Below are positions 1-64,000 of a stretch of DNA of 64,000 nt, piece after piece. The notes under the pieces are model-generated. The model did no database searches and was not told the origin of the DNA. It saw only the letters and a list, made by a program, of their open reading frames with translations. The stretch covers positions 27,051,645-27,115,644 of the forward strand of contig OX457028.1 of the NCBI GenBank assembly GCA_949752745.1, in the 5' to 3' direction. Every line of letters begins with the position of its first letter. The first letter of the stretch is position 1. A program made the translations under genes and the position numbers. The DNA is from Protula sp. h YS-2021 (lineage: Eukaryota > Annelida > Polychaeta > Sabellida > Serpulidae).

Positions 1-447
1 ACACTGTAAACTTGATTCACTTACAAGTTTTAAGCTAACGATAACTTCCTCCCAATGCACACATAATTAATTGTCTCATTAATTTATCTTAAAGAATTGA
101 AATATATTATAGCCTGCTTGATGAAATTTAAGCAGAAGTTCATTCACCTTTGCTAGAACTACATTCATAATGCAGGAAATTCTTTACATAAAGGAATTCA
201 AACATCAAACTGAATTTCTACCAACTGACTGAACTTCCTCCTCACTACAATACACTTATCTGCAGTCGATCCGACTTTCTGCTATCGAGACATTTTGCTT
301 AACAACAGATAAATTTTTCGCAATGACGCCTTTCTCAATTTCACCATACGCGTCAAAAGTTGATACAGTCATCGGACTGACCCTTTAGCAAGATCTTTGC
401 ACACAAGCTCATGTTCAAGTTATACACGTTATATGCATGTTTTACGT

Positions 448-1020
<573 letters not shown>

Positions 1021-1332
1021 CCCTAAAAATGTAACATGTGTCAAAAGTGGACAGAACCGTCTGACTTAACCAAGGAAAAAAACGGATGAAGTTTGAAGTC
1101 GATCCGACTTTCTTGTACAAAACATGTTGTTCACAATAGACTGATACACACAATGTACACATACATACATAGAATGTACAAACACTGTATGTCTCTAAAC
1201 GCTGTGACAAACACTGTATGTCACTAAAATCTAATAACATGAACATTTTTCTGTTTATGATGCCCTACCACGCCATGTAGAGATAGACAAGTTTATCAAT
1301 GAAGCCACGGCCGAAATTTGGTGACGTGTGTG

Positions 1333-1555
1333 CCGTTCTGTTTTGTCCGCTGTACCGAAATGTCCGCTAATTATAAACTGTTCCCAAATATCCGCTAACC
1401 CTGTTCCAAAATGTCCGCTCGACCCGTATTGTCCGCTAACCCTGTTCCAAAGTATCCGCTCGTTCCGTATTGTCCGCTAGCTCTGTTCCAAAGTTTCCGC
1501 TCGTCGTGGTTTGTCCGCTAACCCCGTTCCGTTTTATCCGCTGGCAGTGTCCGCT
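1333..1555 (+). repeat. Left inverted repeat made of TGTCCGCTAAC units
   Basis: The core TGTCCGCT recurs about nine times, alternating with CTGTTCCAAA(G/A) and CGTATTGTCCGCT. The reverse complement of 9022-9212 matches almost unit for unit, including AATTATAAACTGTT near the outer end. Confidence 0.8.
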
Positions 1556-1639
1556 AAATCTTCAATTTTTAACCCAGCCGACTTTTCGTTCTGGGTTAGT
1601 CGTATCACTACACGGGGCTTGAATATATGTGCGTATGTG

Positions 1640-1970
1640 GATATGTGCGTATGTTAAACTTTTTTTTAAAATGCTACACCTCCAACAGTTTTGCTCCAAT
1701 CGTTTTGATGTTATGTAGGAATGTTCCCTGGGTGGTCCCCCACCTGGCTATTACTTTTTTGACGATTGACGAAAAACTGACAAAATGGCGGCACTTTTGT
1801 GCCCTTTTGACCCATTTTAAAATGCTGCTCCTCCTTCAGTTCTACACCAATCTACACCGATGTTTCGCAGGGATGTTTCCCAAAGGTTCACCTACCAGGC
1901 TATTATTTTTAGCGGTCCGCCAAAAACTGCCGAAATTCCGGAACTTTGAAGTTTGCCAAAAACTGTAATA
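1640..1970. repeat. Two diverged ~175-bp tandem copies
   Basis: The segment starting TTTTAAAATGCTACACCTCC (about 1662) repeats as TTTTAAAATGCTGCTCCTCC (about 1815). Both contain the landmarks ACCAATC/TCCAATC, CAGGGATGTT/TAGGAATGTT and CCAGGCTATTA/CCTGGCTATTA. This is non-coding repeat DNA. Confidence 0.6.
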
Positions 1971-1977
1971 AATGGTA

Positions 1978-3417
1978 CCCGCTTGCAATGGTAAAATCTA
2001 TCTTGTCAAAGACACATTTTTTTAGTGTTTCGACATAATTATCAGCTTCCAAATTATTATCTGGAACTAGGACATCGAAGTAAACATAATGTTATCTCTT
2101 TTGAGTACAAATAGTCAAATTCGGTTTTCTAACCGTTTTCGAGATAATGGTCAACTTCCTGATTTTGGCCTTGACCATGACAGGAGGTTCGCCTAGGCAA
2201 CTTTTACTTAACGTCTGTTAGGCCCAAGGGGACCTGAAATTTAATTTTAAGATATCCTGCCATATTTTGCCGTGATTAACTAAATGAAAAGATACCAAAT
2301 GTTGTACAATCTTCGCGATACTCGGTTCGTTACACAAACGACTGAAACGGCTAGTTTATGATATGCTGCCCTCGCAACAAGCGCAACACTCATTCACGAC
2401 TGAAACGGCTAGTTTGTGATACGCTGCCCTCGCAACCAGCGCAACACTCACTCAGTTGGTCTAACCGTTTTCGAGATAATTGTCAATTTTCGGTTTTTGA
2501 CCATGACGAAGGCGGTCAAGGTCACCGAGGTACCTCTTACATAATGTCTTTTAGGCCCAAACGGTCGAAAATAAGCTCAAAATCGCCGTACTAACCGTTT
2601 TTGAGATAATGGTCAACTTCCGGTTTTTCGCCTTGACCATGACAAAGGAGGTAAAGGTCACCGAGGTACCTCTTATATAATGTCTTCTAGATCCAAAGGG
2701 TAAAAAATAAGCTCATATTCGCCCTATCTCTATCCGTTTGCGAGATAATGGTCAATTTCCGGATTTTGACCTTGACCATGACGGAGGAGGTTAGGTCACC
2801 GAGGTACCTCTTATATAACGTCTTTTAGGCGCAAAGAGTCGAAAATAAGCTCAAAATCACTCTATCGCTAACCGTTTCCGAGATAATGGACAATTTTTCT
2901 ATAACGGATTACGATATGACCTGACCTTGACCTTAACCCTAATTGTCAAGATTCAGTCCACGTTGTTACTGCCTACTGACACCGTACACATGTTGATTCA
3001 AGGATTTGTGCGCTATTTCCAATAATTTTATGTGATAAGTAGGGGATTTGAAAAAATATTTTGAACTCAATTTAAACTTGAAAGTCAAGGTCAGAAAATT
3101 TTGCGGATTTCACGACAACTCATTACCCTTTATGTTTCTGCAAAATGCCGTCTTTCTATTACAAAGCCTGCAGGAGGAGTTTTTTGAAAACCACTTTAAG
3201 ATCAAAAATACTTTGACCTCAATTTGACCTTAAAGGTCAAGGTCAAAACAATTTCACGGCATCTCATCACCCTCTATTTCTGTGCCAAATTTCATCGTCC
3301 TACGTCAAATAGCGTAGGAGGAGTTATCTGGAAACCTCCGAGATGGAAAAAGGAAGGAATAAACAGCCAAAATTCTTAGCAAAGCATACTCATTTGCAAA
3401 CTATGTTTGCAAGTGGG
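1978..3417. mobile_element. Non-autonomous tandem-repeat element, copy 1
   Basis: The ends are CCCGCTTGCA at 1978 and TTGCAAGTGGG at 3417, which are short inverted termini. Inside are several ~139-bp units carrying TCGAGATAATGGTCAACTTCC and GGTCACCGAGGTACCTCTTA. A unique right part follows with GACCTTAAAGGTCAAGGTCA. The same architecture and ends recur at 36451-38291. The design (unique flanks around a tandem core) recalls the pearl/HINE-type elements of bivalves, but that family assignment is an inference. Confidence 0.65.
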
Positions 3418-3949
3418 AATAACTGAATTGTCAAACCGTTCATTTCTCTCAGTCTTTTTCACAATCGTGGAAAGTTTCTTAGGTGCTTCTCCACCTGGAC
3501 TTTGCTTTTTTCGCAAATTATAATGACAAAAATGCCGAAATGGTGGAATTTTAAAACTTTTGTAAAATTCTGTAAATGTCGGTAAATACATGAATCGTCA
3601 AAACCCAACCTCTCCAACATCCCTTTTCAGTGAGCTTCCAAATCCGAATTAAATGCCGAATTAAATATCATTTGGTAACTCGGCTGGCTCATGTCATTGG
3701 ACATGCTTGTTTAATTGTCGTTAAGAAACTGGCAAAATGCCAATTAAATTTATTGTCAACTGCATTAATTCAGTTAATTGTTGTGTGTATTTTTTGTTTA
3801 TTGTGACGTGCCCCATTACGTTTATGTGATCGTCGTCATCGTCATATTTTGCTTCCGATTTGCATATCTGCATAAGACATGAATGGAAGAATTAAAAGCT
3901 TTTTGCAGGTATTGTAAGTAAATTTTCGATATTTTTAAAATTACCAAAA

Positions 3950-4145
3950 GCGAATGAAACGTTAAAAAGTAACATTAGAGAGCTTAAACAGTTCCAAAAA
4001 ACTCCTCTTAAGCTATTTGACGTAGGGCAATGAAATTTGGCACAGAGATAGAGGGTGATGAGATTTCATGAAATCCACAAGACTTTCTGACCTTGGCCTG
4101 GAAGTCCAAGGTCAAATTGCGGTCAAAGTATTTTTTACCTCAAAG
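3950..4145 (-). repeat. Inverted fragment of the same tandem-repeat element
   Basis: The reverse complement resembles about 3120-3330: TTTGACC..AATTTGACCTT..AAGGTCA, CTCATCACCCTCTAT, GTGCCAAATTTCAT and CTACGTCAAATAGC. It supplies the first residues of the chimeric open frame that begins at 4068, so that start codon is not the real start of the integrase. Confidence 0.6.
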
Positions 4146-4952
4146 TGGTTTCACTGGTTTGCCGGAGCAATAACGATAAAAGAAGTTCAAAAGCTGCCTG
4201 AAAAACAAAGAATCAAACCAATTTTTGATAACAAAGCCCATCTTAACCCAATTAAGGCTGGAAAAGTGCAAGAACGCTATCAGATAGATTTAGTTGACAT
4301 GCGTTTTTATTTATGGTATTTATGGCTCAAACCACTGCAATCGAAGTGTAGTAGAGAGGCGACCAAGGTCGTAAATAAAATTTATTTGAAGGAGGGATAT
4401 CCTTGTATAATTCAGTGTGATCAGGGTACTGAGTTTTAAGGTCATTTTCACAATTTTGTAAGAGGCATAATATTCAACAAATCAGGGCCGACCATACCAT
4501 CCCCAAAGTCAGGGAAAAATTTATCATGGAAGAAAAAAAAATGATTCTGATTTGAAAACAAAATTAGAGAAATGTGCAATATTATAAATAAGGAATTCCA
4601 TAGCTCACTAGGTATGACACCCTTTGAGGTATATTTTGGACGGCCATCAGAAAATGATTTCAGAAATCCAAGTAATTATCTTCCCTCCATGCAATCACTT
4701 CGACTTAAGGCTGTACAAAATTTTAAGGATGAGGCCATAAAATTGGCAAAGAATATGCTAAAAACATAAGTCAAGTATATATTCAAGGGAGAAGAAGTTT
4801 TTGTTAAATTAACAAGCAAAAAGTTAAAACATAAAAAGCAAAGTAGTAAAATGTATCCCATTTCAAAAAAGTTTCAAAAATATATAATCAAATTTGAAAA
4901 TGGGACTTTAAAAACTGTGAGAGTAAAAGAAAAAAAGAAATTTGGATACTGA
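4140..4952 (+). pseudogene. Decayed integrase (rve family) of a transposon
   Basis: The translation reads as an integrase catalytic core followed by its C-terminal domain. Visible pieces are RYQIDLVDM (first Asp region), then LWLKPLQSKCSREATKVVNKIY, IIQCDQGTEF (second Asp) and NIINKEFHSSLGMTPFEVYFGRP (end of core). A basic tail with KVFVKLTSKKLKHKK follows. It is interrupted by a stop at 4437, more stops near 4540 and a frame change near 4770, and it lacks the beta-strand segment between the first Asp and LWLKPL. It resembles the KRBA2/Ginger-like cellular and transposon integrases more than the Polinton integrases at 20.5 and 51 kb. It is inactive as it stands. Confidence 0.75.
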
Positions 4953-5250
4953 AAGATGAATTTTAAATTTGAAAAGGCGTGTGAAAATTCCATGCCAGTG
5001 CGGCAAGTGTGAATGCAGATTGGTTTCTGATAGGTTTTGTTCGTATGATTTGTCACGAAAATGCTGCTTGCTTAGTTCTAAATCTTGCATAAATCCTAGC
5101 TATTCTTTAAAAGCTTTTAGCATAAATGATTTTGTTTAAGTACAATCGTCAAAAAACTGAAATGTTTGTTAACACAATAAATAATATTGAGAGACTTATT
5201 CCTATGACAACTTGGTTTGAAACGCTCTGGCTTATAATTTAGTTCCTGTT

Positions 5251-5560
5251 TGCAATATACCTAGGTACGGCAATTGCATATTCCATGCAATTGCAGCTGG
5301 TTTAAATGGCACATGGCACAGAACTGGAATGAGTACTTAGATGATCTTGAAAATGGGACATGGGGGACAATATTCCCTTAATCACTATCTCACACATTTT
5401 TGATAGAAATATTGGGGTGATTTCCAGTGTAAATCGAGATATTACTTATGTAGGAAATGAAAACCACGCTTCAAATCGTATAGTATACTATACGAATATA
5501 AAACTCATTACCATTACCTTGAGTCTCTAGATATTGATAAAACAAAAAAGACAAAAATAG
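5251..5560 (+). pseudogene. OTU-like cysteine protease remnant
   Basis: From 5251 the frame reads CNIPRYGNCIFHAIAAGLNG, matching the OTU active-site signature (G-[DN]-x-C-[LF]-F-x-x-[IV]) with the nucleophile Cys in NCIF. About 70 codons later NENHASNRI is followed, after a frame change, by THYHYLESLD, which fits the catalytic His strand (H-Y). Stops and frameshifts interrupt it. Integrase plus OTU is a known pairing in some invertebrate transposons, so this likely belongs with the integrase just upstream. Confidence 0.55.
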
Positions 5561-5699
5561 CAAATTGGCTGAAATGGGTGTGGATGAGTTTTTGAAGATG
5601 GGTTGAATACGTCCACAAATTGTACTGATTGAGAAACAATTGATGTTAAGCCCACCGTTGGACTGTATGTTACTCGAAGCCACGTGAATTTATTCGGCT

Positions 5700-6600
5700 G
5701 TTTATTAATTTCAAATAAGAAAGACTAGCAATCGAGTAATGATGCGGTGCAAGTTTTATTCCGCGTTGGGCGTTGACTTCGGGCACTGATTCTCTGTGTC
5801 ATAACAGAGAACGAACAACAATTAAGAAACATGTGAAAATATACTTATAAACGTAATGCAAACACTCATATTACGGTGAAGCTGCATAGAGGTTCCGATA
5901 CTCAACTCAAAAGTTTTCTGACTAAAATCAACAGAAGAGACCGACAAAAACGCAACAATTTAACCTTAATGCTTACTAGTAACATGACAGAACATACCAA
6001 ATATTGCGGTCTTCCAATCTACAAGCCTGAAATGCTGTTAACTATTCCTCAGACTCCTATGAAATTTGCAGTTTCCACTTGAATTCTTGTTATTTTCACA
6101 ATAACTTAACAATATTCCGCTATCGTTGTTATCCGCTGTGAAGTTCACAAGCAAATTCAAATCCGTTGTTTATTTATCGTGGTGCATAAATTCTTATGAT
6201 TTCAAGTTGTACTAATTTTTATACTAACAAATGCCGCTTATATTCACTCGGAGTCAACGGAGTAATTTCGTTCTAGAACGTGATTGGCTAAGATTAACGA
6301 GTAAGGCATACCCCTAGCCCTGACTGTAAAACGATGTTAAGATTAGCGAGCAGGCCAAATTAATCCCAACAGCAGGAATGTCGTGCGACGCTGGCACTAA
6401 CTGCAATTAAGGGGCTGAGTGAGTAAGCGATGTCAGGAATAGCGAGCAGGCGAACTTGATCCTAACATTGGGGATGGCATGTGACGCTGACACTGATTGC
6501 AATTAGGGGCAGGTGTTAACCCCAATAACATGAGTGCAATTGACTTCCGAATTTAAAAATACAGGAAATTATTAAAACTTAATTTACAAACCGAAATTAA
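5700..6600. other. Non-coding stretch with a two-copy tandem repeat
   Basis: I see no gene here. At about 6340-6510 a ~105-bp unit occurs twice. Its landmarks are GCGAGCAGGC, then AATCCCAACA/GATCCTAACA, TGTGACGCTG and GCAATTA(A)GGGGC. Confidence 0.5.
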
Positions 6601-6624
6601 ATTTTTGAAACAATTTTAAAATAA

Positions 6625-7178
6625 GTGTCGAAAAAGCATACTCTGACGAACATCACGATACCAAACTCAACATATTTCGATAAAAAAGTTGATACCCTTA
6701 AAACTACGATACATATATTTAAACAGTCCGAAAAACAATTTGTGGATCGACAGTTCGTGATACGGAACTTGGTGAACTTAACAACTGAGAAGGAGAACAA
6801 ACCTGCAATTGCAAAAAATATCTACCTGTGTGATTTACCCGATGAAATTCTTGAAAGAAAATATTTAGGTGTGTTATTTGTGGCTGAGATTTTGCATATA
6901 TTGGAATATTGAAACACATATCAGAATTTTCGATCAGACTTCAGACCAAATTTTCGCGAGAAATTTGTTTCAATCCCAGTATAGTTAAAATTTTGACTGG
7001 AACACAAGTATCAATAGAACACCAATATCAAATTTCCGTTGAAAAATTAATTAAGAACTCCGGTCGATTCAGTGGGCTTTCTATTTATATGAGAGACATG
7101 ATATCTGGGTACCCAAAGTGGTTTTTTTTTGGTATACTGGTGCTAATGGCGTCGAACAAGCCTGGCAGGCTGGTCTGA
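6625..7178 (+). other. Two adjoining unrecognised open frames
   Basis: An open frame of 95 residues (6625-6912) overlaps by 4 nt (ATGA-like) another of 89 residues (6909-7178). The first has a polar composition with DLPDEILERKYLG. The second contains NPSIVKILTGTQVSIEHQYQ. I do not recognise either. They may be the tail end of a protein of the enclosing transposon, or chance frames in AT-rich DNA. Confidence 0.25.
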
Positions 7179-7639
7179 CGCAGTTATTTTCTTTTTATTA
7201 GAATGATAAAAACTTGTTGGTAAGAAAGGTTTCTTTATATTAAGTTTGACGCAGTTATTCCTTTACTGGAATGATAAAAACTAGTTGGTATTGCTTAAGA
7301 AAAGATGTTTTGTATTAAATTCGACGCATTTTTTCTTTTTATTAGAGTAATAAAAACTGGTAGGTAATTTCTTAAGAAATGTTTTGGTTTGTTGAGTTCG
7401 ATACAAATATTCCTTTTATTAGAATAGTAATTAATTTTTTAAATAAAATCATGTGTTAATTTTAAACATATAGTTATCTTTTGTTAGCTCCGCAATTCAG
7501 TTTCTTTGTACATGCTTGTTCTTATCTTGACACTTATTGTCATAATTACGTCACAGGTCACGTGACCAACCCCCCTAACTCTAAACCTACTATGTGTGGA
7601 ACACGTTTTGACGTTATAATAGGCGGCGTAACCACAGTG

Positions 7640-8575
7640 AGGAAGTGAGGACCCCCCAGGCAGCATAACCACCTAGGAACACCTAGACGTCATAATGACT
7701 CCATTTTTAAAGTGAAAAATTTTACAACATCTGAAATGTTTAACCGATATCAATCAAAATTTTACCGTTTGATCCAGTTTTATGTCTGATTTAGCTGAGG
7801 CAATTGCCTCAGCTAAACGACTGCACAGGATTATTCACCACCACGGAAAATTAGCACAAATGAGTCTTCCGGCCATCCTTTAAAAAATAAAACTTTAGGA
7901 TGAAAAACCTATGCTTATAGCCACATATGCAAATAGCCTGGGACAACTTTATTAAAAACTAGACATAAAACTGGATCATGCGGTAAAATTTTGATTAAAA
8001 TCGGTTAAACATGACGAAAGTTATCTACTTTTTTTTTAGTTACAATTTTGGGATGTAAACATTATGTTTATAATCACATATGCAAATAGCCTATAACAGC
8101 TTCATGTAAAAACTAGACATAAAACTGGATCAAACGGTAAAATTTTGATTAAAATCGGTTGAACATGACGAAAGTTATCTACTTTTTTGTTTTTTTTTTT
8201 TTTAGTGAAAATTCGGGATAAAAAAATATACTTATAGCCACATATGCAAATAGCCTGTGGCAACTTTTTGTAAAAACTATGCATAAAACTGGATCAAACG
8301 GTAAAATTTTGATTAAAATCGGTTGAACATGACGAAAGTTATCTACTTTTTTGTTTTTTTTAGTGAAAATTTGGGATAAAAAATATACTTATAGCCACAT
8401 ATGCAAATAGCCTGTGGCAACTTTTTGTAAAAACTAGGCATAGAACTGGATCAAACGGTAAAATTTTGATTGATATCGGTAAAAGATTTCAGATGTTGTA
8501 AAATTTTCCACTCTAAAAATAGAGTCATTATGACGTCATAAGTGTTCCTCACTATGGTTACGCCGCTTGAGAGGG
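7640..8575. mobile_element. MITE-like element with ~125-bp inverted ends and internal tandem repeats
   Basis: The left end (about 7624-7770) and right end (about 8455-8575) are inverted copies sharing GGCGTAACCA(C/T)AGTGAGGAA, GACGTCATAATGACTC and TTTTACAACATCTGAAAT. The interior has about three ~175-bp units with ACTGGATCAAACGGTAAAAT, TTGAACATGACGAAAGTTAT and AGCCACATATGCAAATAGCC. It has no coding capacity. Confidence 0.7.
7790..7817. repeat. 28-base perfect palindrome
   Basis: A self-complementary sequence centred on CAATTG at 7801-7806, with arms TTTAGCTGAGG / CCTCAGCTAAA and no spacer. It lies just inside the left end of the MITE-like element. Confidence 0.9.
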
Positions 8576-9021
8576 GGACAAATGGGCGTTCTGAAACACT
8601 GTTCCAAAACGCCCATGGGCGTTTTTGGAAGTGTTCCAGAACGCTCATTTCTATACTACTATTTGATGCATTTTACGTTGGCAAATTAAGCACAATTTTG
8701 TCAAAAATTGTTCTTAAGTAAGGTTTTTGTGCAAACGATGGATGTGTTGAAATTAAAAAAAGAGAAAAGCATACAAAGTATGTTTCATTTGCCATAGGAT
8801 ACAAGTTAGTACACACTTTTGAAGATGCAATGACCGTTTTAGGCCCAGGGGAGGGTGAGGTGTAAGCTCGTGCTCACCCCTCCTCTTTTCAAAATTTAAA
8901 ATCGCCTCATCAGATATTGAAATGCTAAAACTTTCCACACCAACCCCCTTGCTCCTTATGACATACAAATCCAATTTTTATCTTTTTTAAACCTAAACTA
9001 AATAATAAGCGGGCAAATAAT

Positions 9022-9212
9022 AAGAGATTTAGCGGACACTACCAGCGGATAAAACGGAACGGAGTTATCGGACAAACCACGACGAGCGGACACTTTGGAA
9101 CAGAGTTAGCGGACAATACGGAACGAGCGGATACTTTGGAACAGGGTTAGCGGACATTTTGAAACAGTTTATAATTAACGGACATTTCGGTACAGCGGCC
9201 AAAACAGAACGG
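9022..9212 (-). repeat. Right inverted repeat, partner of 1333-1555
   Basis: Built from AGCGGACA / TTTGGAACAG units and reads as the reverse complement of the left copy. It ends outward at CAGAACGG, matching CCGTTCTG at 1333. Confidence 0.8.
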
Positions 9213-10647
9213 AACATCTGTTTTGAGTTGTGTATTACAGTTTTAACTTTCTTTTGCTTCTTCTCCTCTTGTATGAAGAGGCGTGAGAAACAAAGACATA
9301 GAAATTTTATTTTGGTTGGTTATTTCTGTTTTTGATCCTCAAACAAACCATCTACCCGTCTTTTAGGGGCGCGCCCCCCACCCCTATTAGGGACAAAAAG
9401 CTCAGTCATTTAGGTGATTTTAATACAGTTTCCCTATATTATTTTGCATCTTCAGCAACACTAAAGAAATAGCAAGCAAACAAAACACACACAGAAGAAT
9501 GTGATTCTTGACTGGGGTTTGAACTCACAACTTCTTGTTTCGCCTTCTCGATTATCAGTCCAATACCTTACTACTTCAATTATCGAAGCAAGTGGTCACT
9601 CGACCAGTAAAGAAACATCAAATCACCACAGCAGACTCCCCACAACTGAAAGGCATCGTCGCTGGACTAATACAAAGCAAGGAAATTTTTGTATCAAAGC
9701 GGTTTTATTAATGCATTCTAGTTATTTGTCCGACATCTAATCAAACTTTTTACCGCGACCTTGAAAAGACGTCAGAAAATCGACGTTAAATAGACGTCGA
9801 AAAATCGACGTTGTATAGGCGTCGGATTCACAAGTAACAACAAATCTTGTGTTACCGCTCACCGAAAACTGTGGTCCTGGCAGTCACGTTGAAAAAAGAT
9901 TAAAACGAAAACGTAAAATGTGGGAATGGCAAGACCGCGCATATTTGGTCAACTTACTTCCGAAAAAATATTCATGGAAATGAACTTCATACATATACTG
10001 CTCGACCGAATAAACCAAGGGTGGGGGTGTTATGACGGAGGGGTGACCACCCTATGTTGCTGTCTAGACGGCGATTCTAAATTAAGATTTTGGCGACATT
10101 TATACGACGCTGTTCCGTCGTTTGTACAACATTGACAGATGACGTTGTTTCGACTTCCATTTGGACGCTTTACACAACGTTGATTAGACGTCGGATAATC
10201 GGGTGCAACGCTTATCCAACGTTGTTACAATATTGCAAGTATATTCCGCACTTACCCAACAGAAAACCTCATTATTGATTTTATATACAAATTCTGCTTT
10301 CATTTACAGAAAGAAGAAACAACCATAGCAGTAATAAAGTAAATGCTGTTAAAATAAAAAAAACAACATGCAAAAATATAAACCAATTTGCAAACATTCT
10401 CTTCATGACTTTAAGAGATAACCAGTTTACAGCCAACAACTTACTCTTTAAGCAATGTACAACAATTCTTATTTTTTATTTGATATTAATCTAGTTATGA
10501 ATATTTCAAGTTCAATTCCGACATCGATGATTATAATTATTGATTTACTGCGTAAGTTCGCGTTATGATTATTCAGCGCATTTCTTCAGCTCAGTTCAAA
10601 ATTCTCAATCCCACAATAACGTAAGGTGGAGCATGAACAATACTCCT

Positions 10648-11123
10648 CAGGGACATTTCTGGGATTTTGCTACTAGGGGCCGATTTTTTTTTTTTTTTTT
10701 TTTTTTGTTTTGTTTTGTTTTTTTTTTTTTGGTTGGGGGCCATTTTTAAAGCCTTGGGGCCATAAAATGAACTTACCAAGAGAGACAAATTAGATTGGGT
10801 TTGCAAAATATTTTCTTCCCAGGCGATAAACACAGTTGATTGCTTAACTAGCTTAACAATGTTTGATAAAAAAAAAAGAACACACTCCTTTGAACCGTTC
10901 TTAAAATATTATTGGAGACTGATGGCGTTCCTACTGCTTTTTAACTCATTATCAGAGTAAGTTATGAAAATGATAAAAAAATACGAATAAAAAAAATCAT
11001 AAAAAGTTATGAAAATAATGCCCCCACGCGCATACCACGAGAAAATGGCCCAAAAAAAAACTGGGGGCCATTTTCAGAATCTGGGGGCGATGGTTCCCAT
11101 GGCCACCGCCAAAATAATCCCTG
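10648..11123. mobile_element. Small TIR element with ACTCCT direct repeats
   Basis: Starts CAGGGACATTT and ends ATAATCCCTG, which are inverted termini (CAGGGA). It is flanked on both sides by ACTCCT (10642-10647 and 11124-11129). The interior carries GGGGGCCATTTT near both ends and a long T tract. It is absent from the duplicated copy near 62400, which supports a recent insertion. A hAT-type or similar MITE is likely. Confidence 0.65.
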
Positions 11124-11440
11124 ACTCCTGTTTATCGTTATAACTAAAGTGACAAATATAATTATTAGTTTTTTGCTTACAGTAACATGTATGTTAATCA
11201 TTTAGTGGTGATATTATGTTATGCTTTTAAAATTGCGTTTTACCAGATTTATGTGGGTGTATGCGAGTGGTAAAATTTGTATGTGAGAGGGTGATAGTAT
11301 GTTATGCTTTGAAAACACATCTGCGTTTCACCAGATTTACTTACTGTAGCTGTGTGTGTCTGTGTATGTGGTGTGTGTGTGTTTTCCGCTTTATTGCGCA
11401 AGGTATTACAGATGTATTGTTAGAAGATGTTTTGAGTGGT

Positions 11441-11625
11441 TCACTCATAATATTTCTCCAGCATCTCTTGACTGATGGCAAGCTTATTCTGCAGCACTCT
11501 GCGCTTGGACTTGAGATAATCCCAACCGATGTAGCCAACTTCCAGGTGCCTCTCGCCCGCCACGGTCTCGGTGAACGCTTCCCTGCCGTGCATGACGCGG
11601 AAGTTATCCACGCACATTATCTCAC
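11441..11625 (-). CDS. BBOX1: BBOX1-like dioxygenase, exon 7 (last)
   Basis: Begins after a CAG acceptor at 11626-11628 and ends at a TGA (11441-11443). It encodes 61 codons beginning with a split Gly. The sequence CVDNFRVMHGREAF holds the distal iron-binding His and the Arg of the 2-oxoglutarate site (HGR). It is followed by ERHLEVGYIGWDYLKSKRRVL, the typical closing motif of carnitine-synthesis dioxygenases. The phase (2 bases completing a codon) agrees with exon 6, which ends with 1 base. Confidence 0.92.
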
Positions 11626-12578
11626 CTGTAGTTCATGAACATGATTAGGGTAACTAGGGCAATTTTACACGCTGTTGGATTCAGGGCGTTGTGATTGGTG
11701 TTGAAAAGTTATGAAATGTGGACATTTATTTACTGTGTTGGTATCTCAACATAAATTTGATTAAAATTCGAATGTCTCCGTGGAGTTTTTTTTTCAGGTG
11801 ACGGGGAGCGAGACATTATTTCGAAGGACCAAATAAACCCCCAATTACAGAGATTATAATTGTCAACAACTCTTATGCTTTAACGTACAGTATATGAGAC
11901 CCTAGGAGACAACGGCCCAAAAGTTTGAATTTTTGGGCACATAATAATGTACTCCTACGAGGTCACGAAGTTATGGGACTGGAGTTCATTATGTAACGTG
12001 AGACAATGAAAAATGCTGATGAACTGCCAACACAGGAAGTAAAGTGACAACTCACAAGCTAAAAAATCAGGTTTACCAAAATAATACAATAAATATAAAA
12101 AAAAACGTGCACGGAAGAATTCCCAAATAGACCAAAATTGAGATGATTTTTTTTGGAGGGTGGGGGGGGGGGGGGTTGACACTTGGTATCATATATGTCA
12201 CCAGGCGAGTGCAAAAAAAAAAACGCGCGGAGAAAGGGATTTATTTTGAGGCCAGACGCGGTTCGCGCGAAGTGACAATTTGTTAAAAAAATAGGTGGAG
12301 AGGGTAATTTTCATTCAGTACTCCGCGTTTCCCACAAAGGGGGGGGGGGGGTTGGAATTCTTTAAGAATTGCGTTCTGCGCTTCGTTAAAAATGGGAGGG
12401 TGTTATTTCAAAATTATCAGCCGCGTTAAAAATTCCCCCAAAGATTTTCTGCAATCCAATTCACCTCCGTTGTATTGAATAGCTGGAATAAGGCGACAGC
12501 AAAATGATGCCGCGTTACCGCTCTTGACCAGCACCAAATCCTGCCATATTGTAGGAGGGTTTTTTTTTTAAAATCTAC

Positions 12579-12745
12579 CTGGTTTTAATTTGTGACGAAT
12601 GCAATAAGTAGGGTCATTGATCATCCGTTCAAATAGTGTGAGTGCCGTGTAAAAAGGTTTCACTTTCTCCACAGGAACAGCCAGCAGTGAGTCGCGATGA
12701 GTATTACTGTACATCACCTTAACAAGTTTCCCAGATTTGTCACAC
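12579..12745 (-). CDS. BBOX1: BBOX1-like dioxygenase, exon 6
   Basis: Acceptor CAG at 12746-12748 and donor GT at 12578-12577 (GTAGAT). It encodes CDKSGKLVKVMYSNTHRDSL and then VEKVKPFYTALTLFERMI. This is the family segment with the conserved N-x-x-R-D and the pair Phe-Tyr before the last beta strands of the jelly-roll core. It enters in phase 2 and leaves in phase 1. Confidence 0.9.
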
Positions 12746-14024
12746 CTGAAATGGAACCGATTTCAGTACATTCAAAAACTTGCAACACAATACACAAATA
12801 AACATCTTGCACTGTCCAAGGACATCAAAACATATTTTTAGCACATAGACCCTATTTCAAAAGTTGGAAGAGCCAGTTTGAGAAGCAGGTGAAAAGATGG
12901 TGTCAACTATGATGTCCTGACGTGTACTAGCTGGTAAATAGCCAAAAAGTCCCCCAAGAAGCCTCTGTTCCCACAAAATTGTGTTACATATCAAGATTAC
13001 TTTTCAGCGAAATGTCATATCATTGACAATTTTAAGTCAAAGACATAATATGTTGAAGAGTTTGACTTTCAGGATAAAATATGTAAAGTGTTTGACCTTC
13101 AGGTCAACCTGAAGGGCGAAAATAATTGTCACATTTTTGTCAGTTTAAAAAATATCAATATAAATATCTAAATTGATCTATATCTATATTCGAACTTGAA
13201 AGTAGTGCGTGATGACTTAAACGAATTACTTATGAACGGAAAACAACATTTTACATTAAACTGACCGTCATGAATTGAAAGCTTAATCAAAAGATATTTT
13301 CTAAGAAACGAGATTTTTCGCTCTTGCAAATGGTTCGGATTATTATTGATGCCAAAGGCGTTACTTCGATATCCTGTAAAAACATTTTCGTCAGCCACAT
13401 TTCCAGAAATCAGATTTTATGTGGATTTTTCCCTGCATGGATTTTATCTTAATAGACATTTTGCACAGAAATGTTTGCTTCGCATTTATTATATCTCGTG
13501 CTAAAGGTCTGACAGGCCACGAGGCGCAAACATTTCACGGTTTTGTGGTGTCACTGGTTATTACTTAGAAAGAAATTTTCTACGCAATAGGTCTTTCCTC
13601 TTTGTCTAGAGAAAGTGGGACGACTATGACATCAAATTTATCACAAATGGCACAGTCTTGTCAAATTCTGTGGCCCATCCTTTTTACGTTCGTAAGTAAA
13701 AAAAAATACCTGAGGAGGAGGAGGAGGGTGGGGGGGGGGGGGGGGGTACTGCCATAGTCACGTGGGCATATAAATTGATACGGAGGCCCTTCACTTTTTC
13801 CAACGGCACTCGATGAACTTTTGAACTGAACAAAAAATTAGTAGTGATCTTATCAAATAAAAAAAAACGATATTGTTTATTGATCATGCTTCAGTGATGT
13901 TTTCATGTTGTATTTTGCAAAACAAATAAATAAATAAAACAAGCAAAGGTGGGTATATGAACCAAACCATGTCGCTAAACCAAATACATGCATACATAAC
14001 TTTGAAAACAAAAAATCACCATAC

Positions 14025-14224
14025 TCAAAAGTAGGCTTCTTGGACTGCGTGTGGAAGACGTAATTAAACTCCCCAGCATCTTCGAAGTTAACCGGGATGT
14101 CACACAGTGTTTGAAAACAATTCTCGTTGTCCCTTTTCATATCATTAGCCACTTGAAATGCATCGACAACGGTCGTGTCGCCTCCTTCCATTTTAGCTTG
14201 TTGTATGCAGTGAAGCATCTGCAT
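14025..14224 (-). CDS. BBOX1: BBOX1-like dioxygenase, exon 5
   Basis: Follows an ATAG acceptor (14225-14226) and ends at a GTATGG donor (14024). It encodes MQMLHCIQQAKMEGGDTTVV and then DAFQVANDMKRDNENCFQTL. This corresponds to the family block L-L-H-C-x-x-Q-x-x-x-G-G-[DE]-x-x-x-x-D. The 200 bases start in phase 0 and end in phase 2, as the next exon requires. A second GT (14020) lies 4 bases on, but only the first fits the frame. Confidence 0.92.
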
Positions 14225-15182
14225 CTATTTTTATCATCGTGTTTATAAAATGAACGGCGCATGAAATGTAATACACAAAGTTTAATCAAGATCAAGTTTT
14301 ATCAAAATACTCACGCAAAAAAAAAAAATTATATCTATGTAATAATCTTCTGTAACAGTACACCCATTGAAGATGTGGTGGGCTTATTCAACATTTGTAA
14401 TTTTCCATGGCACTTGTTTATTCAAAAACGTCACAATAATCTTGTCCGAATGAAAATACCTTTTAGTTTGGGTAGCTTATTTAAATGTTTTCACACTCTT
14501 TTAAAGAACATTATTAACAACTTTTTCTATGATTTTGTGGACTTCTTTAAATTTTACGTGGCTGCTACAATCAGTCAAATAAATCATAACCTCCCCCCCC
14601 CCCCCCCCCTCCAGCTCGTGGAATTGCTCTTGAATTTTCTCCAATTGTCATATTTTTTTCACTTTTAATTTGCGAGTTTACACTTGTCACAGGTTTTCTC
14701 CGGTTTTGAAATCGTGCAAGTCCATGACTTGATGATGGAGAAGTAAGGATTATTTGGTGGACAATCCCTTTAAATTTAAAATTGAGATTAATGGATTTAT
14801 GAGTAATATCAACTGGATAAATGCAGAGGATTAACAGAGCCATTTTATGTTGTGAATCTTTGATGTCGGAGATAAACCCAAAGGCATATTAAGAAACTGA
14901 AAAAACAAGCGGTCGGCATCTGTGAAAAACATCTGCTCGTATTGTGGGTGATCAGTCTCTATGTTATTCAGCTCTTTTGTCAACATCAGTATATAAAAAA
15001 AAACAGGTTTGCCCCGCCCTCCGCTTTTACTCCACCCCTTTCCCATTTTGCCAATTCTTAATCTAGAATAATATCGCGCAAACAAACCTTCTCCTGGAAG
15101 AAAATATCTTTAACATAGAAATCAATGGGAATAGAATTTTGTTTGCACGCCACGGCATATTTTACACCATATATATGGCAAA

Positions 15183-15698
15183 GGTAAACGGTCATTTGCC
15201 CCCCCCCCCGGTCAACTGCCCCCCAGTCAACCGTCCCCCTTTTTTGCAACCCGGTCGACTGTCCCCCCTCCCTGCAATTTGACTGGGTGGTCATCTGCCC
15301 TCCTTTTTTCAGTGGAAAAAAATTCTTTAAAAAATTAGGCAATTGTGATGTCCCCGTCTACTTCGTCTCTGAAACAATTCATCTTCATTGATCCACTCAC
15401 CAATATTGATCTTAGGAGAGACTGATCCTTAAATTAATTGCAATTGTAATTGCAATTAGTTTCCTACTGGTGAATTGCAATTTACCGAGGTGCAATACAT
15501 CCAATAAGATAAATATAATTTTATTTACTGTGTCTTTGTAAGCCAAGAACCCAAGAAAAAACAGTATATGGAGGGGGCAAGCGACCACCTCTCCACTTTG
15601 AAGGGGGAGGGGGCAGTCGACCGGGTTGCAAAAGGGGGGGGGGCAGATGACAGGGGGGGGGGGGGCAGTTGACCTTGGTGGGCAGATGACAGGGATTC
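15183..15698. mobile_element. G/C-tract-rich MITE with 10-bp direct repeats
   Basis: Flanked by perfect ATATGGCAAA copies at 15173-15182 and 15699-15708. The ends are loosely inverted (GGTCATTTGCC against GGCAGATGAC) and the inner parts also pair (GGTCGACTG / CAGTCGACC). It lies in intron 4 and has no coding capacity. The 8-10 bp duplication suggests a hAT or MULE helper. Confidence 0.65.
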
Positions 15699-15798
15699 AT
15701 ATGGCAAAATATGAGTAGCGAAAGCTTGAGCGCAAATTGGCGGATTGCATGTTGGTCAATTTTCTTGAAGTTTCAGATGAAGAAGTAGATTTAATTAC

Positions 15799-15904
15799 CT
15801 CTGGTGAGTATTCGAGGTTCGGAAAGTCTGTGTGAAGTCCTAGAGTTTTGGAGTTGTACGCTAAATTACTCGATGTCAGGTTAATTTTCACGGCAGCTAT
15901 TTCA
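15799..15904 (-). CDS. BBOX1: BBOX1-like dioxygenase, exon 4 (iron-binding HTD)
   Basis: Acceptor TTTTAG (15905-15906) and donor GTAATT (15798). It encodes a segment ending NLAYNSKTLGLHTDFPNLEY. HTD supplies the first His and the Asp of the iron facial triad. The 106 bases fit between a phase-2 entry and a phase-0 exit. Confidence 0.93.
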
Positions 15905-16127
15905 CTAAAATACAGAACGTTCAATGCATCAATCATTCCACATAAAGTATACTTTTGAAATATGAGGAACTTTCTCGGTAAAGTCGAATACCATCGACGA
16001 TTAGAGACAGCTGTTTAGAACTGTGTCGATTTGTCTTAACTAAAAGCTGCCTTCCATTCCATTTTTCAAGTCAGAAAAAAGAATAACTTAAACACAAACA
16101 ATGTCTTTTTTATTAATAAAAATTTAC

Positions 16128-16273
16128 CCATAATGACACCCTGTAAGATGTGAAATTCGGGCGCCAATATCATGAAGAACGCCGACCTTTGTGGGTGCTT
16201 CTGTTATGAGACATATCCCATAAATCTCCAGATAAATCAGCCAATCAAACAAGCCCTTGTCATCACCAATCAG
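16128..16273 (-). CDS. BBOX1: BBOX1-like dioxygenase, exon 3
   Basis: Acceptor AACAG (16274-16275) and donor GTAAAT (16127). It encodes GLFDWLIYLEIYGICLITEA followed by PTKVGVLHDIGARISHLTGC. This matches the family block W-L-x-x-L-x-x-x-G-[IV] ... P ... G-x-V-x-x-L-x-x-R-I-x. Phase 0 in, phase 2 out. Element A starts only 165 bp upstream of this exon. Confidence 0.92.
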
Positions 16274-16431
16274 CTGTTTGTATTGGCAGCAAAGTTTAAA
16301 ATAAATATACAGAATTAAAAAACGAACACAAGCTCATTTTTTAATAAACAAGTGATATACAGGTTAGTCTAAAAAGAAGATAAAGCAACAATGAACGTAT
16401 AACTTGTTCAACAATTTTATAATTTATAAAT

Positions 16432-16437
16432 GAAATG
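16432..16437. repeat. Target-site duplication of element A, left
   Basis: GAAATG, repeated at 33719-33724 immediately outside the other terminus. Six bases is the usual Polinton/Maverick duplication length. Confidence 0.9.
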
Positions 16438-16725
16438 AGTAGTAGGAAAACGAGAGTTCGAAAACCGGAAGTGGCGTCATCAGACCCCCCTCCCCCTAGG
16501 ACATACTATGTATCGACCCCCCTCCCCCGCTAGGACCTACTATGTACCGACCCCCTCCCCCCTCCCCCCTCCCCCTAGGAGGCATAACCCTAAGTCACCT
16601 ATCAATCATCATGACGTCATTAGTCACGTGACCTGTCAATCATCATTAGTCACGTGACCTGTCAATCATGTGTCATGTGACTCCAACCCTATATGAGGAT
16701 TGTTTTCCCGAACATTAACCTTCCG

Positions 16726-16810
16726 GCCTGAATGGCTCACTTGGTAGAGCAGAGGACTCGTAAGTGGATCCATCGTCTGGAGGTTGGTGGATTGATCCCG
16801 CCCTCAGGCA
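16726..16810 (+). tRNA. tRNA-like unit 1 in left TIR of A (probably a pseudo-tRNA)
   Basis: An acceptor stem GCCTGAA / (C)TCAGGC with A discriminator is well paired. The D arm is GGCTCACTTGGTAGAGC (A-box like), and the T arm GGTGG..CCGCC pairs fully (B-box like, with ATTGATC in the loop). At 85 nt it has extra bases between the anticodon region (CTCGTAA) and the variable region. The anticodon stem does not pair well, so a working tRNA is doubtful. A small intron or a tRNA-derived element is possible. Confidence 0.45.
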
Positions 16811-17474
16811 TCACTTTCACCTTCTGTCTATCATACCGTCATATCATGAGGTTTTCAATGTGAGGACCTCCCCTCCCAGGTCCTCCATGTGAGGACTTCC
16901 ACCGTCTGTCTATCATACCATGGAGACCCCCCTGGAACATAATACGTACGGACCCCCTCCCCGGGTCCTCCATGTGAGGACTTCCATCATCTATTTATCA
17001 TACCATGGGGACCCCCTCCCCGGGGTCCTCCATGTGGGATCCCCTTAGGACATGATTCAGCAGTTCTATAAGAGCACATTGTGTGCGGACATGTGTTTCA
17101 TTCATGCTGTGACTGCTGTTGGAGACACATGGAAAAAAGTGAAAAGTGAAGGATTGACTGGAATACACATAGGAGACGAAGTGAAAGATTGGTTATTCTT
17201 TGGAAAAGGAAGTGACAGATTGGCTGGAAACACATAGGAAAGTGAAAGATTGACTGGAATACACATGGAGACGAATTGGAAAAGAGTCGTGGTAAGTGAC
17301 TTTTTTGTGACTTTTGTGACTCTGTGACATCATGTGACATTATGTGACATCATGTGACACTATGTGACTATGTAACATCATATGGCTATATGACTATGTA
17401 AGAAGTATGTAATTGCTATGTGAGCATAATTAGTCTAAAGTATGTATGTCATTATCAGATCGTTCAATAGATCT

Positions 17475-17547
17475 GCCTCCGTAGCTCACTTGGTAGAACC
17501 GAGGACTCGTAAGCAGAAAATTGGTGGTTCGATCCCGGCTCGGGGCA
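17475..17547 (+). tRNA. tRNA-like unit 2 in left TIR of A (probably a pseudo-tRNA)
   Basis: 73 nt, the standard tRNA length. It starts GCCTCCG and ends GGGGC plus A. A-box TAGCTCACTTGG and B-box GGTTCGATCCC are intact, followed 5 nt on by a T run that would stop RNA polymerase III. The loop CTCGTAA would give anticodon CGT (Thr) in the usual count, but the anticodon stem (GAGGA against GCAGA) does not pair. Confidence 0.5.
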
Positions 17548-18069
17548 AATCTTTTTTTTTGTTTACTTTTGTGACTATGTAACATCATGTGACATTATGT
17601 GACATCATGTGACTGTGACTTTATGTGACTCTGTGACTTTATGTGACTCTGTAACATTACGTAACATTAGGTAATATTATGTGACTCTGTAACATCGTGT
17701 GACATCATGTGACACTATGTGACATCATGTGACACTATGTGACTCTGTGACATTATGTGACACTATGTGACTCTGTGACATTATGTGACATTATGTGACT
17801 CTGTGACATTATGTGACTGACTTTTTTTAACATAGTAACTATATTTCTATGTCTATTTTCACTAATAATATTTAATTAGTCATATTTCAGTGGTTCTGTT
17901 ACAGTAACCACACACACGCAAACAGCGTAGGAATAAGTACATGGAATGTCTCGGACTGTGGGAAACGATCGATAAATTTCAGAGTGCACTAGTTCAGAGC
18001 GTGGGAACGATCGATAAATTTGAGAAGGAATGGGATTTTCCCCACGCTAAGTCTAATGTTATGTTTTAT

Positions 18070-18620
18070 GTTGTAGCAGTGGAAAAATGGTAGTTCTAGA
18101 CCAACTTTAACAAATGTAGTTTTTGGAAAACATATGATATATAAATAAGTTTTGGAATTTTACCATGCTACTTATTCAAATGTTCTAAAGTTATAGTAGT
18201 GCGAAAATGGTGGTTCTAGATCAACTTTAACCAATTTAGTTTTTGATAACATATGATTTATAAAATAGGTTTTAGCATTTTACCATGCTACTTATTCGAA
18301 TGTTCTAAAGTTATAGTAGTGGAAAAATGGTGGTTCTAGACCAACTTTAACAAATTTAGTTTTTAACAACATATGATATATAAAATAAGTTTGAACATTT
18401 TAGCATGCTACTTATTTGAATGTTCTAAAGTTATAGTAGTAGAAAAATGGTGTTCTAGACCAACTTTAACAAATTAAGTTTTTAACAACATATGATATAT
18501 AAAATAAGTTTGATCATTTTAGCATGCTACTTATTCGAATGTTCTAAAGTTATAGTAGTGGAAAAATGGTGGTTGTAGACCAAATTTAACAAATTTAGTT
18601 TTTTGAAAGCATATTATGTC
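18070..18620 (+). repeat. ~120-bp tandem repeats in left TIR of A
   Basis: About 4.5 units with the landmarks TATAGTAGTGGAAAAATGG, TTCTAGACCAACTTTAAC, ACATATGATATATAAAATAA and CATGCTACTTATTCGAATG. The right TIR has only about 2.5 units (31880-32170), so copy number changed after the TIRs were paired. Confidence 0.9.
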
Positions 18621-18690
18621 AACAACCTTTCTTAATGCTTTCAGGTATCGTTAGAACACATCGCTCTCCGCTTTCACCTGATCCTTAACA

Positions 18691-19074
18691 ATGCCAACAT
18701 TACTTCTTCACCGAGGTGTAGAGACCATGGATGACGTCTTCAAAGTGAACTATGTTGACCATGTGCTTTCAAAGCTTCCTGCTTTTGAATCGGATTGGAT
18801 TTTGCAAGTGAAAGATTTGCATCAGCATTGGGAAGCTGTTGGAAATATAATTCCAAGAGATGAATTCATCCGCTCATTTCTACGCGAATGTGAAGAACTA
18901 CTTTTACCATCAACTTATGACATTGATTCAGCATTTATCCGCGCGAATACAACTTGGGCAGCTGAGCTCATGTTAGTTGTAGCTGCTAGAATTATTTTAC
19001 ATTATGATGATAACATTCCATTGACGACGATGCATCAGAACTTGTTCAATTCAACAATGGACGAGCTGAAGTGA
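18691..19074 (+). CDS. Unrecognised 127-aa protein of element A
   Basis: First gene inside the left TIR. It is acidic, helical in composition and has no Cys cluster. A possible better start is the Met at 18730 (MDDVFKVNYVDHVL). The block YVDHVLSKL ... DEFIRSFLRECEELLLP resembles YVDYMISEL ... REDFIKECVLSN of the protein at 19846, so the two look like diverged paralogues. No counterpart occupies this place in element B, where a longer Asp-rich gene sits instead. Function unknown. Confidence 0.6.
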   Translation: MPTLLLHRGVETMDDVFKVNYVDHVLSKLPAFESDWILQVKDLHQHWEAVGNIIPRDEFIRSFLRECEELLLPSTYDIDSAFIRANTTWAAELMLVVAARIILHYDDNIPLTTMHQNLFNSTMDELK

Positions 19075-19138
19075 ATTCAAAGCTTTGTAAAATGTTTGAA
19101 GAACTGTAAGAAAGCTGACTCTACAATTTTTTTGATGG

Positions 19139-19147
19139 TATAAAAGG
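19139..19147 (+). promoter_or_regulatory. TATA box TATAAAAGG
   Basis: Lies 38-46 bp upstream of the ATG at 19185. The equivalent place in element B also has TATAAAAGG (minus strand, about 52669-52677). Confidence 0.6.
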
Positions 19148-19184
19148 AGAAGGGTGAAGTGAAGTCATTATTCAATGCGCAGCC

Positions 19185-19796
19185 ATGGAGAAGACATGCA
19201 GCTTTAAAATTAGTGCAAACTTAATCATTACTGTGGAGCATGAGCAATTTGGACCATTTCTTCGGATCAAACGTTGAGAGAGATGGCTTGCTTTAGCACC
19301 AAACTTGTGGCAGATTGTGTGTGAGAGATTAACGTTGATGGCTTGAAGTCATTTCATACCTAGACATGCCTAGACATACCTAGACATGCGCTATGTGAGT
19401 TTTGTGCAAACATCACTGTTTGAAGGGAAAGAATATACGCGTTACATCAACATGAATGATGGTGAATGGGAGACATTGCTTCAGGAAATGGATAACATCA
19501 ACTCAGTCTTATTCGCCAAACCTGAACCATGTACGGAATGTCATGGGAAGAAAACTCCTATCAAGCTACAAAAGGACAATCGAATGAAAGTGTCAAAGCT
19601 ATCCAAGAAAAGACTGGCTGAAGTTCGATTGGAGAATATGAACGTGCAAAATCAACTTGGAATTACCTGTGAATATTGTTTTGCTTACGGATATGCTGAG
19701 GATTATGATTGTCACTGCCACAAGTACAATTGCAAGTTGTGTGAACCTGAAAACTTCTGCAACAAGTGTGGCTCACTAACAGTATCTGCAGAGTAA
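19185..19796 (+). pseudogene. PC4-fold-like / zinc-ribbon protein, broken in A
   Basis: The ATG at 19185 starts MEKTCSFKISANL, as in the element B homologue (52025-52629). A stop at 19277-19279 and frame changes near 19340-19380 split it, and the second half is open from 19386. The first part ends RYVSFVQTSLFEGKEYTRYI then NMNDGEWETLL, a strand-strand-helix pattern like that of PC4 coactivators. The second part is a basic stretch and a Cys-rich tail (CEYCFAYGYAEDYDCHCHKY, CKLCEPENFCNKCGS) with at least eight Cys. Such a protein could bind nucleic acid, but that is an inference from pattern only. Confidence 0.55.
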
Positions 19797-19845
19797 GACT
19801 GCAAGTCATTTGCTTGCCAGCCGTCAAAGTGGGCAGACGTGTCAG

Positions 19846-20130
19846 ATGGATGTAGAAACATGTTTCAAGGAGACGTATGTGGACTACATGATAAGTGAAC
19901 TGGCGCGTTTTGGATCTATTCAACAACTGGAACACTTTGGTATCTATTGGGTACTTGCTCATTCCACGTTGAACGTTCCAAACTTACGCGAGGATTTCAT
20001 CAAAGAGTGTGTGCTTTCAAACATTGACGGGGCTGAGGAGTTTGATGTGGAAGCAACATATCACTTTGCTCGATTTGATCCAAGACTGTTTGATGAAGTG
20101 AGAGGGTGGTTAATCTATATTGCAGTATAG
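19846..20130 (+). CDS. Unrecognised 94-aa acidic protein, conserved in A and B
   Basis: I prefer the Met at 19846 (MDVETCFKE) over the upstream one at 19810 because the element B copy (51669-51956) is alike from this Met onward. It contains YVDYMISELARFGSIQQ and FDPRLFDEVRGWLIYIAV at the C-terminus. It looks like a paralogue of the 18691 protein. The next start codon follows 6 bases after its stop. Function unknown. Confidence 0.65.
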   Translation: MDVETCFKETYVDYMISELARFGSIQQLEHFGIYWVLAHSTLNVPNLREDFIKECVLSNIDGAEEFDVEATYHFARFDPRLFDEVRGWLIYIAV

Positions 20131-20138
20131 TGGCAGAC

Positions 20139-20462
20139 ATGACATTGAGACAATATATTGTGCAAAAAACATATTGTGAAGAAATGTTATTAGCTGTAAA
20201 AAAGTTTGCATGTTTAGTATGTCCTGCTTGTCAAAATGAAGAGTGTTCAGACCATAATTGTCATTCTACATGTGTCTATACATATTGGAATGAAGCTAAA
20301 TATTATATTCATTTAGATATGGTGTTAGATAATGCAAATCAACGTTGTGAAAAATATGGTGTAGATGCTATCACATTAGATGAATCAAGTAGTTGGTTAA
20401 TGTTCATTGAAGATCAATGGACTCCAACTCTTCACACCATTGTATCAATACTTGATTTGTAA
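20139..20462 (+). CDS. Unrecognised 107-aa Cys/His protein, conserved in A and B
   Basis: The start at 20139 follows the previous stop closely. It carries a compact Cys/His cluster CLVCPACQNEECSDHNCHST that could bind zinc, then a helical half ending DQWTPTLHTIVSILDL. Element B keeps the body (51355-51646) but has lost this ATG and part of the Cys cluster. Confidence 0.6.
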   Translation: MTLRQYIVQKTYCEEMLLAVKKFACLVCPACQNEECSDHNCHSTCVYTYWNEAKYYIHLDMVLDNANQRCEKYGVDAITLDESSSWLMFIEDQWTPTLHTIVSILDL

Positions 20463-20535
20463 GATATGTTGATTGAGTTGTAAGAAAAAATAAAATGTAA
20501 GATATGTTGACAAGTGTTAATCATTAAGTGTTAAC

Positions 20536-21633
20536 ATGTCGACGTGGAAAGACTTCTTAACCAATATTTACTTTAAACCTGGTCAACTCGGGGCATTTGC
20601 TGGTCCTTTCAAACTTTATCGTATATTAAAAACACATGAACAACCAGTCACTCATTCACAAGTGAAGAAATGGTTACAGGATCAAGATGCCTTCAGTTTA
20701 CTACAACCTGTAAAATACAGGTTTAAAAGGCAACGTGTCATTACACGTGGTATTGATGACATGTGGGATATTGATTTAGCTGATATGGAAACATAGCTCC
20801 CTATAATGATGACACCCGCTTTTTATTGGTTGTCATTGATGTGTTTTCCGAATATTTGTGGGTACAGCCAATACCTAATAAATCACATACCAGCGTCATA
20901 GAAGCCTTTCAAAAGATTTTTCATGAAACGCAACGAAGACCACGAACTCTAAGGTCGGATAAAGGAACTGAATTTAAAAACAGATGGGTAAAAGCATTTT
21001 TGAAGAAGGAGGGAATACATGCATATACAACAAAGGATGAAACCAAAGCCAACTTTGCTGAGAGAGTCATTCGTACTCTAAAGAGAATGATGTATCGATA
21101 TTTTCTACATAATCAAACTTATCGATATATGGACATCCTTCCAGACTTAGTGTACAATTACAACCATAGACCTCATGGCTCCCTACCTAATAAGTATGCT
21201 CCTGCAGATATTCGTAAAGACAACGAATCGAAAATATTGAAGTATATTTATGTAGACAAATTGAAATTGAAACCAAAGAAAAAAACCCTATAAATTTAAA
21301 ATTGGTGATCAGGTTCGCATTTCCCACATGAAATATGTATTTCAACGGGATTATCATATAAAGTGGACGCAAGAAGTCTTCATTATCACACATCGTTGTA
21401 AGAAGCAAGGAATACACTTGTATCGTATGAAAGACTTTTTGGACAAAGACATTGATGGACATTTCTATGAAGAAGAACTGCAGTAAGTGACAAAAGATAT
21501 TGAATCTGTCTACAGAATTGAAAAGGTTTTGAAAACACGAAGAAGACGAGGTGTTAAAGAATTATTTGTGAAATGGTTAGGTTGGTCAAAGAAGTTTAAC
21601 AGTTGGGTGAAAGAAACTGATATTCGAAAATGA
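20536..21633 (+). pseudogene. Polinton integrase with chromodomain (broken), element A
   Basis: Retrovirus-type integrase. It has an N-terminal helical region, then the catalytic core with WDIDLADM (first Asp), LRSDKGTEFKNRW (second Asp) and NFAERVIRTLK (Glu). A basic SH3-like part with KIGDQVRISHMKYVF follows, then a C-terminal chromodomain with YRIEKVL and ELFVKWLGWSKKFNSWV. The chromodomain probably steers insertion to particular chromatin. Breaks are a frameshift near 20790, another near 21287 and a stop at 21484-21486. The closing TGA overlaps the ATG of the ATPase (ATGA at 21630). Confidence 0.9.
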
Positions 21634-22289
21634 AGCATCCATTCACATGTTTGGTCTCTGGACCTACAGGCAGTGCTAAAACTTCTCTATTTAGAGAAAT
21701 TCTAGAACAAAAGTTAATTAAATCCTCTCCAAAAACCATTTTATGGCTCTATGCAGCAGATCAGCTTTTGTACAAGGGAATGAAAGGTGTGGAATTTTAC
21801 CAAGGCATTCCAGATGACACTGAAGAGCGTTTTAACCCGAAAAAGCCAAACTAACTCATCATTGATGACTTTATGACCAAATGTCATAGTGATGAGCGTA
21901 TGACACGTCTCTTTAGTGTTGGCAGCAGTCACCAAAATCTAAGCATTATTTTTATTGTGCATAATTTGTTCAATCATGGTAGAGAAATGCGAAATATTAG
22001 TTTGAATACACATTACATCATTCTGTTTAAAAATCCTAGAGACAGTCAACAAATAAGTACATTAGAGCCACAATTGTATCCTGGAAAATCTCATTTTCTC
22101 ATAGAAGCCTATCAAGATGCTACCAGCAAACCTCATGGCTATTTATTCATTGATTTGAAGCCGAAGACGAATGATCACCTACGTATTCGTACAGGCATTT
22201 TACCAAAGCATACACATTACGTATATGTTGATAAAGTAGCGTATGAACAAGAACCACGTAACTTGACCATTCGCAGCCAAGATGTCTAA
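21630..22289 (+). pseudogene. FtsK/HerA-type genome-packaging ATPase (one stop), element A
   Basis: Walker A is GPTGSAKTS near residue 12. Walker B is LIIDDFM near residue 78, just after an in-frame TAA at 21852-21854. A later motif reads NLSIIFIVHNLF (sensor-type strand), and the C-terminal half carries KPHGYLFIDL. About 219 codons in all, typical of A32-like packaging ATPases of Polintons and adintoviruses, which pump DNA into the capsid. Its end overlaps the next start by 8 nt. Confidence 0.88.
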
Positions 22290-22608
22290 ACGTATTCAAG
22301 CGAATCAACCTTTTCTTCACTTGCTCGCACGCAGCGGGCCTAAACGACGTAAATTCTTGCTACAACAAGCTACTAAGGAGGAATTAACTAGCTTGTTCGA
22401 AATTTGTTTGAATATATTGCGAGGACATTTGACCTTAAGCTCAAAAAGGTATAAGGAATTCAAGCGTGAACGTCATACCCTACGCACACTGGCAGATAAG
22501 AAGATATCACTTCGAAGAAAAAAGAAGTTGGTTAATCAGAAAGGAGGATTTATTGGAGCCATTGCTAAATTTGCATTACCCTTGTTAGCTCAGTTGCTGT
22601 TAAAATGA
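22282..22608 (+). CDS. 108-aa basic virion-type protein with GG-hydrophobic tail
   Basis: A Lys/Arg-rich protein with SGPKRRKFLLQQATKEEL, then SLFEICLNILRGHL. It has a basic middle (KKISLRRKKKLVNQKGG) and a hydrophobic tail GFIGAIAKFALPLLAQLLLK. This layout recurs in animal Polintons and is usually compared with adenovirus pX-like core or membrane-active peptides. QKGG|F fits the adenain cleavage pattern, which would free the amphipathic tail. It overlaps the ATPase end by 8 nt, and its stop overlaps the next start (ATGA). Intact in A, frameshifted in B. Confidence 0.7.
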   Translation: MSKRIQANQPFLHLLARSGPKRRKFLLQQATKEELTSLFEICLNILRGHLTLSSKRYKEFKRERHTLRTLADKKISLRRKKKLVNQKGGFIGAIAKFALPLLAQLLLK

Positions 22609-23195
22609 AACATACTTTGAAAATGGTCCTCATTCCTGAATATGAATATAAAATGGTGTTAGAAAAGAAGGGAAAAGATGGTGAAATCAAAACGAAAGTG
22701 AATAAACTTTTACGTGGGAAACGAACTCGTGAAAAGGCAATAGAAATGTCTCAAGTTCTTGGCCGTCATTTACCAGCAATTCAGTCACAACAACAACGAC
22801 AAAAGTCAGTTACGTCATCCACTGCAGAAAAATCAGAAAAGTCCCAACAGTTTCTAAACCATTTTCAACCTATTTATCATGTAAAACTAACACAACTTCT
22901 GGCAGAACTTAAGAAATATGGTACGAGATGGACAGATAAGAATGAACTTGTTTTAAAAACGGGTACTGTCATTACAAATTCCAACATTGTTGATTTGTTG
23001 AAAGAAACATTGGTTTCTACAAGAAGAAAAGAACGACGAGAATCACCACATGGTTGGAAGCAGTTTATTGAGGAAATTGTAGACGCTAATATTCCAAAAA
23101 CTGTTTTTGGTAAAAAGACAACTCATGAAGATATTACAAAAGAGATACAACAACGTCAACACAGGTTGTTTCTAGAAGGATGGGAAACTTTTTAA
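22605..23195 (+). CDS. Unrecognised 196-aa basic protein of the morphogenesis block
   Basis: Starts in an ATGA overlap with the previous gene. Very basic with Gln-rich SQQQRQKSVTSS in the middle and a C-terminal region HGWKQFIEEIVDANIPKTVF. No membrane segment or clear enzyme motif is seen. Position between the pX-like and penton genes suggests a structural or scaffolding role, which is inference. The element B copy has lost about 90 bases of the N-terminal part and has frameshifts. Confidence 0.65.
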   Translation: MKHTLKMVLIPEYEYKMVLEKKGKDGEIKTKVNKLLRGKRTREKAIEMSQVLGRHLPAIQSQQQRQKSVTSSTAEKSEKSQQFLNHFQPIYHVKLTQLLAELKKYGTRWTDKNELVLKTGTVITNSNIVDLLKETLVSTRRKERRESPHGWKQFIEEIVDANIPKTVFGKKTTHEDITKEIQQRQHRLFLEGWETF

Positions 23196-23388
23196 CATGG
23201 ATTAAAGGGTTATGGTGTTGTTGTTGTTGCTGTTGTAAAGAAAATGGAAATAAAAATACTATTCCTGTAAAAATTAGGGTGTCAGTGCTTGTTGTCAAGG
23301 AGAAGCAGTAGATACCAATGTAGATTATGTAGATAGCAATTTAGATAACAATTTAGACAGCAATGCAGATGACGAATGTCAAACATGA
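23180..23388 (+). pseudogene. Small MGN...Cys-run protein, putative lipidated membrane protein
   Basis: Begins inside the end of the 196-aa gene (16-nt overlap) in another frame. It reads MGNFLTWIKGLW followed by seven consecutive Cys. MGNxxx is a classic N-myristoylation start, and the adjacent Cys run is a likely palmitoylation or metal site. The acidic tail is of the type DSNLDNNLDSNADDECQT. In A a one-base change near 23278 moves the frame to an early stop. Element B keeps the tail frame but has a stop before its Cys run. Confidence 0.55.
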
Positions 23389-23442
23389 AGTAATGTGTAG
23401 ACACATCTAGTCTATCTACATCACATAAACGATTTAGCCGCC

Positions 23443-24189
23443 ATGGAGTCAACAAGTTTTTATATAACTTTACCTAGTAATGCTAGTATGAACTATTATC
23501 CTACTAATAAGGCTTCTACTTATCAAATTCGTTTATCTCGAACATTATATTTGAAAGGAAAATATGAAGTAGCCTTAGCTGAAATTCAGTACCCACACAC
23601 ATGGACAACAACGAGGCCAGGAATAGACTATACTCTTCATTATCGATCATCGTTAGAAATATTTTATGCAGTTACCATTCCATATGGTTACTACAGATCC
23701 ATACCTGAAATATGTAGTGCAATAAATGAAGAATTACAAAAATCTATTAACGCAGACTCTTTTCAGTTAAAGTATGATAAAATTAGTCGAACAGTTTATC
23801 TTATTTTGAGAGATGATTATGATATTGTCTTTTCTACTGGATTAGCTGAGATTTTAGGATTTAAGCCAGATAAATGGTATAAAGAATCTGGTCCTGCTGA
23901 ACATCAATCAGATGTGAAACATGGATTTTATACACTGTATGTGTACTGTAGTATTTGTGAGCCACAAGTAGTTGGAGATTATTATGTTCCTTTACTACGT
24001 TCTGTTCTCATTAAAGGGGATGATGGTGATATTATTATGAAAACTTATGAAGAACCTCATTTCGTCCCTGTAAACACATCCAAATTTGATACGATAGAAA
24101 TGAATATTAAGGATGACACAGGTCATAATGTTTCATTTCAGACTGGGAAAGTGACATGTAAACTTCATTTTCGACCAAAAGCATTATGA
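23443..24189 (+). CDS. Minor capsid (penton-like) protein, intact in A
   Basis: 248 residues starting MESTSFYITLPSNASMNYYP, then KYEVALAEIQYPHTW, GYYRSIPEICSAINEEL and VYCSICEPQVVGDYYVPLLR. These are features of the single-jelly-roll minor capsid (penton) of Polintons and adintoviruses, which should form the five-fold vertices. It is open end to end. Its stop overlaps the next ATG (ATGA at 24186). Confidence 0.85.
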   Translation: MESTSFYITLPSNASMNYYPTNKASTYQIRLSRTLYLKGKYEVALAEIQYPHTWTTTRPGIDYTLHYRSSLEIFYAVTIPYGYYRSIPEICSAINEELQKSINADSFQLKYDKISRTVYLILRDDYDIVFSTGLAEILGFKPDKWYKESGPAEHQSDVKHGFYTLYVYCSICEPQVVGDYYVPLLRSVLIKGDDGDIIMKTYEEPHFVPVNTSKFDTIEMNIKDDTGHNVSFQTGKVTCKLHFRPKAL

Positions 24190-24533
24190 AAGATTATCCG
24201 TCTGCATATCGCAACCATTTTCTTCGTCAGGTGGGTGGGGAATTACCAGGATTTAAAGGAGCGCGAATACAATATGGAGATCGTATTGGTTCAATACTGG
24301 GATCATTGGCTCGCAAAACTATTCCACTGCTTAAGGCAGGGGCTAAAATCGTTGCACCACATCTTAAAAAGGCTGCAAAAGATGTCGCGAAAGATGTTAC
24401 AGGTCGAGCAGTACAACGTGTAATTGGTGATGTGTTAGGAGGACAAAAGAGAGCGCAACCAACAAAACCTGTCAGAAGGCGAAAGACAGCTAAACGGATA
24501 ACATCAACAAAATATAAGAAAGATATTTTTTAA
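24186..24533 (+). CDS. pVI/pX-like virion protein, intact in A
   Basis: 115 residues. Near the start RQVGG|ELPGFKG matches the adenain cleavage pattern (Q-x-G-G-x). This is followed by an amphipathic Ala/Lys-rich helix (LLKAGAKIVAPHLKKAAKDV) and a very basic C-terminus with RRRKTAKRI. The arrangement fits adenovirus pVI or core-like proteins that need protease maturation and act on membrane or DNA. Two bases separate it from the major capsid gene. Confidence 0.75.
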   Translation: MKDYPSAYRNHFLRQVGGELPGFKGARIQYGDRIGSILGSLARKTIPLLKAGAKIVAPHLKKAAKDVAKDVTGRAVQRVIGDVLGGQKRAQPTKPVRRRKTAKRITSTKYKKDIF

Positions 24534-24535
24534 TC

Positions 24536-25866
24536 ATGTCTTTAATTCATAATCATTCTTGTGAATGTAGTCTTTCTCCATTGGAATGGTTTCGCATACC
24601 ACCAACGCAAACTGCTGTAGAAAAAGTTATAATGTAGACTATCAACCACTAACTACTACAGAAGAATATCTAGATTTAAAGAATAGTAAACTTCATATTG
24701 TATGATGTATTGTAAAGGCTTATGGAACACCAAGCGATGTAGACGATAATGTATCATGTATCAACGATTTGTTTAATGGGTTATGGTCCAATATTGAATT
24801 ATTTCTAAATGATCGTTTGGTATGACATAGTAACAATACCCATGGTTATACCAGCATCATATCTCATCTCATTCATGACTCGGAAGACAGTCTCCATTCT
24901 CAGCGCTCTATGCGTCTTATCTATAAAGATACTGCTGGGTCAATGAATAGTAATGTGGTGAAAAGAGCTAGTCATGAAAGATATGTATCAGGTTTTCATG
25001 TAAATGTTGAGGGTGGCGATCTAGCTGAAACAGGAAATAATGGTTTACATAATCGTTATCTGTATACACGTCTAAGCCGTGAGTTAACACTTACAGGTGG
25101 TTTAAGGGTAGATTTGTTTGAGCAAGATCGCTATCTTCCAAATGGTATTAGTATGAAATTACGTTTACATAGACAAAAAGATGAATATGTATTAATGGCT
25201 GCAAATAATGGTTTTAAAGTAGAAGTGAGAGATGCGTTTTTAACCATTCGCAAAGTGAGGGTTAGTCCAGGTATTCAGTTAAGACATGCAGATGCATTGA
25301 TGAAAAATCCTGCTAAGTTTATTATTACTAGAAAAGAATGTAAAATTTTAGCTATTCCAGCTGGATTTCAATCTTTTCTGAAAGATGACATCATTTTAGG
25401 CCAATTACCAAAACGTATTGTCATTGGACTGGTTCATAATGAATCCTTTGCTGGAACAGTATTGAGAAATCCATACAATTTTGATCATTTTCATCTTAAC
25501 TATATGCAACTTTACACGGATGTTGAACCAGTCGTATCCAAACCTCTCAAGCTTAACACAAATCGAGGCAAATATCTTAATGCTTTTGAAACTCTTTTCA
25601 AATCTTTTGATAGATTGAATGATGAGAAAAGTTCCATTATAAAACGGTAAGATTGGTTTAGAGGTTATGCTTTATTTTCTTTTGACTTAACACCTGATTA
25701 TGATGGTGATGATCATTATGCCCTTATCAAACATGGGAATTTGCGACTAGAAATGAATTTTGCTGATGCCTTGCAAAACACAGTCAATGTTATAGTGTAT
25801 GCTGAATTTGATAACATTGTTGAAATAAGTGCAAATCGTAGCATTCAATTCGACTACCAGTCATGA
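24536..25866 (+). pseudogene. Major capsid protein (double jelly-roll), broken in A
   Basis: Starts MSLIHNHSCECSLSPLEWF, then IPPTQTAVEK, and later GYTSIISHLIHDSED, TRLSRELTLTGGLRVDLFEQ and HNESFAGTVLRNPYNFDHF. It ends with DYDGDDHYALIKHGNLRLEM. These are hallmarks of the Polinton capsid family (related to C. elegans F54H12.2-like proteins), which builds the icosahedral shell. Breaks in A are a frame change near 24622, a loss of about 45 bases near 24655 relative to B, and stops at about 24703, 24823 and 25648. From 24910 to 25650 it is open. The stop overlaps the protease ATG (ATGA at 25863). Confidence 0.88.
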
Positions 25867-26296
25867 ATACGAAGCAGATAGAAGCCATACTGTCCCACGA
25901 TGTCGCGACAAAAGACTTGCTTCAAGGCGTGTTTTCCATGGACCAGTTACCATCTTTACAACGCGGTGCCTATGTCATCAACACAGACGATCATGATGAG
26001 GAGAGCATTGGGTGGCAGTATATTATGACGAAGACCCTGCAGAATATTTTGACTCTTATGGACTTTTACCTATAGACAGTCGTTTGAATAAGTTTTTAAA
26101 GTTTAATTTCATTTATAATTCAGTTCCATTACAAACGCCAATAACATCTACATGTGGATTTTATTGTGTATATTAGATAATTCAAAGAGCTCGAGGACAT
26201 AGTCCTTTTGAAATCATTGATGTATTAAGAAGAAGTGATGGTGATTTTGTTGTAAAGGATTTTGTATATAGACATTATAAACCATTATTTTATTGA
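25863..26296 (+). pseudogene. Adenain-like cysteine protease (broken), element A
   Basis: Begins MNTKQIEAILSHDVATKDLL; ends with DGDFVVKDFVYRHYKPLFY. The catalytic Cys lies in STCGFYCVY (about 26150). The His strand region near 26005 is damaged by a 4-base loss relative to B, and a TAG interrupts at about 26174. The family cleaves precursor capsid proteins after GG or GX motifs. Such motifs occur in the two small virion proteins upstream. Confidence 0.85.
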
Positions 26297-26467
26297 TGTT
26301 GTATTAGTTAAGTTGTATTAGTTAAGTTGTTGGTAATTGTTAATTTTATTATGAATATTGTAAATAAACAAGAAAGTGTTATACAACATTCTTTTTTATT
26401 GTGTTATACATTATTTACATTTTAACAATTATTTTACATTTCAACAAATCTATTTTACATTAAACTT
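26297..26467. terminator. Convergent 3' ends of the two gene arms of A
   Basis: A plus-strand AATAAA at 26363-26368 serves the protease side. A minus-strand AATAAA (TTTATT at 26395-26400) serves the polymerase side. Element B has the mirrored arrangement at 45390 and 45422. Confidence 0.6.
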
Positions 26468-26790
26468 TTATTTCACAAATACCTTCAATACATCGATAAA
26501 CCAATGCCATTCATACCAATCTAAATTAATATATGTATCATAGACATTACATCCACGCTTGTAAATGCTATGAAAACTAGCATAACACTGTCCATTACCA
26601 AACTTTATTATTTGAAAATCTTCATGTTCAGACAGTTTCAGTTCATATCTATGATCATTCATGTCATGCCATCACCATAAAACACATGGGATGTGTCAGC
26701 TCAATGGACTTGGTACCCCGCATGAGTTGCACTCCTTCCTCTTTGAATTCAAGCGTCAGGTTCTTTCCAATCCAATGCTTGTAATAGAGC
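26468..26790 (-). pseudogene. PC4-fold-like small protein, element A (damaged)
   Basis: C-terminal part reads KFGNGQCYASFHSIYKRGCN then VYDTYINLDWYEWHWFIDVL. The strand-strand-turn-helix pattern (x-I-x-L-x-x-x-E-W-x-x-F) resembles the PC4 domain. It overlaps the preceding gene out of frame, as in B (44961-45341). In A the segment after HPMC carries stops near 26660-26675. Confidence 0.5.
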
Positions 26791-27090
26791 ATACTATTTT
26801 ACTGAGTTGAGGGTGATGTAGTCGTAGCGTTCTGTAAGCTCGTCATATTGGCGAAATCGTACAAACACGTCTAGACAGTTCTCAGTCACACGCACTTCTA
26901 AATCCTCTGAGAGTATTAGGAGAAAGCCGGGTATCCTCAACTTCTCTAGATGGTCTTTCAACACGGATTGTTCGTCAGGTAATAGAATGATATACTTTCC
27001 AAAATGTCTTAGCACAATGTCATCACACAAGTTTCTCAGATATCAGAATCCATTTGTAATGGGTTCATAATCCAACATATAGTCTTCCAT
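26749..27090 (-). pseudogene. Unrecognised ~113-aa protein with PC4-like tail, element A
   Basis: The Met at 27090 starts MEDYMLDYEPITNGF, then a stop at about 27043-27045. The rest is YLRNLCDDIVLRHFGKYIIL, GFLLILSEDLEVRVTENCLD and DYITLNSVK ending at another stop (26800). The element B copy (44716-45058) is open throughout and ends EWYALLQALDWKEPDA. Its strand content and the ITLNxVEW ending echo PC4 domains. Confidence 0.5.
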
Positions 27091-27515
27091 CTCGTTCAAC
27101 AGTCATATCAACAATGAGCTGTCTCCTTGTTTGAAAGACGTTTTTATGCTCGCAAGACGGTGAAGAGTGAGCAGCTTCTAGGAATCGTAAGACTGCGCGC
27201 CAATTCTTCATATCAAAGTTAATAAAATTCTGAATATGAAGTATCTGGCACAACTCCATCATAATCCTCTGGATAATCCTGTAAAAGATTGCTCCAGAAT
27301 GTAACACGTATGTCAGAATCATGTTCAACCACTAACACTTCAACTTTATTTTCAAGTCTACGTTTAAACCCAGATTCAAGCGGTATGTTTTTAAAGTCTT
27401 TCCACACTTCAGGTTTAAACCGATAAGCAGAACTTATTATCCGAGAATTTATTATCACTTCATTCCTATCATTTACAGCAAGGTAAGCACCACCGTTAAA
27501 CACGAGTGCATTCAC
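27065..27515 (-). pseudogene. Unrecognised ~150-aa protein (MNALVF...), element A
   Basis: Starts MNALVFNGGAYLAVNDRNEV, then SSAYRFKPEVWKDFKNI and LLQDYPEDYDGVVPDT. A frame change near 27235 leads to FDMKNWRAVLRFLEA and a tail ending VERDGRLYVGL. Its 3' end overlaps the next gene by 26 nt. FKPEVWKDF again resembles the closing helix of PC4-type domains. Confidence 0.5.
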
Positions 27516-27530
27516 GATGACAATACCTTG

Positions 27531-27888
27531 TTATGCGCCGTCTTCTTGTCTTCGAAGCCTTTTATCCACTTCTTTCACTTGCTTCTTCAGCATTTTCCCT
27601 TCAGGTATTGTCAGCAAAATACCCTTTTTCGTAGGACGGTTTCTTCCAGTCCCCTCATCTCTGAGTATATTTGCGAATGTTTACTACTCCTTCATTACTT
27701 TGTTTCATAATTTTAATGTACTTTCCATTTCCTAGAGAAAGCATTCCATCCCACGACTGTGGTGTTGCTACCGTCTCCACTTTCAATTTCTTGATGATAG
27801 TGGTAGGATTTTTCACTTTTAAGTCTTAAACTGTATCTGCAAGAGTATCCATATCAGTTGCAGATCTCTTGCGACTTTCAAGTTCCAT
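27531..27888 (-). pseudogene. PC4-like ssDNA-binding coactivator (p15 family), broken in A
   Basis: Starts MELESRKRSATDMDTLADTV and then hits a TAA. The PC4 domain reads GMLSLGNGKYIKIMKQSNEG, VVNIRKY and, after a frame change near 27660, TKKGILLTIP. This matches the human p15 order of strands and the KKGI(S/L)LT turn. PC4 proteins bind single-stranded DNA and could serve viral transcription or replication. In place of the Trp after LLTIPE there is Gly in A. Confidence 0.75.
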
Positions 27889-27950
27889 GTTAACGCTTCA
27901 ATGTTTACACCTCAAATAACTCTTACGTTGGAGGACCCACCCTTTTATAA

Positions 27951-27958
27951 CGTTGCTT
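27951..27958 (-). promoter_or_regulatory. TATA box overlapping the polymerase stop codon
   Basis: The minus strand reads TATAAAAGG across the end of the polB frame (stop at 27957-27955), 63-70 bp upstream of the PC4-like ATG at 27888. It implies a separate transcript for the PC4-like gene and its followers. Confidence 0.55.
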
Positions 27959-30900
27959 TGTAATGGCCAAGCGCTAAAGTGGAATAGCCATCATTCAGCA
28001 CATATCGCTTGTCATATATGGGGAGAGGGCTACTTTCCTCATCTTCTCTGAGAAAAGCTGGTGACTATGACTTCGAATAACGTGTCCTGTAGCCATCGTT
28101 TGAGTTTGGTTGAACAAACTGTCTCTATACTGTACATCTTTAATGCGTCTTTGAAAAGCTCGAGTGATGCCTTTAGCTGTATGTTTTTCTTTCCCACCAC
28201 ACAATAAACTGTACATTTTCGGTCTGAGTCCAACAAACTCTTCAATGGGGATGCCTGGTGTCTCATCCTTCATTTTCCCAAGCACCTTTTTGTTCACGTT
28301 GGAATGAAGGAAGTGATCTGGCGGATAGTCACTTGTGTCGAACAGGTCAGATTTTTGCTGCATATCTATGTAGATATCTTCCGTTTCTAGGTCGTAACAT
28401 AGACTGTCGGTGTCGCCGAACAACAACTTTGTCATTGGGATACTTGACCATGATGTAGTTGTAATGAAAGTTGAACATAAGCACTTTGCTGAGGTCGAGA
28501 ATGGTGAAGCTAACTTGAATGGGTTTATCCAGAAGCAAATCCACTTTGCGCAAATGTACAGCAGTCAAATCTTCGTTGAAAATTTTGAATTTGTGGAAAG
28601 AAGGTTTGGCCACAAGTTTCTTGAACCGCTTTTCCTTGTGAACAAGTTCAACATTGATTCGCTTTCTCACATTTTCCATGGTTTTACCAAACACTGAGTT
28701 GTTCATCAGTTTGAAGAAGTCTTTCTCAAATGGGTTCTTGGCCAATTTCTCTTTTCTGTGCTCAAGGTAATGTATTTTGCTAGCCATTTGCTCTGTTCAA
28801 ACATGATGTCGCGATGTACTTTGGTGACTTTCAACCCCAGTGAGACGTACTGTTGTAAATTCCTATAATGAAGTACATATTTCTTCTTGTCATACAAGTT
28901 AGGAATGAGTTTTTCACTGGGTTTGTCTTTCATGTTCAGATCTTTCCGCAGCTTCTGACTGTACTCTGACAATTCTCCAACTTTGACACATTTCCGTTCT
29001 GGATAGTGATTATGACGATCATGGATTGAATTTGGATATTCTAAATCCACTTCCAAAATAAATCCATTGTCGTCATCTTCAGCTACATCCATGAAGTCGA
29101 TGGATTCTGGCTCGCTCACCCACATAAATCCTCTTTGTGGCATGCTTTGTGACATGGCCCAACCATACAAGTTGTTTGCGTCGAGGTACATCAGGTAGTT
29201 GTTTGGTATCTCAGAATTGTAATCTGCTACGTAGGGGTTATTTGCTTTCGAATACTTGTGTGTGATCATAGATATTCCTCCACGTATGCCTTGCTCAAAA
29301 ATTTGGTACATGTCAATGTCATTGATCAATTCCAACTTCACCTTTGTCGCTTTTAACATTGCATCCCACGACAGTCCTGGCGCTGTATAGTGGTGAGCAG
29401 GATCCAATTCATACATGTTGAGGCATACTTGACGAAAATTTTCAAACACATCAACTAGTAATAACACATTTAATTTCAGGTACAGGTCAGGTCGTGGTAT
29501 TCGCCAAATGTGGCACAGTTGAATGTATCCGGCACCTTCTGCGCATGCGCATAATCCTCATCGCTAATGTCCTCTTCGCTAAGCTGACTATAAAACTTGT
29601 CCTTTGATGGTAGCTGCGTTTCAGTAAACTTGGATGGCTCGTCCACGTAATCGTAGGGGTACACTCCCTTTCTCAGCAGCAAATCTTGTTGGTCACTTTC
29701 GTGAATGTGAGAGGTCATGTTGTAGAAGTTATCTTTCCCTTCTGTCGCCAGGTTGGATACCAACTTCTGTACTGAGGTACTCATGAACTGAAAGCTGTCT
29801 GTAAATTTCAGATTGCTCATGGTGAATGCAATATATTTCTCAATGGTGTTGAGAATGACTGTAATTGTTTCATCTTTGAATTTTCCAATTTCCTCCATGA
29901 TCAAATGACTGTCATAGCCTCGTAAAATGTGGAAAAACACAGGAATGATAAAAGAATCGTTATCCCCCTGCCGATCCTTTCTAAGTTGGAATTGCATGTT
30001 GCATTCATTGTGCGCTGCTCCGCGATATTTGCATTGGTGTGGTCATGATCTCTCACACGATCTGCTCCTAGAGGCTCATGACAAATGTAGCAATCGACAG
30101 CGTTCTTGAAATTCTCTTTGTCTTCGCTAGTCATCACCATTTCCTTTGGTCGCTCTAAACCACGTACAATACGATCACGTTCATTCACCATATGGTCTAA
30201 AAAGACCTTTACGGCGTTGTCTCCTCGATACACGACTGGTGCACGTGTGTCATACTGGCTCACAACCCCATAGGCGAAGCTGTTTGGGCGATGATGTTGA
30301 TACTTGTCCCCTTCTTGATGCTTTTGCGTGAAACATTCAAAGTCGGCATAAATCACAAAAGGTGCTCGCTGTTGTTTAGCTACATTCTTGAACCTGACAA
30401 AGGGTTCCTTGCGAAATGATAAACGTTGTGCTCCATTCTTGTCACACACTTCACGATGTTTATCTAAAAGATCTTGTCGTATAAACCCGTGAAGACAGTT
30501 GAGACAAAAAAAAGCTGCACACTTATGCTTTGATCGATAAGACATAAGTCTGCTAAAATTCTTGATGATGCAGTAATGCCTCGTCTTGTCATTGCTAATC
30601 AGAAGTAAGTTGATTTCTCTCACACTGACGTTTCGACTAAGTTGTATTGGAACAACTACATCTTGCTCATATCCAAATACGTTGATGGCTACATCGTTCT
30701 CCTTTTCAAACTTTCGAATGTCAGTAATTGGTGTCGGAAATGTCATACCCTCTACCTTTAATTCCTTCTCAAATGGTTTGTATAGTTTCACGCGATTTGG
30801 GTTGCTTTTTGAAGGGTGAAGGTAAGCCAATACTGACCATAAGAAACACTTGTTGTCATCATTCTCAATGTTTATCACACCCTTTGTTTTCTTCACTTTC

Positions 30901-31710
30901 TTCGGCAGTGGAATAAAACTGCTTGCTTCCAGTGGTGCTGACGTAGCTGTATGTACTTCAATGTACAGTATGTTATCCAATACCCAGCCAGAACCTTGTT
31001 GCTCATGTTCATCAAACTTAGTAAATAATTCTTTATAGGCTTCTGGCAAGTCCTGTTCAATATCTGCTGGATTGTATGCTGTATATGTTGGACTGCTGAT
31101 AAATACATTACCCACTTGCTCTACCATAACACCTTCAGCATTCGCTGTCAGTTTCTTGAAGCGTGCATGCACTACAATGTACCATTTCATTCCATGGTTT
31201 AAGGTCTCCAACAAATGGGCCTTGATACGGTTCTCTTGCTGTCGCATTTCAAGCAGTAAATCCGATCCATCCTCAGACTCAAGCCGTCTTTCCTGCGCGT
31301 TTTCACCAAGACTAGCCCTTCTGCCTCTCCCTACTTGTCCTGTCTTTTGTTTCTTTGAAACATGTTCTTCATGAGGCACATTTTTCATCTCAGCTGGTAT
31401 GCATGCATGTGCTTCGAACGCATCCATAGATAGAAATTTCCAAACAGAGAACTGGACCGTATGGCCAAATGTCATCTTGTTCCATCTTTCGTCTCTTTGC
31501 TCCTTGCTCATGCTCTTCATGTGCACGTTTCACTGCAGATATAAATTCTGCTCCCGTGCATGCGCTAGCAAACTCGTCACGAACACGTTTCACTGCAGTT
31601 TTCATTTCAGCTTTACTACATGCATGTGCCTCAAACAATTACAAAGATGGAAATTCCATATTGCATTCAACGCAGAGGACTGGTGTATCCTTGACTTAAC
31701 TCGCTGCCAT
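27955..31710 (-). pseudogene. Protein-primed DNA polymerase B (broken), element A
   Basis: About 1250 codons. The N-terminus has C2H2-type fingers (PVLCVECNMEF; the second one is damaged) and a Polinton-typical block DNKCFLWSVLAYLHPSKSNP. A finger CAAFFCLNCLHGF and an HNH-like Cys/His cluster CYICHEPLGADRVRDHDH follow. Exonuclease motif I is YADFEC and motif II region is RGYDSHLIM. Polymerase motif A is YLDANNLYGW, B is KLMNNSVFGKTMEN and C is GDTDSLCYD. It replicates the element from a terminal protein primer. Breaks are a stop near 31635, a finger deletion near 31440, and frameshifts near 30030, 29480, 28765, 28437 and 28020. The start is uncertain. Confidence 0.92.
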
Positions 31711-31879
31711 TGCTGAACTCGCTGTGTTGCTTCATCAATTGCTTAAACTGATATGATGAAATGTAGGTCACGCTCATCCCATTTATGCCACATGGGTATG
31801 CACTGCAGAGACATCTAGCGGAGAGCAATGTGTTCTGACGATATCTGAAAGCATTAAGAAAGGTTGTTGGCATAATATG

Positions 31880-32170
31880 TTTTTAAAAAACTAAATTTGT
31901 TAAATTTGGTCTAGAACCACCATTTTTCCACTGCTATAACTTTAGAACATTCGAATAAGTAGCATGGTAAAATGCTAAAACCTATTTTATACATCATATG
32001 TTATCAAAAACTAAATTGGTTAAAGTTGATCTAGAACCACCATTTTCGCACTACTATAACTTTAGAACATTTGAATAAGTAGCATGGTAAAATTCCAAAA
32101 CTTATTTATATATCATATGTTTTCCAAAAACTACATTTGTTAAAGTTGGTCTAGAACTACCATTTTCCTA
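31880..32170 (-). repeat. ~120-bp tandem repeats in right TIR of A
   Basis: About 2.5 units of the same repeat found at 18070-18620. Confidence 0.85.
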
Positions 32171-32665
32171 AATTTATCGATCGTTTCCACGCTCTGAACT
32201 AGTGCACTCTGAAATTTATCGATCGTTACCACGCTCTGAACAAGTGCACTCTGAAATTTATCGATCGTTTCCCAGTCTGAGACCTTCCATGTACTTATTC
32301 CTACGCTGTGTGTGTGTGTTTGGTTACTGTAACAGAACCAGTGAAATATGACTAATTAAATATTATTAGTGCAAATAGACATAGAAATATAGTTACTATG
32401 TTAAAAAAAAGTCAGAGTCACATAATGTCACAGAGTCACATAATGTCACATAATGTCACAGAGTCACATAGTGTCACATGATGTCAGTTGATGTTACAGA
32501 GTCACATAATGTTACCTAATGTTATCTAATGTTACAGAGTCACATAAAGTCACAGAGTCACATAAAGTCACTGAGTCACATAAAGTCACAGTCACATGTC
32601 ACATAATGTCACATGATGTTACATGGTCACAAAAGTAAACAAAAAAAAACAATAAAAAAAAGATT

Positions 32666-32738
32666 TGCCCCGAGCCGGGATCGAACCACCAATCTTCTGC
32701 TTACGAGTCCTCGGTTCTACCAAGTGAGCTACGAAGTC
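32666..32738 (-). tRNA. tRNA-like unit 2, right TIR of A
   Basis: Same 73-nt unit as 17475-17547 with intact box A and box B. The 5' acceptor strand differs (GACTTCG), which weakens pairing with GGGGC, so this copy is less likely to fold. Confidence 0.45.
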
Positions 32739-33341
32739 AGGTCTATTGGACGATCTGATAATGACATACATACTTTAGACTAATTATGCTCACATAGCAA
32801 TTACATACTCCTTACATAGCCATATAGTCATATGATGTTACATAGTCACATAGTGTCACATGATGTCACATAATGTCACATGATGTCACAGAGTCACAAA
32901 ATCACAAAAAAAGTCACTTACCACGACTCTTTTTCCAATTCGTCTCCATATGTATTTCAGTCAATCTTTCACTTTCCTATGTGTATTCCAGTCGATCCTT
33001 CACTTTTCACTTTTTTCCATGTGTATCCAACAGCAGCCACAGCATGAATGAAACACATGTCCGCACAATGTGCTCTTATAGAACTGCTGAATCATGTCCT
33101 AGGGGGGTCCCACATGGAGGACCCCGGGGAGGGGGGTCCCCATGGTATGATAGACAATTGATGGAAGTCCTCACATGGAGGACCCGGGGAGGGGGGTCCG
33201 TACCTATTATGTTCCAGAAGGGTCCCCATGGTATGATAGACAGATGGTGGAAGTCCTCACATGGAGGACCCGGGGGTGGGGGAGGTCCTCACATTGAAAA
33301 CCTCATGATATGACGGTATGGTAGACAGAAGGTGAAAGTGA

Positions 33342-33426
33342 TGCCAGAGGGCGGGATCGATCCACCAACCTCCAGACCATGGGTCCGCTTACGAGTCCTC
33401 TGCTCTACCAAGTGAGCCATTCAGGC
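33342..33426 (-). tRNA. tRNA-like unit 1, right TIR of A
   Basis: Same 85-nt unit as 16726-16810. The T arm GGTGG ATCGATC CCGCC is perfect here. One acceptor position differs (CTCTGGC). Confidence 0.4.
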
Positions 33427-33718
33427 CGGAAGGTTAATGTTCGGGAAAACAATCCTCATATAGGGTTTGGGTCACATGACACATGATTGACAGGTCACGT
33501 GACTAATGATGATAGACAGGTCACGTGACTAATGACGTCATGATGATTGATAGGTGACTTAGGGTTATGCCTCCTAGGGGGAGGGGGAGGGGGAGGGGGA
33601 GGGGGAAGGGGGTCGGTACATAGTATGTCCTGGGGGGGTCGGTACATAGTATGTCCTAGGGGGAGGGAGAGTCTGATGACGTCACTTCCTGTTTTCGAAC
33701 TCTCGTTTTCCTACTACT

Positions 33719-33724
33719 GAAATG
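33719..33724. repeat. Target-site duplication of element A, right
   Basis: GAAATG immediately after the terminal CCTACTACT. Confidence 0.9.
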
Positions 33725-33734
33725 GATTGTATAC

Positions 33735-33926
33735 ACTGTCATATTTGACTTGAGGCATGTTGTCTTTAATATCCACAGCACGCCATAAGCGTTCTGGCAG
33801 ACTCATCATCCGGTCGTGGGTGTCCCAACATTGGCGCTCAAAGCGGTGCTGCCATAGCCATTCCAACTGGTAACGGCTACAGTGCTGATCGGGCCACGTG
33901 ACCGATATCTCAGCTTCTCCAATGAG
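33735..33926 (-). CDS. BBOX1: BBOX1-like dioxygenase, exon 2
   Basis: Acceptor TTTAG (33927-33928) and donor GTATAC (33734). The 192 bases are in phase 0 at both ends. They encode LIGEAEISVTWPDQHCSRYQ, then LEWLWQHRFERQ, ending MPQVKYDS. WPD-x-H gives the His ligand of the N-terminal zinc site. The end of element A (plus its duplication) lies just 10 bp downstream of the donor site. Confidence 0.92.
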
Positions 33927-33949
33927 CTAAATAATATTAATCATTTTTG

Positions 33950-34022
33950 AGTTTCAGTACCACTACATTCATCATAATCATAGTCATAATCATCACCATC
34001 ATCACCATACTCATCATCACAC

Positions 34023-34073
<51 letters not shown>

Positions 34074-34180
34074 CAACGTTCCTTCATCACCATTGCTCAT
34101 ATTTTTATTATCATTCTGATCATCACGACCATTACTACTGTTATTATTATTAGTATTGTTATTATCATTGATAACATTCA
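33950..34180. repeat. (CAT)n / (ATC)n microsatellite
   Basis: Imperfect CAT repeats from about 33960, with a pure block at about 34018-34072, then ATT-rich continuation. It lies in intron 1. Confidence 0.9.
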
Positions 34181-34255
34181 TGCATAAAAGCTATCACGTA
34201 CTTGTCAGTGTTGCTAGATTCCAGCGTCGTTACAAAATCGCATCGTTAAGGGTAT

Positions 34256-35080
34256 GTGAAATCCGTATCCAGACATCTCGCATCTGGATATCTCGCATCC
34301 AAATGAAAAAGTGGACATCTCGCATCCGTGATTTTGGTCTGCTTTTAAGGAGGAACTTTAACACAGTGTTTGGGAAACTTCGTACAGAAAATAAATTACA
34401 GGGGTTTCCAAAACGTCTGGAAGGATTTAATGAACGTGCGGCGGATCAGTATTAAGAATGAATCCACATACACTAATCCCACTGATCTATTCAATTTTTT
34501 AAAATTTATCTTTGATGCACGGTTTGGAAGGGAAACGTGCACAGGTTCGAAAATGCGGCGGGTAAGATGTAGTCACGAATCCACATCCCGTAAGGTAGGG
34601 TATGTAAAGGGAAGATACTGAAGTCCAGAATCATGGGTTTTGCTACTGAATGGTAAAATTAGAATGGAATTCATCGAAAGTATTCAAGACAAACCTAAGC
34701 TTTATCTCGATGGTTTCATATACACGAACAACAAAACGAACAAGTCTGGACGAATTTACTGGAGATGCGTTCGTCGCCAGACTAACTGTAAAGGCTCTTC
34801 AACTTCAGGGGATATGTTGGACCCGCAGTTGGCAAATGAGCACAGTCATGACCCTTGTCCTGAAGAGGTAATAATGACATAACATGACAAATCGTAGTAG
34901 AGTACAGTGTCAAAATACACTAAATTAAATGATTACCACCTACCCCCCCCCCCCCACCGCCAAAACACAATGATAAATCAAGCAAAAAATCACGGATGCG
35001 AGATGCTCACTTTTTCATGTGGATGTGAGATGTCCAGATGCGAGATATCTGGATGCGAGATGTCGCGGATTCGTGAAATC
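34256..35080. mobile_element. TIR element carrying a FLYWCH finger, in intron 1
   Basis: About 75-bp inverted ends built from CATCTCGCATC units face each other (34264-34335 and 34995-35072). The direct repeat GTGAAATC stands at 34256-34263 and 35073-35080. Inside is an open frame with a FLYWCH zinc finger. FLYWCH fingers are common in MULE transposases, so a non-autonomous MULE relative is my reading. Confidence 0.65.
34640..34882 (+). CDS. FLYWCH-type zinc-finger fragment (80 aa)
   Basis: Reads YLDGFIYTNNKTNKSGRIYW then RCVRRQTNCKGSS and ANEHSHDPCPEE. This gives the order F-x-Y ... Y-W-R-C ... C-K-G ... H-x-H expected for FLYWCH. No transposase follows, so this is a cargo fragment or pseudogene. 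Confidence 0.65.
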   Translation: MLLNGKIRMEFIESIQDKPKLYLDGFIYTNNKTNKSGRIYWRCVRRQTNCKGSSTSGDMLDPQLANEHSHDPCPEEVIMT

Positions 35081-35155
35081 AATCAACTTCCTGCTATTTG
35101 TAAGTTCTTTTGGACTAAATAATTTGCAAAGAGAATTGCACGAACATAAACTTAC

Positions 35156-35362
35156 CTCGACACTGGCTGGTTGTATTTGTGGATCCAAGTGCCTCAACAT
35201 AAATTGTCTATCCTTGCTCTTTGAATCAAAACATTCCTGACACTGGCAGTTATCTCTCAACCAGACAAACGGATAAACAGCTTTTTGAACGCCATTGCTA
35301 ATGTGGTTGGGAAAGGCAACAACAACATAACCACTATCAGAATCAACTGTCACCGAGGCCAT
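35156..35362 (-). CDS. BBOX1: BBOX1-like gamma-butyrobetaine/trimethyllysine dioxygenase, exon 1 (start of gene)
   Basis: First coding exon of a seven-exon gene (35156-35362, 33735-33926, 16128-16273, 15799-15904, 14025-14224, 12579-12745, 11441-11625). The parts sum to 1203 bases, 400 residues, close to the roughly 390 of the family. Exon 1 encodes MASVTVDSDSGYVVVAFPN, then PFVWLRDNCQCQECFDSKSK, where C-x-C-x2-C plus the His in exon 2 form the zinc site of the N-terminal domain. The donor is GTAAGT. The enzyme class hydroxylates trimethyl-ammonium substrates in carnitine synthesis using iron and 2-oxoglutarate. No mitochondrial leader is evident, which favours a BBOX1-like over a TMLHE-like member. 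Element A has stretched intron 2 to 17.5 kb, and element B lies about 0.8 kb upstream. Confidence 0.93.
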
Positions 35363-36145
35363 TTTGTATACTGGTATTTCTTCTTCTTTTTAATTTAATT
35401 TTATTTTGTTGATTTAGTTATTGATTTTGCTTGAGCAAATCAGCTACTCAATCTAGAATTCTACCTATTCAACAGTAAGGCCGAAATGTCAGACGTTAAA
35501 CACTTGAGCCGAACGCTGCACTACGCAGTTCTTTTATAATGTTGTAATGGCAGTCTCAAACAGAACGCGAGTTGACACATTGGAGATTACTTGTGCACAA
35601 AGTCATCTGATAAAAAGAGGTCGATAATTCAAGCAACGTTTTTTTAAACAATGGCCTTCACCTATATTCTGTGCTATAAGGTGCTTTAAACACCTTATAC
35701 TGACTTAGATAACATTCTCGAACCCCTTAGCCCACAACAAAAAAAAAACCTGTTTCCCAAAATTGTTTTATGCAACGCACTTTTACATTAGAGTGACTTA
35801 AGTCATCAACGCGGACTTGTGTGTGTTATTTATTTCACAGAATTGCAGAATGGGGAATAAAATCTACAACATTGCTACAAATTCGATGAGATTTGCGGTG
35901 AGCGATATCATGATGAGGTTGTTGTCTGTGACCCCAACGTGTTAAAAACATCAATTTATTCGACGTATTTGTAACGTCGATTTTCCAGCGCCTATTTAAT
36001 GTTGCTCTAAAGACGTTGATTAGAACGCGGAGAAAGTGGAGTTTTTGGTTGCAACCCATAGAAACGAATAAACAATCGATCGATCGAACGTTGATTCAAC
36101 GTTGCATCAAAGGCATTGATAATAGCGTGATCAATGGCTGTGACC
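35363..36145. other. Upstream region of the BBOX1-like gene
   Basis: AT-rich, with an AACGTTG-type repeat fragment at about 35930-36120 resembling parts of 9760-10240 and 60930-62030. It should contain the host promoter. I see no unambiguous TATA box. Confidence 0.4.
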
Positions 36146-36151
36146 GACCAC
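36146..36151. repeat. Target-site duplication of element B, left
   Basis: GACCAC, repeated at 56858-56863. Joining the two flanks gives GGCTGTG-N6-CACAGCC, so element B entered a small inverted repeat. Confidence 0.9.
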
Positions 36152-38669
36152 AGTAGTTGAATAATGGGGTTTCTAACACATATATAATGGGGTTTCTAAA
36201 ACATATATAATGGGGTTTCTAAAACAGTGACGTCATTGTTTTAGAACCCCATGGCGAAAGTAAAACAGTGACGTCATATGAACGTCATAATGACGTTATA
36301 GGGATAGTGGGCAGCCATTCAGACGGTTAAACGAACAGCCAGACAAATGGGCAGCCGGGACAAATGGGCCTCCGTAAAAAAGGATCAACCGGGCCATCGT
36401 AAAATCAACTAAAAACTGGACCGAATTTCGCTACACGTAGCGAAATGACACCCACTTGCAATGGTACAATCTATGTGGTCACAGACACATTTCTCAGTCT
36501 TTCCACATAATTGTCAGCTTCCGAATCATTATCATGAACAAGGACATCGAAGTGAATATAATGTAATCTCAAATAATCAAATTCAGTTTTCTAACCGTTT
36601 TCGAGATAATGGTCAACTTCCGGTTTTTGACCTTGACCATGACGTAGGAGGTCAAGGTCACCGAGGTACCTCTTATATAACGTCTTTTAGGCCCAAAGGG
36701 TCGAAAATAAGCTCAAAATCGCTCTGTCTCTAACCGTTTTCGAGATAATGGTCAACTTCCGGTTTTTGACCTTGAAAATGACGGAGGAGGTCAAGGTCAC
36801 CGAGGTACCTCTTATATAACGTCTTTTAGGCCCAAAGGGTCGAAAAATAAGCTCAAAATCGCTCTGTCTCTAACCGTTTTCGAGATAATGGTCAACTTCC
36901 GGTTTTTGACCTTGACAATGACGGAGGAGGTCAAGGTCACCGAGGTACCTCTTATATAACACCTTTTAGGCCCAAAGGGTCGAAAATAAGCTCAAAATCG
37001 CTCTATATCTAACCGTTTTCGAGATAATGGTCAACTTCCGGCTTTTGACCTTGACCATGACGGAGGAGGTGGAGATCACCGAGGTACCTCTTATATAACG
37101 TCCTTTAGGCCCAAAGGGTCGAAAATAAGCTCAAAATCGCTCTATCTCTAACCGTTTTCGAGATAATGGTCAACTTCCGGTTTTTGACCTTGAAAATGAC
37201 GGAGGAGGTCAAGGTCACCGAGGTACCACTTATATAACGTCTTTTAGGCCCAAAGGGTCGAAAATAAGCTCAAAATCGCTGTATCTCCAACCGTTTTCGA
37301 GATAATGGTCAACTTCCGGCTTTTGACCTTGACCATGACGGAGGAGGTAGAGATCACCGAGGTACCTCTTATATAACGTCCTTTAGGCCCAAAGGGTCGA
37401 AAATAAGCTCAAAATCGCTCTATCTCTAACCGTTTTCGAGATAATGGTCAACTTCCGATTTTTGACCTTGAAAATGACGGAGGAGGTCAAGGTCACCGAG
37501 GTACCACTTATATAACGTCTTTTAGGCCCAAAGGGTCGAAAATAAGCTCAAAATCGCTGTATCTCCAACCGTTTTCGAGATAATGGTCAACTTCCGGTTT
37601 TTGACCTTGACCATGGCGGAGGAGGTCAAGGTCACCGAGGTACCTCTTATATAACGTCTTTTAAGCCCAAAGGGTCGAAAATAAGCTCAAAATCGCTCTA
37701 TCTCTAACCGTTTTCGAGATAATGGTCAACTTCCGGTTTTTGACCTTGAAAATGACGGAGGAGGTCAAGGTCACCGAGGTACCTCTTATATAACGTCTTT
37801 TAGGTCCAAAGGGTCGAAAATAAGCTCAAAATCGCTGTATCTCTAACCGTTTTCGAGATAATGGTCAACTTCCGGTTTTTGACCTTGATCATGACAGAGG
37901 AGGTCAAGGTCACCGAGGTACCTCTTATGTAACGTCTTTTAGGCCCAAAGGGTCGAAAATAAGCTCAAAATCGCTCTATCTCTAACCGTTTTCAAGATAA
38001 TGGACAATTTTTCTCTAACGGATTTCAGTATACAAAAGTCACATGACCTTGACCTTGACACTCAAAGAGATGTCACTCGAGATTCTATCTATGATGTTAC
38101 TGCCTACTCACAGCGTACACGTGTTGAAACAAGGATTGGAGCACTATTTCCATCAATTTTTCGTGATGGAATAGGTTTTTGAAAAAATATTTTGACCTCA
38201 ATTTGACCTTGACCTTAAAGGTCAAGGTCAAAAAATTTTGCCAGAATTCTTTGCAAAGCATACCCATTTAGAAACTATGCCTGCAAGTGGGAATGAGCAA
38301 CCAATGACAGAGTTTCATTAAGCCTAGCTATTTTTAACTCAGAGAGCTCTCTCTCCACAAACACACCAACACCACGGTAGACGCAGGCAGACGGACAGAT
38401 GGGACACCTCCCCAAACCCACAAGTTCTCCATTTTTTAAACAGAGAACTCATAGCTACATGGTTAGAGCTCACCTATAAGGCCCCCTTAAAGTCAAAGGG
38501 GGTATAAAAAGGAGTATAAAAAATAGCCCCCCTTTTTTATTTTTTCAAAATTTTTTTAATTTTTTTTAATTTTTTTATTTATTTTTTTTAGCATTTCCCA
38601 CACTCTTATGCATACACACACATACCAACACCATGACAGATGTTTAGCGTTTCATTTCGTATTAGTGGG
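36152..38669 (+). repeat. Left TIR of element B (split by an insertion)
   Basis: 36152-36415 and 38294-38669 together match the inverse of the right TIR. Landmarks are ATATATAATGGGGTTTCTAA repeats, ACAGTGACGTCAT, GGGCCATCGTAAAAT | TGAGCAACCAATGACAGAG, AGTTCTCCATTTTTTAAACAGAG and GTTTCATTTCGTA. Confidence 0.88.
36416..38293 (+). mobile_element. 139-bp tandem-repeat element, copy 2, inside TIR of B
   Basis: Sits between ..AACTAAAAA and TGAGCAACC. In the right TIR these two are contiguous, so the borders are firm to within a base or two. Near its start is a hairpin TTTCGCTACACGTAGCGAAA, then CCCACTTGCA (36451). About ten 139-bp units follow (36593-38000), then a unique part ending TGCAAGTGGG (38291). 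No target duplication is visible. Insertion between A and T is Helitron-like, but TC..CTRR ends are lacking. Confidence 0.8.
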
Positions 38670-38686
38670 GGGCTCTTAAAAGAGCC
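38647..38686 (-). terminator. Histone-type 3' stem-loop plus purine box (minus strand)
   Basis: On the minus strand GGCTCTTTTAAGAGCC forms a 6-bp stem and a TTTA loop. This is the histone-mRNA 3' consensus. Exactly 12 nt later comes GAAATGAAACGC, comparable in place to a histone downstream element. It lies 184 nt beyond the stop of the gene at 38871. Confidence 0.6.
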
Positions 38687-38870
38687 GGGAAGTGTTGGTT
38701 TTTTCCTGCTGCTGCTGCTGCCGGTCCCCGGTTTAAAAATACTCCACAACATCTTGAATTGGTCTGGCGCAGTGACTCATTTGCTGGCTGTTAAATAGAA
38801 AATGATCAGTTTTTAGTCCGCATGTGAAGCATCCTGTTGTATATTGATGGTTTAATGCCGTTAGGTAGGT

Positions 38871-39287
38871 TCATAGTGACGCGCAATAAACGCATGAGTG
38901 GTGTCCACAGTCGACAGCGATAACCCTATCCGGACTTAGCATACAGCCACATCCGATGCAGATATCCAAGTCCTGTTGCAAGAAGCATCTGCCCCACGCC
39001 GGATATTCTTCCTCTTCGAGACTTGACGGGATTGACTCTCCCAACATGGTGAACCGGAAAAAAGCTTCAACGTAGTGCCCCTCTTCTATGTTGCGTAAAA
39101 GCTTCCCAAGCGTCACCATCCTGTTGAAAAAAACCGGTATGCAGAGGACTGAGACGTTGGTCGGGTCCGGCAGCAGCTGATAAAAGAAGAATCGCGAGGG
39201 TTGGTTGACTGGTCGAGTCACCGGTACATGCACTTCCCGTGCATTTCTCAGCGTTAAGGTGTCGTTCAAAGCGAAGAAAAGCTCCAT
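38871..39287 (-). CDS. 138-aa protein with C-terminal RING-like Cys/His motif
   Basis: Outward-facing accessory gene between the left TIR and the inner inverted repeat. It starts MELFFALNDTLTLRNAREVH. The last 30 residues read CIGCGCMLSPDRVIAVDCGH and then HSCVYCASL. The Cys-x2-Cys ... Cys-x-His-x2-Cys-x2-Cys spacing is the front half of a RING finger with the protein ending there. It could be a truncated RING E3-like protein or a short zinc-binding fold. An acidic patch (SLEEEEYPAW) precedes it. Promoter TATATAA is at about 39338-39345 on the minus strand, and the 3' end has a histone-type hairpin. Confidence 0.6.
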   Translation of the reverse strand: MELFFALNDTLTLRNAREVHVPVTRPVNQPSRFFFYQLLPDPTNVSVLCIPVFFNRMVTLGKLLRNIEEGHYVEAFFRFTMLGESIPSSLEEEEYPAWGRCFLQQDLDICIGCGCMLSPDRVIAVDCGHHSCVYCASL

Positions 39288-39339
39288 GCTGTTGAAAGTT
39301 CAAAGCGGTTGTGAACCTGAACTGAAATGACTAGCAGTT

Positions 39340-39534
39340 ATATACCACCTCAACCCCCCCCCCCCGACCACTGAGCCACAAGCAAGTGAGGACCCCCCCA
39401 AGAGATAGAAGCAGACTGACTGCATAGAGTGTGAGGACCTCCCCCCGGGTGCTCATAGATGTACTCTGTGAGGACCCCCTTCCCCGTTGCCTGCATATAC
39501 TGTGAGGATGGCCTCTTGTATGTAGTAGTATATA
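39340..39534. promoter_or_regulatory. Inner inverted repeat / divergent promoter, left end of B
   Basis: Contains GAGATAGAAGCAGACTGACT, GCATAGAGTGTGAGGACCTC and GGGTGCTCATAGATGTAC. All of these recur inverted at 53870-54030. TATATAA faces outward at about 39340 (minus) and TATATAAA faces inward at 39527-39534 (plus), so one shared region drives two genes in opposite directions. Confidence 0.7.
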
Positions 39535-39575
39535 AATGGAGGTTAAAGGCCACATTTCCCAAAACAAGCAGCAAG

Positions 39576-39928
39576 ATGTCTACAACTCGCACATACACAG
39601 TGATGCGGAACGGAAGGGCAGTAACGCTGACGACAGAATGCTACAAGTGCTGGGTGTGTTAGAATATCCAAGACAACCACACAACTGCCCGGTACACCAC
39701 AATGCACCGCATCGATACTGTTGCAAAACCTGCGGTGGTTTGCTATGGTATAAGTTTACGGCAACATTACCTGGACCAGAACCATGTACAGACTGCTGGT
39801 GGTGCGGTGCGACTCTGAGAAACCTCAAGTATTACAATTTTCACCCTTTTAAGTGTTCACGAAGATCTTTCACGATGGAGCAGTTTTATAGATATCAGTG
39901 GAGTTGCGGAAACCCGGCTTGTTGGTGA
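39576..39928 (+). pseudogene. Cys-rich zinc-binding accessory protein (frameshifted)
   Basis: The ATG at 39576, 42 nt after a TATATAAA, starts MSTTRTYTVMRNGRAVTL and soon meets a TAG (39660). The rest is open in another frame, with PHRYCCKTCGGLLWYKF, CTDCWWCGATLRNLKYYNFH and WSCGNPACW at the end. At least five C-x2-C pairs suggest two or three zinc knuckles or ribbons. Family unknown. Whether the frame change is decay, splicing or recoding cannot be told from this copy. A histone-type hairpin starts 25 nt past the stop. Confidence 0.55.
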
Positions 39929-39952
39929 AGAGCCAACTTACTAAAATCTTTC

Positions 39953-39992
39953 GGCCCTTCTAAGGGCCATCCTCTGTTGTGAAATGAAACGC
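39953..39992 (+). terminator. Histone-type 3' stem-loop plus purine box
   Basis: GGCCCTTCTAAGGGCC is a 6-bp stem with a 4-nt loop (TCTA). Twelve nt later comes GAAATGAAACGC (39981-39992). It starts 25 nt after the stop of the zinc protein gene, a typical histone-gene distance. Confidence 0.6.
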
Positions 39993-40016
39993 AAATTCTG
40001 TCTATGTATGAGTGTG

Positions 40017-40024
40017 TATAAAAG
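40017..40024 (+). promoter_or_regulatory. TATA box of polB, element B
   Basis: TATAAAAG 66-73 bp before the ATG at 40090. Confidence 0.6.
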
Positions 40025-40089
40025 GGGATATCTGAGATTACATTTCAGCATTTCAGTTTCAGCAGTTGACGTAACAACAACCAGCTAAG

Positions 40090-43000
40090 ATGAAACGTGA
40101 AGAGCATGGAAAAGGAGCAAAGAGACGAAAGATGGAACAAGATGACATTTGGCCATACGGTCCAGTCCTCTGTATGGAATGTAATGTGGAATTTCCATCT
40201 GTGGATACCTTTGAGGCACATACATGTAGTAAAGCTGAGGTGAAAACTATAGTGAAAGATGCTCGTGAAGAGCATGGGAAAGGAGCAAAGAGACGAAAGA
40301 TGGAACAAGATGACATTTGGCCATACGGTCCAGTCCTCTGTATGGAATGCAATGTGGAGTTTCTATCTATGGATGCGTTTGAAGCACATGCATGCATACC
40401 AGCTGAGATGGAAAATGCGCCTCAGGAAGAACATATTTCAAAGAACCAAAAGACAGGACAAGTAGGGAGAGGTAGAAGGGTAGGTCTTGGTGAAAACGCG
40501 CAGGAAAAATGGTTTGAGTCTGAGGATGGATCGGATTTACTGCTTGAAGTGCGACAGCAAGAGAACCGTATCAAGGCCCATTTGTTGGAGACCTTAAACC
40601 ATGGAACGAAATGGTACATTGTAGTGCATGCACGCTTCAAGAAACTGACAGCGAATGCTGAAGGTGTTATGGTAGAACAAGTGGGTAATGCATTTATCAG
40701 CAGTCCAACATACACAGCATACAATCCAGCGGATATTGAGCGGGACTTGCCAGAAGCCTATAAAGAATTGTTTACTAAGTTTGATGAACATGAGCGACAA
40801 GGTTCTGGCTGGGTGTTGGATAACATACTATACATTGAAGTACATACAGCTACGTTAGCGCCACTGGATGCAAATAGTTTTATTCCACTACCGAAGAAAG
40901 TGAAGAAAATAAAGGATGTGATAAACATTGAGAATGATGACAACACGTGCTTCTTATGGTCAGTATTGGCTTACCTTCACCCTTCAAAAAGCAACCCAAA
41001 TCGCGTGAAACTATACAAACCATTTGAGAAGGAATTAAAGGTAGAGGGTATGACATTTCCGACACCAGTTACTGACATTCCAAAGTTTGAAAAGGAGAAC
41101 GATGTAGCCATCAACGTGTTTGGATATGAACAAGATGTAGTTGTTCCAATACAACTTAGTCGAAACGTCAGTGTGAGAGAAATCAACCTACTTCTGATTA
41201 GCAATGACAAGACGAGGCATTACTGCCTCATCAAGAATTTTAGCAGACTTATGTCTTATCAAAGCAGAATTGTGCAGCTTTTTATTGTTCCAACTGTCTT
41301 CACGGGTTTATACGACAAGATCTTTTAGATAAACATCGTGAAGTGTGTGACAAGAATGGAGCACAACGTTTATCATTTCTCAAGGAACCCTCTGTCAAGT
41401 TCAAGAATGTAGCTAAACAACAGCGAGCACCTTTTGTGATTTATGCCGACTTTGAATGTTTCACGCAAAAGCATGAAGAAGGGGACAAGTATCAACATCA
41501 TCGCCCAAACAGCTTCCCCTATGGGGTTGTGAGCCAGTATGACACACGTGCACCAGTCGTGTATCGAGGAGACAACGCCGTAAAGGTCTTTTTAGACTAT
41601 GTGGTGAATGAACGTGATCGTATTGTACGTGGTTTAGAGCAGCCAAAGAAAATGGTGATGACTCGCGAAGACAAAGAGAATTTCAAGAACGCTGTCGATT
41701 GTTACATTTGTCATGAGCCTCTAGGAGCAGATCGTGTGAGAGATCATGACCATATCAATGGCAAATATCGCGGAGCAGCGCATAGTGGATGCAACTTACA
41801 ATTCCGACGTAGAAAAGATCGGCAGGGGGATAAAGATTCTTTTATCATTCCTGTGTTTTTTCACAATTTGCGAGGCTATGACAGTCATCTAATCATGGAG
41901 GAAATTCGGAAATTCAAAGATGAAACGATTACAGTCATTCCCAACACCATTGAGAAATATATTGCATTCACCATGAGCAATCTGAAATTTACAGACAGTT
42001 TTCAGTTTATGAGTACCTCTCTACAGAACTTGGTATCCAACCTTGTAGCAGAAGGGAAAGATAACTTCTACAACATGACCTCTCACATTCCCGATAGTGA
42101 CCAAAAAGATTTGTTGCTGAGAAAGGGAGTGTACCCCTACGATTGCGTGGACGAACCATCCAAGTTTGCTGAAACGCAGCTACCATTAAAGGACAAGTTT
42201 TATAGTCAGCTTAGCGAAGAGGACATTAGCGATGAGGATTATGCGCATGCGCACAAGGTGTGGGATACATTCAACTGTACCACATTTGGCGAATACCACG
42301 ACCTGTACCTGAAATCAGATGTGTTATTACTAGTTGATGTGTTTGAAAATTTTCGTCAAGTATGCCTCAACACGTATGAATTGGATCCTTCCCACTACTA
42401 TACAGCACCAGGACTGTCGTGGGATGCTATGTTAAAAGCGACAAAGGTTGGGCTGGAATTGATCAATGACATTGACATGTACCAAATTTTTGAGCAAGGC
42501 ATACGTGGAGGAATATCTGTGATCACACACAAGTATGCGAAAGCAAATAACCCCTACGTAGCAGATTACAATTCTGAGATACCAAACAACTACCTGATGT
42601 ACCTCGACGCAAACAAGTTGTATGGTTGGGCCATGTCACAAAGCATGCCACAAAGAGGATTTATGTGGGTGAGCTAGCCAGAATCCATTAACTTCATGGA
42701 TGTAGCTGAAGATGATGACATTGGCTTCATTTTGGAAGTGGATGCATTCAATGCATGATCGTCATAGTCACTACCCAGTCACTACCCAGTGGCTCCAGAA
42801 CGGAAATGTGTCAAAGTTGGAGAATTGTCAGAGTACAGTCAGAAGCTGCGGAAAGATCTGAACATAAAAGACAAACCCAGTGAAAAGCTCATTCCTAACT
42901 TGTGTGACAAGAAGAAATATGTGCTTCATTATAGGAATTTACAACAGTACGTCTCACTGGGGTTGAAAGTCACCAAAGTACATCGCGCCATCATGGTTGA

Positions 43001-43852
43001 ACAGAGCAAATGGTTTGCAAAATACATTACCTTGAACACGGAAAAGAGAAAATTGGCTAAGAATCCGTTTGAGAAAGACTTCTTCAAACTGATGAACAAC
43101 TCTGTGTTTGGTAAAACCATGGAAAATGTGAGAAAGCGAACCAGTGTTGAACTTGTTCACAAGGAAAAGCGGTTCAAGAAACTCGTGGCCAAACCTTCTT
43201 TCCACAAATTCAAAATTTTCAACGAAAATTTGACTGCTGTACATTTGCGCAAAGTGGATTTGTTTCTGGATAAACCCATTCAAGTTGGCTTCACCATTCG
43301 CGACCTCAGCAAAGTGCTTATGTTCAACTTTCATTACAACTATATCATGATCAAGTATCCCAATGCCAAGTTTTTGTTCAGCGACACCGACAGTCTATGC
43401 TACGACATAGTAACGGAAGATATCTACAAGGATATGCAGCAAGATGCTGACCTGTTCGACACAAGTGACTATCCGCCAGATCACTTCCTTCATTCCAACG
43501 TGAACAAAAAAGTGCTTGGGAAAATGAAGGATGAGACAGCAGGCATCCCCATTGAAGAGTTTGTTGGACTCAGACCGAAAATGTACAATTTATTGTGTGG
43601 TGGGAAAGAAAAACATACAGCTAAAGGCATCACTCAAGCTTGTCAAAGACGCATTAAACATGTGCAGTGTAGAGACAGTTTGTTCAAGAAACTCAAACAA
43701 TGACTAAAGGACGCATTATTCGAAGTCATAGTCACCAGCTTTTCTCGGAGAAGATGGAGAAAGTAGCCCTCTTTCCATATGACGACAAGCGATATGTGTT
43801 GGATGATGCCTATTCCACCTTAGCTCATGGACATTACAAGGCTGCAGAGTAA
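40090..43852 (+). pseudogene. Protein-primed DNA polymerase B (broken), element B
   Basis: About 1250 codons. The N-terminus carries a tandem duplication of ~57 residues, each with the finger GPVLCMECNVEF and a downstream FEAH-x-C. Then comes DNTCFLWSVLAYLHPSKSNP and an HNH-like cluster CYICHEPLGADRVRDHDH with HSGCN. Exonuclease motif YADFEC and RGYDSHLIM follow, then polymerase motifs YLDANKLYGW, KLMNNSVFGKTMEN and SDTDSLCYD. Breaks are frame changes near 41270, a TAG at 42676-42678 followed by a small loss near 42745, and a frame change near 43690. The end KAAE-stop is inferred by likeness to A. All catalytic Asp residues in the three polymerase motifs are still present. Confidence 0.92.
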
Positions 43853-43910
43853 AAAAGGGGAGGTCCTCCAACGTAAGAGTTATTTGAGGTGTGAACATTG
43901 AAGCGTTAAC

Positions 43911-44267
43911 ATGGAACTTGAAAGTCGCAAGAGATCTGCAACTGATATGGATACTCTTGCAGATACAGTCAAAGACTTAAAAGTTAAAAATCCTACCACT
44001 AAAATCAACAAATTGAAAGTAGAGACGGCACCAACACCACAGTCGTAGGATGGAATGCTTTCTCTAGGAAATGGAATGTATATTAAGATTATGAAACAAA
44101 GCAATGAAGGAGTGGTAAACATTCGCAAGTACCTCAGAGATGAGGGGACTGGAAGAAACCATCCTACCAAAAAGGGTATTTTGCTGACAATACCTGAATG
44201 GAAAATGCTGAAGAAGCAGGTTAAAGAAGTGGATAAAAGGCTTCGAAGACAAGAAGACGGCGCATAA
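43911..44267 (+). pseudogene. PC4-like ssDNA-binding coactivator (one stop), element B
   Basis: MELESRKRSATDMDTLADTV then a Lys-rich stretch and a TAG at 44046-44048 (a Trp codon in A). The PC4 domain GMLSLGNGMYIKIMKQSNEG, VVNIRKYL, KKGILLTIPEWKMLKKQV is complete. It has the usual four strands and closing helix. Best match in the window to the canonical p15/PC4 fold. Confidence 0.8.
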
Positions 44268-44284
44268 AAAAAAGTATTGTCATC

Positions 44285-44742
44285 ATGAATGCACTTGTAT
44301 TTAACGGTGGTGCTAACCTAGCTGTAAATGATAGGAATGTAGTGATAATAAGTTCTCGGACAATAAGTTCTGCTTATCAGTTTAAACCTGAAGTGTGGAA
44401 AGACTTTAAAAACATATCGCTTGAACCTGGGTTTAAACGTAGGCTTGAAAATAAATTTGAAATGTTAGTGGTTGAACATGATTCTAACATACGTGTTATA
44501 TTCTGGAGAAATCTTTTACAGGATTATCCAGAGGATTATGATGGAGTTGTGCCAGATACTCCATATTCAGATTTAATTAACTTTGATATGAAGAATTGGC
44601 GCGCAGTCTTACGATTCCTAGAAGCTATACAACATCCACTCTTCACCATCCTGCGAGCATAAAAACGTCTTTGCAGACAAGGAGACAGTTCATAGTTGAT
44701 ATGACTGTTGAACGAGATGGAAGACTTTTTATCGGAATATGA
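44285..44742 (+). pseudogene. Unrecognised ~150-aa protein (MNALVF...), element B
   Basis: Same protein as A 27065-27515 with FKPEVWKDFKNISLEPGF and LLQDYPEDYDGVVPDTPYSD. A frame change near 44630 sends it to a stop at 44660; the original frame would run to 44742 and so overlap the next ATG at 44716. Present in both elements, hence a real gene of this lineage. Confidence 0.6.
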
Positions 44743-45058
44743 ACCCATTACAAATGGATTCTCATATCTGAGAAACTTGTGTGATGACATTGTGCTAAGA
44801 CATTTTGAAAAGTATATCATTCTATTACCTGACGAACAATCCGTGTTGAAAGACTATCTAGAGAAGTTGAGGTTACCCGGCTTTCTCCTAATACTCTCAG
44901 AGAATTTAGAAGTGCGTGTGACTGAGAACTGTCTAGACGTGTTTGTACGATTTCACCAATATGACGAGCTTACAGAAGGCTACGACTACATCACCCTCAA
45001 CACAGTGGAATGGTACGCTCTGTTACAAGCATTGGATTGGAAAGAACCTGACGCTTGA
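44716..45058 (+). CDS. 113-aa protein with PC4-like tail, open in B
   Basis: MEDFLSEYEPITNGFSYLRN, KYIILLPDEQSVLKDYLEKL, GFLLILSENLEVRVTENCLD, and DYITLNTVEWYALLQALDWK near the end. The pattern of strands followed by L-x-x-x-E-W-x-x-L-L recalls PC4 domains. I start at the Met at 44716 because the A copy has the same Met. An upstream in-frame Met at 44708 is also possible. Confidence 0.55.
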
Positions 45059-45341
45059 ATTCAAAGAGGAAGGAGTGCAACTCATGCGGGGCACCAAGTC
45101 CATTGAGCTGACACATCCCATGTGTGTTATGGTGATGGACATTGACATGAATGATCATGGATATGAACTGAAACTGTCTGAACGCGAATATGTAAAAAAA
45201 ATAAAGTTTGGTAATGGACAGTGTTATGCTAGTTTTCATAGCATTTACAAACGTGGGTGTAATGTCTATGATACATATATTAATTTAGATTGGTATGAAT
45301 GGCATTTGTTTATCGATGTATTGAAGGTATTTGTGAAATAA
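44961..45341 (+). CDS. PC4-fold-like protein overlapping the previous gene, open in B
   Basis: 126 residues from the Met at 44961, overlapping the previous gene by ~98 nt in another frame. The first ~30 residues are low in character (MTSLQKATTTSPS), so the true start may be later. The body has LTLEFKEEGVQLMRGTKSIE, KIKFGNGQCYASFHSIYKRG and YDTYINLDWYEWHLFIDVLK. It is the last gene of the polymerase arm. Confidence 0.5.
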   Translation: MTSLQKATTTSPSTQWNGTLCYKHWIGKNLTLEFKEEGVQLMRGTKSIELTHPMCVMVMDIDMNDHGYELKLSEREYVKKIKFGNGQCYASFHSIYKRGCNVYDTYINLDWYEWHLFIDVLKVFVK

Positions 45342-45493
45342 AAGTTTAATGTAAAAAATAATTGTTAAAATGTAAATAATGTATAACACAATAAAAAAGA
45401 ATGTTGTATAAAACTGTCTTGTTTATTTACAATATCCATAATAAAATTAACAGTTACCAACAACTTAACTAATACAACTTAAATAATACAACA
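45342..45493. terminator. Convergent 3' ends of the two gene arms of B
   Basis: AATAAA on plus at 45390-45395 and on minus (TTTATT 45422-45427), the same face-to-face layout as in A. Confidence 0.6.
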
Positions 45494-45928
45494 TCAATAA
45501 AATAATGGTTTATAATGTCTATATACAAAATCCTTTACAACAAAATCCCCATCACTTCTTCTTAATACATCAATGATTTCAAAAGGACTATGCCCTCGAG
45601 CTCTTTGAATTATATAATACACACAATAAAATCCACATGTAGATTACGGTGTTTGTAATGGAACTGAATTATAAATGAAATTAAACTTTAAAAACTTATT
45701 CAAACGACTGTCTATAGGTAAAAGTCCATAAGAGTCAAAATATTCTGCAGGGTCTTCGTCATAATATACTGCCACCCAATGCTCTCCTGGCTCATCATGA
45801 TCGTCTGTGTTGATGACATAGGCACCGCGTTGTAAAGATGGTAACTGATCCATGGAAAACACACCTTGAAACAAGTCTTTTGTCGCGGCATCATGGGATA
45901 GTATGGCCTCTATCTGCTTCGTGTTCAT
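45494..45928 (-). pseudogene. Adenain-like cysteine protease (one stop), element B
   Basis: MNTKQIEAILSHDAATKDLF, then GEHWVAVYYDEDPAEYFDSY with the catalytic His and the acidic partner, a TAA at about 45646, then STCGFYCVYYIIQRARGHSP with the catalytic Cys. About 144 codons, shorter than adenovirus protease but usual for Polintons. It processes the small virion proteins and perhaps penton. Confidence 0.87.
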
Positions 45929-47292
45929 GACTGGTAGTCGAATTGAATGCTACGATTTGCACTTAGTGTATGCTGTTATCAAATTCAGCATACACTATAA
46001 CATTGATTGTATTTTGCAAGGCACCAGCAAAATTCATTTCTAGTCGCAAATTCCCATGTTTGATAAGGGCATAATGATCATCACCATCATAATCAGGTGT
46101 TAAGTCAAAAGAAAATAAAGAATAACCTCTAGGCCTATCTTTCCGTTTTATAATGAAACTTTTCTCACCATTCAATCTATCAAAAGATTTGTAAAGAGTT
46201 TCAAAAGCGTCAAGATATTTTCCTTGATTTATGTCAAGCTTGAGAGATTTGGATAGGACTGGTTAACCATCAGAGTAAAGCTGCATAAAGTTAAGATCAA
46301 AATGTTCAAAATTGTATGGATTTCTCAATACTGTTCCAGCAAAGGATTCATTATGAACCATTCCAATGACAATACGTTTTGGTAATTGGCCTAAAAAGAT
46401 GCTATCTTTCACAAAAGATTGAAATCCTGGTGGAATAGCCAAAATTTTACACTCTTTTCTAGTAATAATAAACTTAGCAGGACTTTTCATCAATGCATCT
46501 GCATGTTCCAACTGAATACCTGGACTAACCTTCACTTTGCGAATGGTTAAAAACGCTTCTCTCACTTCTACTTTAAAACCATTATTTGCAGTCATTAATA
46601 CATATTCATCTTTTTGTCTATGTAAACGTAATTTCATACTAACACCATTTGGAAGATAACGATCCTGCTCAAACAAATCTACGCTTAAACCACCTGTAAG
46701 CATAAACTCACGGCTTAGACGTGTATACAAATAACGATTATCAAAACCATTATTTCCTGTTTCAGCTAGATCGCCACCCTCAACATTTACAACCTGATAC
46801 ATATCTTTCATGATTAGCTCTTTTCACCTCATGAGTATTCATTGACCCGGCAGTATCTTAATCGATGAGACGAATAGAGCGCTCAGAATGGAGACTTTCT
46901 TCCGAGTCATGAATGAGATGAGATATGATGCTGGTATAACCATGGGTATTGTTACTATGTGATATGAAACGATGATTTAGAAATAATTCAATATTGGACC
47001 ATAACCCATTAAACAAATCATTGATACATGACACGTTATCATCTACACCACATAGTGTTCTATCAGCCTTTACAATGCGGCATGCACTATGGAGTTTACT
47101 GTTCTTTAAATCTAGATATTCTTCTGTAGTCACAGGAATGTAGAATTCTATTGGAGCACCCTCTCTAATGGTAGTCATTGGTTGATAGTCTACATAATAA
47201 CTTTTTTCTACAGCAGTTTGCGTTGGTGGTATGTGAAACCATTCTAATGGAGAAAGACTACATTCACAAGAATGATTATGAATTAAAGACAT
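45925..47292 (-). pseudogene. Major capsid protein (double jelly-roll), broken in B
   Basis: MSLIHNHSCECSLSPLEWFH, IPPTQTAVEKSYYVDYQPMT, PIEFYIPVTTEEYLDLKN and later TRLSREFMLTGGLSVDLFEQ. About 455 codons. A stop at 46857-46859, a stop near 46263 and a frame change near 45965 interrupt it. It is better preserved at the N-terminus than A, so the two copies complement each other for family assignment. Confidence 0.88.
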
Positions 47293-47294
47293 GA

Positions 47295-47649
47295 TTAAAA
47301 AATATCTTTCTTATATTTTGTTGATGTTATCCGTTTAGCTGCCTTTCGCCTTCTGACAGGTTTTGCTGGTTGTGCTCTCTTTTGTCCTCCTAACCCATCA
47401 CCAAACATACGTTGTGCTACTCGACCTGTAACATCTTTCGCGACATCTTTTGCAGCTTTTTTAAGATGTGGTGCAACGATTTTAGCCCCTGCCTTAAGCA
47501 GTGGAATAGCTTTGCGAGCCAATGATCCCAGTATTGAACCAATACGATCTCCATATTTTATTTGCGCTCCTTTAAATCCTGGTAATTCCCCACCCACTTG
47601 ACGACGAAAATGGTTGCGATATATAGATGGATTGTGTGTATGCTTTCAT
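47295..47649 (-). pseudogene. pVI/pX-like virion protein, element B
   Basis: The ATG overlaps the penton stop (ATGA at 47646-47649). A frame change in the first ~20 codons precedes the conserved body RRQVGGELPGFKGAQIKYGD, the Ala/Lys helix KAGAKIVAPHLKKAAKDVAK and the basic end RRRKAAKRI. The GG cleavage motif is kept. Confidence 0.7.
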
Positions 47650-48410
47650 AATGCTTTTCGTCGAAAATGAAGTTTACAGATCACCTTTCCAGTTTGAAAT
47701 GGAACATTATGACTTGTATCGTCCTTAATATTCATTTCTATCACGTCAAATTTGGATGTGTTTGCAGGAACATAATGAGGTTCTCCATAAGTTTTCATGA
47801 CAATGTCTCCATCATGTCCTTGTATTCCAACAGAACGTAGCAAAGGAACATAATAATCGCCAACAACTTGTGGCTCACAAATACTACAGTACACATAAAG
47901 TGTATAAAATCCCTGTTTCACATCGGCTTTATGTTCAGCTGTACACGTTTCAGTATACCATTGATCTGGGATAAATCCTAAAATCTCAGCTAATCCAGCG
48001 GACAATGACACTTCAAAGTTATAATTTAGAAATAGAAAAACTCGTCGTCTAATTTTATCATACTTTATCCGAATAGCTTCTTTAAGGTCATCTTTCATAG
48101 AATTAGTCGCTTCTTCATTGACTGCATGACATACGTCTTATATGGATCTGTAGTAACCATAAGGAATAGTGATTGTGTCAAGAACAGAATCTGTAAATTG
48201 TTGTTGTCGATACTGAATAGAATAGGCCATTCCATGTCTCATGATTGTCCATGTATGTGGATATTGAATTTCAGCTAAAGCCACTTCATATTTTCCGTTC
48301 AGATAGATGGTTCGAGGCATACGAATTTGATAATTCGAAGTCTTGTTGTTGGGATAATAGTTCATACTAGCATTGCATGGTAAAGTAATGTAAAAACTTG
48401 TTGACTCCAT
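47646..48410 (-). pseudogene. Minor capsid (penton-like), split in B
   Basis: MESTSFYITLPCNASMNYYP, KYEVALAEIQYPHTWTIMRH and, after a frame loss near 48135, FLNYNFEVSLSAGLAEILGF and YCSICEPQVVGDYYVPLLRS. Clear orthologue of A 23443-24189. Confidence 0.82.
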
Positions 48411-48464
48411 GACAGCTAAATCGCTTATGTGATGTAGATAGACTAGATGTGTATATACCTTACT

Positions 48465-48674
48465 TCATGTTTGACACTCGTCATCCTCACTCTCTACATT
48501 GCTGTCTACATTGTTGTCTAAATTGATATCTACAGGATCTACATTGGTATCTACTACTTCTCCCTGACAACAAGCACTGACACACCTAATTTTTACAGGA
48601 ATAGTATTTTTATTTCCATTTTCTTTACAACAACAACACTATAACTCTTTAATCCATGTTAAAAAGTTTCCCAT
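48465..48674 (-). pseudogene. Small MGN...Cys-run protein, element B
   Basis: MGNFLTWIKEL, then a TAG, then four Cys, CKENGNKNTIPVKIRCVSAC and an acidic tail (NVDSNVESEDDECQT). Overlaps the end of the 196-aa gene by 17 nt, as in A. The N-terminal MGN and the acidic tail are conserved between the two elements. Confidence 0.5.
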
Positions 48675-49145
48675 CCTTCTGGAAACAACCTTTGTTGACG
48701 TTGTTTTGTAATATCTTCACGAGTTGTCTTTTTGCTAAAAACAGTTTTTGGAATGTTACCGTCTACAATTTCCTCAATAGACTGCTTCCAACCATGTGGT
48801 GGTTCTCATCGTTCTTTTCTTCTTGTAGCAACCAATTCCTCTTTCAACAAATCAATAATTTGGGATTTGTAATGACAGTACCTGTTTTTAAAACAAGTTC
48901 ATTTTTATCTGTCCATCTCGTACCATATTTCTTAAGTTCTGCCAGAAGTTGTGTTAGTTTTACATGATAAATAGGTTGAAAATTGTTTAGAAACTGTTGG
49001 GACTTTTCTGATTTTTCTGCATTAGATGCTGTAACAGACTTTTGTCGTTGTTGTTGTGACTGAATTTCACCATCTTTTCCCTTTTTTCTAACAACATTTT
49101 GTATTCATATTCAGGAATGAGGACCATTTTCAAAGTATGTTTCAT
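48658..49145 (-). pseudogene. Copy of the 196-aa basic protein, deleted and frameshifted in B
   Basis: Starts MKHTLKMVLIPEYEYKM in an ATGA overlap with the preceding gene. It lacks about 90 bases that encode residues ~27-57 in A, and has frame changes near 48810 and 48860. Confidence 0.65.
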
Positions 49146-49461
49146 TTTAACAGCAACTGAGCTAACAAGGGTAATGCAAATTTAGCAATAGCTCCAATAA
49201 ATCCTCCTTTCCGATTAACCAACTTCTTTTTTCTTCGAAGTGATATCTTCTTATCTGCTAGTGTGCGTAGGGTATGACGTTCACGCTTGAATACCTTTTT
49301 GAGCTTAAGGGTAAATGTCCTCGCAATATATTCAAACAAATTTCAAACAAGCTAGTTAATTCCTCCCTAGTAGCTTGTTGTAGCAAGGATTTACGTCGTT
49401 TAGGCCCGCTGCGTGCGAGCAAGTGAAGGAAAGGTTGATTCACTTGAATACGTTTAGACAT
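49142..49461 (-). pseudogene. 108-aa basic virion-type protein, frameshifted in B
   Basis: MSKRIQVNQPFLHLLARSGP ... FEICLNILRGHLPLSSKRY, frame change near 49295, then KKISLRRKKKLVNRKGGFIG. The residue at the GG site is RKGG here against QKGG in A. Confidence 0.65.
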
Positions 49462-50109
49462 CTTGGCTGCGAATGGTCAAGTGATTTGGTTCTTGTTCAT
49501 ACGCTACTTTATCAACATATACGTAATGTGTATCTTTTGGTAAAATGCCTGTACGAATACGCAGTTGATCACTCGTCTTCGGCTTCAAATCAATGAATAA
49601 ATAGCCATGAGGTTTGCTGGTAGCATCTTGATAGGCTTCTATGAGAAATTGAGATTTTCCAGGATACATTTGTGGCGCTAATGTACTTATTTGTTGACTG
49701 TCTCTATGATTTTTAAACAAAATTATGTAATGTTTATTCAAACTAATACTTCTCATTTCTCTTCCATGATGGAACAAATTATGCACAATAAAAATAATGC
49801 TTAGATTTTGATGACTGCTGCCAACACTAAAGAGACGTGTCATTCGCTCATCACTATGGCATTTGGTCATTAAGTCATCAATGATGAATAAGTTTGGTTT
49901 TTCGGGTTAAAACGCTCTTCAATGTCATCTGGAATGCCTTGGTAAAATTCCACACCTTTCATTCCCTTATACAAAGGCTGATCTGCTGCATAAAGCCATA
50001 AAATGGTTTTTGGGGAGGGTTTAATTAACTTTTGTTCTAGAATTTCCCTAACTAGAGAAGTTTTAGCACTGCCTGTAGGTCCAGAGACCAAACATGTGAA
50101 TAAATGCTT
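49454..50109 (-). pseudogene. FtsK/HerA-type packaging ATPase (broken), element B
   Basis: Walker A GPTGSAKTS at about 50080, Walker B IIDDLM at about 49880 after a frame change, then NLSIIFIVHNLFHHGREM. The initiator Met seen in A is changed (TTA), so the first usable Met is at 50091. Confidence 0.86.
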
Positions 50110-51211
50110 AATTTTTTAATGTCTGTTTCTTTCATCCAACTGTTAAACTTCTTTGGCTAACCTAACCACTTGACAAATAATTCTTTAACACCTCGTCTTT
50201 TTTGTGTTTTCAAAACCTTTTCAATTCTGTAGACTGATTCAATATCTTTTGTCACTTTCTGCAGTTCTTCTACATAAAAATGTCCATCAATATCTTCGTC
50301 CAAAAAGTCTTTCACACGATACAAGTGTATTCCTTGCTTCTTACAACGATGTGTGATAATGAAGACTTCTTGCGTCCATTTTATATGATAATCCCGCTGA
50401 AATACATATTTCATGTGAGAAATGCGAACCTGATCACCAATCTTAAATTTGTAGGGTTTTTTCTTTTTCTTTGGTTTTAATTTCAATTTGTCTACATACA
50501 TATACTTCCACACTTTCGATTCGTTGTCTTTACGAATATCTGCAGGAGCATACTTATTAGGGAGGGAGCCATGAGGTCTACGGTTGTAATTATACACTAA
50601 GTCTGGAAGGATGTCCATATATCGATAAGTTTGATTATGTAGGAAATATCGATACAGCAATCCCCTTAGAGTACGAATGACTCTCTCAGCAAAGTTGGCT
50701 TTGGTTTTATTCTTTGTCGTATAGGCATGCATTCCCTCCTTCTTCAAAAATGCTTTTACCCATCTGTTTTTAAATTTAGTTCCTTTATCCGACCTTAGAG
50801 TTCGTGGTCTTCGTTGTGTTTCATGAAAAATCTTTTGAAAGGCTTCTATAACGCTGGTATGTGATTTATTAGGTATTTGCTGCACCCATAAATATTTCGA
50901 AAACACATCAATGACAACCAATAAAAAGCGGGTGTTATCATTATAGGGAGCTATGTTTCCCATGTCAGCTAAATCAATATCCCACATGTCATCAATTCCA
51001 CGTGTAATGACACGTTGCCCTTTAAACCTGTATTTTACAGGTTGTAGTAAACTGAAGGAATCTTGATCCTGTAACTATTTCTTCACTTGTGAATGAGTGG
51101 CTGGTTGATAATGTTTTTTAATATGTGATAAAGTTTGTAAGGACCAGCAAATGCCCCGGGTTGACCAGGTTTAAAGTAAATATTGGTTAAGTAGTCTTTC
51201 CACGTCGACAT
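50110..51211 (-). pseudogene. Polinton integrase with chromodomain (broken), element B
   Basis: The Met at 51211 starts MSTWKD. A TAG stop near 51075 and frame changes near 51110 precede a long open part (50157-50987) with WDIDLADMGN, LRSDKGTKFKN and NFAERVIRTLRG, a KIGDQVRISHMKYVF segment and a chromodomain YRIEKVL...ELFVKWLG. A TAG cuts the chromodomain at about 50157. Note Lys in place of Glu in the SDKGTKF stretch, though the catalytic Asp is kept. Confidence 0.9.
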
Positions 51212-51354
51212 GTTAACACTAAATGATCAACACTTGTTAACATGTCTTGCATTTTATTTTGTCAACATATCTTGCATTTTATCAACATATCTTAAATTTT
51301 ATTTTATCAACATATCTTACATTTTATTTTGTCTCACAACTCAATCAACATATC
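51212..51354. repeat. Short AT-rich repeats between integrase and small genes of B
   Basis: The unit TCAACATATCTTACATTTTA recurs about four times. A has only two (about 20462-20520). Confidence 0.6.
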
Positions 51355-51646
51355 TTACAAATCAAGTATTGATACAATAATGTGAATAGTTGGAGTCCAT
51401 TGATCTTCAATGTATATTAACCAACTACTTAATTCATCAAATGTGATAGCATCTACACCATATTTTTCACAACGTTGATTTGCATTATCTAACACTTTAT
51501 CTAAATGAATATAATATTTAGCTTCATTCCAATGAATGACACGTATGTTCTAAACACTCTTCATTTTGACAAGCAGAACATACCAAACATGTAATTTTTT
51601 TTACAGCTAATAACATTTCTTCACAATATATTTTTGCACAATACAT
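51355..51646 (-). pseudogene. Cys/His protein, degraded copy in B
   Basis: Orthologue of A 20139-20462. The ATG of A is ATT here. YCEEMLLAVKK, ACQNEEC and DAITFDELSSWLIYIEDQWT remain, with a frame change in the Cys region near 51545. Confidence 0.55.
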
Positions 51647-51668
51647 TTTCTCTATGTAATGTCTGCCA

Positions 51669-51956
51669 TTATACTGCAATATAGATTAACCACTCTCTCA
51701 CTTCATCAAACAGTCTTGGATCAAATCGAGCGAAGTGATATGCTGCTTCCACATCAAACTCCTCAGCTCCGTCAATGTTTGAAAGCACACACTCTTTGAT
51801 GAAATCCTCGCGTAAGTTTGGTACGTTTAACGTGGAATGAGCAAGTTCCCAATAAATGTCAAAGTTCTGCAGTTGTTGTTGAATAGATCCAAAACGTGTC
51901 AGTTCACTTATCATGTAGTCCACATACTTCTCCTTGAAACACGTTTCTGCATCCAT
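51669..51956 (-). CDS. Unrecognised 95-aa acidic protein, open in B
   Basis: MDAETCFKEKYVDYMISELT ... LREDFIKECVLSNIDGAEEF ... LFDEVREWLIYIAV. Orthologue of A 19846-20130 with few changes, which suggests a protein-level constraint before decay. Upstream frame extends to 52055 but is not conserved. Confidence 0.65.
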   Translation of the reverse strand: MDAETCFKEKYVDYMISELTRFGSIQQQLQNFDIYWELAHSTLNVPNLREDFIKECVLSNIDGAEEFDVEAAYHFARFDPRLFDEVREWLIYIAV

Positions 51957-52024
51957 CTTTGTTTCACATGTCCATATAACACGTCTGCACACTATGACGG
52001 CTGGTAAGCAAATGACTCTCAGTC

Positions 52025-52629
52025 TTACTCCACAGAAACAGTTAGTGAGCCGCACTTGTTGCAGATGTTGTCTGGTTCACACAACTTGCAATTGTACTTG
52101 TGGCAGTGACAATCATAATCCCCAGCATATCCGTAAGCACCACAATATTCACAGGTAAGTCCAAGTTGATTTTGCACATCCATATTCTCCAATTGAACTT
52201 CAGCCAGTCTTTTCTTGGATAACTTTGACACTTTCATCCGATTGTCCTTTTGCAGCTTGGAGTTTTCTTGCCATGATATTCCGTACATGGCAATAAGGTT
52301 GAGTTGATGCTATCCTTCTCCTGAAGCAATGTCTCCCATTCACCATCATTCATGTTGATGTAATACTTGTATTCTTTCCCTTCAAACAGTGATGTATGCA
52401 CAAAACTCACATAGCGCATGCCTTGGTATGAAATGACTTCAAGCCATTTCGTTTGCCTTAAGTACAGTTTGAAGCCAATGTCGCGTAATCTTGCTAAGTT
52501 CAGGCACACAATCTTCCACAAGGATGGTGATAAAGCAAGCCATCTCTCTCCAATAAATAACCCAAATTGTCCCTGCTCCACAGCAATGGTTAAGTTTGCA
52601 CTAATTTTAAAGCTGCTTGTCTTCTCCAT
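52025..52629 (-). pseudogene. PC4-fold-like / zinc-ribbon protein, one frameshift in B
   Basis: MEKTSSFKISANLTIAVEQG, ERWLALSPSLWKIVCLNLAR, YVSFVHTSLFEGKEYKYYIN, EWETLLQEKDS, then a frame change near 52285 and KLSKKRLAEVQLENMDVQNQ, CEYCGAYGYAGDYDCHCHKY and CKLCEPDNICNKCGS. Two PC4-like halves (LSPSLWKIV and INMNDGEWETLL) suggest an internal repeat. TATAAAAGG lies ~40 bp upstream. Confidence 0.6.
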
Positions 52630-52683
52630 GGCTGCGCGTTGAATGATGACTGCACTTGACACCTCACTCCTTTTATATGGACA

Positions 52684-53756
52684 TTACATGTATTTTTTCG
52701 TGAGATGTTTGCAAAATCGTGGAGTGATCTCGTTGAAACCATCCAGAAAGGCTGTTGGCAAACCGTCTGTTAGAGATTGTTTCATGATGATCACTAAAAA
52801 GTCTCCTCGTTTGCGACTACCAATTATCCATTCAAAGAGCATTGGAATGGTGAAATGTCCTTTTTCATAGAGGTAGGCCATCATATCATACACCTTAATA
52901 CGTTCTTCAAGGTACTTGAAGCCATGTAGCATGATCTTTGCACATTTGGAATCGCGATCCTCGTCTTAAAAAGTTCCTCATGAAGACTTCTAATAAGTTG
53001 AACGAAACGTCGGGTCATGACTTGGGAGAACTGTGGCTCTGACGCAAGAAGATGCTCTAGGTTTCCTCCTAGCATGTAGATAAGCTGAATGACAGTGTTC
53101 ACCTCTTCCGTTAGGTATATGTGCGTGTGTTGGTCGAAAAAGCCTTCTTCACATAAACGCCATAAAATGTTGCAATCGATCAGAGGAATCACTGCTTGAA
53201 AGTTTCGTTTCAACATCGTGACGTCTTCCTCAGTAACAGGAATAGTTTTGCTCAATTCAAATTTAGATTTGAGCTGCTTGTCATCGTCGTCGCTGTCGTC
53301 ATCGTCGTCGTTATCGCCGTCGTTGTCGTCGTCGTTGTCGTCATCGCCGTCGTTGTCGCCGTCGTTGTCGCCGTCGCTGTCGCCGTCGTTGTCGTCGTTG
53401 TTGCCATCGCTTGACATGACCACTTCTTCCTCAACATGCTCTAGATGTGCCTTTAACTTTGTGCTAAGTGGCTTGGCGCTACCATTTAAAAGCGCATTTG
53501 CAACCCAGAACGGGTAGTCAGATCCCTCAGGATCTGGCATTGCTTGCTGTACTGTAGACACGTCTGGCGGAGCACCTAACACTTCCTCAGGCTTTCTTTG
53601 CTGTACTGTAGACACGTCCGACGGAGCCCCTAATGCTTTCTCCAAGGCCTTATCAGCTTCTGCCATTGTACTTAGGAAGGCAGCAGTCTCCTCTGCAGTT
53701 AAAACTGCATCTGTAAAAGCCATTGTTTCCTTGTCGAACAGGCTATCAATTTCCAT
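52684..53756 (-). pseudogene. Asp-rich protein with two helical, death-fold-like domains (B only)
   Basis: Starts MEIDSLFDKETMAFTDAVLT at 53756. A duplicated short repeat (GAPSDVSTVQQ / GAPPDVSTVQQ) is followed by a ~45-residue Asp/Asn/Gly tract. Then comes an ~90-residue helical domain with LIDCNILWRLCEEGFFDQHT and FVQLIRSLHEELFK. After a frame change near 52925 a second helical domain follows with YDMMAYLYEKGHFTIPMLFE and GLPTAFLDGFNEI. The spacing resembles CARD/death-fold domains (I-L-x-x-L-x-x-x-G-x-x ... F-x-x-x-L). This is pattern recognition only. Promoter TATAAAAAGG is at about 53832 on the minus strand. Confidence 0.5.
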
Positions 53757-53799
53757 GTTGCTAGCCGTTGATGCTTTTCGAGACGTCCATGATGTCTTG

Positions 53800-54050
53800 G
53801 CAATACAATGGCCATAGGGGCGGCGAACCGACCTTTTTATACTACTCTCGGTGGCGGTCCAGTGGCTTGTGGCTCACTGGCCGGGGGAAGTTCCTCACAC
53901 GGTACATCTATGAGCACCCGGGGGAGGTCCTCACACTCTATGCTGTCAGTCTGCTTCTATCTCTGGGGGGGGGGGTCCTCACAGCGACTTTTTCTAGCAG
54001 CCTCGCACTCTATGCAGTCAGTCTGCTTCTGACTGTTGGCCAGCTAACAT
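53800..54050. promoter_or_regulatory. Inner inverted repeat / divergent promoter, right end of B
   Basis: Inverse of the block at 39340-39534: GTACATCTATGAGCACCC, GAGGTCCTCACACTCTATGC and CAGTCTGCTTCTATCTC. The inward TATA (AGTAGTATAAAAAGG on minus) mirrors AGTAGTATATAAATGG at the left. The CAGTCTGCTTCT box occurs twice here. Confidence 0.7.
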
Positions 54051-54051
54051 C

Positions 54052-54791
54052 ATGCAGTACAAAGAAGAATTCTTTAACGCGGCGCGTCGTCAGAAATTTT
54101 TTCTGACACAGAAGGATATCGACCTCTTTGAGGTGATATACAATGAATACAAGGTATTCATGTGCGATAAGTGGATGGAACTTCAAGCGGCAAACACGCG
54201 CGAATACAACCGGTTTGGCAGGGCGGCGGAGGAGAGCCTCCTGCAAAGTTTCGGGATCCGTCGCCCTGCCAGAAAGCGACTCCGGTGAAAGCGACAGCAA
54301 GCCCGAGAAAGCCTGACGTCACCATCCGGAGGATGCAGAGGCGCGTGCCCAGTGCCACTGTCACGAGGCCGGACAGTCCACCACCTGCTCCTTTGGATGA
54401 GCTGACGGCCGCTGTCGCCAGCATTACGGATATACCAGCAACCGACGCCAGCCAGATGCAGTCGGCTTCCGACTATGGCAACACCCCTGAACTGGTTGAG
54501 TTGAAACTGGAGGACGGCTATAGCAAAGAGTCAACATTTCAGGATGTTGTGCACTTCTTGGACACGGTTGACAATGTGCAGTACTGCGACTTCTGCAATT
54601 TCATGGTTCCGGCAGGAGTCTCTATGAGAGTGCATGAACAGGAATGCTCAGAGGCTATGAAGTCCGAACACCATTACTGTAGTGTTCTGGGCAGGGGTTT
54701 CAACTCAAACAGGGCTAGGGTAGCGACTCATAGGAGGAGGTCCGGCTGCAGGGAAGACAACGGCAGCGGCGGGAGCGGCAGGAAGAAGTAA
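54052..54791 (+). pseudogene. Outward accessory gene with C2H2-like zinc region (frameshifted)
   Basis: The ATG at 54052 starts MQYKEEFFNAARRQKFFLTQ, then KDIDLFEVIYNEYKVFMCDK. A frame change near 54285 leads to a Pro/Ser-rich linker (RPDSPPPAPLDEL), an acidic stretch and a Cys/His region VQYCDFCNFMVPAGVSMRVH, EQECSEAMKSEHHYCSVLGR. The last part suggests one C2H2 finger and a degenerate second. GC content is higher than in the core genes, which hints at separate acquisition. A histone-type hairpin begins 21 nt after the stop. Confidence 0.5.
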
Positions 54792-54811
54792 AGAAGAGCA
54801 AAAACCTCCAC

Positions 54812-54853
54812 GGCTGCTTTTTAGCGGCCACCCACTATTACGAAATGAAACGC
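54812..54853 (+). terminator. Histone-type 3' stem-loop plus purine box, right end of B
   Basis: GGCTGCTTTTTAGCGGCC (6-bp stem with one G-T pair, 6-nt loop), followed by ACCCA as in histone genes, and after exactly 12 nt GAAATGAAACGC (54842-54853). Confidence 0.55.
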
Positions 54854-56857
54854 TATTCATGTCATGGTGTTGGTATGTGCGTGTATGTATGAGAGTGTGG
54901 GAAATGCTAAAAAAGATAATAAAAAAATAATTAAAAAAGGGGTCTATAAATCATTGATTTATACCCCTTTGAATTTTAAGGGGGCTCATAAGTGAGCTCG
55001 AACCATGTGACTATGAGTCCTCTGTTTAAAAAAATGGAGAACTTGTACGTATGGGGAGGTGCCCCATCTGTCCGTCTGCTCACGTCTGCCGAGTTTTGGT
55101 GTGTGCGTAGAGAGAGAGAGAGTGAAAGAGAGACTGGAAAAAAAGTTGCTGCATGCCTGCCTGCCGTGGTGATGGTAAATGTGTGTGGAGAAAGAGTTAG
55201 GAAAAAGTTGCCGTCTGGGTTAAAAATACCTTGACTTGTGAAATGAAACGCTAATCGTGCCGTAGGTGTTGGTATATGCGTGTAGAGAGAGACAAAAAAT
55301 TAAAGAAATGAATGCCCGTTTGTCCGGCAGCCCATTTGTCTGACTGTCCATTTGTCCGGCTGCCCGTTTGTCCGGCTGTCCGTTTGTCTAGCTGCCCGTT
55401 TACCCGACTGCCGTGGTGTGTGTGTTTTTGGAGAGAGAGCGAAAGAGAAAGTGAAAGCAAAAAAAAAAAAAAAAAGACTGCCCGTTTGCCCGGCTGCCGT
55501 GGTGTTATGTGCATTTGTGTTGAGAGAAAGCAAAAAAAAAAAAAAAAAAAAAAGCTGCTGTCTGGGTTAAAAATACCGTGACTTGAGAAATGAAACGCTA
55601 ATTGTGCCGTGGGTGTTGGTATATGCGTGTGGAGAGAGAGAAAAAAATGACTGCCCGTTTGTCCGGCTGTCCGTTTGTCCGGCTGTCCGTTTGTCCGACT
55701 GCCCCTTTACCAGTCTGCCGTGGTGTGTTTGGAGAGAGAGTAAGAAAAAGAGTTGTTGCTTGTATAGATAGAGTGGCTATTTTCGCAGTGTACGCCTGCG
55801 GTGCGGCTGGCCCCGGGGGGGGCTGAAAGTCGGCTGGCCCCGGGGGGGCCTGAAGGTCGTCTGGCCCGGGGGGGCCTGTCGAGCAGCTCTCTCATATCAT
55901 AGATACAGTGGCTATCCTCGCAGTGTATGCCTGCCGTGCGGCTGGCCCCGGGGGGCCTGAAAGTCGGCTGGCCCCGGGGGGGGGGCCTAAAGGTCGGTTG
56001 GCGGGGGAAGGGGGGGGGGGCTGCTGTGCGGCTGGCCCCGGGGGGGCCTGAAGATTGTCTGGCCCCGGGGGGCCTGTCGATTAGTTGGTCGCATGCAGGC
56101 TTAAGTCGATCTGTGTGGCGTCATTGCTGGGTCGAAATACCTAATAGGCCAGCTCTAACCATCTCTCTATGAGTCCCTCTGCTTAAAACACAGTTGGAGA
56201 GCTGGCCCGCGTCTGCCGTGGTGTTATGTATGCGGAGAGAGAAAAAATAACTGCCCGTTTGTCCATCTGTCCATTTGTCCGGCAGTCCGTTTGTCCGGCT
56301 GTCCGTTTGTCCGGCTGCCCCTTTACCAGTCTGCCGTGGTGTGTGTGTGGAGAGAGAAAGCAAAAAAAGAGTTGTTGCCTGTGTATGCCGTGATGCATGA
56401 AGAGAGAGCTTTCTGGGTTAAAAATAGTTTGGCTTAATGAAACTCTGTCATTGGTTGCTCATTTTTAATTCATTTTACGATGGCCTTACATTGATCCTTT
56501 TTCTATGATAGCCCATTTGCCCCGACTGCTCATTCGCCCCCGACTGCCCGTTTGTCCGGCTGTCCATTTGTCCGGCTGAACGGTGACCCGGTTGCCCTTT
56601 CTTTTACGGAGGCCCATTTGCCCCGGCTGTCTATTTGTCCGGCTGTCCATTTCTCCGGCTGCCCTTTTAACCGTCTGAATGGCTGCCCACCATCCCTATA
56701 ACGTCATTATGACGTTCATATGACGTTCATATGGCGTCACTGTTTTACTATCCCCATGGAGGTTCTAAAACAATGACGTCACTGTTTTAGAAACCCCATT
56801 ATATATGTTTTAGAAACCCCATTATATATGTGTTAGAAATCCCATTATTCAACTACT
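54831..56857 (-). repeat. Right TIR of element B with expanded minisatellite
   Basis: Inverse of 36152-36415 plus 38294-38669. It has gained arrays of TGTCCGGCTGCCCGTT-type units (about 55310-55410, 55650-55710, 56250-56330, 56515-56680) and GGCTGGCCCCGGGGGG units (55800-56090). These make it about 1.4 kb longer than the left TIR without its insertion. Confidence 0.85.
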
Positions 56858-56863
56858 GACCAC
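56858..56863. repeat. Target-site duplication of element B, right
   Basis: GACCAC directly after the terminal TTCAACTACT. Confidence 0.9.
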
Positions 56864-59800
56864 AGCCAAATTACAACCAGATTAAATGTTGCGATTGGTA
56901 GGGTCGACGACGCCAGTTCAAATCGGGATAGGAATGTTTACTGGATATTGTCTGTTTAAACAAAGAGAGCTCTTGATCTGAATACATGAAATATTTATCG
57001 TTGTGTGGAAAGGAAAAAAACCCTTATTAAATTTATTTAATAAAATAATTAATTAAATAAATCAATTATTAAAAGGATTAAATTATTTTTATAATAAATC
57101 TCATATCATTAACTAAAAATAAATATTATGGAGATATTTCATAAAATTTGAACTAGGTCAATCAATTCACAACTCCAAAATACTAAGAAGATGACTTGCA
57201 AACAATTTTGAACTGCACATTCTACAGTAATTTGATACAATTATTGTAATTATACAATTAAAACAATTATGAAACCAGACCGTTGGGTCCAGATAAGTAC
57301 GATTTGGAACACTGAAAAATTCAGGACTCTTTTAAAAGATGTGCTAAAAGTCACAACACAGCTTTTGATATGTTATATCCCAGTAAACATTCTGACTTCG
57401 AGAAAACGCCAATTTGAGGTTGCTTTAGTGACCAGGTCAAATCGCAGCATTGAATCTGGTTGTAATTTGGTTTTGATTTTGGATTTGGTCCCGACCATAA
57501 ATCATAGTGTCTTTGGCAAAGCGCCGAATAGACTTTGGATAAGCAATGATACGTGGATGTTGATTTCGCTCGCAAAAAACTTCTACAGCATTTAAATCTG
57601 GTTGTAATTTCATTGTAATCACATGCGCGACCATCGATCAATGCCTACTCGGCGTCTCCAATATCTATTGAACATAAGTTTGATAAAAACGCTCTTTTGA
57701 CACGGTATTTAGTTTCTTTGCCGAAAACCGAACTTCTTACGAACCACAATTAACGTCTCTGACGGGACGTTGGATATATTTCAGAAAATGGACGATTTAT
57801 GAAGACGTCGAAAACAGACCTGGCAAAAGTATCCGAATTAGCACTCCCACCCCCCCCCCCCCCCAAAAAAAAACAACACTTTCGTGTTAACGCTCGCAGG
57901 AAATCTAAACCTGCTACTGGTAATGACCGGTGGCTTTGAATATTTATGAAAATCAGAAAATAAAGTATGTGATATTCAGGAGGCCGCCGGTTTTTACCGT
58001 CTACTGTTGAAATATATCCACGAACGCTGATTTCATGTCTATCATGTGTTACCCGATGACCCAAAGGGAACTTTGGCTGAGCGATAGGTACTATTTCTTA
58101 TGACTGTCATGGTCTAGAGGATGAAGTGATTAATATTTTTGCGACGTCTATATGTCACTTTCCCGACGCCTAAATAAGTCAATAGGTGGACGTTGTGTAA
58201 CTGCTGGGCGGAGCCCTTCATTTTCAGTTAACTGCAGAATAAGCCAACCTGTGAAAAATTTGGTCGCAAATCCCGCCCCAAGGAAAAATAAATAAAAATT
58301 AGGAAAAAAAATAACGGGGGGGAGGGGGTCAGATGGACAATTTTTCATTTGCTGGTGGTCGTATGGCCTTTGGTCATTGGTCTGGTGATCATATAACCGA
58401 TGGTCATTTGATATAGACGTCATTTTTTGTCATCTCCGTTAAGACTTCCATAATCATCAAAAATCCTACCTTGACGAAACGTTAAATATTTACTAGGATG
58501 TATAAATTATAATAACAAAAAGCATCAATGTGGCGGTATATCGTAACAATGTTGTAACAGGTAACAGTACAAGATACGGATCGTTCTTCGCGCCATTTAT
58601 ATTTTTTAGCTAGTGAAGGAAATCGAAAATTGCATTTATAACTTAATCGCCAATGTGGAGGTAAGCATCCCGAAATGTGGAAGATAAACATCCGAAACTG
58701 AGCCTAAAGACACAACACATGACACGCGCAATATTTGCTCACTCGGGGAGATCAGTATCTTGTACTGTTAGCTGCATCATAGCAGGTGTCAGCATTATGG
58801 GATTTAAGTGGCAAAATGTCCAGTTTTGCATATGAAATTATAATGAATTTCTGAATAATTTTAGGTGAACCAAATAGACATGCTACAGTATGTCTCCGCC
58901 AAATTTGGTCGTCCTTAGCCTAACCGCCTCAGAGGAGTTCGAGTGACAATGTTATGGCGCAAAAAAGGAATCATACGGAAACAGCTTACCGAATCGTACG
59001 AATTCAATAAACTGTGGGGATTGAAAATCTCCAAGTGTATTAAAATATACTTTCAATGCAGCGTCCCGATATGATAGATTGGTCCCTTCACTATTGTTTT
59101 CGACGCTCACCATGCTACCGAAATTATATTCTTTTCATCTATTCATCAAGGTCACGAATTGAAACTGTTATGTTATGTTTGGAATCTGTCTTCAAACAAT
59201 AAATTAAAATCGCTGTAACTCTATCTCAAAATGAGAAGAACTCCCTTTGTCCCTAAGCCCAAAAATCCATTTTCGGAACAATTTATGAAAAACATATCTG
59301 ATTCGCAAGGACGTTCAACAGTGATAATAAATTAGTCTAAATTAACGAATTTGTTGTCAGTTATCCAGTATTTCGCTGATGCGACGGGCACTACGACCGT
59401 CGTAAGAAAATACTCTCTGTGCGATTAAGATGTCGAATGATGAACCATATTCCACATTAATCAGGTAAAAGGACGTTTATGGGTATATTTAGCAATATCT
59501 CACTTTTGATTAACCCAACACGTCACTTTTGAGTCCACTTGCAATACGTCGGACCATGTAACAATTAGTTCTGTTAAATGTGTCAAAGTCAGATTTGTTA
59601 AACACCTCTCAACCAATGAAAAAGAAGCTTTTTTTTAAAAATAAAGTGATGGCCGAAAACACCAGTGGGCATTAATTTTGAATTTTCTTGATAGGTAATC
59701 TAACCCACTATATTCGCCGACACTTTTTATTTCATAAAGAACACGAGCATTGTGAAATCTCTCGCAATTCCTATATTTCAAAACAATTTTTCGTATTGAT

Positions 59801-59893
59801 CGAATGGCCTTTCACATCATTTATTCATATCCAGTGATATCACAAACTGATAATAATAATCATGGCAATAATAATGATAACAATAATAGAAGC

Positions 59894-59926
<33 letters not shown>

Positions 59927-60180
59927 AGGAAAAGAAGAAGAAGAAGAAGAAGAAGAAGAAGAAGAAGAAGAAGAAGAAGAAGAAGAAGAAGAAGAAGAAG
60001 AAGAAGAAGAAGAAGAAATCATTTCACATCTGTTATGACTTAAAATGGCATTTTTAAATTTTATTAAAAAATAACTGTACCTCGCACAGCTCAAATATAT
60101 GGTCTTCCTTTCTTGAAGGAACAAATTTAATAGCGAGAATGGCTTAGATCAACAATGAAAATATAACAGGCAAGCAAACA
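56864..60180. other. Intergenic DNA without recognisable genes
   Basis: AT-rich. It contains a C run at about 57850, a G run near 58315, TGGTCAT-type short repeats at about 58355-58410 and the AAG/AGA microsatellite. Open frames here are short and show no family motif. Confidence 0.6.
59885..60016. repeat. (AGA)n microsatellite
   Basis: About 130 bases of AGA/AAG repeats. The long poly-Arg and poly-Ser frames here are artefacts. Confidence 0.97.
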
Positions 60181-61194
60181 ACATACAAAAAATAAATTTA
60201 TTTAAGACTTGGGTTTGAACTCACAACCTCTTCATTCGACTACGACAGCGTAAACCGTTGTTTCGGGAGGGGGCAGAATTATAAATATTGGCTATAAAAT
60301 CGCTAAAGGAAGGAAATAAAATCGCATCCAGCGATTTACAGTCTAACATCTTATCGAGTGTACTGTTGAGGCAAATGGTCAGTCGACTGATGAACATCCA
60401 TCAAGAAGGAGCACAGTGTGGTTTTTGGTATTTTTACCAGTTCTGGACAATATTTTGGATAATTTTGGTGAACTCGCCAAGCAAAACACAAACTTGATGC
60501 AGGAGCTTGAGAGGAACATTCTCGTAAATTTCAACGCGATCGGGCCCAGTTTGTAGGAAGAGTAGTATTTTTTTAGGTTCTCATAAATTTGGCCTATATT
60601 TGGACCAGCTTTAACTGAATCACCAAAACAAATAGAAGCTACTTGGAGAATTGCTTAGGAAGTATTTCTGTCAAATTTCAAAACAATCGGACTAGAAATG
60701 TAGGAAGAGCAGCATTTTGAAAAAAAAATTATTCACACACATACCAGCAACCCCGCCCTCCCTCCCCCCCCCCCCCCACGACACACGCACATAACGGACA
60801 ACAAATCCACCACAAGTAATGAGTGTAGTACAGCAACGACAGTCGGCATGGCTGGTAAAAAGCAAGAAAAAATTATGTGAAAGCGGTTTTATTAATCCAT
60901 TTTTGTTATCTGTTCGATGTCTAATCAAACTTTTTAGTGCAACCTTGAAAAGAAGTCAGGAAATCGACGCTGAATAGACGTCGAAAATCAACGTTGTATA
61001 GGCATCAGAAGCAACAAAAAAAAACAAACAAACAAACAAACAAAAAAAAACAAAAAAAAAAAAAACCGTCTTGTGTTATCGCTCACCGGAAAGAGTGGCC
61101 ATGACTAAGGCCAGGTCACTTTGATATAGATCCAAACCGGGACGTTAAATGGGGGATTTATATATCTCCCTCTGAGGGAAACATATATAGTATT

Positions 61195-61245
61195 TGGTGT
61201 GTCCGTCCGTCTGTCCATCCGTCCGTCTGTGCGTCCGTCTGTCCG
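61195..61245. repeat. TCCGTCTGTCCG short repeats
   Basis: GTCCGTCCGTCTGTCCATCC and similar units, a minisatellite with no coding meaning. Confidence 0.7.
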
Positions 61246-62653
61246 CAGCGAGTTCTTATGAAATTAATGAGTCGATTTTTCTCAAGACATACATACATAT
61301 TGGGGCACATGTCTAGATGATGCCCGTAATATTTTTTTTCGTTCCTTCAAAAATTCCATTTTTGGCAAATTTTTTAACATGCGGGGTTTTCGTGCATTTT
61401 TTTCACTTTGGCTGGCTATATCTCCATAAGGCTCAGACGTCGCAAGAAGAACATACATATAGCGCAAATGTATACTGCAAAGTTTTCCTTCATTTCCGTT
61501 AAAAATGTATTTTGGTGATTTTTTAAATTGTTGATATTTAAGTTTTTGGCCAGTGCAAATGTTTGCTGCGAAGTTTTTTTTTCATTTTCTGTAAAAATGT
61601 ATTTTTGGCGATTTTTCATAACAATTTTTTTGTACTTTTAAGCAAGGAATTTTTTTTCCACGTGACTGATTGGGGGGCGGGGGAGACATATCCGTTTTTG
61701 TTTTAACAAAAACACTGGCCAGTCTAGTTTTAAGATTGCGCAAGTTTTGCCCACCTATTTTTGAAAAATATTCATAGAAATCGACATTATACATACACTG
61801 CTTGACTGGATAAACCAAGGAGGGGATATCATGACGGAAAGGTGAACAAACTATGTGGTTGTCCAGACGGAGATTCTAGATTAATACGTTAATAATTTAT
61901 ACGTCATTTTTCGGACCTCTATACGTCGGTAGATAGACGTTGATTCAGCTTCCATTTGCAACCTTTAAAGAAACGTTGGCATCGGTTAATCGGGTGCAAC
62001 GTTTATCCAACGTTGTTGCAACGTCGCAGTGTTTGCCGAGCACTTTCCTGACTGCACGTTTATTCCGTACTTAAAAAACCTCATTCTTGATTTTATATAC
62101 AAATTCTGCCTTTTATTTACAGAAAGAAAAAAAAAACAGCCATACCAGTAATAAAATAAATGCTGTTAAAATTTTTTATACTGTATGTAGAAAAAGAATT
62201 TGCAAACATTTCTTCATGCTTTTAAAAGCTACCAGCTTACAGCCAACAACTTACTTTTTCACTAATTTACAACAATTCTTATCTTAGTTTTGTCATTAAT
62301 CCAGTTATGGATATTTGAAGTTACATTCCGACATCCGGCATCGCTGCTTGATTTGTTGATTAACTGAGTAAGTTTCTGTTATGAAGATTCAGCACATTTA
62401 CAGCAGTTTCTACTGTGATAGCCAGTAGCTTGGGCACTTCACACTGAGGTTAATTCAGCCCCGCTGTTTACATGGTAACGTTATTCCAATCAGTTTAGTG
62501 GTGATAAATATTGTGCTTTAAAACACAGTTGCGTGTTATCAGATTTACTTGGTGTGTGAGTGTGAATGTGTGTGTGTTTCTGTCTGTCTGTGTGTTTTCC
62601 CTTTAACTTGTCAAGATATTACAGATGTATTGTTAGAAGATGTTTTGAGTGGT

Positions 62654-62838
62654 TCACTCATAATATTTCTCCAGCATCTCTTGACTGATGGCAAGTTTAT
62701 TCTGCAGCACTCTGCGCTTGGACTTGAGATAATCCCAACCGATGTAGCCGAGTTCCAGGTGCCTCTCGCCCGCCACTGCCTCGGAGAACGCTTCCCTCCC
62801 GTGCATGACGCGGAAGTTATCCACGCACATTATCTCAC
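62654..62838 (-). CDS. BBOX1-like dioxygenase, last exon of a second gene copy
   Basis: Same length (185 bp), acceptor CAG (62839-62841) and TGA as the exon at 11441-11625. It encodes CVDNFRVMHGREAFSEAVAG and ERHLELGYIGWDYLKSKRRV. Only three residues differ from copy 1 (Thr to Ser, Thr to Ala, Val to Leu), and most base changes are silent, so it was under protein-level selection after duplication. Upstream exons are not found before the window ends. They may lie beyond 64000, or the copy may be a fragment. Confidence 0.85.
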
Positions 62839-63529
62839 CTGTAGTTCATGAAAATGATCAGGGTAACCCCTAGCAACGCAATTTTACCCATTGTTTGATA
62901 AGGCCATTGCGAATGGTGTTAAAAGTTAATGAATTATGGACATTTATTTGGTGTGTGGGTGTTTCAACATAAATTTGATTAAAATTCCAATATCTCTGTA
63001 TCGCTTTTAGGTAAAGGGGAAGGGGGAAGGAGGAGGGGGGTATTATTTGGCTGGATAACTTTCAGCCCCCAAGTGCACAAGTTATAGTTGTCAACAACTC
63101 TTATGCTCTCGCGTATAGGATATGGGGCCTTATGTTGTGAAGAGATAACGAAATAAGCCAGAAGTTTGAATATTGGGGCAAATAATAATGTACTCCTACG
63201 AGGTGACGGAATTGGAGTTCATTATGCAAAGTGAGACCAGAAAACGCACTGAATAACTCTCCAAAACTAGAAGCAAAAGTGATAAATTTCGAGCTGAAAA
63301 TTCAGGCTAAGCAAAATAATATAAAGAAACATTAATTGCCTAGACAAATAGAAATGTCTGCACAGGAGAACCCCCAAATCGAGATAATTATGTACTGGTA
63401 GCACTTGGTATCGTATAAATTGCCATGCGTGTCTAAAACGCGGAGAAAAGGGGTAAGTTTGAAGACAGATTCGTGCGAAGTGCGCGGTTCGTGCGAAGTG
63501 GCAATTTCATTAAAAAACTAGAACCTCAC

Positions 63530-64000
63530 TTCGCTAGCGAAATGTTAAACACTTGACAAAAATTAAAACGCAAAAATACTTCCTTCAATGGGTTATTTCT
63601 TGAATAATATATTGCAAACAACACAGCTTGAATATGTCTTATAAGCTGAGTAGTGTTTGGTTTCTGTTGACTTAAGGTTTTATTGACTGATCTAGCATAC
63701 GCCGTGTTAGCTATTTACGCAGTGAGAGCTCGAACAAAGCTCACTGTGCAACTGTGTGTGATGTGGGTTAAATGCTACGCATTTACTTGCAAAAAATGCA
63801 CTCTTTTCACATGGCGTTTTAGCAAAGAAAACGAAATCAAAGACGAAAATAAAAAGTGACATGCACATGTTCAGATCAAGCTCTTCATAAGTCCCAAGTT
63901 TCATGGTCGTAGGGCCCATAGTGTCAGAGGAGAAGAAGACACAAAAAATCGGAAAAAGTGTCAAGAAGAAAAAAAAAAAAGGACGAATTTTGCTCGCACA
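63530..64000. other. No gene recognised
   Basis: AT-rich unique-looking sequence. The minus-strand 85-residue open frame (63707-63964) has no recognisable motif and lacks family support. Confidence 0.5.

Follow-up and report, generated by a model that had tools for sequence, protein, structure and literature searches.

A Polinton family whose accessory genes probably carry a histone-type 3'-end signal

Histone genes are, to our knowledge, the sole known animal users of the hairpin signal considered here. Cleavage of histone transcripts is reported to fall at ACCCA, 5 nt beyond the stem-loop (PMC6303110). The histone genes of C. elegans carry hairpin, element and AATAAA in that order, yet end at the hairpin (PMC1924863). 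Element B, an integrated Polinton in the window (the whole 64-kb stretch of DNA analyzed here), resembles the 3' ends of metazoan replication-dependent histone mRNA (RF00032; SLBP, U7 snRNP) in having a 6-bp stem with a 4-nt consensus loop, a short distance between stop and hairpin, a CA dinucleotide five nt beyond the stem, a downstream element at about 12 nt, and a low number of canonical poly(A) signals. It differs in that the genes are Polinton accessory genes, Rfam scores stop at 33.7 of 34 bits, and the candidate downstream element is not among the histone elements known to us. Copies 1 and 3 of element B share the order of hairpin, element and AATAAA with the C. elegans genes (PMC1924863), whereas the worm element is AATCC, the worm loops are CTTT or CTTA, the element sequence here is different, and most fetched Polinton copies lack AATAAA. 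These features suggest that accessory genes of this Polinton family probably have an SLBP/U7-type (histone-type) 3'-end signal.

The preliminary description of element B as a Polinton or adintovirus is borne out for Polinton. Like Polinton/Maverick elements and adintoviruses, it has an organellar/viral-type DNA polymerase B (DNA_pol_B_2 domain, Pfam E 1.7e-9), a retroviral-type integrase (rve domain, Pfam E 1.6e-10) and a length of 20.7 kb. Its terminal inverted repeats are diverged and are combined with a 6-bp target-site duplication, GACCAC in both flanks, within the 5-6 bp of Polintons. Its termini are AG...CT, which is typical of Polinton/Maverick elements. For this polymerase type, 7658 of 7995 scored candidates are relatives. 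A host gene exon searched against the protein database yielded no relatives. Our searches of the open-licence literature brought up no report of histone-type 3' ends in Polinton/Maverick elements or adintoviruses. Features of the element are collected in Table 1.

Table 1. Positions of element B, its accessory genes and candidate 3'-end features in the window.
Feature	Position	Strand	Remarks
Element B, integrated Polinton	36152..56857	.	repeats and flanks established by direct inspection; contains domains DNA_pol_B_2 and rve
AATAAA counterpart	38583	-	63 nt past box 1
Downstream box 1, candidate histone downstream element	38647..38658	-	12 nt past hairpin 1
Hairpin 1, GGCTCT-TTTA-AGAGCC	38671..38686	-	6-bp stem, 4-nt loop; MFE z -3.35
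Accessory gene 1 region	38733..39287	-	RING-like Cys/His pattern, by reading
Accessory gene 2	39536..39928	+	open frame with Cys pairs
Hairpin 2, GGCCCT-TCTA-AGGGCC	39953..39968	+	past accessory gene 2; MFE z -2.83
Downstream box 2	39981..39992	+	12 nt past hairpin 2
Accessory gene 3 open frame	54171..54791	+	
Hairpin 3, GGCTGCTTTTTAGCGGCC	54812..54829	+	18 nt; MFE z -3.09
Downstream box 3	54842..54853	+	12 nt past hairpin 3
AATAAA, possible ordinary poly(A) signal	54918..54923	+	64 nt past box 3
Box without hairpin	55240..55251	+	in repeated unit of right inverted repeat
Second box without hairpin	55587..55598	+	its 98-nt unit 92% identical to unit around 55240

The initial designation of hairpin 1 as the canonical histone form is confirmed: all 16 nt agree with the hairpin in the Rfam RF00032 (Histone3) consensus. 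Hairpins 1 and 2 both have the 6-bp stem and 4-nt loop of the SLBP consensus, itself in agreement with Rfam. All three hairpins had been described as having 6-bp stems; this holds for the first two, but hairpin 3 forms a 7-bp stem that includes a G-U pair and is capped by a UUUU loop, lies off the SLBP consensus, and is followed by ACCCA. Fully paired matches to GGYYYTTHTHARRRCC in the 64 kb are two only, hairpins 1 and 2, and at least one such hairpin arose in 3 of 400 Markov models of element B at order 1 and in 3 of 400 at order 2 (mean 0.0075). Watson-Crick stems of 6 bp with at least four G/C and a 4-nt loop occur at three sites in element B, namely hairpins 1 and 2 and a site inside the polymerase gene. 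With Rfam E-values computed over all 4227 families and a Histone3 cut-off of 34 bits, hairpin 1 scored 25.1 bits (E 0.01) and hairpin 2 22.9 bits (E 0.067); hairpin 3 is absent from the all-family scan listing and scored 15.6 bits when its 201 bases were searched alone. None of the three window copies has the A-rich 5' flank seen in the Rfam consensus. Copies 1 and 2 are identical at 25/28 hairpin and box positions and at 44/156 elsewhere, in an alignment frame anchored on those features, which makes the p-value of this contrast post hoc.

An identical box exactly 12 nt past each hairpin had been reported, and GAAATGAAACGC does begin 12 nt past the stem at all three. This exact 12-mer occurs five times, the copies at 55240 and 55587 having no hairpin. 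The dinucleotide at the cleavage position is CA in copies 1 and 3 and CT in copy 2. The box differs from both the vertebrate AAAGAG and the C. elegans AATCC core. A loose 6-bp hairpin (loop 3-8 nt, G-U allowed) lies 8-16 nt upstream of a box-like site in 30 loci, counted over the window and 151 loci, which together contain 139 such sites with at most one mismatch; such a neighbourhood is therefore not rare in itself, and none of these hairpins was found, by reading, at a 12-nt gap. The U7 model had no match in the same genome, and likewise none in any of 14 control genomes. Human and fly U7 5' ends paired with the box alone no better than with its shuffles, 81 (human) and 290 (fly) of 500 shuffles being as good. 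With its flanks included, 24, 121 and 29 of 500 shuffles were as good against human U7, which is borderline at most, and 223-324 of 500 against fly U7.

The hairpins had been placed just past the stops of accessory genes. This is accurate for hairpins 2 and 3, which start 24 nt and 20 nt past their respective stops, but not for hairpin 1, which starts 184 nt past the in-frame TGA (38871-38873) that breaks the frame of accessory gene 1, and 46 nt past the next in-frame stop (38733-38735), the one from which the distance was counted in the comparison of stops and hairpins. No such hairpin (6-bp Watson-Crick stem, at least four G/C, loop 3-6 nt) lies within 120 nt of any of the 11 other gene stops of element B. 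The three accessory open frames tested, including the piece 38874-39299 of gene 1, matched no Pfam family at E ≤0.1 and were not identified as replication-dependent histones; a search of the protein database with the RING-like protein of gene 1 found no relatives. Copies 1 and 3, within the inverted repeats, are left and right copies of one site and are not independent. The idea of three independent genes with the signal was rejected for this reason.

The module recurs in the same genome. The pattern of hairpin, 8-16 nt and GAAATGAAA has 502 matches, and the reversed control has none. Among 100 listed of the 502 matches, the gap is 12 nt in all, by reading, and the stem pair that the pattern leaves free is C-G in 98, T-A in 2 and mixed in none. 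DNA similar to accessory gene 2, together with polymerase DNA, is present in 30/30 fetched copies. The copy-1 site, on which the search pattern imposed no selection, could be aligned in 29 of the 30 fetched loci; these 29 rows comprise 16 distinct sequences, and their loci had been chosen because copy 2 is intact there. A perfect hairpin with a 6-bp stem and 4-nt loop is found at 26/29 copy-1 sites, and CA, as at a histone cleavage site, 4-5 nt past the stem at 27/29. Of the 29, 15 have T-A and 14 have C-G at stem pair 4, a paired change that may represent few events. Fourteen of the 29 hairpins are identical to hairpin 2, and exchange between the sites is therefore possible. In the DNA around the site, identity to element B is mostly about 84%. 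At 12/29 copy-1 sites the downstream element begins 13 nt, not 12, past the stem. The box of copy 2 is exactly GAAATGAAACGC in 2/30 fetched copies and has an extra A in 26/30, and most copy-1 sites read GAAATAAGCGC. Across the family the predominant forms are GAAATGAAAACGC and GAAATAAGCGC, and the box cannot be called constant as first proposed. Rfam scans of 20 of the 30 loci gave 35 matches at E ≤0.1, all 35 to Histone3; the best reached 33.7 bits (E 5.9e-6), and no match attained the gathering score of 34 bits.

The preliminary description had called for a search of other Polinton and adintovirus genomes. Matches to the module came from the element's own genome. Scans of viral_contigs revealed no close relative of element B. 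Histone3 was not detected at E ≤5 and E ≤3 in 11 distant relatives (2 polymerase relatives and 9 contigs in prokaryote MAGs), which is weak evidence because the pieces are short and the polymerases are 32-51% identical. The exact 16-mer GGCTCTTTTAAGAGCC is present in 18 viral contigs, 11 of which share one recurring context, and none of which encodes Polinton proteins; the hairpin alone is therefore not diagnostic. Among the listed viral-contig matches to the box pattern, none encodes a Polinton protein. None of the 61 viral-contig stretches with RGCC, 12 nt and the box has a 6-bp hairpin ending there, and neither GGCYCTTTTCAGRGCCACC nor the box with GGTGTTGG has a match in viral_contigs. Two phage-like contigs that matched the hairpin pattern were rejected as chance.

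The observations behind a histone-type signal are a hairpin conserved with paired changes, a nearly fixed spacing, CA where cleavage would occur, the location behind accessory genes and not other element genes, and the rarity of canonical poly(A) signals. Other copies in the genome strengthen the histone-type reading, since they keep the hairpin with paired changes and CA at the right distance, reach Rfam scores near the cut-off and have few canonical poly(A) signals; what does not survive of the original proposal is its form as three independent genes with a constant box. Under this reading, the 6-bp hairpin directly behind the stop codon of an accessory gene would be the binding site of host SLBP, and the GAAAT-containing element, about 12 nt beyond it, that of a U7-type snRNP; cleavage of the transcript would take place after the CA that lies five nt from the stem. 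The product would be a short, stable message that has no poly(A) tail and is translated chiefly in S phase. Binding by SLBP, pairing with U7, cleavage, the absence of poly(A) and the S-phase timing are steps that we infer. It seems somewhat likely, on balance, that a large animal Polinton family took over the histone 3'-end pathway for its accessory genes, with messages that lack poly(A) and peak in S phase. If so, there would be a non-histone class of protein-coding genes using SLBP/U7, and a DNA virus-like element would couple its expression to host DNA replication, suggesting how Polintons time expression to S phase. Use of this signal by a mobile family with 502 module matches in one genome would show the pathway to be open to takeover by parasites, and the copies would provide naturally varied hairpins and downstream elements on which SLBP/U7 specificity could be tested.

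The accessory transcripts might instead be polyadenylated in the ordinary way, at AATAAA or at weaker signals that follow the hairpin; the hairpin would then be no more than a stable structure in the 3' UTR that perhaps protects the message. AATAAA does follow boxes 1 and 3 at 63-64 nt, and one of eight weaker variants occurs within 119 nt past hairpin 2 in 28/30 copies, the variant in element B being TATAAA, which can also be read as the TATA box of the polymerase gene. This explanation appears unlikely, as AATAAA or ATTAAA is found within 150 nt in just 3/28 copies past the copy-1 site (114 and 132 nt of sequence being available in two) and in 1/30 past hairpin 2, and it leaves the spacing, the box and CA at +5 unexplained. 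In addition, C. elegans histone genes with AATAAA still end at the hairpin (PMC1924863).

That the module is a neutral 3' cassette, spread by duplication within the element and by genomic expansion and conserved through recent copying or exchange between sites and not through use, is consistent with the inverted-repeat origin of copies 1 and 3, the fourth and fifth boxes without hairpins, the relatedness of the fetched copies (16 distinct rows of 29) and the 14 copy-1 hairpins shared with hairpin 2. We consider it quite improbable, since pairing is kept, the fourth stem pair having undergone a paired change and the hairpin being intact in 26/29 despite mostly about 84% identical surroundings, while spacer, 5' flank and box vary, and since the exact histone consensus would be a coincidence. 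A signal acting at the DNA level is very improbable. Here the dyad and GAAANNGAAAC, which we take to be an interferon-response-element-type site, would serve a transcription factor, or replication or transposition from the inverted repeats. A box without hairpin in the right inverted repeat and the position of box 2, 24 nt upstream of a TATA-like motif of the polymerase gene, would fit such a role. Yet element A keeps the polymerase start region with no box or hairpin in the stretch upstream, where it is possibly truncated, and most copy-1 sites break the GAAANNGAAAC pattern by reading GAAATAAGCGC while the hairpin stays. The arrangement at the genes themselves, where hairpin and box lie in sense order directly behind the stops, also speaks against a DNA-level signal.

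Hairpins 1 and 2, which follow accessory genes 1 (RING-like) and 2 of the Polinton designated element B, fit the consensus for stem-loop binding protein (SLBP), and no other such site is present in the 64 kb. Markov models of element B give an expectation of 0.0075 SLBP-consensus hairpins per element. Scores against the Rfam Histone3 model are 25.1 bits (E = 0.01) for hairpin 1 and 22.9 bits (E = 0.067) for hairpin 2 when the whole library is searched, both under the cut-off of 34 bits. For hairpin 3, whose stem is 7 bp long, the score is 15.6 bits. RNA folding gives z-scores of -3.35, -2.83 and -3.09 for hairpins 1, 2 and 3, and of -0.96 and -1.06 for the two box sites that have no hairpin. 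The preliminary description reported an identical downstream box at three sites; a box does lie past each hairpin, but the exact 12-mer is present five times in the window.

Among the 14 genes of element B whose stops were examined, strict hairpins (six Watson-Crick pairs, at least four of them G/C, loop of 3-6) lie past the stops of genes 1 and 2 only, the distance for gene 1 (46 nt) being counted from its second in-frame stop. The hairpin past gene 3 is weaker and includes a G-U pair, and none of the 11 other stops has a strict hairpin within 120 nt. Loose 6-bp hairpins were also found near box-like sites in 30 of the 151 loci compared, on reading none of them with the 12-nt gap. Of 18 viral contigs with the 16-mer GGCTCTTTTAAGAGCC, 11 (L134, L135, L136, L139, L140, L141, L142, L146, L147, L150 and L151) share one context, in which a second small hairpin-like stretch follows it.

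Hairpins 1 and 3 represent a single site in its two inverted-repeat versions. The flanks of copy 2 resemble those of copies 1 and 3 weakly: the downstream scores were reached in 25 and 35 of 1000 resamplings, the upstream scores in 242 and 126. Copies 1 and 2 agree at 25 of 28 hairpin and box positions versus 44 of 156 elsewhere, with post hoc anchoring. Hairpin, spacing and box are kept in copy 2 despite the weak flanking similarity.

The window occupies 27051645-27115644 of contig C5 (G000) in an 863 Mb assembly. The pattern GGCYCTTYTNAGRGCC + 8-16 nt + GAAATGAAA has 502 matches in this assembly (252 and 250 by strand), and its reversed control has none. The 100 matches listed are dispersed on contigs C1 and C2; on reading, the gap is 12 nt in all of them, and the free stem position is C-G in 98, T-A in two and mixed in none. 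The first 30 copies on C1 were fetched. In all 30 the hairpin is accompanied by DNA resembling both accessory gene 2 and the polymerase gene, which places the module of these copies in a Polinton family and not in host histone clusters. DNA similar to the RING gene is present in 24, and the order is gene 2, hairpin, polymerase in the 15 loci read. For 20 of the 30 loci, Rfam gave 35 matches at E≤0.1, all to Histone3 (best 33.7 bits, E = 5.9e-6).

These loci were picked for an intact copy 2; the copy-1 site, the counterpart of hairpin 1 in element B, is about 1.3 kb away and untouched by the pattern. It is alignable in 29 of the 30 (L194 dropped out). All six stem pairs are intact in 26 of the 29, the exceptions being L193, L197 and L202. 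At the fourth pair, 15 sites have T-A and 14 have C-G; the loop is TTTA in 15 and TCTA in 14, and CA occupies positions 4-5 beyond the stem in 27. Few of the paired changes may be independent, because the 29 sites reduce to 16 distinct rows and 14 of the hairpins match hairpin 2 exactly.

The box had been described as constant, which does not hold between genome copies at either site. At copy 2 the gap is 12 nt in 30/30, one extra A is present in 26 boxes and the exact 12-mer in two; most copy-1 boxes read GAAATAAGCGC, with a gap of 12 or 13 nt to the stem. GAAAT and then CGC are common to most boxes. Against the human and fly U7 5' ends, as given in PMC7026596, the box alone pairs no better than shuffles. 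The U7 model has no match in this genome, nor in any of the 14 control genomes, so its silence here carries no information.

In histone pre-mRNA, cleavage is described as following ACCCA, 5 nt beyond the stem (PMC6303110). The cut is made by U7 snRNP, which binds a downstream element that varies in sequence from lineage to lineage (PMC7026596, PMC1924863). The Polinton module resembles histone pre-mRNA 3' ends in its order, spacing, CA, kept pairing and scarce canonical poly(A) signals, features that fit histone-type 3'-end processing. SLBP would bind the accessory-gene hairpin, U7 would pair with the downstream element, and the accessory messages would lack poly(A). The main rival is ordinary polyadenylation, particularly in element B itself, in which boxes 1 and 3 are followed by AATAAA. 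Across the genome copies, AATAAA or ATTAAA occurs within 150 nt past the copy-1 site in three of the 28 loci where a looser pattern found that site (L193 and L194 were missed, and in two loci the sequence available is just 114 and 132 nt), and past hairpin 2 in one of 30. Weaker variants follow hairpin 2 in 28 of 30; the one in element B is the TATA-box-like TATAAA. In the open-licence papers searched, no Polinton, adintovirus or other mobile element is reported to carry histone-type 3' ends.

Features of the window, with positions in nucleotides
Feature	Position	Strand	Remarks
tRNA-like stretch	16726-16810	+	below Rfam cut-off; perhaps SINE
Element A	19139-31765		inverted partial copy of Polinton core; 86-94% identical in large BLAST pieces
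tRNA-like stretch	33342-33426	-	below Rfam cut-off; nearly same sequence as the other
Element B, integrated Polinton	36152-56857		polymerase B and integrase domains; diverged inverted repeats; termini AG...CT
139-bp satellite array	36443-38294		interrupts left inverted repeat; similar to 1970-3420
TATA-like motif	38506	+	in inverted repeat, inward-facing; read by eye
Hairpin 1	38671-38686	-	
Hairpin 2	39953-39968	+	
Hairpin 3	54812-54829	+	
TATA-like motif	about 54955	-	in inverted repeat, inward-facing; read by eye

Reading of the flanks shows a 6-bp duplication, GACCAC, on both sides of element B. This copy is decayed, since an in-frame TGA breaks its RING-like gene and the polymerase is spread over several frames. 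Transcription from the two TATA-like motifs would run antisense to accessory genes 1 and 3. Element A lacks the inverted repeats and matching end regions of element B and has no exact box. The start region of the polymerase gene is present twice in the window, at 168-bp spacing, and in the genome copies L191, L199, L201 and L203 it forms several tandem units of about 153 bp.
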